The notes under the pieces were generated by a model. That model searched no databases, had not been told where the DNA came from, and saw nothing but the letters and a program-made list of their open reading frames with translations. From Tetradesmus obliquus (taxonomy: Eukaryota > Chlorophyta > Chlorophyceae > Sphaeropleales > Scenedesmaceae): a DNA stretch of 64,000 bases. Shown here one piece after another: positions 1 to 64,000 of the stretch; positions within the stretch are counted from its first letter, which is position 1, and every line of letters begins with the position of its first letter. The position numbers and the translations under genes were made by a program. The stretch lies in contig CP126195.1 in NCBI GenBank assembly GCA_030272155.1, positions 1,347,001-1,411,000 on the forward strand, read 5' to 3'.

Positions 1-963
1 CAACACCTCTGCTACTATGTTTCGCCAAGTATGAGCTGAAGACATAAGGCGGGCACACACACGCCAACATCATGCTGCAGCGCCATCACCACCTGCAGTT
101 GCCAGCACGCTCTCGCTCTGCAGGGGCAAACCTGGAGCGGCGTGTGGGCTTGGCAGTGGTCTCTGCAAGTGCTGCCCAGTAGCGGCGAGGCAGGCTCTCC
201 ATCTCTGCAGCTGGCAGTGCTGCCAGCTCATCAGCAGAGAGGGACAGCTGCTGCTCAGACAGAGCCCATTCTCCAGAGTCCCAGCACTTGCGCACGCGAC
301 CAGCCTGCAAACAATTTCGAGTTGATGCAAGCAGCAGCCAGCCACGCAGGCGATTCGTCAACAATGAGAACGCGGCCACGACAGAGCACCAGAGCCTGTG
401 ACCACCATTTGAACAAACAACAGCTGTGCTTGTTGGTAGTTTGGACGTTTGCAGCTGGGGTCTAGTAGTCAGAAGGGGCATGTGTCGCGCAAGATTCTGC
501 ATGCTAGCTTTGAAAGCAAAGATATTTTCAACCAACGCCAGCACGCTACCCCGTTGGCGACCAAAAAGGACTGTGATGTGCGCACGCAAAGTTGAAATGT
601 AAAGAAATGATGTCAAAGCAGGCCATGTGCACAGGAACGCACCTTGGTGAAGGTGCGCCTGGGCGCAACCTCTGGCTCTGGTGCAGCCTCCTTGGCCAAG
701 CTCAGGGCCACCTGCGCCGCCTGGATACTCTTCAACGTTTGATCCCTGTTTAGGTACCCCTGCAGGACAGCCACAGCGGTGAGGTGAGCGGAGGTCACGG
801 AGATACTTGCCAGTCGGTTGCAGCAGCAGTGCCATATCTTCACCCACCAGGGTGGTCACATCCTTTGCCGCGCATACCAGCGCATCAAAGCAAGCATCTA
901 GGCTTGCATGCGCGGCGCGTTCCAGCTTCACGGGGCCTGGGCACTTGCACATGTTGGCTGGGC
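1..963 (-). CDS. Unrecognised protein-coding gene, fragment (three exons)
   Basis: Three consecutive exons can be joined on the minus strand. They are 963-848, 759-643 and 304 down to about 93, with GT-AG boundaries and matching phase (0/0). The middle exon encodes exactly 39 residues beginning GYLNRDQTLKSIQAAQ and ending RRTFTK. The last begins GRVRKCWDSGEWALSEQQ and is acidic/alanine-rich and probably helical (ADELAALPAAEMESLPRRYW). It either ends at a TGA at 86-88 or continues past a TGCAG/GTGGTG donor at about 93 and off the left edge. No start codon is certain; an ATG at about 951 lies in the first exon. I recognise no domain. The exon structure, codon bias and absence of low-complexity runs are why I believe it is real. 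Confidence 0.45.
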
Positions 964-3900
964 CTGAAGGAGCAGAGCTAGCAAACAAAGCCTTCGTGTT
1001 TAGAATTAGTTCTAGCTTATAAATCATTAGCGTCAATCTGCATGTGTTCGCTGCTACGCTGGAGGAAACCATAAAGGGGCAGGACGAGTGGTCTCGCGGG
1101 TTCAAAATTGTGACGTTCAGCCAGGCTGTAAAATGCATCAAATGATACTTATGTAAGACCTTATACTCCAGAAGGGTGGCGTAAGAGCAAAAGTCGACGT
1201 AGCACCGCAGGGCAAGGCGTCACTAGCCTGGACTGGACTCCAGTGGAGGGGGTACACTTGCAGCGAGTGATACTTGCAGCGTCTTCGCTTGTAGTGCTAT
1301 AAAATCAGCTGTACCAGATTAGAAACGTCTATTTGATTGCTGACTCCTGCAAGAGCGTACAATAGTCGCCTGCGCGGCCCAGGCACCTACAGCGGTACCT
1401 CTCTCAGAGTCTGCACACACGTGACAGCTGTGCAGGCACCTAATGTTGTGCAGCACAGCTGTGCAGCAGCAATGCCACGGCTAGCTGTCTTTGTGGCTTG
1501 TTTCAGTTGTGACATGGTTGAAATACTGTTTGCTTGCTATAGCCTGATAAACGCTGTTGGCAAAAAATTGTTGTTGTGACTTGAAGCACGCAGCTACTGA
1601 TCATCAGCCAATGGAGAATACGGCGTAGGTTCTTACTGAAGTCTATGAGCTTTATGTAGCTACATGCACACCAAGCCTAACAGGCACTTCTGCAGCACTA
1701 TATACTTTTGAATGGTCTGCAATGCAAGCCTGCAGCTGCATCGTGACGGTGCAGTGCATCTGCTTGCCACACCTGCTGTGTTTGTCACACACGCCGGACA
1801 GCAATTCTTCATTATGCAATACGTTTTAATGCCTTACATTTAAACAGGCTTGTTATTGCATGCATAGCAGCGAACCTTCCCAATGATACAAATTTAATCC
1901 AAGTGAAATGCAGGCAGAGTCGAATGAAACCATCCAACATACCTAGACAAACCTCCACACCAATGCAGAGGCACCTTGCCTGCAGCGTCAGATGCCAAGC
2001 TGTGGCAACTTCAGTGCGTCACGCATGAGTCAAACAGGGGTACCTGCAGCTGTCATAGGCAGAACATGAAAAGCATGCATGTGTGATGCATGCCGGTGGA
2101 CACGCGCTGAGCGGCCCAGATGTGAACAGCACAGGCAACTCAAAACCAGCTGCAGCAATGTTATTGCTGCCTTGCAAGGCTTGCATGTTGCATGATGGCG
2201 GCCCAGAAAGTGTTTCTGCCTTGATTGATGCGTCAAAAGTATCACAGATGCTCTGGAATGCACTAATGCAAACACCTTCAAACTATGATGTAGCCATGTG
2301 CGTCCCATGCCCGACACGGCTGTTGTTGCGTTATCAGCCTGACAAAATGACAGGCACACTGCCTTTGCAGAACCTTGCCCAGGAGGCTGAGGGATGAGCC
2401 TCTTTTGGGCTGCAAAGCAGGCAAGCCCAAACCCAGGTGCAAATCCCACAGCAAAATCCCACCGATGCACTAGGGCACAGGCAGGCAACCTGGCTGTGCC
2501 AAGGAGTTGCTGGTACACAAGGCAAACGTGCAGTAGCAAATTCATCACACATTCATGCAGGAGAAGAATCTCAGGAATGCTGCCTCTGGGGAGGCAGCAG
2601 AGACATACAGACGGGTTTGAGGCATGGAAGCAGACACGGTGCCCGCTGGCGCTGCCAACCCTGATGCAAATGACATGCAAAGCCACACCCCAAATGCAGA
2701 CATGCACGGCAGAACAGTCAAATCACACCATAATAATAATCGGCTGAGGATTAGAGGGCTGTGCAAGGTCTCACTGAGCCAAGGCTCCTAACCCACAGGC
2801 CGCATTGCACTGTCAGCGGCTGAGCAGGCCAGCTATGGGCCAACCACTCACTGACGGTGCATGGCTGCATAAAAAAGGCAACCAGCTCTCCTCAACAGGA
2901 AGCAACAGGAAGATGATGAAGGCATGGCACTGAGGCCCAGCCTATGAGGCAATGATATCACACTGGCACACGGTCTGGCACAATATGGCCCAGACATACA
3001 CATTGTGCTCAACACCCTAAGTCCTTGTGACTGACATAGCAGATGCAAAAGGCCTTGCAAGGACTTCGCATCAATTGAATGGAAACTGCACACACACAAA
3101 ATGCAAACACACACCCAGAGGTTTGAACAGTTTGACACATGTGCCAGCAGCACAGCAAAGCACTGTACTGCCGACAGTTTGAAGTACACGGCTGCCAGGT
3201 CAGCTGACCTGCAGCAAGCCAAACATACACCAGCATCACACCAAGACGCACACAGCTGCAGTGATGCCGTACACACCTGCAATGCAACCTGCTACAGTCC
3301 TTGCAAACCACCAAGACGACGAAGGGGACAGTAATGCTGCAGCACGTAAGTGGTTTACAATGCAAAGCTGAACTTGCAGTACGCACGCTGAGACCGCACG
3401 CATTGCAGCAGCAGCAGGACCCCAGGCCTGCAAGTTAACGATCCAAGTCTCTGCCACCTGCGTTGGCTACGCTGGCTGTGCTTGCACAGCCTGTGTAGCG
3501 GCTACAGGCCTGCTCTGCAGCTTGCCTGCAAACATGAATGCCTGACGCTGCTTGATACACTGCAGCTGTGGTTCATACTGAGAGGCTGCTGCCAGTGCAG
3601 CGCAAGCCTCTGGACACAGCTTAATGCAACACTCAACCAGCAGCTCCCCAGAATAAGCAGTACATGCTGGACAACACTGTAGCCAACCTCACAGCAGTGT
3701 TGCAGCAGAGCCTGACACGGTGGCACAATGGCGGTGCATGACATGCTGCAGCTGCAGCATAGCTGCAGCCAAGCATTAGTAGCCGCTCAGACCAAGAGAG
3801 GAACCGCTGCCAACATAGCAGTGTATGATGTTACAGCCACAGGGGGTTCGGGCCTGATAAGAACGCTGTCCAGCACAGGAGTGTGCAGCCTCCCGAGCTG

Positions 3901-4902
3901 TTTTGCAGGAAAGGCATTCAAGTGTGGTCAGCCCCAACACAAACTGGCTGACATGCTGAGCTACACTACCATACACGGAAGAATCACAACGTTCCCTGAG
4001 ATTCCAAGTTGATGCATCGACTCGCCGCTGTCCTGTGCTGTCTTCCCTGCAGCTGCGGCTGTTGCCTGCAACGCTGGAGCTGCATTGCCACGCGTTGCAC
4101 TGGCCATGCACTGCGCTGGCTCCAGAAGGGGCTTCAGTGGTCACTGCCGCCAGAGGTGCTGCTCCGCGCCAAAGCCTCCACACAGAAGCGGGATTGCCTT
4201 GCCTTCCACGTGCACAGCCTGCAGAGTTCTTCTTCGTAGTATCGGGGCTGGTGCTGCTGTGAGTCAGCTGCTGCAGCAGGCGCTGCTGCAGGCGACACAA
4301 CCTGCCCCTGGTCGCCAGGCGTATACTGCATGGTGATTGGCGCCTGCAAATAGGAAACAGTGACAAGATCAGCAGGTTTTGATTGAAAACATGCCAGCAA
4401 GTGTCTGGGCTGGAACTTTCGAGATGGCGACGTGACGCGGGTTATGGTCTTTGCTTCAGGACGGTGCCCAGCAAGCTTGCAGACACTTGCCTGTGGTCGC
4501 ATCACCACCCTGGACTGGCTTGCGCAGCGACTGCTGCGGGCAGGACTGATGCTGCGGGCGCAATGCATGGTGCCTTCTTGTTCTGAAGGTGTTCGATATC
4601 GAAGCTGAGGGGTCTATGCTGAGGCGATCTTCAGCGAGCTGATATAGGAGTTGAAATCGCTGCACGGTGTCCCGTGTGCAACTTTGACCAGGCAGGACAA
4701 CTACGTGCACATGACATGTTGCAGGTACAAACCGCCGGGCTCAAACCCTTTCAGAAGTCTGCCGATCTTATGCATAACCTTTTTCGCAGCAAAAACAGCA
4801 GTCTCAGGGGCATTACGGAACAGCGGTGGCAGTGAAACTGTGTTGCACTAGCAGGGACTAGCACCACTCTTCAAGGCTCCATTCCTGATCACAAACACCA
4901 CG
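964..4902. other. Intergenic stretch, no supportable gene
   Basis: About 3.9 kb without an exon chain I can defend. Several frames are open for 100-225 codons (for example 2030-2707 minus), but they are rich in Cys, His and Leu, have no conserved motif, and overlap equally long frames on the other strand. Short direct repeats of GCATGC- and CTGCAG-type words are common. The 5' exons of the gene at 1-963 and the promoter of the gene at 4903 should lie here, but I see no clear TATA box. Confidence 0.4.
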
Positions 4903-5158
4903 ATGCTGCTCTCATTCTCCAGATACATTCGTCGTAAGACGAAACCTCGCACATTCATGATGGCTGTTGCTGTGTTCTGCTTCAGCAACGTTGGTTTGAT
5001 ACTGCTGCACAAGCAACTAACTTCTCTTGGCAGCACAGACGAAGAAAAGAAGGACCTCGTCGCTTTGGATTTTAGAAAGGAAGGTTACGCTGCTGCAGAT
5101 GTTGAGTCACTGCTGAGGTGGGTAGGGGTTTGCTGGTTACCAGCGGGTGCGGCGGTGG

Positions 5159-5191
<33 letters not shown>

Positions 5192-5863
5192 CAGCTGACA
5201 GTGTTGTAAAAGCAGCGGCACAATATCTAACTCTGCATGTATCACAGTACCTGCATGCGACTTGAAAAGCAGCAGTGTCCACCGATCCCCCAGCATGCGC
5301 TTGCTGTCACTTGCATGTACACAGGGCATGCACAGGGCAGCATGCTGCAATGCACTCATTGCCACACTACAACTGTTGCACACCATAGTAATAACCCTGT
5401 CCTGCATGCGGCTGTCACATGCAGCAAATACGGGCCCGAAGGCCGCACAACATATGCTTTGTATGAAGCGCTGGACCTTGGAGTCTTCATGTGGAGCTAC
5501 GCAGCAGTACTGTCCATGATGCTTAGTGTAGCAGCAGCAGTGGCACCATTCGAGGTGCTGAAGCTGGCAAACCTACTGCCCTGGGCAGCAGCAGCTGCCG
5601 ATGCAGTGGAAAACAGCATAATTCTCGCCATGCTGGCAACATACCCGCAGCATGTTGCAGCATTGGCACCGCTCGCAGTGACTGCAAGTGCGGCCAAGTG
5701 GACGCTGCTGTCGCTTACCGCCAGTACTGTGGCAGGGCTCGGGTTCTACTGCCTGTACGCTGCAGCAAAGCAGGCTAGCAAGCCTAAGCAGCAGCAGCAG
5801 CGGCAGCAGGGGCAGCAGCAGCAGGGGCAGGCAGCTCGATCGCAGCGGAAGAAGCAGCGGTGA
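4903..5863 (+). CDS. Four-helix integral membrane protein, unknown function
   Basis: Two exons, 4903-5117 and 5425-5863, join in phase (AG/C restores a Ser codon) to give 217 residues. The intron begins GTGGGT and ends ACATGCAG, and contains a short (CTG)n run near 5160. Hydrophobic segments lie at about residues 18-35, 90-112, 118-142 and 152-181. A basic N-terminus (YIRRKTKPR) precedes the first, and a Gln/Lys/Arg-rich cytosol-like tail follows the last. Between helices is the motif LLPWAAAAADAVENSIILAM. A polar D-x-x-EN at the start of a helix resembles an uncharacterised family of small four-helix membrane proteins, but that is memory-based inference. The CAG-rich tail at 5788-5830 encodes poly-Gln. 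It lies head-to-tail upstream of the starch synthase gene. Confidence 0.7.
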
Positions 5864-6970
5864 CAGTGTGATGCTTGACCCCAGCAGCCGAGAATTGGGA
5901 TTGCAACCAAGCTTGCTCAGCGCCTGTGCTGTGGCAGGGACATGGTCCGAGCAGCAGCAGCAGCAGCAGGAGCAGGAGCACCACTATGGTGCCATGGGAA
6001 GTGAGTGCACAAGAGGTTTGTGCCCACCAGCCTGGGCATGCCTGGTGTGTACAGTGCTGCGCAGGATGCTGTGTCAGGGGATGTGCATGGCTGCTCATGC
6101 CTGCAAGTCATGTATACTTTGCAGCCGTGGCTGAGGCTTGCCGCCACAGTTGCCTCTGGGAATTCATATGGAAGATGGCGAAGGGTGGTGTGTGCTTGTG
6201 CAGGCGCCTGTTGAGCGCTTTTCACCCTTGTAGCTCGACAGGATGCTGCATTGCTTCGCATGAAGCAGCGCAGATGGCAGCATGGTGGTTGCCTTTTGCA
6301 GATGCAAGTTGCTGGGCTTACGCAGTGTGGATGCCTCTGCAGTCAGTTGCTGTCCTCTGCACAGCTTGCGCCGCAGGTTGGTTTGTGGGTTGCAAGGGGG
6401 ACGGAGTTCTGCCCAGGCAGGTTGAGTAAACCATGCTCTGGACATGATACGTCTCCACTGCTTTCACCAGTGATGTTCAGCAGGGCAGGAGTAGCCGACT
6501 CTCAGGGCCTCAAGCAGCAGGCGGGCTGGCCGTGTGCACCAGCACTGCTGAGCAGGCATGGCTGACGGTGCCAAGGGAAAGAGTGAGGCACGCGAGCACA
6601 GCCATTGGAAATTGAAGCCTGTGCAGTGACTTAAGCTGCAGCGAATCAAGATACAGGGGCAATAACCGCTTCTCACCGTGTTCCACGTCAACCAAGTAGG
6701 AACCTCCTTCGAGCTCCTTGTGTTATTAGGTTCAGTCTATGGAGTGGCCAACAGGCCGTGCGTATGCAGCTTTTATTGCATAGTTTTACTGCTCTGCTGA
6801 AATTCACTGACGTGCGTAAGCGTTGAAAGGAGCTGCTCAGCGAAACGCCTGTTCCGGGACGTTTCCGCACGTGGACGTGCAGCATGTAGCAATCGTTGAT
6901 ACAAATGTTTTATTAGAGCCCTTCTGGGTATAGGCTGTCACCCTCAGTGGCAGCAGCTACGGGCAGGGCC
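5864..6970. other. Intergenic region between membrane-protein gene and starch synthase
   Basis: About 1.1 kb with no exon chain I can support. It starts with a (CAG)n stretch near 5950-5970, which should be 3' UTR of the upstream gene. Open frames on both strands are Cys/Trp/Ala-rich shadows. The starch synthase promoter should be in the last few hundred bases; no convincing TATA motif was seen. Confidence 0.4.
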
Positions 6971-9514
6971 ATGCACACGCTGCAGAGCCCGCTTGCAGCA
7001 GCAAGCCGGCAATTGGCAGCGCAACATGCCACACCTCGTTGCTGCTGCAAGCCCAGGAGTATCAGTACTGCCCTTTCTACTTCTTCAGCAGGCTGTGCTG
7101 CTGTTTCAGCAGCACCATCTGTGCTGCTGCCAGTCAGTTGCCATTATGGTCAGCGCCATAAGCAACTGCAGCAGCGGCGCGGCCGCAGCACTGTACGCCG
7201 CGTAATGCAGCAGATGGTGAGTAGTAAAGGGCACCGACACTAGCTTTGCAGGAGTGTTCAGGGCGGCCAGTGGTGGACAGCAGCGTGCCTGGTCAGTGTC
7301 ATTGCTTTCACTTGGCATCAATCGCCTGCAGATCAATTCTGCAGCCTTCAGCAGCGTGCCATGGCCCCAGCACCATCCGCAGTACAGCATCTCGTTGTAA
7401 TTGCACACGCACAGTGCAACCGCTTGCAGGCATCCAGCATGTTCGCAGGAGGCTCTTGCGCGTCATCAACAAAGCAGCTGCCTGCGTCTGACTGCGCATC
7501 TATGCTCGCTGCTTCCCTGTCCCTCTGTCTGTCCTGCAGCAGGGTGTTGACATCAGCCATGCACTGCACCAGCAGAGCTTGCAGCAGCAGAGCCCTGCCT
7601 CGCTGCTGCCGCTGGTTGGCGGGCCAGGCGACATGCTTGTGGACGCAGTGGGCTCCTCACAAGCACTGTCAGTGCTGGTGCAGCAGCCTGTGTACCAGGT
7701 GGGTGGAAGGCCACAGCAAGCAGCTGTCCTGCCTTGCATGCAGCTTTCCTGCAAGCAGCAGCACTTGCAGCGCTTTCCTGCAAGCGGCGATGCATTTCCT
7801 GCAAGCATCCGCTTGCTGTGATGTAGCATCAGCTGTGCGCTCCGTGAGTTGGTTTGTGTGCGGCCTGACAAGTGTGGCCGTGCAACGCCAGCTTCAAGTA
7901 GCAGCTGGTACCTTTCAGCAGCAGTGGTGCATCTTCCAGGCTTTTGCATAGCAGCAGCAGCAACAGGGTCGTCAACCTATACGGCTGCACAGCTAGGGAT
8001 AAGGCATTTGTTCGTTTGTGCCGGCGAACACAGGTAGCCGTGGTAGCAATGCTGCAGCTGCGCTTTACGCGTGCACATGCGCAGTAGCACCTGTAGCAGC
8101 AGCATTTTGCAGCAGCAGCACTGAACAATACCCTGCCTCTGATGCACCTGCTGCTGCTGTTGTCTGTGCCAGGTGGTGGTGCAGTATAAGTCAGCGGGCC
8201 GGCCGCTGCATGATGCGCAGCGCGTGTGGGCACATGTGGGCCACTCAGGCTGGCAGTTCACTGAGGACCTGGAGCTGTTCAGGAGCCCACAGGACCCCAG
8301 CTGCTGGACAGGCATCTACAGGTGTGCAGCAGCAGCTGCAGCAGCAGCAGGCAGCAGGAGCAGGAGAGGGGCAGTGCCGCAGTGCCAGCACTGCTGCAGC
8401 AGCGCAGGGGACTGTTAGATGGTTGTGTTGTTCAGTGAGACTGTTGCTGGATGTACGTATGTTGGGGGCAGTCAAGCCGCACATGCAAGCCGAAGCAGCT
8501 TGCAGCGTCTTTGCACTGCCTTGGCTGACATGCATTGCACGCTGCACGCGCAGTCTCTGTGCGTGCGGCGTAACACTGTTTAGAGCGCGCACAGAGGTTG
8601 CCTGTTCATGCTAAGTAGCTGAGAGTGCTGCTAGTTGACACAGCTTGCATGCTGTACGCTGCTTGGGCACGTTGCTGCGCAGGCTGCAGGCGTGCCGGCT
8701 GGCCAACCCCTCTCACGTGGAGGTGCAGATGGTCTTCAAGGGCCAGATGCCTCAGGGGCACCAGCAGTGGGACAACAACGACGGCAACAACTGGCAGGTG
8801 CGGCGCTGATGTTAGCAGGCTGCCACTGGGGCAGTGGAAGCAGCATGTACACAGCAGCTGCCATTGCAGCATGCGTAAAGGCGGGGGCACCAGCAGTGGG
8901 ACAACAACGACGGCAACAACTGGCAGGTGCGGCTGCGCTGGAGCCGGTTTGCTGCCAGTGCGGCAAACGCAGCAGCAGCAGCAGCAGCAGCAGCAGCTAC
9001 AGGGTGACTTTGTGACAGTGAGGAAGGAGCAGCAGGTACAGCGGTGTTGTGCATGGGTCTGCAGGGTAGTGCGCGGGCCTGTCATATGCTTGCCGTTGCC
9101 GGCAGAAGCAACCGGCAGCAACCAGCATCCGCTCACTCAAGCTGCACAACAGGTCCCAGCATCCGCTCAATCAAGCAACGCTGCTGCTTCTGCTGCTGCT
9201 GCTGCTTTCACTGCTTCAGGTTGTTGCGGAGCTGTCCCACCACGAGGGCATGACGATGCCGCCTGAGGTGTCTCGCAGCTCCATCAGCGGCCTGCTGCTG
9301 CTGCTGCAGGTGCGCGGCAGATCTCAGCAGACGTTTGCTTGCAAGGATCAGCCTCACTGTTTTGTGTGTTCAAGAGCAACGTGTGGCTTGCTGCGCTCTT
9401 GCAAGTTTAAAAGGGGTGTGCTTGCTTCTGTCGCTGTTGCCGTTTGCTGTACTTCAGAGGGTTGCTTGCAGGATGACAACTCCCTGTTTTTGGTCGTCAC
9501 GCTGCTGCTGCTGG

Positions 9515-9550
<36 letters not shown>

Positions 9551-12190
9551 AGGCGTTCAAGCTGCAGGGCTTGCTGACTGGGCAGCAGGAGGAGCTGCTG
9601 CGCATCCTGGCCTGCCAGCATGACACGCGCCTGCTCAAGGCCTACGAGACGGTGAGGATGCTAAACTATCTGCTTTCCTGTTTTTGTTTCTATGGGAAAG
9701 AATTGGTTTGCTGCGGCTGCCAGCATGACACGCGCCTGCTCAAGGCCTAGGAGACGGTGTGTGTGATAAAGCTCTCGTGATGAAGCTTTGCACTGTGCTA
9801 TGCTGCGCTATGGCTTGCTTATGTGTATCATTTCTGCTACCTGCGCACGCTCCTGCACAACTTCAATCAGAGGGGTTCATACACTGTACACTGTTACTCA
9901 GAGTGTGCGACAAGTTCAAATGGCCCCTCTGCTCACACCGCTTTGCATGGTGTGCGTTGCAGGTGCGCGGGTGGGCGGATGATGCAGCGGCGGCTGGCAT
10001 GCTGCTGTCGCAAACAATGTACGCCAACAGGCCAGGCGTGCATGTGGTGCACGTGGCCAGCGAGATGGTGCCGATCGCCAAGGTGGGCAGCACGCGTTTT
10101 TGCTCAATGCAATGTATGCAGAGATGCGCTTCATGCAGTGTATAGGCGCACGCGGGGTGTGAGGCTGTCGGCAGCAGAGCTTAGGTTTTGTTGCTCTGGT
10201 GCTTACTTGTGCCCGCTACTGCTTCCTCTGTATGCTTGCCCCTAGGAGCTGCAGCTGAGTGCCTGCACTGTCGCCTGCTGGCTCCTGGCTTCCAAGCATT
10301 GCTGAGGCTGCTGCTGCACATGCTGATGCCGATGCTGCCTCGCTCACTGTCATTCTGGCAGGTTGGTGGGCTGGGTGACGTGGTGACCAGCCTTGCTCAA
10401 GATCGTTTGAACACTGCCTGACCCTGATGCTGCGGAAGTTGCTGCTGCCCATTGCTGGCTTTCCTGCAGGTTGGCGGGCTGGGTGATGTGGTGACCAGCC
10501 TGGCTGTCAAGCCTACAACACTGCTGACCGCTGCTCCTGCATATGCTGCTGCTGCCTCACTGACACTGGCAGGTGGACGGGCTGGGTGACGTGACCAGCC
10601 TTGCTTATGATCGTCTGAGCACTGCTTCCAACACTGCTGACGCTGCTGCTCCTGCAAATGCTGCTCTCTTGCTTTGTCATTCTGGCAGGTTGGTGGGCTG
10701 GGTGACGTGGTGACCAGCCTGGCCAAGGCCCACCAGGCCAGCGGCACACTGGTGGAGGTGATCATGCCCAAGTATGACTGCGCCAACTACAGGTGTGTGG
10801 GCTGCGCTGTTTGCACGTGTGTGTGTTGGCAGTGTTATGTCGCTTTGATGCCTTTCTGCTGGTCGCATGCTTCTGTCGACATAAGCAATCCGGCCTGCAT
10901 CGTCATTGCTGCTGCCCAGCGAGTGGGGCCTGTAGTACATACTTTGGGCTGGAGTTCCTGCAAGTGATTGCAGCTGTGATAGGTCCCTGTCGGGTGCCTG
11001 ATCTGGCCAGATTGTTCTGCTGGCCCAGCTCATGAAGAGTCCCTGCAAGGCGTTCCATGCACCGCTTTGCTGCTATACCTGCTCACATTCCTGCTGCCGG
11101 CTTGCCTGCTCACAAGTGCGCATGTGTTGTGTTTTATTACCTGCAGCGCCATCGACCGGCTGCGGCGGCTGACCTCCTTCCCTGTGCTGTGGGACGGCGA
11201 GGAGATCACTACGCATGCCTGGTGTGGCGTGGTGGAGGGGCTGCCCGTGTACCTGCTGGAGGCAGAGCAGCCAGCAGCCTTCTTCTGGCGCGGGCAGTTC
11301 TACGGCGAGGTGTGTGCTGTGCTTCTGCTGCTGCTGCTTACTGTCATGCGTGGCAGCAACGCAGCAGCATGTGGCATGTGTATTGTGGCACACAACCATT
11401 TGCGCTTCTTGGGCAAAAATGCAGAAGGAGCGGCTGCTGTGAAATTTTTGAGTTTTGGGGTTAAATTGGGTGGTGGTGGAGAGGGGCTGGTGGGATGCAG
11501 TGGTACTCATGCCGCCGCCGCCGCCGCCGCCGCTGCTGCTGCTGCTGCTGCCGCGCAGGCGGACGACTGTGAGCGCTACATGTTCTTCTCGCGCGCCGCG
11601 CTGGAGTTCCTGCTGGTCATGGACAGGCAGCCTGACGTGCTGCACCTGCACGACTGGCAGAGCGCGCTCGTGGTGCGTGTGTGTGGCGCCTGCGCATTAG
11701 ATGCTTGTTGATGTGTGTCAACGGGGGTCCTCAGCAGAGTTGGCTTGCCAGCACAGGTGCTCACGCACTGCTGCAGGAAGGATGTTGCAGGAAGCCAGTC
11801 GTCTGTTCTCCTACTGATGCTACATCTAGCAGCTGCCGCATGCTGCTGACAACAAGTGGCCGTCTGTTGTCCTGCAGGCGCCGCTGCTGCAGCATGAGTA
11901 CCGCGCGAGAGGGCTGACCCGGCCGCGCTCCCTGCTGACCATCCACAACATAGCATTCCAGGTGCGTACTGGCACTGCATGTGGTAACCAGGCAGCAACA
12001 CGAAGCTGGTTGCTGGGTGGCTCACACCACACCCTGCCGTCACTGCGCATGCAATGCTGCTGCACCTGCGTTGATGCTACGGCCACTGGCAGGTAGTCTC
12101 AAGTGGGTCCTGGCACCTTGTGACGACAACACCGTAGCTTAGCCTGAACTGGATTTGCTGCAGGGCTGCAGCCTGCTCTGCGCGTCTGCA

Positions 12191-12241
<51 letters not shown>

Positions 12242-12343
12242 ACCGTGTCACCTGCAGGGCTGGATGTCGCCTGACATGCTGGTCAAGGCTGGGCTGCAGC
12301 CTGCTATTTGCTCCCGCACACAACACTGGTGCTGCTGCTGCTG

Positions 12344-12381
<38 letters not shown>

Positions 12382-12697
12382 ACCCTGTCCACTGCAGGGC
12401 TGGATGTCGCCCGACATGCTGGCCAAGGCTGGGCTGCAGCCTGCTCTGCGCTTCTGCACTCAACACTGCTGCTCCTGCTGCTGCTGCTGCTGCTACCCTG
12501 TCCACTGCAGGGCTGGATGTCGCCCGACATGCTGGCCAAGGCTGGGCTGCAGCCTGCTCTGCGCTTCTGCACTCAACACTGCTGCTCCTGCTGCTGCTGC
12601 TGCTGCTACCCTGTCCACTGCAGGGCTGGATGTCGCCCGACATGCTGGCCAAGGCTGGGCTGCAGCCTGCTCTGCGCTTCTGCACTCAACACTGCTG

Positions 12698-12732
<35 letters not shown>

Positions 12733-13519
12733 ACCCTGTCCACTGCAGGGCTGGATGTCGCCTGACATGCTGGCCAAGGCTGGGCTGCAGCCTGCTGCTT
12801 TATTTTCTCACCTGAAACTGCTGACCACTGCTCCTGCTCTGCTGCTGCTCTGCTGCTGCTGCTGCTGCTGTATCTACTGCAGGGCTGGATGTCGCCTGAC
12901 ATGCTGGCCAAGGCTGGCTGCAGCCTGCTCTGCGCGTCTGCACCCAAACCTGCTGCTGCTGCTGCTGCTGCTGCTGTGCCATCCGCAGGGCTGGATGTCG
13001 CCTGACATGCTGGCCAAGGCCGGGCTGCAGCCGGAGGCGCTGGCGCAGCCGCACCTCATGCTGGACGACAGCAGGCCGGGCTTCTGGCACGGCCGGCACG
13101 ACGTATCGCTGATGCGTGAGTGGCAAAAACATGCGGCGGCTGGTGTGGCTGTTGTGCACAGCTGTGCTGGGCAAATGTGCCGGGCGAGGGCTGGGGATTT
13201 GAGAGGCGCTCAGGCAGTGTGCAAATGTTGCAATTGCTGTGCGCAGCTGAAGATGCCCGCAGGGGCAGCGCTTGCGGGCATGGCAGTGGCTTGCATGGAC
13301 GTTTCCTGCATGGTAGCAGGGCGACCAGCGCTAGGCACTCCAGAGAATTGCTGGAAGTGTCCCTCATGCGGTGCTTGCTGCTGCTGCCTCCTGTGTTGAC
13401 TTGACCTGCTGCAGGCGGTGGCGTGGTGTTTGCTGACAAGGTGACCACAGTATCGCCCACCTACGCGCAGGAGGTGTATAAGCCAGAGTTTGGCTTCGGC
13501 ATGCAGGTGAGCCTTGCTG

Positions 13520-13554
<35 letters not shown>

Positions 13555-14275
13555 ACCTTCATGGCAAGCCCTGACACCACATGTAGTCGCGCGTCTACGT
13601 TGTAAACTGGCACATGGCACATGGGCGCTGTCCGTTATCATCTGGCAGCTGTTCTGTGCCCGCCTTCAACACACAGGCCGCCACTGCTGCTGCTGCTGCG
13701 CCTCACCGACACTCATCTAATGTATCACATTGTGTCTGTAACATGTAAACTTTCATTTTCTGCAGGCTGTGCTGGGCCGCCACTCGCACAAGTTCAGCGG
13801 CGTGCTCAACGGCATCGACCAGCACATGTGGAGCCCCAGTGACGACCCGCTGCTGCCGCCCTGGGGCCACTACAGCGCAAATGACACACGCGGCAAGGCG
13901 GTGTGCAAGGCCGCGCTGCTGGGCGAGCTGGGCATGCCGCACACAGACCCCGCCACAGCAGAAGGTGCGTTGTGCTGTACGCTGCTGCGAACCAGCTTGC
14001 ACAGTAGATGTGGCGCAAGCAAGCAAGTCTGTGTGGAGCAAGCAAGCAGGGCGGTGTGCAAGGCAGCGCTGCTGGGCGAGCTGGTCATGCCGCACACAGA
14101 CCCGGCCTCTGCAGAAGGTGCGGGTGTCTGAGGTGGCATGTTGCATTGCTGGACACTGCTGCCTCACCGCATGCCGAAGTGGGGCACCATAGCGCGTACT
14201 GCTTGTGGTGAGGGAAAGTGAGTAGCTGACTGCCACAGAAGGATGTGTTGCGCTACTGTTGTCTAAGGCTAACGC

Positions 14276-14322
<47 letters not shown>

Positions 14323-16076
14323 AGGCGGCGTGGGCCGGCCACTGGTGGTCATCATCAGCCGGCTGACGCAGCAGAAGGGGCTGCCGCTGATGCTGCACGG
14401 CATGCAGGTGGGGCAGGAACAAACTGGCATTGCGCTACCCATCAACAACAGCAGCAACAGCCACTAAGACTATGTTACACTGCAACAGTCACATGTTGCC
14501 AAACTGCTGCGCCGTAGCCTTTGCTAGCTGGCAACTGTTACTGTATGTGCGTGCACATGCAGGGGCATCCGCCTGCTAACCTTGAGGCGCGCACAAAGCC
14601 ACTCACGCTACTGCTGCTGCTCATTCTGCCGCTGCTGCTGCTGCTGCTGCCGCCTGCAGGTGGCGCTGTCGCGGGGCGCGCAGCTGATAGTGCTGGGCAG
14701 TGCCAGCGAGCCTGAAGTCGCAAAGCAGTTTGAGGCGCTGCAGGCGGCATACCACGGCGGCCCTGATGCGCGCATCATCCTGCGATACGATGAGGGCCTG
14801 GCACACAGGTGTGCGGCAGGGTTGTCTATCCTGCACTCCCTGGTGTTGCTGTCACACTGTGGTGCTGCTGCTGTGTGGGTGGTTGCAGGCCCGCTGCCTG
14901 CTGCAATGTGCGGTGAAGCGTGTTCTCGTTGGTGGTTCTTGCCTCATCATGTGCCCATTCTGCTGGCTAAGCCTTCCTCGTTGCGTCCCCTGCTCAAGTG
15001 CGTGCTGAGGCATTGAGCTTAATACACAACACCGATGTGTTGCCTGCTTGCAGGATTTATGCTGCTGGCGATGTCATCCTCATCCCCAGCTTCTTCGAGC
15101 CGTGTGGGCTCACGCAGCTCATCGCGCTGCGCTACGGCACCATCCCCGTGGTCAACGCCACAGGGGGGCTGGCCGACACGGTGAGGCGCTGGCGGGGCAG
15201 CAGCTGGTATTGGTTGCCGTGCAACTTGCATCCTTCTAGATGCCGCATGGATGCATGCATGCTGCGTGCACATGGGCGGCAAGCCTCGTGTCTGTACCAT
15301 GCGGCTGACATACTGTGCAGCTGGTGGTGATGACGTGGGCGCTGCTGCCTTTTGGGCAGCAGGAGCAGGGCTAGCAGTTGCATTGAGTGTGTGTCGCATG
15401 CATGCGTCAGGCTCTGCATGCACTTAGTCACCATTGTAACATGCTGCTGCCTGTGCCGCTGATGTTGGTGGCGTCTCTGCAGGTGCGTGATGTCAGCAAC
15501 GAGAGCGTGCCAGAGGTGGAGCGCAACGGCTTCGTGTTCTAGTGAGTGGCGCTATCCGGGCTGTGTGTGTTGTAACGCATCACCCTGCTTCAGGGGCAGC
15601 TGCTGCTGGCATGCATGCGATAACGCCAACTGTCATGGAATAGGCTTCTGCTTGCATGCGCAGGCCTGTAGCTGTCTCGCAGCAGGGTTGTCTACGTGCA
15701 GCAGCAAGCCTGCTGCATGTGATATATTGTCTTAATCTGCCAGCTGTATTGATTGCGCCGTGTCGTGCACCGTTGCCATGGCTGTTAGTATAAGCATGAT
15801 AAACTTTGCTACCGCTACCTGTCAGGTACAGCCTGGAGTTATGTTCTGCTGCTGATGCTGATCGCACGCTTGGCCTTGTTTATTTGTACCGTGTCGTACT
15901 GCAGCGGCCGCGAGCACGCTGACGTGGAGGGTGCGCTGCACCGGGCGCTGGACGCGTACCAGCACGGCCAGCAGTGGTGGCGCGAGCAGCTGGTGCCCCG
16001 CGCGATGCGGCAGGACTGGTCCTGGAGCCGCAGCGCACACACCTACCTGGACATCTACCGCAGCATCATGCAGTGA
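6971..16076 (+). CDS. Soluble starch synthase (GT5) with CBM25/53-like module, SSIII/SSIV type
   Basis: Transfers glucose from ADP-glucose to growing alpha-1,4-glucan, presumably in the plastid stroma. Exons: 6971-7216, 8173-8321, 8683-8797, (possible 33-nt exon 9003-9035), 9220-9309, 9553-9651, 9963-10082, 10689-10792, 11147-11309, 11559-11672, 11878-11961, 12989-13115, 13415-13506, 13766-13964, 14325-14407, 14660-14808, 15054-15180, 15483-15541, 15905-16076. All phases agree; 763 residues without the micro-exon. Residues 1-82 are Ser/Ala/Arg-rich and lack acidic residues, as in a transit peptide. Residues 83-170 form a starch-binding module ending WDNNDGNNW. The GT5 core starts with [19 protein letters not shown] (the ADP-glucose-binding K-x-GGL motif) and contains [15 protein letters not shown] (about 659-664) and [17 protein letters not shown] and [12 protein letters not shown] resemble SSIV, while the CBM and the DWSW end resemble SSIII. 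Extra exons in the 7217-8172 intron are possible. Confidence 0.93.
8752..8933 (+). repeat. Duplicated 3' end and donor of starch synthase CBM exon
   Basis: The last about 45 bases of the exon ending at 8797 (encoding [13 protein letters not shown]) plus the donor GTGCGGC recur at about 8885-8931. The second copy has a donor but no acceptor of its own, so the exon is complete only at the first copy. Confidence 0.85.
9713..9757 (+). repeat. Diverged downstream copy of a starch synthase exon end
   Basis: Repeats the 3' part of the exon 9553-9651 ([12 protein letters not shown]) and its GAGACG/GTG donor. In the copy the Tyr codon TAC has become TAG, so its use would terminate translation. It is a downstream-type partial copy: exon end plus donor. 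Confidence 0.8.
10357..10692 (+). repeat. Four tandem copies of the KVGGLGDVV exon start
   Basis: The acceptor plus first about 40 bases of the exon starting at 10689 occur at about 10359, 10467, 10570 and 10685, spaced 102-116 bp, each behind TTCTGGCAG- or CTGGCAG-like sequence. Only the last is followed by the rest of the exon ([18 protein letters not shown]). The third copy carries a substitution (GTGGACGGG) and lacks three bases. This is the ADP-glucose-binding loop, so choosing the wrong acceptor would destroy the active site. Confidence 0.85.
11512..11557 (+). repeat. (CCG)n(CTG)n microsatellite at an acceptor
   Basis: A run of GCC repeats passes into CTG repeats and ends CCGCGCAG at the acceptor of the starch synthase exon 11559. 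It stands where a polypyrimidine tract is expected. Confidence 0.8.
12192..13020 (+). repeat. Seven tandem (CTG)n-acceptor-exon-start units in a starch synthase intron
   Basis: The acceptor and 5' part of the exon at 12989 ([15 protein letters not shown]) are present seven times, with GCAG at 12254, 12394, 12507, 12620, 12745, 12879 and 12985 (spacing 106-140 bp). Each unit is introduced by a pure (CTG)n run of variable length, the longest about 16 repeats at 12192-12240. Only the last copy continues into [20 protein letters not shown]. The first copy has V for A, and copies differ at single bases, so they are not read-through duplicates of one sequence. Confidence 0.9.
14048..14126 (+). repeat. 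Downstream copy of the end of a starch synthase exon
   Basis: About 75 bases encoding [22 protein letters not shown] plus the G/GTGCGGG donor repeat the last part of the exon 13766-13964 with several substitutions (G to V, T to S). It has a donor but no acceptor. Confidence 0.85.
14278..14324 (+). repeat. (CTG)n microsatellite forming an intron 3' end
   Basis: About 15 uninterrupted CTG units ending in CTGCAG at the acceptor of the starch synthase exon 14325. One of many such tracts; others with the same placement lie at about 9509-9552, 40025-40059, 41961-41989, 42456-42501 and 46990-47030. Confidence 0.9.
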
Positions 16077-18162
16077 GCGCAGTGCGGGCGTCACTGCAGC
16101 CGCAGCGAACTGCAATCGGCAACATGCAGTGCGGGTGTCTGCTGCAGCAGCACAGTGCAGTTGGGGCTCTTGCTGAAGCATCATGCAGTGAAGGCGCCTA
16201 CTGCAGCAGCAGCAGCAGCAAGCAGGGAGGGCATGTGCCGCAGCAGCAGCAGCAGCAGAAGGTGGTGGGTGTGGGGGTGGTGCATGTGGCATGTCAAACT
16301 GGCTGGGAGACATCTGCAGCAGCAGGGGATGCTCTTTGCAGCAGCGGCGGCTGCAGCAGCAAGTGGTGCATGCAGGTGTGGGTATGGCTTGTTTGTGTGT
16401 GAGGGAGTGTGGCATGTGCGCCGTGTGCGGCGCTGTACAACATTTGTGCATGGGGTGAGTGTCTTGCAGCGGCGAGTGTGTGCTAAGAAGAGTTCGGCAG
16501 TAGCCAGCTGTTGGCGTGAGCATTTGTAGCTTGTAGTGGAGTGGTAGGTTGCCGTCTTTCCGCCACATATGATCAGTATGCGAAGAAGGGTGCGGTTGAT
16601 GTAGCCGGCTTGGTTGCGTGGCATTTTGTGTGGTAGCACTTGTAGTTTACCAGGTGTTTTGCAGTGTAGGGCATCGGGTGCATTGTACGCTTTAGTTCAG
16701 CAATGCAGTGGCATCAGCGCTGGGGTGTCGGTCTACGCCTCAGGGTGAGCCGCGCGTTATGCTTGATAGATACAGCTCAGCAGCGTCAAGCCCGAGTAGC
16801 ATGCCTAGGGCTCTTGCAGGCATTGTGTGTGTGCGGCCACGTGGCTGCACATTAGGGTGATGGCAGAGTGTAGCAGCTGCAGGCTGTTCAATGCTTGCTT
16901 ACAGCCATCATACATGCAATATGGAGAGGTTGTGGCGGATATCAGGCTGGTGGCAGAGTCCAGCAGCTGCAGGCTGTTATTCTCCTGCTTACAATCACAA
17001 TTCAATCAACATGGATGGTATTGTGTGTAGTGGTCAACCCAGTGATGGCGTCTTTGGTGTTCTGTGTGCGGCCCCGAGGCTGCAAACAAAGCTTGTTTCA
17101 TCTGCGGGCTCAACTTCCATCAAACTAACAGCACAAAGCAAACAGCAGTTGGCTTCACTGGGTAGTGTTTGCCTGTCAGCATCGGCTGGCGTGTTGGCCC
17201 GCTGGCCCTGCAATGGCAGGCAGCGGTGCAGCACACAGCTTATTCTTCACTGTTAATATTTGATTCGCTCATCTGCAACATCTGCAACATCTGCAACATC
17301 TGCAACATCTGCGCGTGTGTGTATGTCCCTGGGCTCCTTGCCAGGTGGTATGGTGGTATCTTTGTTTGCTGGTGTGCTGGCTCCCATCTGGCACGCTGGA
17401 GCAGGTTGCGCTGATGGCTGCACTGCTGTGATGCATACTACAACTGTATGTGGCACAACACAGTAAAACGCTTGTGTCTAGCATGCACAATTGGCGCGTA
17501 CATTTCATGCATGTGGTTGTATGCACTCCAGTTTTATGTGCATCATGTGCGTGCATATTCAAGGCCAATTGCTCTGAGGCTCGAAGCTTTCTTGAATGCC
17601 ACATTCGGCTCTTCAAAGGGCTGGTGGCCCTGAGGCTTTTTCCTTTGTTGGTTCTGGCTGCATGTGTGGTTGAACGTGTTGGCTGGAAGGAGAGTGCAAC
17701 AGCCGGACTGGAGCCTGGAGACGATGCTTCGCAGCATGTTTCTTTTAGCAGCAAAACTCATCATACACCGATTGCTGAGCGTGTGTACTGCCTACAGACT
17801 GTGGCTCCTTGCAGGCACACTTGTTGCATGCCGTCTTGTGTTGCCAGCATGCAGCACACCAACATGCAGCAATGCTTGCTTGAGCTGGCTGCTAGCAGTG
17901 CTCAATGCACCGAACAGTATCTCAGATACGCTCTGGAGGCACGAGCGCTGAGAGCTGCAGCTCCAGCAGCTGCTTCGCAAGCAACAACTGCTCTGGGGGC
18001 CTGAGGGACATGCGCTCAGGGCCAACGCCTCAACAACGCTTTATTTGCTTGACTAGTTCTATTTCAGTTTCCCTTGCGTGTTTAAGCGTGTTGCTGGCCA
18101 CACGCGGCTGAACGATTTGATAAGCTGCCCGCCAAACTCCCACGGAGCTGGCACAAGGTCCC
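16077..18162. other. Intergenic region with short repeats
   Basis: About 2.1 kb after the starch synthase stop, with no exon chain I can support. At 16860-16990 a roughly 100-bp segment containing TGGCAGAGT-AGCAGCTGCAGGCTGTT is present twice. At about 17272-17312 a 9-bp unit (ATCTGCAAC) is repeated about 4.5 times. Open frames on both strands have no recognisable motif. Some of this must be 3' UTR and the promoter of the gene at 18264. Confidence 0.4.
17272..17312. repeat. 9-bp tandem repeat (ATCTGCAAC)n
   Basis: Four perfect consecutive ATCTGCAAC units plus a partial fifth, in an intergenic segment. The minus strand reads as a Val-Ala-Asp repeat (VADVADVAD), which is an artefact of the 9-bp period. 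Confidence 0.9.
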
Positions 18163-18170
18163 TATAAAAG
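18163..18170 (+). promoter_or_regulatory. TATA box (TATAAAAG)
   Basis: A canonical TATAAAAG lies 94-101 bases upstream of the ATG at 18264, in a short AT-rich leader. This is the clearest core promoter in the window and marks the gene as plus-strand with a 5' UTR of roughly 65-70 bases. Confidence 0.75.
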
Positions 18171-18263
18171 GCCCACAAGTTTCACAGCTGAAACACATGA
18201 GAAAATCTTCGTCATCTTGCAGCTCTTTTTTCTTACAACAACTTTCAATTCAATTCAAGCAAG

Positions 18264-19218
18264 ATGATGAAGGTTTCCCGCCCTGTCTGCGCCATGGCCG
18301 CGCACAACCGTGGCTGCGGCAAGGGTGCTTACACGAAAGGCAACTATAAGAACGAAACCATCAAGTCCCGCGTTGGCAGCACCACCCAGGCCCTGCTGAA
18401 GCCTGCCACGGAGGTGCCAGCCTGGGACTTTCCGGTGTCCGCGAAAACATACGAGCTCTTCTTTGTTGCCCTATGCGTCATCCTGGTGATTTGCATCCTC
18501 GAAGGCCACCAATGGCATCAGCAGCGAGCATGCTTGGCCGCAGGTGAGAGCGGGTTGGCAGCAGTAGTACAGCTTCTGACAAGCAGCAGCATGGGCCGAG
18601 TGCTGACAGAGACCATCCAGCAGCCCGCCTGCAAACTTTTTTCAATTGTAACCGTAGTTCTCAAACATTGCAAACTATCACATGCCACGAGCTGTCAAGG
18701 CCATGACTGACGTGCCCTTCCTTCTGTTGTTACTGCTGCTGCAGGTGGAGTGGCCCATTGATGAGGAGTTTGAGGCAGCAGGCCGGCCCTTCACCACCAC
18801 CACCACTGCCACCGCCACCGCCACCACCAGCCTTCCAGATGACACTGCGTCCAACCTGCTGCCTGCTACCACTGGCGACAGCCTGCCTGTGCCAACCAAC
18901 AGCAAGCCTGCAACAGACCCTGCTGTGATGGCAGCAGCTCCTGCGGTTGCTGTTGTCACCACCTCCACAGTGTTTGTATATGTGGAGGCTGACAGCAGCA
19001 GGGACAGCAGCAGCGACACTGCAGCTGACACACCTAGCCACATCTACGCACCCAAGCAGCAGCCTGATGTAGCGGCAGCAGCAGCAGCAGCAGCAGTGGT
19101 GGTGGCGGGTGGTGGTGGCAGGCAAGGCAGCAAAGCTTCTGGCTGGCTGCGGCGTGTGTGCAGCAAGCTGTTTGCGTGTGGTGGTGGCAACAGCATGATT
19201 CGGGTGGATGCGCTGTAG
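18264..19218 (+). CDS. Small single-pass membrane protein, unknown; model unresolved
   Basis: The first exon (18264-18543) starts MMKVSRPVCAMAAHNRGC. It has a basic, Gly/Lys/Asn-containing region, then a hydrophobic helix (residues about 64-80, ELFFVALCVILVICIL), and ends at a good donor (CGCAG/GTGAGA). A strong acceptor (TGCTGCTGCAG) lies at 18743. The following open frame (to TAG 19216-19218) is Thr/Ala/Ser-rich and probably disordered. It has a Gly run and a basic Cys-containing tail (WLRRVCSKLFACGGG). The obvious donor leaves phase 1, but that frame needs phase 0. The simple splice therefore gives only about 97 residues, ending at a TGA near 18757. Either another donor or exon is used, or the second frame is a separate unit or a decayed tail. 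No family recognised. Confidence 0.5.
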
Positions 19219-20930
19219 CCACCTACCATGCCTGGCAAGGCTTTTGCCATGGTTTACAGTTGTTTTGGTCTCCTGTTGTCTGGCGATTGTTGTTGGACTT
19301 GGATTTGGTTCGTGGTTTTATTGGCATTGTTTGTTGTAGTTTGTCGCTTGCATGCATACGCACTGCGGCTGGGCTGTGTCTGCTTTCTTGTTTGTGTGGC
19401 CCTGTCTCAAAAGCAAGCTGGCCGGATCCGTGGGGTGCCCTCTGTACAACGTGGATCCTTCCGGCTTTGTACTTTTGAGACATGCCATACAGGATTGAAC
19501 AATTTGACGTATAAAGTTTACTAAAGGCTTTCTGATCTCAGACAATGGTGTACAATGGGTTCATCCAGTGAACCTTTCCAGCTTGCTTGGACATGCGAGT
19601 GCTGTTGCCCCTGGCGCACCATCCCAGCAGCTGGTGGCTTGCTAGGTCCAGTTGATGTTGTTGCGAGTGTAGAATGTTTCTGAACACCTAATCCAGCAGC
19701 GCTTGCATGCAGATGGACGGAGCAGCGGTGGGAACCTGCAGTGCATGCATGCAGCGCTGTCTCTTTCACAGCGCGCACCATGTTGTGTCATCAGCGCCCT
19801 TGCTAATTGATGGCTTGATTAGGGCTGGCTTGATGTGTAACAACATATATAGACAAAATACAAGCCGACTTGACAGGGCAATGCACGGGCATTCACCTCC
19901 AACTGCGCTTGAATATATTCCTTGACTCTGGCGGCCAGTGCGAATCACGTGCCAGGCTGGGCTGCTATGGAGTGATAACAAACAACCCCACAGGCAATAG
20001 CGCTGGCAGCAGCCAGTGCAATATTGAGAGAGGATAAATACATAATACTGCTGCACCACATGTGTTCCTGCGTAATCAACTTTCTCGGCAGCTGCTGTGC
20101 TAAATGCGCTGCTTTGTCTCGCAGCTGCAGGGCATGGCAGCTGCCCCGCACGCGCTGCCAGAAGCGCACAGCGGCATCAGCTGAATCTGTACATATGTGG
20201 GCTTAAGGCATGTGTCGGCGGTTGGCTGGCCTGTGTGTGCGCTGTTCCATCTTTGCAGCCAGCCAGAGATGTTTGCAGCAGCCAGGACAGCAGGCCATGT
20301 GCAGCGCTACAGCTGCGTACACTGCTGTGCCCGCCTAAACCGGTTTAGGCAGGTACCTTTAGGCAGGTACCTGCCAGGGAAGGTATTTGGGCAGCTGCAG
20401 TTAATGCATGCCATTATCGTCTACAAGAGAGGTCTGTCGTGGCGATGTGTGCTGTAAGTGAACCAGCAGCAGCACAGTTGCACTCAGACTGGACATGCAA
20501 CTATCCATGTGGTCATGCACACACGGCTACAGGGCACAAATCGCTGCGAATTTTAAGCGAATGCAAGCGATGTAAATTTAAAACGGGCATTACGATGATT
20601 CGGAGCGTTGTCGACGGATTGCGAAAGGCTCGGAAGGTCGTGACGGGTTCAAACTGCCCAAACTGCATGCATGCTAGCTGCAGCTGCACGACCTTCAGGT
20701 TGGCAACCTTCATCTCGGTCACGTCAACCACCTGCTGTAGCTTCACCTGCTGAATGATGTTGTTTATCGATGTAATGTGCCCCTATATCAGGTCAACCGC
20801 CCAGCATGATCATCATCCAGTACACACATTCAAGGTTGATCTACATCGTCTGTCCTCTACGTTCCTCTGAGATCGACGCAACAGTTCGTCTGCCATCTTT
20901 TCGACCTGAACAATAGCAGCAATCAGATCC
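19219..20930. other. Region with possible small minus-strand exons
   Basis: No solid gene. On the minus strand, 20190-19948 reads VRFWQRVRGSCHALQLRDKA and ends in a hydrophobic stretch (LNIALAAASAIACGVVCY) and a stop, which looks coding. Segments at 20932-20845 (MDLIAAIVQVEKMADELLRR) and about 20746-20690 (VKLQQVVDVTEMKVANLK) also look coding. I could not join all of them in phase, and the first overlaps the start of the LysM gene head-to-head. They may be exons of one short membrane-anchored protein. Confidence 0.3.
20333..20376. repeat. Pair of perfect palindromes
   Basis: An 18-bp perfect palindrome (GCCTAAACCGGTTTAGGC, 20333-20350) is followed by a 14-bp one (GGCAGGTACCTGCC, 20363-20376). 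The connecting TTTAGGCAGGTACC is itself a partial repeat. The location is intergenic. Could be a protein-binding site or a cruciform; function unknown. Confidence 0.7.
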
Positions 20931-21960
20931 ATGAAGTCGACTTCGGCCTGTGCTTTGTTGGCAGCAGCTGTGCTGCTGCTCGCCGGGACAGCCCGCGCGG
21001 ACTGCCCCGATCGTGACGTCAGGTGCCGCATCCCAAATGCAGAATGGCTGGTGCAGGTAGGTGTTATACCTATTTTCTTATCTTATTCAACGCTGGCACA
21101 AAGATGCTTGCACGTGGCCAGTAGCTCTAGCAAGGGAGCTGATAAGTGCACCAGATGCTGCAGCAGCTGCACGCATACATGATCATGCACACCTCATGAG
21201 GTGTGTGTGCTGTACGCAGCTGGTGCAATAAACGGCCCTGAGCACACCCACGTGGCAGTGACTTTCAGCTAATGCTTGTTATGTTCTGTTCATACTGATG
21301 TGACTGTGCTTCGGGTACACTACATCTGCCTGCTTGCAGCAATATCCACTTGATGATCCGTGCTTGACTGCTCAGCTGCCGTGGTGGCACGAAAGCTGAT
21401 CCATTGCCATCGAGTAGTATGATCGAACCTAGCTGCAACAGATACGCTGGCTGATACTTCCGTGCGGTTTTCTACTGCACTGCTGCTGCCTGCAGGAGTC
21501 CAGCAGTGGCTGCGAGGGAGGCGGCACAGTGGATGTCGGCTTTACTGGAAACGTGCCCAGCGGCAGTGTCGGCATCAGCGGCAAATGTTACAAAGCATAC
21601 AAGGAAACCGACGGCACCTACATGATCCCCATGGGCTCGTTCAGCACAGGCACCTGTTACCAATACCGCTTTCCGGATATGAGTGTTTCGGAGAGCTGCA
21701 GGCCGTGCAGTTCTCTGGTCGAGCAGTGCTCTGCAAGGGTTCCTGGCTGCAGGAAGTGCGACAGGACATGCACCTACAGCCACACCGTTGTGTCTGGTGA
21801 TGACTGCTGGGCTATTGCGAATGACCACGGCATGACGGTTGAGACGATGCAGCAGATGAACCCTGGACTGAACTGCGACCCGCTGCAGATTAATGAGAAG
21901 ATTTGCTTGGCCATGGGTGACGGCGCGTGCACTGATGTGTGTGAGGGCCGCTTTGTGTAG
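20931..21960 (+). CDS. Secreted LysM-domain protein
   Basis: Exons 20931-21056 and 21496-21960 join in phase 0 for 196 residues. The first encodes a signal peptide (STSACALLAAAVLLLAGTARA, probable cleavage after ARA) and the start of a Cys-containing mature chain. The second has a Cys-rich segment (about residues 50-125; RPCSSLVEQC, GCRKCDRTC) followed by a LysM module (YSHTVVSGDDCWAIANDHG through INEKICL). LysM binds N-acetylglucosamine-containing glycans such as chitin or peptidoglycan, so an extracellular or cell-wall carbohydrate-binding role is likely. Cys residues inside the LysM fit a disulphide-stabilised secreted form. No catalytic domain is visible. The short C-terminus (GDGACTDVCEGRFV) is partly duplicated downstream. 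Confidence 0.85.
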
Positions 21961-22078
21961 GTTGAACAGTGCTTGCAAGCACTTCCTACTGCCCCCTTGG
22001 GTTTCAATTCAGCTGGCAGCCCCTTGGCCATGGGTGATGGTGCTTGCACCGATGTGTGCGAGGACTGCTTTGTGTAGA
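21895..22078 (+). repeat. Duplicated 3' end of the LysM gene
   Basis: The last about 55 bases of the LysM coding sequence (LAMGDGACTDVCE-FV, ending TTTGTGTAG) and the following GTTGAACAGTGCTTGC-like sequence recur at about 22021-22100 as CTTGGCCATGGGTGATGGTG. The copy keeps an in-frame TAG. Here the final-exon end, rather than a splice site, is what was duplicated. Confidence 0.8.
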
Positions 22079-23008
22079 TTGCAACGAACAGTGCTTGCTG
22101 CTGTGTCGTTGGGCTCATTGGCTCCCCAACGGGCGAGGTTACTTCCAAAATGTGGGTAGTTTTGCATGAAGCTGGCTGCCTTGTGGCTGCTAGTTTAGTG
22201 TACTGTGCATGCGCTGTTGCTTGACATCGCTGTGTACAGCAGTGTTTTGAGGCAGTACAGGGGTTGTAGGTCAGAAGCTGCGGTACGTGGGCAGCACTTT
22301 TGAGGCAGTACCAACGGTACATCTAGTAGGATAGCCACGATACTGTACCAATGTCACAGTGGTGTGTATTTTGTGCAGTGATGGGAGCTGTCAAGAGTTT
22401 TTAGAGTCGGTGCCACAGCTTGGCATCCGCAGTAGGATTCAAGCAGCACACATGACTTTAAGCCATGCGAAGTTGACAGATCAACAGCCTGTTATTGCTG
22501 AGCTGTTAAAATTATTGCCTGAGCTGCAATAATTATTGCCGGCAATACTGCGAAGCCAGGCCGTGCATTTGCACCCGCATCTCATGTTACCACTCAGATC
22601 GTGCAGACCACTTTTGAACAACAAGTGAACTGGCAGCAAGGTGATGCGCGCAGCAGCGCTTGTGCAGCTGCATAGTTCAGGGAGCGACGATGCATAGGGG
22701 CTGAGGCAGCAAGTGCTCTTGCCTCCTACTGCATGCGACTGCCACGCAGTGGTGTGCGCTGAGCCATGCAGTTGAAAAGTGTAACATGCATGGAGTAACA
22801 GCCACATGCAACACCTGGCTTGCAAGCAGCAGCTAGCTGCTGATGCCTGTCACTGCTGCTGACCTTGGGTGCACGTGGCATCTTTAGCCACCTGACATCA
22901 CTCGCTATCCATGCTGCTGGCTCCTGGAATGTAGCTCGTCACCCGCAGCTCATGCTGCAGGGGGCAGCATGTCAGCATGCCGTCATTGATGCTGCTGCGG
23001 CCTCTGCA
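22079..23008. other. Convergent intergenic region
   Basis: About 0.9 kb between the 3' ends of the LysM gene (plus) and the TruA gene (minus). It should contain both 3' UTRs. An imperfect GAGCTG-AATTATTGCC repeat pair is at 22498-22545. Near 22905-23035 a GATGCTGCTGGC-(A/T)CCTGG-ATGTA motif occurs twice, the second copy covering the TruA stop region, again a duplicated gene end. Confidence 0.45.
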
Positions 23009-26000
23009 TCAGTCTTCATCGATGCTGCTGGCACCTGGTATGTACCCTGTCACGCGCCCAAACTCGTCATGAGGAAGGTCGGGGTACAGCAGCGCTGATG
23101 GGTCATCCACAGCTGGAGGGTACTGCACTTCAAACAGCTGCAGCCCCTTTGCAGGAGCCACGTTGTAGCCGCGCCAGAAGCCGCCGGCTCCTGCGAAAGA
23201 ATGACACAAAAAAATAACACATAACATGTCATGTAACAATATATAGCGACAAAGTGGAAAGCATTGTCAAGCAGCAGCTGGTGTTTGAAGGCGGCCCTCT
23301 CGCCCACATGTCAAAGTGTGAGGCAGCAGCAGCCACCATTGCCCCTGCCAACAAAACCAACCCCTTGCGCCAACATCACAGCTGATTCAATGACTGTCCA
23401 GCAGGCTCGCCAAAACAACTGTCATACCACCAACACATGCGTGTGCACCCAGATTCAGTGGTCAGGCATCCATCGGTAGCCAGGCAGCGCACCTGGCGGC
23501 TGGTAGTTACCCACTTCCAGGCATGCAACAACATCCTGCAAGCCAAAGCGGCCTTGCCCAGCAGTTCAACTGCACCAACGAATGTGAATCCAACCTGATC
23601 AACATCTGACCATGCATGGCCAGATGTTGACCTTGGACCTTGGATACACACTGTGTATAAAACCCGCACCTGGCGGCTGGGTGTTGCCCACTTCCAGGCG
23701 TGACGCAATTTCCTGCAGGGCGATGCGGCCCTCCCCTAGCGCCAGCAGCGCGCCCGTCATGTGGCGCACCTGCTTGTACAGGAAGCCGCTGCCAGTGACC
23801 TGCAACAGGCATGCAGGCATGTAATCCTGTTTTATTGTGCGCCAGTTATGTGGCGCATCTGCTTGTACAGCAACCCGCTGCCAGTGACCTGCAGCGGTGC
23901 GCAGCAGGCATGCATAAGTATGACCGATGCTCGCGGAACCTATTAGGTCAAGGTGTTGAAAAGCTAGCCATACATACGCACGCTACGAAAACAGGTCTTG
24001 CATGCAGAACTGAAGTGCGTGTCATGCGCACCTCCAGCCGTACTGCATCAAAGTTGTCCTCAACCAGCTCCAGCCGCTCCAGGGTTTTGACCGGGTTGCG
24101 CCGCAGCCTCTCAGGGCTATCATGTGACGCACCCCGGCACCACCCCACAGCATGCCCTAAAGCCAACCCCACATAAAGGCCTAAAGCCTAAAGCCTAAAG
24201 CCAACCCCACATAAAGCTCTACAGCCAACATACACACGCACGCCCAGGCATTAAGACCTTTTATCAGGAAATGCATGTTCTGCGCACCTCCAGCCGCACT
24301 GCTGCCGGACCGTCTTCAACCAAATCCAGCCGCTCCAGGGTTTTAACTGGGTTGCGCCGCAGCCTCTCCGGGCTGTTGTTGGAGAACTGCGTGAAGTCGT
24401 GCCGCCCCGCCGCCAGCGCAACCCACAAACACCACACTTCAACACCCACAAATAGCCATAGGAAAAGAACATGGCCGCACCTCCAGCCATACTGCATCGG
24501 GGCTGTTTTCCACGAGATCCAGCCGCTCCAGTGCTTTTACCGGGTTGTGCCACAGCCTCTCAGGGCAGTTGTTTGAACTGCGTGAAGTGCCGCACCACCA
24601 GCAGCACAACCCACAAACATCAAATACTATAACACCCACAGAATACCTCGGTTTTATAGCCATCGGAAAAGAACATGGCCGCACCTCCAGGCGTACAGCG
24701 TCGGGGCTGCTTTCAACCAGATCAAGCCGCTCCAGGGTTTTGACCGGGTTGCGCCGCAGCCGCTCAGGGCTGTTGTTGGAGAACTGCGTGAAGTCGTGCC
24801 GCCCCACCAGCAGCAAAACCCACAAACAGCTCGCCTTAACACCCACAAACACCTCGATATCATAGCCAAAGGAAAAGGACATGGCCGCACCTCCAGCCGC
24901 ACTGCTGCCGGACCATCTGCAACCAGATCAAGCCGCTCCAAGGTTTTGACCGGGTTGCGCTGCAGCCGCTCAGGGCTGTTGATTGAGAACTGCGTGAAGT
25001 TGTGCCGCCCCACCAGCAGCAAAACCCACAAACAGCTCGGCTTAACACCCACAAACACCTCGATATCATAGCCAAAGGAAAAGGACATGGCCGCACCTCC
25101 AGCCGCACTGCTGCTGGACCATCTGCAACCAGATCAAGCCGCTCCAAGGTTTTGACCGGGTTGCGCCGCAGCCGCTCAGGGCTGTTGGTTGAGAACTGCG
25201 TGAAGTCGTGCCGCCCCACCAGCAGCAAAACCCACAAACAGCTCGGCTTAACACCCACAAACACCTCGATATCATAGCCATGGGCAAAGAACATGGCCGC
25301 ACCTTCAGCCGCACTGTTGCCGGACCGTCCTCAACCAGATCAAGCCGCTCCAAGGTTTTGACCGGGTTGCGCCGCAGCCTCTCAGGGCTGTCATGTGACG
25401 CATCCCCGCACCACCCCACACAAGACCCTAAAGCCAACCATACACAAGCAGGCCCAGGCATTGAGATCTTGCATCAGGCAATGCATGTTTTGCGCACCTC
25501 CAGCCGCACTGCTGCCGGACCGTCGTCAACCAGATCAAGCCGCTGCAAGGTTTTAACCGGGTTGCGCCGCAGCCTCTCAGCGCTGTTGTTTGAGAACTGC
25601 GTGAAGTCGTGCCGCCCCACCAGCAGCGCCGCGCCGGCGCGCATGGCTTCCAAGTCCAGCGGCCGCCGCGGGTGGTGGCAGTAGCGGCTGCGCAGGGGGT
25701 CGGCTGCGGCGCCTGTGTCGAGGTGGTAGTGGTACGTCTGGCGGGACAGTACAGCAGCAGTGTTGTAGTACTATGATGTACAGATAACATGTCAATGGTG
25801 GAAGTTGCATCAGCTGTCGAGGCTGTGACGGCACGGCTGTGTGCGGGGACGCGGTGCATTAGATGTTGTTGCGTGTTGCAGCAAGGGTAGTGTTACGTGG
25901 AGAGGCACCTAGGTGGTGGGTGGTGGCAGTAGCGGCTGCGCAGGGGGTCTGCTTCAGCGCCTGTGTCGAGGTGGTAGTGGTACGTCTGGCGGGACAGTAC

Positions 26001-26803
26001 AGCAGCAGTGTTGTAGTACTATGATGTACAGATAACATGTCAATGGTGGAAGTTGCATCAGCTGTCGAGGCTGTGACGGCACGGCTGTGTGCGGGGACGC
26101 GGTGCATTAGATGTTGTTGCGTGTTGCAGCAAGGGTAGTGTTACGTGGAGAGGCACCTAGGTGGTGGGTGGTGGCAGTAGCGGCTGCGCAGGGGGTCGGC
26201 TACAGCCCCTGTGTCCAAATGGTAGTGGTACGTCTGTGTGGAAGGATGGGGCAGTGCAGTGCAACAAAACACTGTTGAGTGGACAACAGAGAACAGAAGA
26301 TACTTCACCGGCTCCTGGAGTTCAGCACAGCAGGGGCCGCCAATGATCTGTACCAACCCCGATCACACCTTCAAGCAGCGCTGACACGGTGACGTTGAAG
26401 TCTGGTGCGGTCTGCCGCATCCAGAACACAATGTGCTGGGACAACCTCAACCTTGTGTAATTTGTTGTTTCGGCACCCAGCAAACCATGCCTGCATGCCC
26501 TTGTACCGTTGCATGTGCAGACTATGCGCCTGCCTTTGGTACAGCCTGCGAAAATGCCGCGCAGCTGGCCAACAGCAAGCATGGTGACTAGCGCCAAGGT
26601 TTCCAAAGTCGAGTTTTAAAGCAGCCACACCTTGCGCAGTGCTGACACGGTCACGTTGAAGTCTGGCGCGGTCTGCCTCATCCAGAACACGCGGATGTCA
26701 CCCGGCAGCAGCGAGTTGAGCTTGTAGGGGAACTTGCCAGGATCGATGCTGCTGCTGTTGGTGAAGAACTGCACCACCTGCAGCAGCAACAATCGTGTCA
26801 ATC

Positions 26804-26853
<50 letters not shown>

Positions 26854-26956
26854 GACAGCAGCAGCGAGTTGAGCTTGTAGGGGAACTTGCCAGGGTCGAT
26901 GCTGCTGCTGTTGGTGAAGAACTGCACCACCTGCAGCAGCAACAATCGTGTCAATC

Positions 26957-27006
<50 letters not shown>

Positions 27007-27693
27007 GACACCAGCAGCGAGTTGAGCTTGTAGGGGAACCTTCAGGCGTCAATGCTGCTGCTGTTGGTGAAGAACTGCACCACCTGCAGCAGCAGCAGCA
27101 GCAGCAATAGCAGCAGCAGGGACAGCAGCAGTGAAATGAGGCTGTAGGGGAACTTGGCGGCGTCAATGCTGCTGCTGTTGGTGAAGAACTGCACCACTTA
27201 CAAACCACCTGCAGCAGCAGCAGCAGCATGCGGCAGCATGAAGTTCACACCCAGATGAACTTCAAATCCATGGCAAGGTGAACTCCAAACCCAGCAGCGT
27301 GATGTTCAAACTCAGCAGTGACAAGCTCAAACTCAGCAGCATGAACCCGCACCTAACAGCTAAATGTTCACACCCAGCAGCATGAACTTCACACCCATCA
27401 AGGCGTGAACTTCACACCTACCCACCTGCCCTCTGGCATGCACGCCAGCATCGGTACGCCCCGCTGCACACACACCCAGGCACCTCCTGCCTTCCCGCAG
27501 AACCGTGGAAAGTGCACGCTCAACTTCACCCTGAATTGTCACTGCATGTGTTTGTTTTTGCAACTGCCAGCCTGAATAGGCAGTGCCGTCGTAACTGACA
27601 AGCATGCGGAAGCTCAGCCTGCCAAGCTGCTCTGTTGGGTCGTCATCGAGGCCTGCTGTTGCTGCTGCTTGACGTTTGACGCGGCGGTCGCTC

Positions 27694-27724
<31 letters not shown>

Positions 27725-27941
27725 TGAGCTCGTCAGTGCTGCTACCGCTGCTACTGCTGCTACTGCTGTCTGTTGCTACGCTAATGCTTCTAGTGCTATT
27801 GCTGCTGCTGCAACTGCTTGACTGTGGGTTTGCTGCAAGTGCTGTTGGTTGTAGCTGCATTGCTGCTGTTGCTGCTGCTGCAGCTACTGCCTGGAGACTG
27901 CAGCCATTTTGCTGAGAGCTGCAGCCTGCTGTGCCTTGCAT
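23009..27941 (-). CDS. tRNA pseudouridine synthase, TruA family
   Basis: Isomerises uridine to pseudouridine in tRNA (TruA/PUS3-type, classically positions 38-40). Exons on the minus strand: 27941-27426, 26777-26631, 25737-25498, 23799-23670, 23190-23009. All phases match, giving 404 residues from the ATG at 27941. A longer start at 28232 would give 501 residues. Motifs: FRMLVSYDGTAYSGWQ; the catalytic loop CAAGRTDAGVHARGQ with Asp about 164; LPGDIRVFWMRQTAPDFN; YHYHLDTGAAADPLRSRY; LVGRHDFTQFSN; and the C-terminal GSGFLYKQVRHMTGALLALG. These follow the order of the TruA fold. The N-terminal about 100 residues are Ser/Ala-rich and low complexity, possibly an organelle-targeting extension. Four of the five exons are flanked by tandem partial copies. 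The start lies inside or next to the TMEM42-like gene. Confidence 0.93.
23485..23900 (-). repeat. Partial copies flanking the fourth TruA exon
   Basis: The true exon is 23799-23670. Upstream on the minus strand (about 23895-23836) is a diverged copy of its acceptor and start (VTGSGLLYKQMRHIT). Downstream (about 23540-23485) is a copy of its end and donor (LEVGNYQPP-A, GTGCGC). One copy lies on each side, with the polarity seen elsewhere. Confidence 0.8.
24028..25494 (-). repeat. Seven downstream copies of the end of the third TruA exon
   Basis: The complete exon is 25737-25498. Below it are seven partial copies of its 3' part (VGRHDFTQFSNNSPERLRRNPVK through VRLEV) with the GAG/GTGCG donor. 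They end near 24030, 24285, 24477, 24680, 24886, 25092 and 25298. The central copies are spaced 206 bp and share intron sequence (AACACCCACAAACACCTCGATATCATAG). Outer copies are diverged or truncated; the two at the edges lose the 5' part after TCAGGGCT and share a different filler (CATGTGACGCA). Copies vary at replacement sites (VEDGPAAVRLEV, VESSPDAVRLEV, VEDNFDAVRLEV), so they are not identical assembly echoes. Confidence 0.92.
24153..24222. repeat. Short CCTAAAG heptamer repeat
   Basis: About three consecutive CCTAAAG units at 24179-24200, with further single copies nearby (CCCTAAAGCC at 24154, AAAGCCAACC repeats). Similar in length and composition to plant-type telomere repeats but not identical; sits inside the TruA exon-copy array. 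Confidence 0.6.
25681..26236 (-). repeat. 248-bp tandem repeat carrying the start of the third TruA exon
   Basis: GTAGCGGCTGCGCAGGG recurs at 25681, 25929 and 26177, a period of 248 bp. Each unit holds, on the minus strand, an acceptor and the start of the exon (TYHYHLDTGA-ADPLRSRYCHHP) plus about 160 bp of intron. Only the unit joined to 25680-25498 completes the exon. The first and second units are nearly identical; the third is diverged (TACAGCCCCTGTGTCCAAAT). Confidence 0.9.
26365..26430 (-). repeat. Copy of the end of the second TruA exon
   Basis: Reads VFWMRQTAPDFNVTVSALL on the minus strand, duplicating the 3' part of exon 26777-26631, but the donor region is altered (CTTGAAGGTGTGA). 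Downstream-type partial copy. Confidence 0.8.
26780..27215 (-). repeat. Three upstream copies of the second TruA exon start with (CTG)n tracts
   Basis: On the minus strand the acceptor and first about 75 bases of the exon (VVQFFTNSSSIDPGKFPYK) occur at about 27200, 27085 and 26933 and finally, complete, at 26777. Between them are long (CTG)n runs (CAG on the plus strand at 26802-26852 and 26958-27004). The two more distal copies carry changes (ASIDAAKFPYSLI-, SIDA-RFPYKL). Confidence 0.88.
27216..27425 (-). repeat. Intronic AACTTCACACCCA-type repeats
   Basis: First intron of the TruA gene contains about seven degenerate repeats of GCAGCATGAAC/TTCA-AC-C-A spaced 25-35 bp (for example 27230, 27262, 27300, 27325, 27360, 27385). 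Low-complexity intron filler with no evident function. Confidence 0.6.
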
Positions 27942-28117
27942 GGCTTCATCTGCAGCAGCAGCAGCCACAACTGCTGCACATCTGCTGCTGCTGAATCCGC
28001 GGCGTGTGTCTGCTTCACAGCAGCTGCTGCTGCGTACAAAGCCAACTGCATCGCTGCCTGCAGCAGCAGCAGCTGCTGCTGCCACAGTTGCGCTGCTGCC
28101 CCATACTCCCGGCACAT

Positions 28118-28770
28118 TCACGCTGCTTTGGTCTTGCCATGCTGCTGCTGCTGATGGTCTTGCAAAGCTGCTGATTTGGTTTCTGCTGCTGCTGCTGCTG
28201 CTGGCTCCGGCTTCCCCGCAACTGACATGCATATGAGCAGCAGCCCAGCAGAGACCAGCGCAATGCCTGCTGCCCACTGGCGGCTGATGGCCTCTGCAAA
28301 CAGCAGGTGGCCCAGCAGGCCCTGCAGCAGCAGCAGCAGCACCAACGTATGTAACCTATCGTGCAATATACACCAGACCAGTACTGGTGAGTCAGGTGGC
28401 TGAGTCACGCTTCTGCTCTGTCAGCACAGGCACAGGCACAGGCCAACAACCAGTGCGCATGGCACAGCCAAGCCGTCAGCAACAGCAGAGAACCTCAGCT
28501 GTTGCTGCATGCTGATGCATCAACTCAGTGCCGTCACCCAGCTGCCTGCCCCACCCTGCTGCTGCTGCTGTTGCTGGGGCTGTTTCCTATGGTCACCAAG
28601 CCAGCAGATCCGCACCGTTGCCGCCATGTTGGCAGCGGTGCTGAGCACTGTGGCCTGCAGCGAAGGCAGCCGCCGCAGGCTTCGCACAAACAGCGCTGTC
28701 ATTGCTGCGTTGATGACAGCCATGGTGCAATAGGCGGCTACGTGGCAGGCCTTTGCACCAAGCAGCGCCC
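28118..28770 (-). CDS. TMEM42/EamA-like small membrane protein, C-terminal exons
   Basis: Two exons, 28770-28616 and 28321-28118, join in phase 0. They encode GALLGAKACHVAAYCTMAVINAAMTALFVRSLRR, then LPSLQATVLSTAANMAAT and GLLGHLLFAEAISRQWAAG, then a helix IALVSAGLLLICMSV and a Gln/Ala-rich tail ending in TGA at 28118. The pattern N-A-x-M(T/W)-x-x-F-x-x-(S/A)L followed by V-(T/S)-x-x-AN and a last helix with G-x-LL-(F/Y)-x-E fits TMEM42 and other single-repeat relatives of EamA/drug-metabolite transporters. The N-terminal helices are missing; I could not find their exons in 28950-30240. Transport substrate unknown. The 3' end overlaps a possible long form of the TruA protein, read in a different frame of the same strand. 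Confidence 0.6.
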
Positions 28771-28965
28771 CTGTGAAGTGGCTGCTGCAGGGGTGAAGGC
28801 AGAGAGTGAAGAGAGAGGTGAGGGAGGGATGCAGGGCGGGAGCAGACACCACAGCAGGAAATCAGGGTTGACAGAGAGTGGGCGTTGTTCAAGGTTGCAG
28901 GCCCTTGCACCAAGCAGCGCCCCTGTAAAGTGGCTGCTGCAGGGATGAAGCGAGAGTGAAGAGAG
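28771..28965 (-). repeat. Upstream copy of a TMEM42-like exon start
   Basis: The minus-strand acceptor region CTGCAGCAGCCACTTCACAG followed by GGGCGCTGCTTGGTGCAA, used by the exon at 28770, recurs at about 28945-28905 with a few changes. A CTCTCTTCACTCT pyrimidine tract precedes both. Upstream-type partial copy. Confidence 0.75.
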
Positions 28966-30389
28966 AGGTGAGAGAGGGTGGGATGCAGGGCGGCAGCAGG
29001 CACAACAGCACGGAGTTTAGGAGTAGAAGGGGAGTGGAAGCGGGAGGGGTTTGAGGTTGCAGGATGAGACGCTGATGAGCAACCTTTGGGCAGCAGCAGC
29101 AGTAGCACTAGCAGCAGCAGCAGCAGTGCGGGTGCAGCACTACAGCGACCTCACGTTGATGATTAAAGTGTCTGCAAGCGTCTAAATTGAACGAAAGCAT
29201 TGCCAGAGGACTGCTAGCAGTTCCTGCAGGCCACGAGTTGGACTGGCAACGAGTCAACTGGTGCGAGCAGCTCTTGGACGGTCAGCAGAGGCTGCGCGTT
29301 GCTGCATGATGCTAGTAATGACGTCTCAAAATCATTTTTATGACAAAATCCAGCTCTAACCTGCATGCTGCGAAGCCGAATTTGCCGAATGCTGCTGCTG
29401 CCGCTCCCAGCAGTCCAGCTACAGCACAACACACCGCTGACGAGGCATGCACAGAGCGCATCAGGTGTCCGTGACCTGCTTAACAGCTGTTCCGATTACA
29501 TCTGTTGCGGGTACAAATGGCTGCAAAGTGCAGATGTGCAAGCAGTGATACCTATTTTGACATTTGACAAGTGACGCAGATGCATCATGTGTGTCATGTG
29601 CTGCCATAAGCACGTGTTGGGCAGTATAGACACGATCGCGTTGTTCTTATGCCATTTTGCCCATCAGGACAACACATCTCAGCATGCGGTGCGAGCACGC
29701 ACTAGTCAGTAATGCAGAGGTCAAGTGCAGCTTGAGGGGTAGTCTGGATCAGCGTGTGCTGCAAACGCGATTGTTGCAACCTATACTGCAGTCCAGATGT
29801 TTTGCAGGGTTCTGCGTCACAGCGCTCTTGCACAATGCATACCCGCAGACAGATTTCTTTCTTTTCCCAGGGAGCCGGGACAAATTGACGCACCAGTCAC
29901 TGAGTCTGAGTGATGGGTACGCAAGGAGGCTGTGGCTGCTCACGCATAGCTTCAGGCCTGCACTTTTAAGTAGATTGACGCAGATGCAATTCTAACCAAT
30001 TTCGAAGGTGCTCATCTGCTGCAAACAACGCAACATTGGGAACATGGTCATGCTGTCACTGCTGGTGTAACCAGTCAACCCTAGCACCAAGTCGGCTGAC
30101 AGACTAAAGCTGTGTTTGAACCGGTCATTACGGTTTATGAAGCGTTGATTGTATGCCTCTACCACGGTACCAGCGTGCCTTACGGTGACATCGACCGTCC
30201 CAACTACCAATGAAGGCGTTGAGGTTGCCCTCGTTTTCATTTGAAGCGGTTATAATATATAAGCGAAATGATTGAGGGGCCATTATACGGCTCGGACACC
30301 TGGGTTACGCAAGGTATAGAGTAAACTTGAGTGTGCGCACAATCCCACCCGCTTAGCGTGACTGCCGCGGACCAATAACGATAATATAA
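28966..30389. other. Poorly explained region between divergent genes
   Basis: 28966-29150 is purine-rich on the plus strand (GAGAGAGG, GGGAGTGGAAGCGGGAGG) and may be intron of the TMEM42-like gene. 29450-30350 is less GC-rich and lacks CTG repeats. A minus-strand frame from an ATG at 30240 to a stop at 29992 (82 residues, GTVVEAYNQRFINRNDRFKH, LVLGLTGYTSSDSMTMF) looks mildly coding and would be divergent from the gene at 30390. I cannot assign it. Confidence 0.3.
30251..30262 (+). promoter_or_regulatory. AT-rich TATA-like element
   Basis: TATAATATATAA lies 128-139 bases upstream of the ATG at 30390 in otherwise mixed sequence. It could serve the plus-strand secreted-protein gene, or both that and the weak minus-strand frame starting at 30240. 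Confidence 0.45.
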
Positions 30390-30460
30390 ATGGTGGAGGC
30401 GGCTGGCAGAGCTTCAATGCTGCTGGCAGCAAGTGAGTTCCAGCAGTCGGTCAGCCTGAC

Positions 30461-30542
<82 letters not shown>

Positions 30543-31023
30543 GTGAGCTTGCGTCCTTCAGCACCGCTGCATCTATAACCATCAGTCGAACTTAAGCAGC
30601 GGATGTATAGCTTCAGCTGTGTGCTCACCTGCACTCCCCTGCGCTGCTGCTGTCCCTGTCCTCAGGCACACTGCTGTTGCTACTGCTGGCAGCGCCAGCA
30701 GACGCAGCACCTCACTCCCGCAGCCTGCTGCAAACTGGCGGCAAGACCAGTAAAAACAGGGCTGACAATGAGCTGCGCGCAAGCGTTGCAACAAGCGACT
30801 CAATCCTGCTGGCAGTGCGCAGCGGCGCTGGCAGCGCCGGAATCCTGAGCGCTGCAAAGGATGGCATGGCACTTGCCCGCAAGGCTAGCAGTGCATCCGC
30901 CAGCCCCTCAGACTTTGCGCCGGGTGCCGGCAGCGACAGGCGGCGGCTGCTGCTGGCACTGCAGCAGTACCTGGCCCCACAATCAGGCTCAGCTCAAGCC
31001 TCCGCCACAGGCAATGATGCATT

Positions 31024-31080
<57 letters not shown>

Positions 31081-31315
31081 TTTGATGCAGCGCATTGCGC
31101 GCAAGCTGCTGCAGGGCAAGAGGGTCGGCGCAAATGCAGCGATCACCACATGGAGTGTCATGGCCACAGCTGGGGACGTCCAGGATGCGGCGTTTGGTGG
31201 TGCGCAGCTGATGGCAGTGCTGGATGCCACGCAGCAGGGCAACAAGCTGTCACGGCAGGTGTCCAGCCGCAACTCAGAGCCCACAGACTTTGACAAGAAA
31301 AGGACCACCGGCTAA
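30390..31315 (+). CDS. Secreted Ser/Ala-rich protein with LLQ motifs, unknown
   Basis: Exons 30390-30432 and 30666-31315 join in phase 1 (A/GC gives Ser) and yield 230 residues. The join creates a good signal peptide: MVEAAGRASMLLAAS then TLLLLLLAAPADA. The mature chain starts APHSRSLLQTGG. It contains RRRLLLALQQYL, a poly-Ser run encoded by (AGC)n at about 31025-31079, then LMQRIARKLLQGKRVG, and a C-terminus FGGAQLMAVLDATQQGNKL. R/S-x-LLQ tetrapeptides recur as in the protein encoded at 33933. Probably extracellular or cell-wall. No enzymatic domain recognised. Intron 1 carries the longest pure CAG tract of the window. The 3' end of the gene is duplicated downstream. Confidence 0.7.
30462..30541 (+). 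repeat. (CAG)26 microsatellite with duplicated donor
   Basis: About 26 uninterrupted CAG units in the signal-peptide intron. The exon-intron sequence at its left (GCAGCAAGTGAG, 30427-30438) is repeated at its right edge (30536-30547), so the expansion sits between two copies of the same splice donor. Unlike most tracts here, the sense strand is CAG, not CTG. Confidence 0.9.
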
Positions 31316-31547
31316 CCGGTGCATGCGAGTGTGCATTCATGCTGACAGGGATCCTGCTGGGGCGTTGTGGTTGTTGGTGTGCTGTTATTATCAGGGGAGC
31401 AGAAACGCCATGAGGCTGCTTTTGGTGGTGCGCAGCTGATGGCAGTGCTGGATGCCACGCAGCAGGGCAACAAGCTGTCGCGGCAGGTGTCCAGCCGCAA
31501 CTCGGAGCCCACAGACTTTGACAAACAGAGGACGACCGGCAGATAGA
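31188..31547 (+). repeat. Duplicated 3' end of the secreted-protein gene
   Basis: About 125 bases covering GGAQLMAVLDATQQGNKLSR to the stop (31190-31315) recur at 31419-31545 with few changes, ending ACCGGCAGATAG instead of ACCGGCTAA. The spacing is about 228 bp. The second copy is open to its own stop but has no start, acceptor or promoter. Confidence 0.9.
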
Positions 31548-33932
31548 GCAGCACGCATGCACAGCCTGTGCCTGCGGACACGCAAAGCTGTTCACAGCCT
31601 GTGTACACGGCTGGTAGAGCAGCACTACATGCATGCATAGTAAGCATGGATGCTGCTGCCGCTGCATCGGCTCTAGCAGGGGTCCTGGGATTGTTGTGCA
31701 CAGGCCTTTCTACCGAATTAAGAAAGGCAACGGACGCAGAGAGGCCATGCATGTACAGATGCGCTTGCAACTGCACATGCACCTTGCTGCCAGCTGGGCC
31801 CCTGGGGCAGCATTTGTGAGCGCTGCAGTGCACAGAGCTCTTGTTGTGTAGATCAAGCACTGCAGTCACAGCAGCATGCACATGCGCGTGGCATGGACAT
31901 GCGCGCCAGCAGGGCTGCTGGGATCGGTGTGTATAGCAAAGCACAAGGCTCTTGTTGTCACATAAGGCAATGCACAGCTGCATGCACATGCTTGTTTGGG
32001 CATGGGCATTGGCGGCAGCAGATGTTGTCGGATCTGTGAGCATGCTGTTGCACCGGAAGTGTACACATGGGCTGAGCTCGGTTGGGGGCTGCCTGTGGCA
32101 ACATTTCATACTATGAACTAGGCTATCCACGCAGCAGCTTAGTAAGTTATGAACTAGGCTATCCACGCAGCAGCAGTGCGAGGAGAAGGGGCACACAACA
32201 TCAACAGCATTACTGTTGACAGTGAGGGTTTTTAGAGACTTGGCAGTTTGATTTCATGCAGCTTGGCAGCATCACTTGGGCGAGTGCACTACATGGTTCA
32301 ACTCCTACTTTAGGAGGAGAGCGCAGTCAACTCACCTCACATGTTGAACCAAATGCTGCGATGGCGCCTGCCCTGTGTGTTGCCCCGTTACTGCTGTTTG
32401 TGCGGGCAATGACAATTTCATGACTGTCATGACTGTCATGACTGCCTTTACTGTTTCATTGTAGGTGCCTCGCACATGTTTATGGGTGACTGCGCCTTTC
32501 AGCGGCGCGGCATCCAAAGGCCATTTTATTTCGTAATACGCCTGTTGTGGGTTATGGAGAGTGCTGTTGTCTGCAATAATTCCCACTTTAAGATGTCATT
32601 CCGACATTCCTGTGTTACAGAGGTCCATTGTCGGCCTTTGCTGCAGCGTGATCTGCTTACGCTGCTGTGGCTTGTGGGCCTGGACTTGCCAAGGCAGTGT
32701 TTGGTGCAAGCAGCAGTGCTGCAGTGTTACCTACCAGCCATCAGGTCGAATAATGGCACCGCACTGCACGCTACTGGGTTGTAGATGGTATGGCAACAGG
32801 GCATCGCATCATTGCGCAGCTGTACCCGTGCCTGCAGACGCAGGACAGTTGCATTGTCTGTATGCATGTGCAGCATCGGCTCCTGTTGATGACCTGGTTT
32901 TTCCTGCAAGCAGTTGCTGTCGGCAGTGCCATGTAAAATGACGAATTCTATACAAAGCCAGGATACTGAAGTACGCTGGTCATGCACAGCTGAATGTAGC
33001 AGCCAGTAGCCGCACAGCAGGCTGCAGCACAGCTGCGCTAGGCGTCCCAATAGCCTTTAGTTGTTAGACATACCTTCTGGGTTGACATAGCAGCATTGAG
33101 GTGATGTAGCTATGCGTATAGTAAGAAATTTATGGTATTGTAGCCGGTTGAGTTGGCATGGGTCATATGCGCAGTCCAGCTGGCAGTTGCAGGCTGCAAG
33201 GCACAGATGGTGTGTGATGAGCTGCAGGGTGTGCTGGACTCGTGCTGGCCCACACAGATAAAGCACGGCTGTGTCTGGTAACAAACTAGTTGGATCTAAA
33301 CCATCCTGATCATGATGATCATCATGATGGTAGGGCATTGCATGACAGAAGTCCCCCACGTAGTGAAGGGCGTACCAACTATGTATGCTGAACTGGGTGT
33401 AACTGCAGATGTGTGCCTGCAATTTCATTGGCCCGACCTAATAATCATGGTGTCAGCAGCTCAAGGAAGATGCTGCGGCCATCACCAGGCTCAGCCTGGC
33501 TACCCATGGCTGTAGCATGTCAAGATGCTCATACGCTCGTGTTGACCATGTGACATCAGCAGTACATGTAAGCAACCCTGTAAGATGTCTATGACAGTAC
33601 ATCGTAGCCGTGATTATACACTTGCCTACACGTGTTGCTTTTGCGAGTCTGCTTCCATCGATTGCTGGTGCAGCCCCAGATTGGGGCGTCAGGCTGTCCA
33701 TCGCACGTCATTGTCAATTTGAGCGTGTTTTCTGGGTTTCGTTGTTCCAATAATCGCAATAGACAACAAAGAGCCACCACAGTACAACATCAACAGGTGG
33801 GCGTTGACCCATCTGTCACACAGCCACACCCGTGCATTTCACGTGTGTCTGTCAAGTCTTACGCTACCTTTCTCATTTGTATCGCAGTGCAAGCACATAC
33901 TGTTGACAAGGAGCTACCTGGCGCCAGGCACG
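31548..33932. other. Intergenic region, no gene supported
   Basis: About 2.4 kb. It contains a 29-bp direct repeat (TATGAACTAGGCTATCCACG at about 32113 and 32147), three tandem ATGACTGTC units near 32420-32443, and two related 70-bp blocks (GAGCTCTTGTTGTGT and AGGCTCTTGTTGTCAC, near 31839 and 31945). The minus-strand segment 33760-33640 (NPENTLKLTMTCDGQPDAPI) looks coding-like but cannot be extended. The lower GC content and lack of CTG tracts differ from the genic parts. Confidence 0.35.
33309..33328. repeat. 20-bp perfect palindrome
   Basis: ATCATGATGATCATCATGAT is its own reverse complement and is built from ATG/ATC triplets. Intergenic; no adjacent gene start within 600 bases. Possibly chance in a low-complexity stretch. 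Confidence 0.7.
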
Positions 33933-35285
33933 ATGATGCCTGTGCTGCTGCTGACTGTGCTGATCACTGGGCTCGCAAGTAAGTGACAGCAGCATAAAAC
34001 ATAGGTTAAAAGGCATGATAATTCTCACTTCTAGCCTATGTGCAGCAGCATGTCAATCAGCAGTATTTGATAATGTCAGGCCAATTCACCTGTACCCGCA
34101 CCTGCAGAGATTTCAGTGCACAACGAATGCTTGTATGGAATTCAGCTTATGCATCTATCTGGCTCATGAGGTGTGCAGCAGCACAGGTGCTGCCACACAC
34201 CTGATGCGGTATCAGGCTAGCAGCTCTGGTCAAAGCTCTTCTGAAGAGTGTTCAGCAATCATCATCGCTATGTTCACAAACTTGTATCTGCAGCAACCAA
34301 AACCTTACCTCGGCGCTGCTTTTGTGTTTGTGTGCAGGCCCCAGTGCTGCCTTTCATGACCTGCAAGCGCAGCTCATTCCAGCTGTGGTCCCCAACACAG
34401 ACTGGCGCAACTTGATGCAGCTGCCAGTTGACTTGCAGGAAGTAGCAGCAGCAGCAACCCTGGAAGTTGGCAGCTATGGATATGGCAGCACTACAGAATC
34501 TGGCTATGGCTACAGCAGCAGCGGCAGTAGGCGCATGCTGCTACAGCAGGCTGATGCTGCACCGCTGCTGCAGCCAGGCAGCTACAGCGACAGCAGCAGC
34601 GATGCTGTGGACGGCAGCTACGGCACTGCCCTCACAGAAAACGGTGCTGCAGGCAGCTATGGAAACAGTGTTGCTGACACAGACGCAGGGCTTGGCTATG
34701 GCAGCATGAGGAGATTGCTGCTGCAGCATGATGCCACAGCAGGCAGCTATGGCAGTGCCGATGCAGCAACTGCAGGCAGCTACGGCGACGCTGCTGCACC
34801 AACAGATGCGGGCTTATATGGCAGCATGAGGCATCTCTTGCAGGACAGCAGCGCTGCAGCTGGCAGCTATGGCAGCACAAGGAGGCTCCTGCAAGACAGC
34901 ACTGGTGCAGCTGGCAGCTATCGCAGCATGAGGCACCTCTTACAGGACAGCATCAGCACAGCTGGCAGCTACGGCAGCATGAGGCATCTCTTGCAAGACA
35001 GCATCGGCACAGCTGGCAGCTATGGCAGTATGAGGAGACTGCTGCAGGACAGCACTGATGCCGAAAGCAGCAGCAACAGCAACAGCGCTGTGGTGCTTGT
35101 TGCAGATGTGCCCGGTGAGCTCACACTCACGTTGGAGTGGTCGCAATGTGGTCATTGGCGCTGCTTGTACACAGCACAAGCATGCGATGGCGGTTGGGCA
35201 GTGCCCAAGCTGCATAGGCAACTAGTCGGTGACACGCAGCATGACGTCGCATGCTGCCCATCCTTGCTCGCCACATGCAGCCAAC

Positions 35286-35317
<32 letters not shown>

Positions 35318-35492
35318 AGATGCGTTCACCCCCGAGGACAACAGCCTGCTGCTGTCCTTCAGCGGCGCCTGGAGCCACACTGCCAGCAGCAGCTTCAGCG
35401 CTGCTTTCAAACTAGAGCTGCTGGACACATCTGGCACTGAGCTGCTCACCTTTGAGAGCCCCACGCTGCACCACCGCACCCTCAGCAGCCCC

Positions 35493-35524
<32 letters not shown>

Positions 35525-35763
35525 GCGCAAGCCCATCCTGCTCAACTACACCACTGTGTTTAACGATGTGCAGCTAGTTCCTGGGGAGCAGGCCACGCTA
35601 CGGCTGACCACACAGGATAGCTCCTTCCAAGGATTCCAGGCAAGCATCCGCCTGATGTGGCAGCAGCAGCAGCAAGTTGCATTAGACCTTCTGCCAGTGT
35701 TTGAGAGTGCAACGCCAGGCGGCTACGGTCAGTCCCTGACACCAGGCGAGTACGGTGCTGACT

Positions 35764-35798
<35 letters not shown>

Positions 35799-36656
35799 GC
35801 TGGCAGCATCTTCCCTGAGGCACCTGCAATCCTCAGTAGGGAGCAGCTCCCATACTACCCTCCAGCCCCACTCCCAAGCAGCAGCGGCAGCAGCAGCAGT
35901 GATGACACGCTTGCTCCAGCACCCATTATGGACCCCACTGATCCTGCAGCACCATTAGACATCAGGGAGGGGGTTGTGGAAGACCCTCCAGCGCCTGTTG
36001 CTGCCCCTCTGGCAGCACCAGCAGCTGAACCTGCGGCGGAGCCGAATGCAGCGAACGCAGAAGCAACAGCAGCAGCATCCTTGGATGTGCCTGCTGTGGT
36101 GGTTGAAGAGCCTGCAGCAGCAGCAGCCGATGCAGCGTCGCCGGCAGTGCAGCAGGTTGTTGATGCCAAACCATTCCTCCCACGCGGCCCACACATGCCA
36201 GGTGAAGCAGCAGAAGCAACGATGGCACCAGTCCCTGACTGGCAGCCTCAGCAGCAGCAATCTGATGCTGAAACCCAAGCCCTGCCAGTCACACCAGCCA
36301 TGCCTCCTACAGGGCTTGCAGAAGGGCAGCTGCTACAGCCCATGGTGGCGGCTGCTGTGCCGCTGCCTTCTGATGCCTTTGCCAGCTCACTTTCTGACAG
36401 CACTACTGACAGCACAGGTGTGACTAGTGCAGCAGATGTGGGCTGTAGGAGAACCATCCCTAGGGGCCTGCAGTGTGGAGGCACAGGCGGCCTCTGTGCT
36501 GAGATGTCTGGGGTGTTGGGCGGTTCAGGGTCTGCTTGCAGGGATGAGCCGTTCCTTGGAGCCTGCTGTGTGTCTGGCACATCGTGCATGAGGAAGAGCG
36601 GGGAGGTGTGGGTGTGTGCGCCGGCGCACGGGTTTGTGAGGAGGATGCTTGCCTAA
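33933..36656 (+). CDS. Secreted extracellular-matrix-like protein with LLQ repeats and CBM1-like end
   Basis: Exons 33933-33978, 34338-35114 and 35320-36656 join in phase (1, then 1) for 719 residues. Residues 1-16 (MMPVLLLTVLITGLAS) form the signal peptide. The first half carries about ten AGSYGS-type repeats, several followed by M-R-x-LLQDS (RRMLLQ, RRLLLQ, RHLLQD). These may be processing sites or structural repeats. The middle (from DAFTPEDNSLLLSFSGAWSH) looks like a compact beta-rich domain with NYTTVFNDVQLVPGEQATLR. Then come a poly-Ala run, Pro/Glu/Ala-rich disorder, and at residues about 650-712 a Cys-rich module (LQCGGTGGLC, ACRDEPFLGACC, CMRKSGEVWVC). The spacing resembles the CBM1-like cellulose-binding modules of algal wall proteins. 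Likely a cell-wall or matrix glycoprotein; no catalytic residues seen. Confidence 0.8.
34460..35065 (+). repeat. In-frame GSYG...R(R/H)LLQDS coding repeats
   Basis: Exon 2 of the gene above is a coding tandem array. Units of about 20-25 codons run AGSYGSMRHLLQDS-x4, with variants GSYGSTRRLLQDS and GSYRSMRHLLQDS. The last five units (34816-35057) are the most regular. Period is always a multiple of three, as expected for a translated repeat. Confidence 0.9.
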
Positions 36657-38617
36657 TCCTTGCTCCACTGTGGCATGATTGGACATGCAGCCAGCGGCTA
36701 GCCCTAAACAGCTGGCCGTGTGCGTGCCGAGTACGTGTGCGCTATTGCATGTGTGTGGACATGCAGCTACCCTTGAATCCAACCATGACTGCGCAGGCGC
36801 CGCCAGCAGGCGGTGCGTGGCAGTTTGGACAGCTTGTTACTTGTTACGTTTGCGCTGATCTTGGTATCTTGCTAGAGTAGCATCACTTGCATGCATGTTT
36901 TATGGCAGCGCGTTTGAATCACACACAGCATGCTGCTAGACCAAGTGCAGCGGGCATGGCCTCCTCACCTGTGTGTGTGGGAAGCCTTGCAAGCCTTGGA
37001 CACTAGTGGCCATCCTCAATATCCTCTTCATGTCGCCTGAGTTGCTTGCAGGCACGCAATCATTGAGTGCAACGCAGGGCGTGTGTAAGTGCGTGTGTGA
37101 GGGAAGGGTGCCTGCTTGCAAGCGGCGGTAGCCTTGTGCTGCTTGCTGCGGCTGCATGGTGCAGCGCTTGTGTGGCACTGACAGCACAGCGTGTCATGCT
37201 TTGTGGTGGGTCTCCATGCAGCGGTCCTTGATTTGTGCTTGGACAGCATCAATGGCTGACGCTTCTGCTGCAATGAAAGCAGAGGGGTCAGTACCCACCT
37301 CACAGCATTCACAACCTCGAAGTGTGGGTGTGAGGCAGCAGCAGTTGAAAATTCCATTGCAGGACACCAGACCTGCTGGTGCAGTAATGTGCTGTGGCAG
37401 CATCACTGATTGACTTTCATGTTGCATTGCGCAGCATTTGCACGGTGCATGTTGGTAGTTACTTCATTTCTGGGTGCAATTCATTCGCATGTTCATGCTT
37501 GACAGGCAGTCTGTGCATCGGACTGGACGCCACTGCTTGCAGGAAACACTTCTGACTGCCAAAACAACCGTGTGGGAACTTGCAGACAATGCTGCGTTGC
37601 ATCCTGCACGCATATAGACCACTCTCGGTGTGTGTTAGTTGGCCCATTTATGCATACATGGGGTTTGTCCGCTTCACACATCTGCATCAGGGTTCAGGGT
37701 TGGGCCTCTTGACCAGCATTGTCTCAAAACAATAAACGATATGTTTGTTGTGTGCTGCAAGCTTGGAGGTTGGATTGTATACTGGCAGCTAGATTGGAGG
37801 GGGCAGCGGTGAGATGAGCAGCAGCATTTTGTGTGTTTGTGAAAATTGCATGGCTTGTCCTGCAGCCTGGCCAACTATTTCATGGAGGGCAGCCTGACTG
37901 CGCAGCATCAAGTTGCTGCAGCCAGAGCTTGTCACAACGGGTGTATGCGTGTGTTTTCACGGTCAAATTTGACTAGGATTTGACTAGAAGGTGACGGCTG
38001 ACCATGTCTTAGCCGAGGGTGGTTTGTGGCACAGCAAAAGTAGTGCTGCTGGCACAGTACCCGCGCCACAGCTGTACACTTGCAGTTGACTGTCCCATGA
38101 CTGCAGTGTCAGTGCATGAGGCCAGCGGATGACTGCCGCTTGGGGCGGGGTTGTAACATGCGTCGTGGTAAGCAACTTCAACTGCCGTCAGCACGTTTTG
38201 GTCAAGCTACAGCAGCTGTTGCTGCCACTAGAGATTGAAAAGGCTCACCTGTACAGCTAGGCTGTACTGCCACATCCACCACACAACTGCAGCAGCGGAT
38301 TGTGGCTCAATGCTTGCCAAAGTTATGAATTTGTTATAGCTGCAATATCTTGTTGTGTAGCACAGCATGCACGGCGCTGAGACACCTTCTGCAGGCACGG
38401 GTGACTACTGTCATTTTGAATTCTGCTGCAGTTGTCACTGCCTGTGAATCATGATCGGACTTGCTTGTTTTCATACACGTTTCATTCCCACTTCAACTTA
38501 TAGTCAGACGCGGCAAGGGCACGAGAACGTCAGGCGTATGTGATCAGCAGCTGATCCGATGAAGCGTTGATCCGATCGCTGCTCGGTCGTTTTACAAACG
38601 TGACTGCTGCTGCAGCT
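36657..38617. other. Intergenic region upstream of NUP205
   Basis: About 2 kb. Minus-strand segments at 37357-37300 (MEFSTAAASHPHFEVVNAV) and 37278-37197 (EASAIDAVQAQIKDRCMETH) look coding-like, separated by only about 30 bases with GTGGGT...TTGCAG ends. 37050-36970 (DMKRILRMATSVQGLQGF, with a donor) is similar. They might belong to a short minus-strand gene, but the pieces do not assemble convincingly. No TATA box stands out before 38618. Confidence 0.3.
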
Positions 38618-40024
38618 ATGGATAACTACCAGCAGCTGTGGCAGCTGGTGCAGCAGGTGGTGCCAGGGGCAGACCTGGAGCCCGCCACCCTGCAACTGGA
38701 ACTGGAGCAGTATCGCAGCAAACTGCTTAACCTGTTTCACAATAAGGTCAGTTACGTATTATAAGCATGGCATCTGCATCAACATGTGCAACTGCACGCT
38801 GCAGGCTAGCAGCAGTGTAGTGCCAAACTGCTGCCGGCACCGCTGCTGCTGCTGCTGGTACAGAAGCAGTGATCAGCACATACAGTTCATCACACTTCGC
38901 AGCAACTTGTGATCAGCCTCTACTGACCATGATGCACTTGTCTATGCTGCTTAGTAGCAGCTGCACACACTAGCACGCAAGCACCCTGGCCTGATTGCTG
39001 CTTTCCAGCACCTGCAACGCACATCTGACTCTGCTGCAGCTGCAATACCCGCCAATAGTACATAGTATCTCATGCAGCAGGTACGGTGCAACTGTCTTTG
39101 TGTATGCACTGCCGTCTGCGCACATGCGCTGCTGCCTTCAGGGCAAGGATGCTGCGCTGCGCCAGCAAGTGCGCCAGGGCAAAGTGACCACACCAAACTT
39201 TGGGGAGGTGCCTCTGGACTATGACCCTGACCAGCTGCTGGTGAGAGGCACATGTTATTCATTTAGATATGCACTGCAGTGCTGATGGCAGCACAGGAAA
39301 GCATCCGTCAGTTGGCAGCAGCAGGGGCAGCAAGCCAGGACAGCTGCCGGGGACGGCAAGTACAAAGGCAGAATAAGTGCATGAAGAAGATGCAACTGAC
39401 AGCAGCAGCGGCAGCAGCAGCAGCCGTAGCACAGGCAGCTGACAGCTGCAGCCATGGAGCGGCAGGAGTGCGGCAGGCTACCACACTGCCACTGCTGCAG
39501 CTTGGAATCCAGAGCAGTGGTAAAGGCAGCAGCATGGTGCGGCAACACAGCGCGCAGCAGCGGAGCATACCAGCACCGGCAGCAGCTCGGCAGCAAGCAG
39601 CATTAGCGCGAGCTGGTGTAGGAGCGAGCAGCAAGGACTAACATGGTGCAAGCAGCAGCAGCAGCAGCGCTGGCAGCGGCACGCAGCAGTCGCAGCAATG
39701 TGTGGCTGGCATGGGAAGCAGTACAGTACGCACTGCTGCTCATGTCTGACCAGGCTGGCAGCAGGCGGGAGTGCAGTTCGGCAAAACGAGCAGTCAGCGC
39801 CATCAATGTCTTTGCGTGTGCGCATGTTGCTGACTAGGCCTCTTTCCCTCCCAGCAGCTGCTGCCTGAGCCCTCATGCTGATCTCAGTAGTGAGCCACTC
39901 CTGCAGCACCAGTCCTCATCAGCCATCCCTGCACCGTTTATGCCGTGATGCATGCTGTTGCTAACACGTTATCAAGCGTATTTTTGTTTGCAACTGCTGC
40001 TGCTGCTGCTGCCGCTGCTGCTGC

Positions 40025-40057
<33 letters not shown>

Positions 40058-40298
40058 AGGTGGTGAAGCTGTCAGATGGGCTCAACCTGGACGAGGTCAC
40101 CTGCGTGGAGCTGCTGGCGTATGCACACGAAATGGTGAGCGTCACATGACATGTCATGTAACACATCAGTAACATGCATCGTAACAAGATGTGTAGGCAG
40201 TCCGCTGGTCCGCAGACTGCTGCAAGACTTGAACATGTGTTTGCATGTCATACAGTGTTGCGCCGCACATGACAAGACCATGCCTCACATCTTCGTTC

Positions 40299-40367
<69 letters not shown>

Positions 40368-41955
40368 CAGTGGGGCCTGGCGGGCCTGGAGGCTGGGCTG
40401 GGCACCTACCTGGCAGGGCGGCTGGACGGCGCGCGCAGCCTGGCTCGGCTGCTGGCGCTGCAGCTGTTCCACCAGCTGGAAGTGGGGCAGGCGGGCGAGG
40501 CGGAAGGTGAGCATTCGTGATTCATTTGATATCAAATGTCATAATCTTCATAGCAATTGTTGTGTGCTGTGCAGTCTTGTGCTGGTATGGCTTGTGCCGG
40601 TAATGTGCGCTGCAGCTCTTGGACCAGCTGGAAGTAGGGCAGGCAGGCGAGGCGGAAAGTGGGCGTAGCCGATGGTGTGCTGCTTGAAATTTCAGCTGTT
40701 GTGTAGCCTTGCTTTCATCTGCCCCAGCCAGTTCATGACTGCAGTTCAACGGAACATAAGACGTACATGCGCTGCCTGGCTTTCTGCCACAAGACACAGG
40801 CGACATGGAGGGCATGGCAGCAGCAGGTGACGGCCCCAGCCAGGCGCTGGCTGCAACCAACCAACCTAATTAAAAAAACATTTATAACATTAACAACAGA
40901 CAAATAACAACAACATCGATAATAACAATAATAATGCCACTTGTGCATGCAGGCGACATGGAAGGCATGGTGGCAGCGGGTGACGGCCCCAGCCAGGCGC
41001 TGGCTGCAACCAACCAACTTAATATAAAAAACATTTATAACGTTAACAACAGACAAATAACAAAAACATCGATAATAACAATAATCATGCCACTTGTGCA
41101 TGCAGGCGACATGGAGGGCATGGCGGCAGCGGGTGACGGCCCCAGCCAGGCGCTGGCTGTGCTGATGGAGCAGCAGCCACTGCTGGAGGTGGTGGTGCGC
41201 TTCAACGAGGGGCTGCTGCGGCAGACAGATAACAGCCGCAATACATTGGTCAGCAGGCTGGTGGCAGTCATACAGGTGCGGCTGTCACACAGTGTTATAT
41301 ATGTTGTTACAACAGAGTGCCCAGCGAGCAGCTGTTTACACCAGGGCAATGGCTCAGCACGTTTAGCAGATGCTGCAGTGGGCTGGATCAGCTGTGTTTG
41401 GGTTTGCTGGAGGTGGTGGTGCGCTTCAACGAGGGGCTGCTGCGGCAGAGCAGCAACAGCAGGAACACGCTGATCAGCAGGCTGGTGGCAGTCATACAGG
41501 TGCGGCTGGCTTAGCGCGTGTTGTGTTGTTGTTGAAACACATTCTTTGCTGGCCAGCTGTTGAAACAAGGGCAATTCGCCAAAGGCGCGAGACAGATTTC
41601 GTTAACCTATGCATGTACTGGAGTAGAACCTATGCATGTACTGGAGGTGGTGGTGTGCTTTACCGAAGGCCTGCTGCGGCAGAGCAGCAACAGCAGGAAA
41701 ACGCTGATCAGCAGGCTGGTGGCAGTCATACAGGTGCGCCTGGCTTAGCGCGTGTTGTGTTGTTGTTGAAACACATTCTTTGCTGGCCAGCTGTTGAAAC
41801 AAGGGCAGTGTGCTGAAGGCGCTTGGCAGATGTTTTCATTAATCGGATCAAATCGAAATTGAAGATGTGATGCGCAATTTCTTGTTTTGTGACTGCGGTT
41901 ACACATCTTGTCCTGGTGCCTCACACATTCCAGCTGCACTCCGGTTGTTGCAACA

Positions 41956-41987
<32 letters not shown>

Positions 41988-42356
41988 AGGACCACTCGCT
42001 GGAGCAGCAGTCCGACCCTGCCTTTGCTGTTGCACTGGACCAGTACGGCTGCCTGGCTGCACGCACCTGGTACACCACACAGGTGCGGCTGCCGCAGCTA
42101 TTCGTTGCTGATTATTTGTCCAATATTTGATTTGTTATTTGGGCTGCGCTGGGAGGCGGCACCCACATGGTACACCACACAGGTGCGGCTGCCGCAGCGA
42201 TGTGTTGATTGTCAGTTGTTTCCTACAGGAACGTGGCGAGCTGTGCGCTGCGTTGCTGTACATGCCCACGCTCAATGCTGCTGCGGCTTGTGTCACCGCT
42301 TGTTTCTGTTTCGTGCAGGAGCGCGGCGAGCTGTGCCGCGCGCTGCTGTACTCACC

Positions 42357-42389
<33 letters not shown>

Positions 42390-42448
42390 GCTGCTGCTAT
42401 GTCATCTGCAGGACGCGGCGAGCTGTGCCGCGCGCTGCTGTACTCACC

Positions 42449-42501
<53 letters not shown>

Positions 42502-45500
42502 ACTACTCCTACAGGAGCGCGGCGAGCTGTGCCGTGCGCTGCTGTACGCTGTGGTGCTCAGCCCTGTGCTGCTCACGCCAGCCACGCTGGCTGAGCTGCT
42601 TGACTTGCTGGAGGGCCTGGCTGGCAGGCTCAAGGAGGCCAAAGGAGGCCCAGGTGGGTTGCTGCTGCGGTTGATTGATTGGATTTCTGGTGTTTTTTTT
42701 GCCATGCTGATCACCCCACCTGACTTAGCTGAGCTGCTGGGCTTGCTTGACTCCCTGGCGGGACGGTTGAAGGAGGCCAAAGGAGGCCCAGGTGCGGCTC
42801 ATGCTGCTCACACCAGCCACGCTGAGCTGCTTGGCTTGTTGGAGGGCCAAAGGAGGCCCAGGTGGGTTTACGCTCCTGCTTGACTCAGCTTTCTTGAAGT
42901 GTAGTTGTTGACCGTGCTGCTGACCCCGGTTGGTTTGGGAGCGGCTCTCCATTTTTTGGGTTCAACTCTTGCTGGAAAAATGTGTAACTGATTGATTGAT
43001 TGCTGACCCCGGCCACCTTGGCTGAGCTGCTGGGGCTGCTCGAGTCAATAACAGGCAGTTATTGTCCATGCAGTTTCTGTTTACGTAGTAGGCTACTGTG
43101 AGTGTAGCTTTTTTGTCTAGTGTAGCAATTTGGCTACTCTCTAGGCACCCTTGAGTGCAGCACCCCAGCAAGGCTAGGCTGGCGTCCTTGCTCACCCTGC
43201 TGTGTTTTGCCTCGCCTGCTGTGCTTGCTGCGCACCGTCCATTTGCCAACTGCCATCAACCAACGCCGCCACGCCACATCTGGCGCGGGATCTGCAGCCG
43301 CTGTGCGGCACGCGCAGTGGCAGCAGATCACCTGCGTGCTGCTGGCAGTGGTGGCAGCAATCTCCATGGGCAATGCAGCTGGCGGTGCTCCGCGGCAGCC
43401 GGCAGCGCTTGCGCAGCTGCTGTGCGCACAGGAGCTGACGGCGCACCTGCAGAAGAGTGAGTGGCTGTCGGTTCTGCGATTCAAAAGCGTCATGGCTGCG
43501 CTAAGAGTAGGCCGACCTCGTCGCCTGTATGTGCTGAAGCAGAGTCTTCTCTACTGTATCAAGTACTGCGAAGGCATGATGTTTCAATATCTTCGGCCGC
43601 AGCAGTCATGCCACTCGTGCCAAGCCGCGCCGTGTGCTGCCCCTCAAGACTATTTTTGCTTCTGCTGCGCACCATTCACTGCGCCCTGCAACAACCGCTC
43701 ATACCGTTGCCCAGTCATTGCAGTCGTGGAGGCTACGGATGGCTTCTTGGCATCCACAGCATGCAGCTTTGGCTCGTCATTGCTTTCACAAACCGTGTTT
43801 GAAAAGCCCATATTCTTCAAAATGTGGCTTTCACGGTGCTCTTGGCCTGTACTACATTGCACATGTTGCTGCCATCACCACTGCAGCCAGCCACTGCGCC
43901 CATGCCGCCACGACCCTGCATCAACCCTTTTTGAGACACTCTTTTGTTATGTTATTTTGCTGCAGTCGCAGAGGCTAAGGATGGCTTCTCAGCTGTCGTG
44001 GCTCTCGCGTGGGGCCTCACCCGCGATGCCCTCGCCACCAGCACGGCCACAGCCAACCTGCACAGCACGCACGCCTCAATCACAGCACAGCAATCCATCA
44101 CCGCAGCAGCCAGCGGCGGGTTTGATGCTGCACTGTCTTCGAGTGCACTGCTGGAAGCAGCAGGCAAAGCAAGGGCCCTGGGGGTTCTGTCAGGCCTGCT
44201 GGGCAGTGCTGCTTTTGCACTGGAGCCTGAGGAGGGGCACCGGCACTTGTGTGCGAGGATGGTGTACCGGCTGCTGACTGAGATGCTGGAGTTTGACGTG
44301 CAGAACCGCAGGTGAGGGTTTCAGTGCTTCGGAACGGGTGGGGTGCGAGGGTTTAGGTAGGGGCATGTGCTTGAGCCCTTGAACCCTGTGGTGTGCGAGG
44401 ATGGTGTACCGGCTGCTGACGGAGATGCTGGAATTTGTTGTGCAGAACCGCAGGTGAGGGGTGGTTAGGGGCTGGGGTTTGGGCAGGGGCACATGCTAAA
44501 CCCTTGGACGTGTGTGGCAGCTGTTATGTAATTTTTGTGCCTTGCTATCAGGGCTGCTGGGCAGTGCTGCTTTTGGGCTGGAGCCTGAGGAGGGGCACCA
44601 TCACTTGTGTGCGAGGATGGTGTACCGGCTGCTGACTGAAATGCTGGAGTTTGATGTGCAGAACCGCCGGTGAGGGTTTGGGGTTGGGCGGTAGATGGGG
44701 CTAAGGTTTGGGTAGGGGCCTGTGCTTGAGCCCTTAAACACAGGCTTGGGTGGAACTGTGCGAATTGTTGCCGCTGCAATCCCAACAAATCAGCACGCCA
44801 TTGTGTTACATTGTGTTATATAACACATTTGTAACATTACAAATCTCGCGGCTGCAGGGAGCTCACGGAGAGCCTCATCAAGGCATCCAAGCAGCACATG
44901 GGCCAGCAACTCAGCAGCAGCAGGGGAGGCTCCTACCTCCCCCCAGGGGCCCCCAGCCTTGTTGCAACACTGCTAGGGCCTGCAAATGCAGCAGCAGGTG
45001 CAGCGGGAGCTGCCGGTGCAGCGCCTGGCACGCCGACGACAGCAGCGGGGCAGTTTGGGCAGTTTGCGCTGGTGCCGGCGGGCGGCGCGGCTGGCGGCAT
45101 GCAGGGGGGCGCGGCGGCGCCGGGCGGGCAGGTGGGTGGGGGTGGGATGGGTTTGTCTGCTGAGTGTCGATCGCTGCTGTTGAATGTGGATTCAGGTGTT
45201 TTTCCAAATCTGTGTGTGCACTTTGACTTGGCAGGATGGCATGCACATGGTGACAGAACAGATCTGCAGGATGGTGGACTGCATTGCGTGTGATCACGCG
45301 GTAGCTTGTGCGTGACACCACCCGGCAGGCATGCTTGCTGCTAGTCGCACCACCCACCCAAGATACTGAGACGTAAACAGCGAGCAGCAGCTCTGCCTAC
45401 TGCACTCTGCAATACTGCACAGCCAGCTTCTAACAGCACCGATTTGGATCACAAGCGTACAAATGTCACTGCTGTGTGCATTCATGCATCTGTGTTTGCA

Positions 45501-46988
45501 GGCGTTGCATCAGCAGGCGGGCCTGGCTGGCGGTGACCACGTTTCTTTTCGCTGCTGGAGGCGCTGGCTGCCACACATCCAAACAGCCTTATTCTGAATC
45601 GGTTGTGTATGTTCTCTGGTGTTTCCGCAGGCCGCTCAGCAGCAGGCCTGGCTGGCGGCGACGACCTTTCTTTGCTGCTGCTGGAGGCGCTGGCTGCCAC
45701 ACATCCAAACAGCCTTATTCTGAATCGGTTGTGTATGTTTTCTCGTGTTTCCGCAGGCCGCTCAGCAGCAGGCCTGGCTGGCGGCGACGACCTTTCTTTG
45801 CTGCTGCTGGAGGCGCTGGCTGCCACACATCCAAACAGCCTTATTCTGAATCGGTTGTGTATGTTTTCTCGTGTTTCCGCAGGCCGCTCAGCAGCAGGCC
45901 TGGCTGGCGGCGACGACCTTTCTTTGCTGCTGCTGGAGGCGCTGGCTGCCACACATCCAAACAGCCTTATTCTGAATCGGTTGTGTATGTTTTCTCGTGT
46001 TTCCGCAGGCCGCTCAGCAGCAGGCCTGGCTGGCGGCGACGACCTTTCTTTGCTGCTGCTGGAGGCGCTGGCTGCCACACATCCAAACAGCCTTATTCTG
46101 AATCGGTTGTGTATGTTCTCTGATGTTTCCGCAGGCCGCTCAGCAGCAGGCCTGGCTGGCGGCGATGACCTTTCTTTGCTGCTGCTGGAGGCGCTGGCTG
46201 CCAAATTCAAACAGCCTGATGCTGACTTGGCTGTGTCTGTTCTATGCTGTTTCATTTTCGGCAGGCGGCTCAGCAGCAGGCGGGCCTGGCTGTCAGCGAC
46301 GACCTTTCTTTGCTGCTGTCTTGTAAGGCACAAATCCTGTCACACACGCCTGCCATTAGGTGCTGACCAGGCTGTTTGTGTACTTGCTGTGCTGCAGGCG
46401 GTCCAACAGGTGGGCCTGGCAGGCGGTGACGATCTTTCTTCGCTGCTGGAGGCGCTGGCGGCCGTGTTTGGCGTGCGGCCGGGGCTGTGGTATGACGGTG
46501 AAGCGCCCGAGGCGTACCCACACGTCTCCAGCTTCATGAGCTACGTGAGCGTTTCTGTTATGTTACTTTGTTATTGTTATGTTGCTGTCATTGCTATGAA
46601 GCATCCACATAGGGGGCGGTTTATTTGAAGCTGAGACACCCAGATGCTTTGTACGGGGGGTAAGCGACAAGCGAGGTATGGCTGTGATGCGCTTGAAGGG
46701 GGGTAAGCGGGAAGCAAGGTGGTCACTGCCAGTCAGCACACTGAACGGTCAGTGACAGCCCAGCATTGGGAGGGGGGTGGAGTGGCAAGCGACTTTCAGA
46801 AGCGACAGCTTTTGCCTCACTAACGCTCGGTAAGCGGTTGTCACCCCTCCACATAGCAACTGGGTGTCTCAGCTTCAACTAAACCGCCCCCATAGGACAA
46901 CAGGGATGTGCTTGTGTCTTTGCTGTAATGTGTGACTGCTGCAGGCTTCCTATGCTGCACATGACATTCCCTGCAGCACTTGCCGACT

Positions 46989-47030
<42 letters not shown>

Positions 47031-50000
47031 ATCCCACCCTCCTCCCTGCAGGTTGCCGTGCATGGTGCCATGCAGCTGCCAGACGTGCGCGTGTCATTTC
47101 TGGGCGTGATGACCGCCCTGGCAGCAGGGCCCAAGGGCAGCAGGTTCATCTTGGCGCAGTTCAGGCAGAATGCTGCAAAAGCAGAGCTGGAGCACTTCAC
47201 CTGGCGCAAGCTGTTCCAGACGGTTGTGGCCTACTGCAGGTGCGGCCGCCAGCACGCCTGGGGTTGGTGTGTTGTTGAAACATGAAGAATTGTATGTCTC
47301 CGTCATATATCACTTTGCCAGCGCCAGACCTGAGCTTTTGCACTTCACTTGGCGCAAGCTGCTGAGCACGGACGCAACGCACTGCCTCCTTTTTGCATGC
47401 GGTTTGAGAAATCGCGATAGGCGGGTATGTCGCAAGGTGATGTACTGCCTACTGCGCTGATGGTCAACCTTTCTGATTGTACTGCCTGCACTGTGTGCAA
47501 CTGTACTGCCTGTCCCTCAGGCGGTACGAGGAGCTGGAGCGAGAGGCGCTGATGTCGGGTGGCAATGTACTGCCTACCGGCCTGCTGGCTGCGCGTGACG
47601 ATGCGTTGATGCCTGCTGGTGACGCTGCGCTGCTGGTGGCGTACTTGGACCTGCTGGGGTGAGTGTTTTGCTGCATACTTATGACATGTCATACGGGGTT
47701 GGTTGATTGATGAGTTTGTGTGGTTGCTTGTTTGTGCGGTGTCTGCTGCACTGCTTGTTTGTGCGGTGTCTGCTGCACTGCTGGTGGCCTACTTGGACCT
47801 GCTGGGGTGAGTCTGTTTAGCTTGTCTTTTGGCATGCTGTACACGGTTGGTTTTTTGTTGAGGCGAGTGTTTTGGCATAGTGATGCCTGCGGGTGATGCT
47901 GCGCTGCTGGTGGCCTATTTGGACCTGCTGCGGTGAGCTGCTGCGTGCATGGAAGTACATCAGTCACTAGTGACAAAAAGAAGCATGGTGACCAATACCA
48001 TGAATGCCGTGAGCAAACTGTGTTGGTTGTGGATATGGCTGGGAGTCCTCAGCAGTTGAGCAAGCTGGCAACGGCCACGCAAGTCTGCAGTTGCACCCAC
48101 CCTCACTGGCTGCTGTGCTTGCTATGTATACCATGGAAATATCGTGTGCATGCAGGCCGCATCATTCGCCAGGGCTCCAAGGAGGAGGTCAGGGCTGTGC
48201 TGCAGGGCCTGGAGCGTGATGTGGCTGGGTTTACCCAATAGACACTATTTTGTCCACCCCCACTCACCAGAACTGCTGCCTTTTTGTCCCTTACCCACCG
48301 AAAACAAACCAAATCAACCACGCAGGCGCATCATCGGCCAGGGCAGCGAGGAGGAGGTGCGCGCCGCGCTGCAGGGCCTGGAGCGTGACGTGTCTGGCCT
48401 GCTGGGTGGGCTGCCGCTGTACGAGCCGCTCTTCCAGCTCATGTGCCACGGCGTGCAGAGCAGCGTCAAGGCCGCGGTGTTCAGGTGAGAAAAGAAGGAA
48501 AAGCACGCTGAAAATAAAACTTTCAGGATTGGAATGCTCGTCCAGCTCATGTGCCGCGGCGTGCAGAGCTGTGTCACAGCAGCGGTGTATCAGTGAGCGG
48601 CCGAGTTTGCGGTGCAGCAGTGCGGTGTAGCGCCAGTGCGGCAGCTGGCCTGCTGGGTGGGCTGCCGCTGTACGAGCCGCTCCTCCAGCTCATGTGCCGC
48701 GGCGTGCCGAGCAGCGTCAAGGCTGCGGTGTTCAGGTGGGGCAAAGGGCGTGCCTGGCTCTGATGCGTAGGCGTTGTGACTGAGCCACAGAAAGCTGCTT
48801 TGCACTGCATGTGCAACTTGCTAGGTGCAAAGTGGATCATCAAAGCTCAAACATCTTGCTTTGCACGGTTTTGTTCTGTCATAACGCTGACCTAGCACCT
48901 GCTTTTGCTGCTGCTGCAACCCTGCCAGGTGCCCGGCCAGCCTGGCTCGCTTCAAGCAGCTTGCACCACGCCTGCTGGGTGGGGTTGCAGACAATTTTGC
49001 AGGCCATGTTTGACACACTTGCTGATCATGTGCTCTGGCGCCGGCCAATGGTGCTGCTGCTGCTGCTCTGCTGTTGACCTTGGTCAAACCCTTGGCAGGT
49101 GCCTGGCCAGCCTGGCTCGCTTCAAGGAGCTTGCACCACGTCTGCTGGACAGGCTGCTCATGGCGGCAGTGGTGGCGCAGCCGGCAGCAGTGCTGGAGGG
49201 CTATGCAGGTGGGCAGGGCGTTATAGCAGTGCGGGTTTTGCAGCTGGGTTGTTGTTATACTGTACTGTGCATGCCATGCGCTTGTGCTTGGCAACCGGCT
49301 GCAGGATCTGGCTGTACAGGCTGTGCGCTACGGCATGACTGGTATGTTTTGGTCTGCAGGCGGCGCTGCCGCTCGCTGATAGCTAAAGGATTGATAGCTC
49401 ATGGTTTGTTAGCAGCGCAGGAAGTGGTGAATGTTACAGCAGAAACATGCTCAGCACGCAGCAAGTGCCCTTATTAGCGACCTGCGTTTGCTGGCTGAAA
49501 TCAAATGTGATACCACGCCATCCCTCAGCGTCGACCACTGCTCTGCTGCCAACTGCTGCTGCAGGCCTGCCCCGCTTTGACCTACTGGCTCAAATCAACG
49601 AAGTCGAAGCAAGGCAAGAGGAATACACGGAAAGCCTCGCGTTTCTGAGCCTGGTCAACGCCCTGCTGGAGGGCCTAGGGCCTAATGGCCTGCCTGCAGG
49701 AGGCACGGCAGTGGCACATTACACGGCACTCGTGCTGCAGTACATTGCGGGCAACCTGTGGCAGCGCGGCTACAGGTGAGAAGGCGGCTACGGTGGCTGA
49801 TATGCTGCTGCTTGCGCTGGTTCATTATTTCAGCTGCTGACGTGGTGGCATGCCTTCTGCTTCTTTGCATGCGCCCTGCAGGGATCCCGCTCAAAAGTGG
49901 CAGCTTGCAGCAGCATGCTTCAAGCACTGCCAGCTGGCGCTAGGCATGCTGGCCACCTGCCCACCCATCACCCCAGAGCTGCTGTCCTGATGATATCAAA

Positions 50001-53000
50001 TTAATGTGTATCTTCAGCTGCTGACGTGACGGCATGCCTGTTGCTTCTCTGCATGTGTCTGCAGGGATCCCGCCCAAAAGTGGCAGCTTGCAGCAGCGTG
50101 CTTCAAGCACTGCCAGCTGGCGCTAGGCATGCTGGCCACCTGCCCACCCATCACCCCAGAGCTGCTGTCCTGATGATATCAAATTAATGTGTATCTTCAG
50201 CTGCTGACGTGACGGCATGCCTGTTGCTTCTCTGCATGTGTCTGCAGGGATCCCGCCCAAAAGTGGCAGCTTGCAGCAGCGTGCTTCAAGCACTGCCAGC
50301 TGGCGCTAGGCATGCTGGCCACCTGCCCACCCATCACCCCAGAGCTGCTGTCCTGATGATATCAAATTAATGTGTATCTTCAGCTGCTGACGTGACGGCA
50401 TGCCTGTTGCTTCTCTGCATGTGTCTGCAGGGATCCCGCCCAAAAGTGGCAGCTTGCAGCAGCGTGCTTCAAGCACTGTCAGCTGGCGCTAGGCATGCTG
50501 GCCACCTGCCCACCCATCACCCCAGAGCTGCTGTCCTGATGATATCAAATTAATGTGTATCTTCAGCTGCTGACGTGACGGCATGCCTGTTGCTTCTCTG
50601 CATGTGTCTGCAGGGATCCCGCCCAAAAGTGGCAGCTTGCAGCAGCGTGCTTCAAGCACTGCCAGCTGGCGCTAGGCATGCTGGCCACCTGCCCTCCCAT
50701 CACCCCAGAGCTGCTGTCCCGGCCCCCTCCTGGCCTGTCTGTACTGCTCAGCTTGATGGGTGGCAGGCAGCTTGAAAAAGCGCTGCTGCAGCACGTGCTG
50801 GCACCTGGGCAGGAGGAACTAGCGGTGAGCAGTGTCAGCGTTAGTTGCTGTTGTTAGTGACGAGTCAAACATGCGGTCAAGCGTGGTGCTAAGCTTGATG
50901 GGGGACAGGCAGCTTGAGAAGGCGGCAGTAGAATAATAAGAAGCATGCATATTTACAACTCAACACTAGGCTCAACGATAACTACAAATGGTCAATCTGC
51001 CCGCAGGCGTCCATGGAGGTTGGCCCGGAAGGCCCCCCAAGGCAGCAGGCCGTCCTGCAAGGCCTCAAGCTGCTCAACATGGCCCTGGAGTATGACGTTG
51101 CAGACATAAAATCTAAAAAATAAAAACCATAAAACTATAAAACTAAAGTTCAAACTTGGATTTGCCTGCAGGCGTCCATGGAGGTTGGCCCGGAAGGTCC
51201 CCCAAGGCAGCAAGCTGTCCTGCAAGGCCTGAAGCTGCTCAACATGGCCCTGGAGTATGACGTTGCAGCAGCAGAGCAGCTCAGCGCGCTGAGTGTGCGG
51301 GAGCGCGTGGCGCCCCTGCAGGGCCTGCTTGCTGCTAGCCCCAGGCGCCTGGCGGTGCTGCTGCAGTATGTGCTGTATGCTGACACGGATATTCAGCTAG
51401 AGGTGCGTGCAGCAGCTGCTGTGGGATGGTGTTGTGGTTAGGTCATGTGGACAGCTTCGTGTCATGCCTTGATCAGTGGTGGCGGTGCTGCTGCAGTACG
51501 TGCTGTATGCTGACACAGACATCCAACTAGAGGTGCGTGCAGCAGATGATGTGGGGTGGTGTTGTGTAGGCCATGTAATCTTACAGCTGCGTGTCATATT
51601 CAAAGTTGCTGTTGTTTGTTTGCTTCCTCAACCACGCCCCATCTGCGCTTCCGTGCAACTAACTCCCACTTCACACACTTGCAGGCGGTCAAGCTGCTGG
51701 CGCAGCTTGCGGCGCGCCTGCCCAACCTAGTGCAGCTGCTGCAGCCCAACTTTGACGACAGTGAGGCCCTGCTGCTGCGCCAGGGCTGTGGACACAGCCT
51801 GGAGCTGGCGCTGCTGGATCCTGCGGCTGGAGGCAGCGTGAGCAGCGGCATGGCTGCGGCGGCGGCAAGAGCAGAGGAGGCGGCAGGCGCAGGTGAGCGG
51901 CAATATATATGCTTGCGTATAGGGCCCATGTGGCCATACATGTGTCTGGATCCCGCGGCTGGAGGTAGTGTCAGCAGCGGCATGGACAGGCAGCAGGCAC
52001 AGGTGAGCAGGGCTTCATCAGCTGCAGTCCATGTTCTGTGCGCCAGGGCTGCGGCCACTCCCTGGAGCTGGCCCTGCTGGACCCTGCTGCTGGAGGCAGC
52101 GTGAGCAGCGGCATGGCTGTGGCGGCGGCGCGGGCGGAGGAGGCAGCAGGCGCAGGTGAGCAGTGGCTGCATGGGCCGATCGTGACCGTGCATGTGTCTT
52201 GCAAACCTGCTGCGGGTGGTAGCGTGAGCAGTGGCATGGCTGCGGCATCAGGCAAGGGAGCTCCAGGCACAGGTGAGCAGCACTGCATTTGCTGCAGCTC
52301 ACAATATGCGGCCTGCTGCAAAGTAGCTGTAACAAGCTTCCTTGTGCTATGCAATGCCCTGGATTGCCCTCCTCAACGGTTATACCTTGCCCAAACTGTT
52401 GTGCCGCAATTCCGCCCATCCCTGCAGAGCCTGCAGCCACTCCTTCTATGTACACGGGCCGAGCTGCTGCTTGACGTCATGCTGTGTTCTTGATATCTTG
52501 CTGTGTGAATTTCGCCACGCTGTGTGCTCAATCTCACGCTGTGTGCCTGCTGCCATTTCCTGTCTCAAACCAACTATTGCAGAGCCTGCAGCCACTCCTT
52601 CCGACACACGGGCCGAGCTGCTGCTTGACGTCATGCTTGGCAGTCTTGAGGCAGTTGCGCCGCCCTCCCTGGGCCACCTGCTGCTGGGCTTCGACACCAC
52701 TTCAGTGCCTGGAGACTGGTCCAGGTGCGCCTTGCTATTTAGTTTTATGACGAGTCACCGCAGCACCTGCTGTGCATGCGAGGCAGAGTGGTGCATGGGA
52801 ACGTGCTGTCCTGCAAGCATCCTGCAAGTATGCAGTTTGGTCGACCCAGTTTGACCAGTGGCACAGCAGGGACCAGTCTGTCTCTGGATGCTCTACCAAA
52901 GCTGCTTAGCAGGCTGTGTTACTACAGATCGTTACAAATATCACTGTGCTCAGCAAGCTTATGCCGCTGCTGCCGCCACTGCTGCTGCATCACACCTGGG

Positions 53001-56000
53001 GTCCACTGCCTTGCAGGCAAGCTCTGGCTCCCAATGTGGACTTCACTTGCATGTCGGTGCTGCTGCGGGCGCTGCAGGTGCGGCCTGCGCTGCAATTGTG
53101 CCTCCGTTGCTGCTGTCACGACATGCATGCAGCCAAGCCAGATTACTGCTAGCATGTCCTATGAACTTCACTTGCATGTCGGTGCTGCTGCGACTGGCTG
53201 GCATAAGCCAGCTTACTGCTAGCATGTTGTGGCAGCAACTTGAACCCAAATGTGACACCCACCGCTCCAGCAGTGGATCCCTGCACGCTGTCACCCTCAA
53301 ATATGCGAATTAGCTCACCCTGCATTCTTCAACCTTTACGCAAATAACACACTGCTGTGCTGTGTCCTGCAGGCCACACCACTGCAGCGGCTGAAGCCAG
53401 TGCTCTACGCCAAGTGCCTGCAGCTGCTGTACGCTGTAGCAGCAGCACCGCTCACGTGTGAGCCTGTGTTCAGGCTGCTGTGCCCCCCAGAGTCATCTGC
53501 GGTGCTGCTGCCTGCACTGGGTGCGCTGCTACTGGAGCCCCTCACAGCAGAAGACTCAGCAGGCGTGCATGCCCAGGTGAATTTGGGTGAAAGGGTGTTA
53601 CAAAATGTGTTGATATGTTTGCTGTCAGCCCCTGCGCTTCGTATGTTGATGCATGGTCAGCTGTTGCTGCATAGGCAGCCATTTGAATTTGCAAACACGC
53701 GCACCAACGCTCATATGCTGTCCACAGCGTGATCTGTAGGTTAGCTCTGCTCAAGTTTGGTTTGCTACCGTAACACTTCCACCACACAGTTTCCTGATAT
53801 GCGCAACAAAACGCGTTAATGACTGCCGCATCCTATGGTGTGTGTGATGTGCCCGCAGGTGGCTTCACTGCGTCAGCGCGCCTACGTGCATGCATCCTTA
53901 ACCACAGTCACCATATCACACCACCTACCTATCATATCAACCAAACTTGACAGCACCATAACACAGCCCGTCCTGCTGCATCTCACGGGTGATGTGCCTC
54001 ATGTGCGATGCTTGCAGGTGGCATCACTGCGTCAGCGCGCCTACGTGATGCGCCTGTATGCACTCACGCTGCTGCGCTGCGAAGTGCCAGCCATGCTGGA
54101 GCCAGTGCTGGCAGCACTGCTGCTAGACCCTGCTGCAGCAGCAGCAGCAGCTGGGCTGAACGGCCAGGCGCAGCAGCAGGGCCAGCAGCAGAACGGGCTG
54201 TGGTCTGGTGCAGGGCGCTACGACCCTCTGCGTGGCAACTCTATGCCTGCTGCGCTGCTGGCACTGCAGCAGATCTGCAGTTTCACGCTGCAGGTGCGTG
54301 GTTGTGCGTGGATTTTGGTGTTGTATGACACAGAACCTGTCAGCTCTGATGCGCCAAGTCCTGTTAGGAGCATGCCCCATCAAGAGGCCCCTGGAGTGCC
54401 GAGCATTGCCTACAGCACGCGTTGGTGTGCTGTTGCTGGTACTTTGGGTCACGCCCAGCAGCTCTGCTGGTTTGAAGGCCTGGCAGGCGCATCAGCAACA
54501 CTCAACGCCAAGGCCAGTCAGCACCCTGCAACCAAAGCCAGTGCTTTACAGCATCTATGCACAAGGGACATGTCTGCAGCCTGCTGCCGTGTGGAAGTTT
54601 AAAAGGCACCCCGCTGCCGTGCACTCTCACATCAGCTGTGCTTGCTGCGCTGCTGCTGGTGCTGCGCTGCTGCACTTGCTGCCCTGCTGCTCTTGCTGCC
54701 CTGCTGCACTTGCTGCCCTGCTGCTCTTGCTGCCCTGCTGCTCCTGCTGCCCTGCAGGAGCCGAGCCTGAAGGACGTGCCTGCGGAGCTGCTGCAGCTGC
54801 AGCAGGACATGGCGGTTGATGACGTCAGCGTGGCCATGCTGCTGACTCAGCCTGCAGCCATGGAGCTGTGCGGCGTGGTCACGCAGGACGACTACGGTCA
54901 ACCCGTGTTTGACTTTGCGGTGAGCCCTGCTGCTGTGATCAGTTGTATGCTGTCTTGGGGTTTTCGGGCGGCCAGAAGTCGAGCTGCTTGGAGACGAGCT
55001 GTCGGTTGGGCTGTTCAGAAGCAGCGTTGCAGCAGAAGTTGTGTGCAGGAGGCATGTTCAGGAAGCGCTCGAAAAGCCAGTCAAACCCTGCATATGCAGC
55101 ACACCAACATGCGCAGCAACATTCGCCAATGCTTATGGTCCTGCGGGTCAATGGCTTGCTGCACTCGGCGTGCTCAGGCAGCCCTCATTCAGCCAACAAA
55201 ACCCGTGCAGGCCACCACACCACACCATCATCTGCATGGCAACTTGCCAAATAAACCTGCGTGTTTGGTCCTGCCGGTCTGTGGCTGGCTGCTGTCCTGC
55301 AGGTGCTGCAGCGGCTGCTGCATGAGCGCTTTGAAGAGTACCTGGCAAAGACAGGAGGCAGGGGAGGCCCCAGGGCAACCAAAACTATAAACTGCACCAC
55401 ACTGATCAAAACACCTACATAGCAAGCTCGCCAACTTACCTATGCTCCTGGTCCTGCCGGTCTGTGGCTTGCTGTCCTGCAGGTGCTGCAGCGGCTGCTA
55501 CATGAGCGCTTTGAGGAGTACCTGGCAAAGACAGGCGGCAGGGGAGGCCCAGGGGAGCGGCTGGCCCGCGATGCTGTGGCTGCTGCCTTCACCTACGCGC
55601 AGCGGGTCAACGCACATGCACTGGTGGCAGGTGTGTTGCTGCAGGGTGTGCTGGCTGTGTGTTCAGCTTTGCAGGGTGCTGAAATTCCACAATGTTTGCT
55701 GTGTTTTGCGCAAGTGCAACCTCATAAGTACTGAGCAACGGCACCTATAGGTTCTGTGTCATGACTGCATGTATCTTTCAATGTCTGCTCAGCACCTGTC
55801 CTGAGCTGCTCGTGTGTTATTCTGAGCCGCGCATCGCTCAGCATCTGTCCTCGTGGTGCGTCACCGCTTCTGTTGCAACACCTGCAGGCGCCCAACGCGC
55901 TGCTGTGCTGGGTTGGGTCCAAGCCATCGAGGTGGCTTTCACCAAAACCTACAGCCTGGTCAACACACGCATCTGCCCCGGAGCTGGCCCAGAGCTGCTG

Positions 56001-59000
56001 CATGCATGCCTGCTGGGCACGCTGGGGGTGGTCAAAGAGCTTGCAGGAAGACAGGCGGGAGAGCTTGCAGAGACGCTTGCAGGAGCAGCGCGTGTGCTGA
56101 TGAGCAAGCTGCAGGAGCTCGCCAGCAGCAGCTTGAGCTTGGGGCTGCCAGGCGACCCCCTCAGCCAGGTGCGCACAGAATTTGAATGCTGTTACTTTTG
56201 TTGTTTTTGCGGAGTTTGACTGCTATTGTGTTTGACTTCTGCTTTGAGGCTGACTCTTGCAGCTGTGTCCGTAAGTATGCCGGAGCCAAACAAGGACATT
56301 TGCAGGTCTGGAACATACAGCGCCTGCACCTGAATGATGTTGCGTTGTGCTGCTGCGTGCGTTGCTGCCCTGCTTTCATACAGGTGCGACTGCCAGTGCG
56401 CTGCGTGGCGGTGCTGCGGCTTCTGCTGGACTGCCTGCTTGGCGCCAGCAGCCACAAGGGGCTGCGAGCAGAGCTGTATGTCCTGCTGCTGCAGTACCTC
56501 ACGTTCTGCAGGTGGGTGGGCAGCTGCAGCATTGACTGTTCCTGACCAGTGCTAGCAAGCATGTGATGCAGTTACACGCATGAGTAGGGTGAGTTTGTTG
56601 CTTCACACCCCACCTACTGTATCACCTGACATCAAACCATGGTCAACCCTACATGAATATCAACTTACCAATAGCCTGCTTGCATGCAGCCGACTATCTG
56701 TCTCTGTCAACAACATGTTTGCGTGTATGTGTCCTGCAGGGGCAGCAAGCTTGGGGACTGCCCACCTTTGGTGCTGGCCTCCCTCCTGGCAGGTGCAGGC
56801 CCAGGCACCTCAGCAGCACAGCTGGATGCACTGCAGCAGCAGCTGGAGGAGAGCAACGGCAAGCTGCTGCGGCCTCTTGCAGGAGAGCTTGTGGTGGTGA
56901 TGCTGGGAGATGTGCTGACGCCTCCAGAGCGCGGCGGTACTGCTCAGGTGTGTTTGTTTGCTTTTGGCTGCAGCTGGAAGCAGCCACGCAGAGCAGATTG
57001 AGGCGGGAAGGGCACTGACATGTATGCTGTGAGCATAGCAGCGTGCTGCTAGCTTCAGAGCGCCACACGCATGCTGCACTGTACGTTTTCCTTCGCGTCT
57101 GCTGCGGCGACACGTGTGTTGGTACTCTGGTTGCTGCTGCAGCCAGTTTTGCTGCACCTTCTGTCAGCGCTGGTCCTGTGTATCACCGTATTGCATGCTC
57201 CATACTTGGCCTGATGTGTCCTGTATCGCGCCACACATTTGTTGCTACTGCAGGCGGTTGCGCTGCACCTGCTGTCAGCGCTGGTGTCAGCTGACCCTGC
57301 ACCTACAGCGCTGGCAGACGCTCACCATGCTACCGACTAGCGGTTCAACCAACAACATTACGCGCATGCTGCACTGTTCATCCTCACTCTCGTCTGCTGC
57401 TGCGGCCACACGTGTGTTGGTACTCTTGTTGCTCCTGCAGGCGGTTGCGCTGCACCTGCTGTCGGCACTGGTGTCAGCTGACGTATTATGTTTCAGCCTT
57501 TGCTGTTTCACTTTGTCACTTGGTCCGTACCTGGCCTGATGTAAACCACACCGGCCTGGGTTTGCTGCTCCTGCAGGCAGTTGCGCTACACCTGCTGTCA
57601 GCATTGGTGTCAGCAGACCCCGCATCTACAGCACTGGCAGACGCACTGCACAGGAATGACGTGCCGCGCGGTCTGCTGCGCAGCGTAGCCGAGCATGCAC
57701 CGCACATCCTGCTGCAGCCTGCACATAAGGCTCAGGTGAGCCGCAGCGCCTGCTGCAGCTGTTGCATATCAACTTGTACAAAGTTACTTGAAGGAATGAC
57801 ATGCGCTAGCATGGCAGGGCTCGGCAGTACGGACACCTGTTGGTGTGCCAGCATTGTGTGCGCTCACGGGTGTCACTACTGCCCAGCATGGCTGTTGCTG
57901 CTTTTGCATGTGCGCTGCCACTTTTCTTTGCTCTGCCTTTACTTGCCTTTCAAAAGGCTGTCAAAGAGCAAACTTTGAAACACTTGAACTCACACATGAT
58001 GTTGATATGTTGTTTGTAACTGCACTGCCACTGCAACCGCCTCGCAGGCTGCGCTGCTGGTGCTGGAGGCGCAGCTGTGCCTGCTACTGTCCCTGGCAGC
58101 TGCAGGCGGCCCTGCAGCGCGCAAGGGCAGCACCAAGGCTGTTGCAGATGTGGGCGCGCTGTCTTTCCTCAAGGCATGCAAGGCGCTTGACTACACTCCG
58201 GAGCAGCCCAGCAGCCAGCAGCGCCTCAAGAAGAGCGGCGCGCTGCGGTGAGCTACCTGTGTTGTTAGCAGTGCCTGTTTAGAGGTGTGTGCTGCCTGAT
58301 CTGCAACGGTTTGGCACCACTCACTGCTGTACAGAGACGCACAGATAAGTTATGTTACTTCCCTCTCCCTCTCCTTGTCTTTCTGAGCCCATGTTGGCTC
58401 GGTTGCCTATGTGGGGTGGGGGTGTGCATGCACAAAACTGACTGCTGTGGTGGGCTGTTGCAGGTACCGCCTGGTGCACCTGGTGTGCCCTGTGCTGCGG
58501 CTGGTGCTGGCGCTGCTTGCAGGAGCGCCCGGCAGCAGCGGCCTGGCGGAGCAGGCAGCGCAGTTCACGGCAGCACACATGGACCTACTGGCACGTCTGC
58601 TGCAGGAGGCAGCAGCACCAGGTATGCATATGATGCTTGATTGGCGGTGGCATTCTGGAAACTCTCAGCTCCTGTGAGCGTTAGATAGTTATGTGCTGAG
58701 TGGCGTTCACATGCAGAGCTTGCAGGACAGGCGTGCAGCCTCGCGTTCGGTGCAGCCGCACTGGTTGCTGTTTGGTCGCTCATGCAACGCAGGCCAGTGT
58801 TAGGCGAGGGCTGCTGTGGTCGAACAGCTACTTTGCAACTGCGTAGTTCATCTTGAACACACTGTGCCTGCATGCTGTCTGTCTTTGTTCCTGCAGCCAC
58901 ACCTGCATGGTCCCCAGGGGACGAGGAGCTAGAGCAGGCAGCACTCGTTTTCTCTGTCCTCATTCAACACATTCCCCCTTAATGCTGCCTATTGTTTCAT

Positions 59001-61698
59001 CTTGCAGCCACACCTGCCTGGTCCTCAGGGGATGAGGAGCTAGAGCAGGCAGCACTGATGTTTCCTGTCCCAACTAAACACACTGCCCCTCGACGCAACA
59101 CATTATCTCATGATGCTGCCTATTGTTTCATCTTGCAGCCACACCTGCATGGTCCCCAGGGGATGAGGAGCTAGAGCAGGCAGCACTGATGTTTCCTGTC
59201 CCAACTAAACACACTGCCCCTCGACGCAACACATTATCTCATGATGCTGCCTATTGTTTCATCTTGCAGCCACACCTGCATGGTCCCCAGGGGACGAGGA
59301 GCTAGAGCAGGCAGCACTGATGTTTTCTGTCCCAACTAAAGACACTGCCCCTCGACGCAACACATTTTCTCATGATGCTGCCTATTGTTTCATCTTGCAG
59401 CCACACCTGCATGGTCCCCAGGGGACGAGGAGCTAGAGCAGGCAGCACTCATGTTCTCTGTCCCAACGCAACACACTGCCCCTCGATGCTGCCTATCTTT
59501 TTCACTGCAGCCACACCTGCATGGTCCCCAGGGGACGAAGAACTGGAGCAGGCAGCACTAGCAGTCAGCCTGCTTGCAGCACTGCCGGGGGCCCTTGCGC
59601 CACGTGCAGGTAGCGGTGCAGCAGCAGCAGCTGTGTCTGGCGCAGGCGGCGTGGCTGCTGGCGTGCTGGCGGGTTTGCGGCGCGACTTGTGGAGGCTGTG
59701 GCTGGTGCTTGCAGGACATGACCGGCGGGATGGCAGGGCAGTCAGCAGCATTGTGGTGAGTAACAAAGTAACACGTTTCAAAAACCGGACTTTCTGGTGC
59801 TGTCATGGGCAGCAGCTTGCGTGTGCTGCGTTCGCTGGACACAATGCCAAGCAGTTGTAAGCAGTGCTACGTCATACCTGCTCCGCAATGTGCATCAACG
59901 TCTCCTCTGTCAATGTCTTTCTCACCAAACAACGGCATCATCACTACTGCTGCTTCTGCAGGCGCAGTTGCACTCTAGCAAGCAGACAGACGGCAGTGCA
60001 GGCGGGGCCGCACACATGCAGCAGCTGCGGCGCCGCAGCTTGCTGCTGCAGCTGCGCTGCGGCCTCGCGCGGGGGTTGCGAGATGCAGTGGCGCCCGCGA
60101 CAGCAGCGGCAGGCAGCGGCGCCCTTGCTGCAGCGGCTGGGTTGGCTGCTGCAAGCGGCTTGAGTGGAGACCTGCTGGCATGTGTGGGGCACCAAGCACA
60201 GGTGAGCATATCCTCTGTTTATCTTTGAAACTCAGGTCAAGCACAAGCACATAGGGCAGATTGTTGCTGTTTAGGTCAGCACTTTTGGCGACCAACTGCC
60301 ATCAAAAAGGACACAAGAAGCGTGGTTTGCAGCGCAGCAGCCTACTGCTAGCCGACTCCCTGTGTGCTGAGCACACTGCGCAGCTGCTGACACTCCCTCC
60401 GCGTCTGCCTGTTGTTGCCATCTCTTCTGCTGCTGCTGCTGCTGCTTCTACCTTTGCAGCCCACGGTGGATGCCATGGGCAGGCCCACGCTGCTGCTGGT
60501 GCGCGACACAGCAGAGCAAGCCATAGAAGATCTGAAGGCCCTAGCAGTAGAGCTCGAGGACCTGCTGGCTTTCCTGCAAACCCCAGACTCCCTAACAACC
60601 AACGCTGACGTGGCACACAAGCTTGCTGACTGGGGCCCGGGGCTTGCAGGACTGAACCCCAACAGCAAAACCGCCGAATTCGATTCGAATTCAAACCTCA
60701 ACGGCCTGCAGAACGGTAGTTCAGCGCTCGGTAAGGGCGCAGGCGCAGCAGCAGATGCAGCAATGGGGCAGTCCATGGCACTCGTGCTTGCAGGATCTGA
60801 GGGCACAGCAGCGCGTGATGGACGGCTGGCGCTGCGCGGCAGCGCAGCAGCTGCTGCAGCAGGCGCGAGTGGCTTTGGGGTCCTGGATGCTGCTGCTGCA
60901 AGGAGGCTGGCGAGGCAGTGTGCTGCGCGGGGTGCTGCTGCACTGCTGGGCCTGCTGACAAAGCAGCTCAACCTGCTGGAGCAGTGCCTGGCGATTGTGC
61001 TGCTGCACTTTGTGCAGGTGGGTGCTGTTGGTTGGTTGGCAGTGTGGTGATGTGTCGGTTCGCCAGCAGGGCACCATGCATGGCAGCAAGCACGGCAGCT
61101 GCAGCTGTTGTAAAGGAGCTAGCAATGGCAGATTTATGCACAATGCTCGCCACCAGCATCCAGATAGAAAGACCTAAGCAGCTGAAGCATCTTGCAATGT
61201 ACTTGTGGCACCCCCTGCATGAGCTCAGCTAGCTCAGCCTGGTCACACCGCAGCTCATCTGTTCAGTTGCTTTGCTGAAGTCACTTGCCGTGCTGCTCTC
61301 TTCTTGGCCTTTGTTTCAACCTTCCCGCGCAGTGCCTGCCGCGCCCCGACACAGCAGCAGCCATGGCAGCCTCCGAAGGAGGCGGAGCAGCAGACACCTT
61401 CATGCAGGACGGCGCAGCAGCAGCGCCTGCCGACCCATTGCTGCCCAACCCTGGCCCTGAGGCAGCAGCAAAGCTTGGAGCCGCAGAGGACCTCGCGTTC
61501 TTTGCAGGAAAGATGCGGGACGTGTGCTCGGGCAGCGATGGTGCAGTCAGTAGGGTGCGTGCAGTGCTGGAGATGGCAGGCGGAGAGGGAGGGGATGCAG
61601 GAAGGGGTATGCCTGTGGGTGGTGAGGTGTATGTGGAGAGCTGTGAGTCAGTGGAGCTGCTCAACAGGCAGCTCAAAGCTTACCTCGCGAGCCTGTGA
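38618..61698 (+). CDS. NUP205: Scaffold nucleoporin NUP205/NUP192
   Basis: Large alpha-solenoid of the nuclear pore inner ring. 35 exons join without a phase conflict to 2252 residues (family about 1700-2100). Exons: 38618-38746, 39142-39240, 40060-40134, 40371-40506, 41106-41275, 41990-42082, 42515-42653, 43298-43456, 43966-44311, 44858-45131, 46398-46544, 47052-47239, 47521-47658, 48326-48484, 49099-49208, 49565-49775, 50614-50824, 51172-51402, 51685-51892, 52583-52724, 53017-53077, 53373-53576, 54018-54293, 54758-54919, 55483-55630, 55888-56168, 56384-56511, 56740-56947, 57577-57735, 58048-58247, 58464-58621, 59511-59755, 59962-60201, 60460-61017, 61333-61698. Family marks: N-terminus MDNYQQLWQLVQQVVPG; GFSAVVALAWGL; the conserved centre LLAQINEVEARQEEYTESLAF (aa about 790-812); LEYWCP-like region absent. 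Exon 10 adds a Gly/Ala-rich linker. About 20 exons have partial tandem copies. Confidence 0.93.
39241..40059 (+). other. NUP205 intron 2 with Ala/Gln-rich open frame
   Basis: Between exons 2 and 3 (both phase 0) lies a frame open for 120 codons (39279-39641), rich in CAG/GCA repeats (QQAALARAGVGASS). I treat it as intron because exons 2 and 3 join directly and the protein family continues smoothly across them. It could be a cassette exon but I see no matching donor. Confidence 0.5.
40297..40370 (+). repeat. (CTG)~21 tract at NUP205 exon 4 acceptor
   Basis: The longest pure CTG tract on the sense strand, ending CTGCCACAG at the acceptor of exon 40371. Read as protein in other frames it gives poly-Leu, poly-Cys or poly-Ala artefacts. 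Confidence 0.9.
40612..40662 (+). repeat. Copy of NUP205 exon 4 end
   Basis: Repeats LDQLEVGQAGEAE and following bases from the end of exon 40371-40506, but the donor has decayed (GAAAGTGGGC instead of GAAGGTGAGC). Confidence 0.8.
40795..41105 (+). repeat. Two 152-bp upstream copies of NUP205 exon 5 start
   Basis: The acceptor CATGCAG plus GDMEGMAAAGDGPSQALA occur at about 40797, 40951 and 41103 (true). The units include an AT-rich block (ATTTATAACATTAACAACAG) that stands out in this GC-rich region. In the first two the exon reading breaks after ALA into the AT-rich block; only the third goes on to VLMEQQPLLEVVVRFNEG. Confidence 0.9.
41405..41750 (+). repeat. Two downstream copies of NUP205 exon 5 end
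   Basis: LEVVVRFNEGLLRQSSNSRN through SRLVAVIQ with the CAG/GTGCGGC donor is repeated at 41408-41508 and 41640-41738, separated by about 230 bp, after the true end at 41275. With the upstream array, exon 5 is flanked by start copies on its left and end copies on its right. Confidence 0.9.
42156..42514 (+). repeat. NUP205 exon 6 end copy and three exon 7 start copies
   Basis: 42160-42195 repeats the end of exon 6 (TWYTTQ, CAG/GTGCGGCTGCCGCAG). Then the start of exon 7 (ERGELCRALLY, after CAG) appears at about 42229, 42319 and 42411 before the complete exon at 42515. (CTG)n tracts separate the later copies. The third copy has lost a base (GACGCGGCG), shifting frame. Confidence 0.88.
42715..43050 (+). 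repeat. Downstream copies of NUP205 exon 7 end
   Basis: PPDLAELLGLLDSLAGRLKE and KGGPG with a GTGCGG donor occur at 42718-42794. A truncated copy lies at 42815-42864 (AELLGLLEGQRRPR/GTGGGT), and a third fragment at 43008-43045. The first copy is in frame with the true exon end through the intron, so intron retention would give an in-frame duplication. Confidence 0.85.
43710..43752 (+). repeat. Upstream copy of NUP205 exon 9 start
   Basis: CATTGCAGTCGTGGAGGCTA and GGATGGCTTC duplicate the acceptor and first codons of the exon at 43966 (TGCAG/TCGCAGAGGCTAAGGATGG). Confidence 0.75.
44383..44680 (+). repeat. Two downstream copies of NUP205 exon 9 end
   Basis: 44390-44456 repeats RMVYRLLTEMLEF and the AACCGCAG/GTGAGGG donor. 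44546-44672 repeats a longer stretch from LLGSAAF-LEPEEGHHHLCAR to the donor. Intron-like flanks (GGGGTTTGGGTAGGGGC, TGTGCTTGAGCCCTT) are repeated with them. Confidence 0.88.
45498..46397 (+). repeat. 126-bp tandem array: seven decoy acceptors of NUP205 exon 11
   Basis: The acceptor and start of exon 11 (AQQAGLAGGDDLSLLLEALA-like) occur with GCAG at 45498, 45627, 45753, 45879, 46005, 46131 and 46261, then complete at 46394. Five copies in the middle are almost identical with a period of exactly 126 bp; the outer ones are diverged. None of the seven has a donor before the next unit. Because 126 is a multiple of three, long open frames run through the array on both strands; they are artefacts. 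Confidence 0.95.
47325..47940 (+). repeat. Partial copies around NUP205 exons 12 and 13
   Basis: 47332-47362 is a short copy of exon 12 (ELLHFTWRKLL). After exon 13 (ends 47658), copies of its end (AALLVAYLDLLG, GG/GTGAGT) occur at 47773-47812 and 47880-47938; the latter also includes MPAGDAALLV. The last has CGG in place of GGG at the donor. Confidence 0.85.
48150..48740 (+). repeat. Partial copies around NUP205 exon 14
   Basis: Upstream: 48153-48233 (TGCAGGCCGCATCATTCGCC; RIIRQGSKEEVRAVLQGLER) copies the start of exon 48326. Downstream: 48535-48600 (QLMCRGVQSCVTAAVYQ) and 48648-48738 (LLGGLPLYEPLLQLMCRGV and donor TTCAG/GTGGGG) copy its end. The polarity matches the other arrays. Confidence 0.88.
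48922..48985 (+). repeat. Upstream copy of NUP205 exon 15 start
   Basis: CAGGTGCCCGGCCAGCCTGG and CGCTTCAAGCAGCTTGCACC duplicate the start of exon 49099 (CLASLARFKELAPRLL). Confidence 0.85.
49879..50613 (+). repeat. 183-bp tandem array: four decoy acceptors of NUP205 exon 17
   Basis: CAGGGATCCC occurs at 49879, 50062, 50245, 50428 and (true) 50611, an exact period of 183 bp. Each copy has acceptor plus 35 codons (DPAQKWQLAAACFKHCQLAL to ITPELLS) followed by TGATGA. The complete exon instead reads LLSRPPPGLSVLL. The first copy is the most diverged (CTCAAAAGTGG, CATGCTTC). Others differ at one or two bases. Use of any decoy would hit the in-frame stop, since none has a donor. Confidence 0.95.
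51000..51545 (+). repeat. Copies on both sides of NUP205 exon 18
   Basis: Upstream 51004-51108 repeats acceptor plus ASMEVGPEGPPRQQAVLQGL and onwards to EYDVA. Downstream 51478-51540 repeats AVLLQYVLYADTDIQLE with the GAG/GTGCGTGCAGCAG donor. The true exon is 51172-51402. Confidence 0.9.
51944..52278 (+). repeat. Three downstream copies of NUP205 exon 19 end
   Basis: Copies of LDPAAGGSVSSGMAAAA and the GCAG/GTGAGC donor occur at about 51948-52006, 52042-52156 (longest, from RQGCGHSLELALL) and 52205-52274, after the true end at 51892. Lengths and divergence differ between copies. Confidence 0.9.
52424..52490 (+). repeat. Upstream copy of NUP205 exon 20 start
   Basis: TGCAGAGCCTGCAGCCACTC and GGGCCGAGCTGCTGCTTGAC duplicate the start of exon 52583 (EPAATPSDTRAELLLDVML), with a few changes. 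Confidence 0.85.
53155..53215 (+). repeat. Copy of NUP205 exon 21 end
   Basis: ATGAACTTCACTTGCATGTC GGTGCTGCTGCG-type sequence repeats NVDFTCMSVLLR of exon 53017-53077; the copy diverges at the donor (CGACTGGCTGGC). A flanking CCAGCTTACTGCTAGCATGT is also duplicated. Confidence 0.8.
53855..53895 (+). repeat. Upstream copy of NUP205 exon 23 start
   Basis: CGCAGGTGGCTTCACTGCGT and CAGCGCGCCTACGTG copy the start of exon 54018 (VASLRQRAYV). Confidence 0.85.
54650..54757 (+). repeat. 15-bp degenerate repeat before NUP205 exon 24
   Basis: TGCTGCCCTGCTGC(A/T)CT units repeat about six times up to the acceptor at 54757. This is a pyrimidine/CTG-rich acceptor region that has grown by 15-bp slippage. 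Confidence 0.75.
55296..55380 (+). repeat. Upstream copy of NUP205 exon 25 start
   Basis: Acceptor CTGTCCTGCAG and VLQRLLHERFEEYLAKTGGR at 55300-55377 precede the true exon at 55483; the copy ends GGCCCCAGGG where the exon has GGCCCAGGGG, a one-base shift. Flanking GTCCTGCCGGTCTGTGGCT is duplicated too. Confidence 0.9.
57135..57490 (+). repeat. Three upstream copies of NUP205 exon 29 start
   Basis: CAGGCGGTTGCGCTGCACCT-type sequence (AVALHLLSALVSA) occurs at about 57140 (diverged), 57252 and 57438 before the true exon at 57577. The 57252 copy extends furthest (to LADA-). Flanks containing CACACGTGTGTTGGTACTCT are repeated. Confidence 0.88.
58891..59510 (+). repeat. 131-bp tandem array: five decoy acceptors of NUP205 exon 32
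   Basis: Acceptor TTGCAG plus ATPAWSPGDEELEQAAL occurs with exon-like starts at 58897, 59008, 59139, 59270 and 59401, and complete at 59511. Three consecutive intervals are exactly 131 bp (59008 to 59401); the outer ones are 111 and 110 bp. Intron filler (CATTATCTCATGATGCTGCC) is shared by the 131-bp units. The second copy has a Leu for Met-type change (CCTGCCTGG), others differ at GAT/GAC. Confidence 0.95.
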
Positions 61699-62698
61699 GC
61701 GAGTGTGCCACAAGCTACGAAACTACTGTGAACAGGCTCGTACGCAAGAGCTGCTGCTGCTGCCAGTGTACGTATTGCCAAAGCCAGGGTCTGGTTGCGT
61801 TCGCACGGAAGGGCTGCTTTTTCACAGGCGGCTGTGGAGTGGTCAGTCGTGTACGGCGCGTGGGAGCTGGCGCGGCTGACTTGGCATTTCCTGCAGTGCT
61901 ACACCAGTAGTGCAGCACAGTCAGCGAGGTGTCTGTTGAGGGCTGCGAGTGGATTGAGCTGCTCAGCAGGCAGCTCAAGGCTAACCTGGCAAGCCTGTGA
62001 AAGCATGTGTACAGTTTTCTGCACAAGAGCTGCTGCTGCTTGTAACTGTGCTTTGACTTTTGCCGGGCAGGCTTGCCATGCAGTATGCTCAATGATATTG
62101 TTGGGGCTTGTCCAGCCTGCTGCAGGCATTTGGGAAGTGCAGGCTGCAGAACAGTGTGTAAATTTCAGACGGCGTATTACGATCGCCTCTTGTGGTGTAC
62201 TGCTGGTCAGAACATGGCATGCAAGCCGTTGCACGAGGGATGGGACAGTGCAAGCCTATTGTTGGAAGGCAGTTTTATGGTATTGTGCAACACTGTAGCG
62301 AGAGGGCATGCCGCACAGGCTTTACAGGTGTATGGACAAGTGCTGATCAGCAGCAGCAGCAGCAGCAGCAGCAACCAATGGATCTCAGCATCACTACATG
62401 GGCAGGTTAAACCTGCTGGCTGGTGTCCGTCGAGTCAACCTAATATTTTCTCAACCTGTTGTCAGTGACACACAAAGCAATGACATGCTGCTGGACGGCA
62501 TCAGATCAGTGTTAACAAAGTTGTCACCAATGATGCGTCAGTTGTTACCAATGCCGAGTCAGTACCACGGCTGCCAAACATGCACAACAACAGTGAATCC
62601 TGTGAAACTTCAGGCTGCGGCAGCCACTTGGCATCAGCACATGTGCTTGTACAACGTAACTCATGATTAGGGTACATCCAGTGCAGGCGGAGGCGATG
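61699..62698. other. Region between NUP205 and the STIG1-like gene, with a copied gene end
   Basis: 61915-62000 is a diverged copy of the end of the last NUP205 exon (EGCEWIELLSRQLKANLASL, stop TGA); the true end is 61620-61698. Flanks (AAGAGCTGCTGCTG) are repeated too. The rest, about 62000-62698, has a (CAG)n run at 62345-62372 and no gene I can support. It holds the convergent 3' ends of both genes. Confidence 0.6.
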
Positions 62699-63393
62699 CT
62701 ACTTGCACCGGCCATTTACACACCGCTGCAGGTAGTTGCACTGAGAGAGGCAGCTGCCACAGGCGTTCATGCTGGTGTTCAAATTGAAGCAGCGGCCTGG
62801 GACGCATTCAGTCTCGCCAGGTTGGCAATTGCACTGACCAGCCTGGCACCTCATTTTGGAAGGGCACACTCTGCCACCACGGTTTGGGCAGCCGCCACAT
62901 GCCGTGTCGGAGTTTTGGGTGCTGACGCATACCACACGCTTGTGCGGGCCAATAAAGCAGGCCGTTTTGCCAGCACGACACTCGCACCTGCCTTTGTTGC
63001 ATGTCTGATCAGGCGAGCAGGTTTTGAAGCAACGTCCGCAGTGCTGCCAAAAGGTGAGTAAGTTGACACAGTCACTGCGCTCTGGGAAACCTGGTACTTC
63101 ACACAGCGTGGGGTAGTAAATTGAGCACGCCCTGGTGCAATTCCCTGCCATACACTTGACGTTACTGCCGCCGCCACAGCGCTGCCAGCAGCCCCCGCAG
63201 TGGTTTGTGTCGCTGCTGATATCAACGCACACGGTCGGCTGCACACCGTTCCCAGCAGGACCCCACGGGCATTCCGTGCTTTTGTAGGAGGGGCAGACAC
63301 ACCTGCCGCCAATGCACGCATGTTCGCCAGTGCAGGCGTTGAAGCACTGGCCACAGTGCGCTGGATCAATTCGGTACCCGCCGTAATGCTGGT
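62699..63393 (-). CDS. STIG1-like cysteine-rich protein, 5' incomplete
   Basis: One long exon on the minus strand, probably starting at an acceptor (GCAAAAGCAG) near 63393 and ending at TAG 62699-62701. It encodes about 230 residues made of five Cys modules, each built on D/N-x(3-5)-CG-x-C-x(3-4)-C-x(5-8)-C-x-G-x-C. They include DPAHCGQCFNAC, DTNHCGGCWQRC, FWQHCGRCFKTC, DTACGGCPNRGG and MNACGSCLSQC. This spacing matches STIG1/Stig1-type domains of plant and algal secreted proteins (family knowledge). The high Cys content with even spacing implies disulphides and secretion, so a signal-peptide exon is expected upstream. I could not find it in 63400-64000. The opposite strand is also open (62663-63061) but is only the antisense shadow. 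Confidence 0.7.
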
Positions 63394-64000
63394 TGAGCTG
63401 CTTTTGCACATGGATAGATGTGCATTAATGCATTAATCTGCTGTGCTTAAAAGCTGCAGCATGTGTCTGTGGCTCCAGTTCTTGAGGTTTTCGGATCCGC
63501 GCCCTTTTCTCAAACCGAGTGGGGTGCCGTTTTGGGGCTGCTGCAGCGCTCAGGAGGCTTGACAAATATGCATGTTGTGATTTGCTTGCTGTGAGCTGCC
63601 TGCCATGCTGCAGCGTGGAAGTAGTGTTTCGGTGAGACGCACACGATCACGCTGGCAGGCGCAGTGATGGCTGCAACTTTTGTGTGCTGGTTAGCAAAAT
63701 GCGTTTTGCTGCCAGCTGCAAGTTTGGCTGGTGATGGTGATGCTGCAGCTCTGTGACGCCGGCATCATCGGCGCACCTTAAGCCCCTGGCTCCTCGTGTT
63801 GTACTTGCTTGTCAGCGTGAACATGGTGCTTGCTGCTCCTGCTGCTTGTGCAGCTGTCCCGGAGTGGGGTGTCACCCTGTGTTATTTTGGCCGTTTGAAC
63901 CGTCTGTCGCCCGGAGTCAAGCACTAAAACTGTATGCCATTGGCGATATGTGATGGGGCTTGGCCAGCCTTGCACACTGGTGTCGGAGTGCGAACGTGAC
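63394..64000. other. Right-hand edge, no gene supported
   Basis: Should contain the first exon or exons and promoter of the minus-strand STIG1-like gene if they are in the window. I found no hydrophobic signal-peptide-like exon on the minus strand and no plus-strand exon chain. Confidence 0.35.

Follow-up and report, generated by a model that had tools for sequence, protein, structure and literature searches.

The duplication of segments inside genes, or internal gene duplication, was reportedly treated by Gao and Lynch in 2009. In the part of PMC4974935 that cites those authors, it is described as commonly observed. Excerpts of other papers describe further relatives: small tandem duplications are presented as a product of break repair, with fill-in by Pol alpha-primase/CST, and as the commonest human insertions under 100 bp (PMC8355091); direct repeats of 4-30 bp are reported near splice sites or intron borders (Rogers & Bendich 2025, PMC11782384); and introner elements are characterized as families copied between genes (PMC9860276). 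Compared with these excerpts, the exon-end copies described here in the green alga Tetradesmus obliquus have a familiar side in each case. As in internal gene duplication, local direct duplications occur inside genes at a frequency above chance, exon-intron parts included. Here, however, they are very frequent, consist mostly of partial exon ends in existing introns, often lose similarity at the splice site, and have produced neither a new protein repeat nor a new intron in the two genes that were checked. They share tandem duplication across or near splice signals with the intron gain described for potato RdRp (PMC4974935, as excerpted), but existing introns lengthen here and the two genes checked have no new intron. 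Like the small duplications of PMC8355091 they are short, direct and tandem and form a frequent mutation class, whereas in the alga the units lie a median of 228 bp apart and many copies are not contiguous. PMC11782384 likewise deals with direct repeats at the borders of introns; unlike those, the profiled algal copies match 23-90 exon bases, sit inside a single intron and in some cases form arrays. Introners likewise add intronic sequence with splice signals, but three DNA queries from the alga (341-501 bp) matched their own locus only. Among the matches listed by our literature search, the titles and abstract openings contained no report of pervasive intronic exon-end copies in Tetradesmus, Scenedesmus or other algae, of exon-end copies this dense in the introns of one genome, or of a splice-site boundary of similarity.

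The window, meaning the whole 64,000-nucleotide stretch of DNA that was analyzed, is C5:1347001-1411000 in a genome of 104.66 Mb in 17 contigs of 3.1-11.1 Mb. For comparison we sampled 250 kb outside it (0.24% of the genome) in 25 stretches, of which 17 were taken one per chromosome at 3.0 Mb, five at random and three from chromosome 5, two of these next to the window; with the window this makes 314 kb. Gene models came from a home-made exon predictor, which gave 603 introns in the 314 kb (median 229 bp). The predictor is itself misled by copies, and exon and copy counts are therefore approximate. On inspection of the sequence, modelled exon 46009-46232 probably belongs to the array of copies of the exon at 46398, and 113 predicted exons in the 314-kb sample were judged to be copies of a longer neighboring exon, a number that may include true coding repeats. 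Pfam matches identify window genes as TruA (PF01416, 1.8e-19) and Nup192/205 (PF11894, 1.2e-11), and the identity of the starch synthase gene is backed by a PDB match.

In the window, 28 of the 93 modelled exons have an end copied into the adjacent intron, with 72 copies in all (Table 1). The sequence-only reading that preceded this analysis had claimed more than half of the exons, which neither this share nor that in NUP205 (19/39) confirms. Its estimate of about 50 copies in NUP205 was close, since we counted 46 (47 in a merged gene model, one of them before 38,000), and self-BLAST returned repeats at the places where it had seen copies, including 12157-13063 in the starch synthase gene and 45510-46463, 49829-50719 and 58853-59559 in NUP205. 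It had also taken the pattern for a feature of the genome. Indeed, outside the window 73 of 387 exons and 23 of 38 gene models have exon-end copies, and at least one duplication cluster occurs in 22 of the 25 stretches, on 15 of the 17 chromosomes sampled; three stretches (L005, L007 and L011) have no cluster. A pattern restricted to this contig, which would have refuted the sequence-only reading, is therefore not what the sample shows. The densest stretch sampled, C8:3000001-3010000, holds 15 duplication clusters in 10 kb, with 41% of its bases in local duplications.

Table 1 Exon-end copies in the window (positions counted from its first letter)
Feature	Position	Strand	Remarks
Starch synthase exon with donor-side copy at 8884-8926	8683..8797	+	exon part 43/43 identical; downstream intron flank ~53%
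Donor-side copy of the end of exon 9472-9651, with in-frame stop	9711..9756	+	
Six acceptor-side copies (intron tail, AG, exon start) of starch synthase exon 12989-13115	12258..12944	+	unit ~113-140 bp
Donor-side copy of exon 13766-13964	14046..14117	+	
Seven donor-side copies of TruA exon 25498-25703	24032..25398	-	
Two acceptor-side copies of TruA exon 25498-25703	25918..26199	-	
NUP205/Nup192-like gene	38616..61694	+	39 modelled exons, 19 with copies, 46 copies; PF11894
Two acceptor-side copies of exon 41106-41275	40800..41006	+	
Two donor-side copies of exon 41106-41275	41405..41733	+	
Acceptor-side array of ~6 copies, 126-bp unit	45510..46318	+	all probably from exon 46398-46544 (as read from the sequence)
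Two donor-side copies of exon 48347-48484	48536..48735	+	
Four acceptor-side copies of exon 50614-50824	49882..50536	+	183-bp unit, ~98% identical
Acceptor-side copy of exon 51172-51402	51007..51103	+	
Five acceptor-side copies of exon 59511-59755	58897..59449	+	~131-bp unit

Exon ends were scored against the adjacent intron at two thresholds. With ends of short exons or short introns left out (1206 reduced to 767), 94 of 767 match at a score of at least 20 (29/188 in the window, 65/579 outside), compared with 0.07% when the intron comes from another locus and 0.13% when the same intron is reverse-complemented. When predicted exons that are copies were removed, 743 ends were kept, and 113 of these match at score 22 (donors 65/375, acceptors 48/368; window 37/161, outside 76/582). 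Self-BLAST of the window yielded 94 local direct repeats with a spacing below 2.5 kb. In the whole sample, direct and inverted repeat pairs within 2 kb stand at 398:3, and local direct duplications make up 21.4% of the bases in the window and 11.9% of those in the 250 kb sampled elsewhere. The proposal that introns grow by duplication is partly upheld: introns with a copy have a median length of 520 bp (n=93) versus 281 bp without (n=315), although longer introns also have more room for copies. At 34817-35054 of the window, a 51-bp tandem repeat (51 being a multiple of three) lies inside a modelled exon and gives a repeated GSYGSMRHLLQDS-like peptide.

The exon end is reached within 3 nt by 94 of the 113 best copies, of which 96 were profiled and 17 omitted (short of the exon end, or with too short a flank). 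As had been anticipated, the copies differ in age, with exon-part identity of 70-100%, frameshifts in 29/96 and stops in 7/96, and an intact extra exon is almost absent. Only 8 of the 96, counting exact abutment, have a second splice dinucleotide at the far end; they thus fall short of the complete exon with acceptor and donor that defines tandem exon duplication, and a role as complete cassette exons is unsupported. Frameshifts and stops imply that the copies are not kept as coding sequence, and coding-type selection on them was rejected on account of the frameshifts. Differences from the exon lie at third codon positions in 282 of 528 cases (128/217 in copies whose intron flank is related to that of the real junction, 154/311 in the others), close to the half predicted for a drifting copy when constraint acts on the exon alone. 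At the three codon positions in turn, substitution rates are 0.053/0.041/0.136 with related flanks and 0.094/0.073/0.165 with unrelated ones. Across loci, the third-position share is slightly more variable than a binomial would give (P 0.046 for all 88 loci with differences; 0.048 and 0.29 in the two classes). In the copy at 51007..51103, all four differences in 90 profiled exon bases are at third positions. Polarizing the changes through multi-copy arrays was undecisive; sequential births likewise raise third-position counts.

Splice signals are largely retained in the copies, GT in 90/106 on the donor side and AG in 74/86 on the acceptor side (164/192 together). The splice site scores no more than 1 nat below the real one in 120/192, and 74 exon ends in the 314-kb sample (46 donors, 28 acceptors) have a copy site of this strength. 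An open in-frame product is predicted for only 14/192. Judged by their sequence, the copy sites would either be efficiently rejected by splicing or lead to faulty mRNAs that are destroyed. Several introns have long (CTG)n runs directly before an acceptor or acceptor copy, for example at 12192-12241 and 40301-40365 of the window.

The sequence-only reading had assumed that splicing ignores the copies, and this was borne out in ctpA and starch synthase, the two genes in which it could be checked. The ctpA exons at C3:3735946-3739131 encode 142 residues identical to residues 247-388 of the photosystem II D1 protease (1fc6/1fc7), which we take to be the Scenedesmus (Tetradesmus) obliquus protein. 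An acceptor copy starts at position 804 of stretch L032, upstream of the true exon at about 895. The solved chain reads GGGL (to residue 243), residues 244-246 and then GVNVARML from 247. Since the upstream exon encodes GGGLFPAG and the chain resumes at 247, there is no room for the copy in the protein. In the starch synthase gene, a 250-residue product of the complete exons alone aligns over its full length with starch synthase 4 (6gne, E 4e-69), with no insertion at HNIAFQ/GWMSP, the site of the six acceptor copies; a single 6-residue gap lies farther on, away from this junction. Skipping of the copies is thus supported by exact protein evidence at one ctpA junction and by homology evidence at one starch synthase junction. 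At these two junctions no new intron has arisen at the duplication, and the protein continues across a single copy-holding intron. On the basis of intron length, PMC4378016 (as excerpted) proposes that Volvox and Chlamydomonas splice by intron definition; in its simple form, this model can hardly accommodate the skipping of several upstream acceptors, each with a tract and AG of its own. A second Peptidase_S41 (ctpA-like) gene, at C5:5396219-5399968, has exon-like stretches that recur in six-frame translation, KEVKLRREKVALSPLYYTALQ and GKGRIQSVYEL twice each.

Placement relative to junctions was assessed by moving the duplicated pairs to random positions within their stretch. Junction-spanning pairs number 154 versus 159 expected, so the targeting of junctions by duplication is unsupported, as is the claim of a special mode of duplication across them. 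Exon-exon pairs number 14 versus 22.5 expected, a deficit that, if real, fits selection against duplication inside exons; intron-only pairs number 89 versus 114, and pairs joining part of an exon to other sequence 104 versus 55. Short junction-spanning pairs reach 98 versus 86 expected, a count attained in 27 of 200 null runs. Where the similarity stops is another matter: it ends at the exon end in 59/280 short pairs (23.3 expected), at the junction from the intron side in 6 (23.6 expected), and at the junction in 11 of the 29 short pairs of at least 95% identity (2.4 expected). Spanning at a near-random frequency, together with this pile-up at the exon end, implies that duplications fall anywhere and that the exon half stays recognizable. 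That similarity should stop precisely at the exon end so often is not easily accounted for by tandem duplications that simply decay. Clean tandem duplication is shown for part of the pairs only. At 95% identity or above, 24/33 pairs do not abut and 9/33 have an alignment length at least equal to the spacing; some of the non-abutting pairs are non-neighboring members of arrays or are cut by masked repeats. The farther of the two copies of exon 48347-48484, at 48645-48735, is more similar than the nearer one (96% over 90 nt, with an unrelated flank), an order that simple tandem duplication would not directly produce. A query with this locus found no match outside it.

The intron flank of the copy is related to that of the real junction in 46 of the 96 profiled copies and unrelated in 50, a sorting that uses a chance threshold; fixed score cuts make 47-59 of the 96 unrelated. 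The exon parts of the flankless copies have an unmasked identity of 0.70-1.00 (median 0.90; below 0.80 in five). At donors, identity is about 0.9 in the exon near the junction and about 0.65 from the sixth intron base, with unrelated introns at 0.55, and the drop at acceptors is gentler. The identities in this junction profile, in the flank profile and in a first version of the class table come from repeat-masked sequence; the class table was then redone unmasked. From the most similar class (at least 95% identity) to the least, the unmasked share with unrelated flanks is 10/26, 10/20, 12/22, 9/16 and 9/12, and by masked identity class it is 12/27, 11/21, 12/22, 7/14 and 8/12. At an exon identity of at least 0.97, the median intron-side identity is 0.75 for exon-copy pairs and 0.95 for copy-copy pairs. 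Between copies, too, the 25 nt that come from the exon resemble each other more closely than the 25 nt that come from the intron, at 43/46 loci. A paralogue as the source of the unrelated flanks was rejected, the two loci queried having no match outside the locus. Clustered differences, which partial conversion would be expected to leave, looked strong as proof of conversion at first and became weak after trimming and neutral simulation (mean z 0.60 and 0.48, versus 0.13 in the simulation).

We hold with moderate confidence that local duplication, the skipping of copies by exon recognition and exon-driven homogenization together account for the copies. Local direct duplications are common in the sampled sequence, and their units often cross exon-intron junctions by chance because exons and introns are short. 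A crossing unit leaves the real exon complete and places a partial exon end with its splice site in the adjacent intron, where internal units can then multiply into arrays. The copies thus look like side products of frequent short local duplication that the genes tolerate. Splicing would take the outermost, complete exon and skip the copies, as seen in ctpA and starch synthase and as we infer for the remaining genes. This points to exon definition, in which an acceptor copy would be passed over because no donor stands behind it. In the weakest step, the neighboring exon would repeatedly overwrite the exon half of the copy, by gene conversion or renewed templated copying, while the intron flank drifts freely and fast, so that similarity often ends at the splice site. 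Homogenization by the exon is our preferred, though unproven, reading of the flank anomaly, and fast introns explain part of it. A further-reaching form strikes us as doubtful: exon ends would act as masters that reseed or refresh intronic copies in tracts ending at the splice site, and the spliceosome would reject near-perfect upstream acceptors through exon recognition. If true, such recognition would run counter to the proposal for short-intron green algae.

Plain neutral local duplication with fast introns, with no conversion and no special rule, is a serious contender that we nevertheless think rather unlikely. On that account the exon half remains recognizable for longer, since selection acts on one of the two partners and the turnover of introns is 2-3 times faster. 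The random rate of junction-spanning pairs, the near-neutral retention of GT and AG and the climb of the flankless share with divergence are all in its favor. Equal-rate neutral decay, in simulations that start from exon ends of the alga itself, leaves 1-9% flankless at an identity of at least 0.88. With introns three times faster and more indels, the simulation gives a flankless share of 0.21-0.27 at 95% identity or above, going some way toward the 0.38-0.44 observed. At 0.88-0.92, however, the same model overshoots, with 0.79-0.91 against 12/22 observed. The observed rise with age is much gentler than in this model, although a mixture of intron rates could approach the data. The excess of highly similar short pairs that end at the junction is a further difficulty for it.

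It is improbable, in our judgment, that the copies come from, or were reshuffled with, diverged haplotypes, so that their differences are allelic and the introns of the haplotypes were already unalignable. Several copies do differ at third positions only (e.g., 0/0/5 at position 1165 of stretch L023 and at 31259 of the window), and flanks are unrelated where donors are still good, both of which suit such an origin. Yet introns should normally still align at the third-position divergence of the intact copies (about 0.14-0.15), and the two such loci that were queried have no match outside the locus. We give very little credence to the copies as functional RNA elements, that is, splicing decoys or poison sites with selection on the exon end and splice site. 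The many copy sites about as strong as the real ones (120/192), the conservation of the exon half relative to the flank and the rarity of an open in-frame product, which would make their use a poison event, are what such elements would show; against this, 29/96 copies have frameshift gaps, GT and AG are lost at a near-neutral rate, and about one-fifth of the sampled off-window exons is many for individual function. Assembly artefact is hardly credible, for although the exact number of copies in near-identical arrays such as 49829-50719 (~98%) is difficult to establish, the graded divergence, unrelated flanks, varied unit lengths and occurrence on 15/17 chromosome-sized contigs speak against it.

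These results carry a warning for annotation, in that gene predictors will take the copies for exons. They also suggest that intron growth is a side effect of a mutational process. The copies amount to replicated natural experiments in which nearly identical splice sites compete, at 74 exon ends, and they let RNA-seq ask whether exon or intron recognition operates in a short-intron alga.
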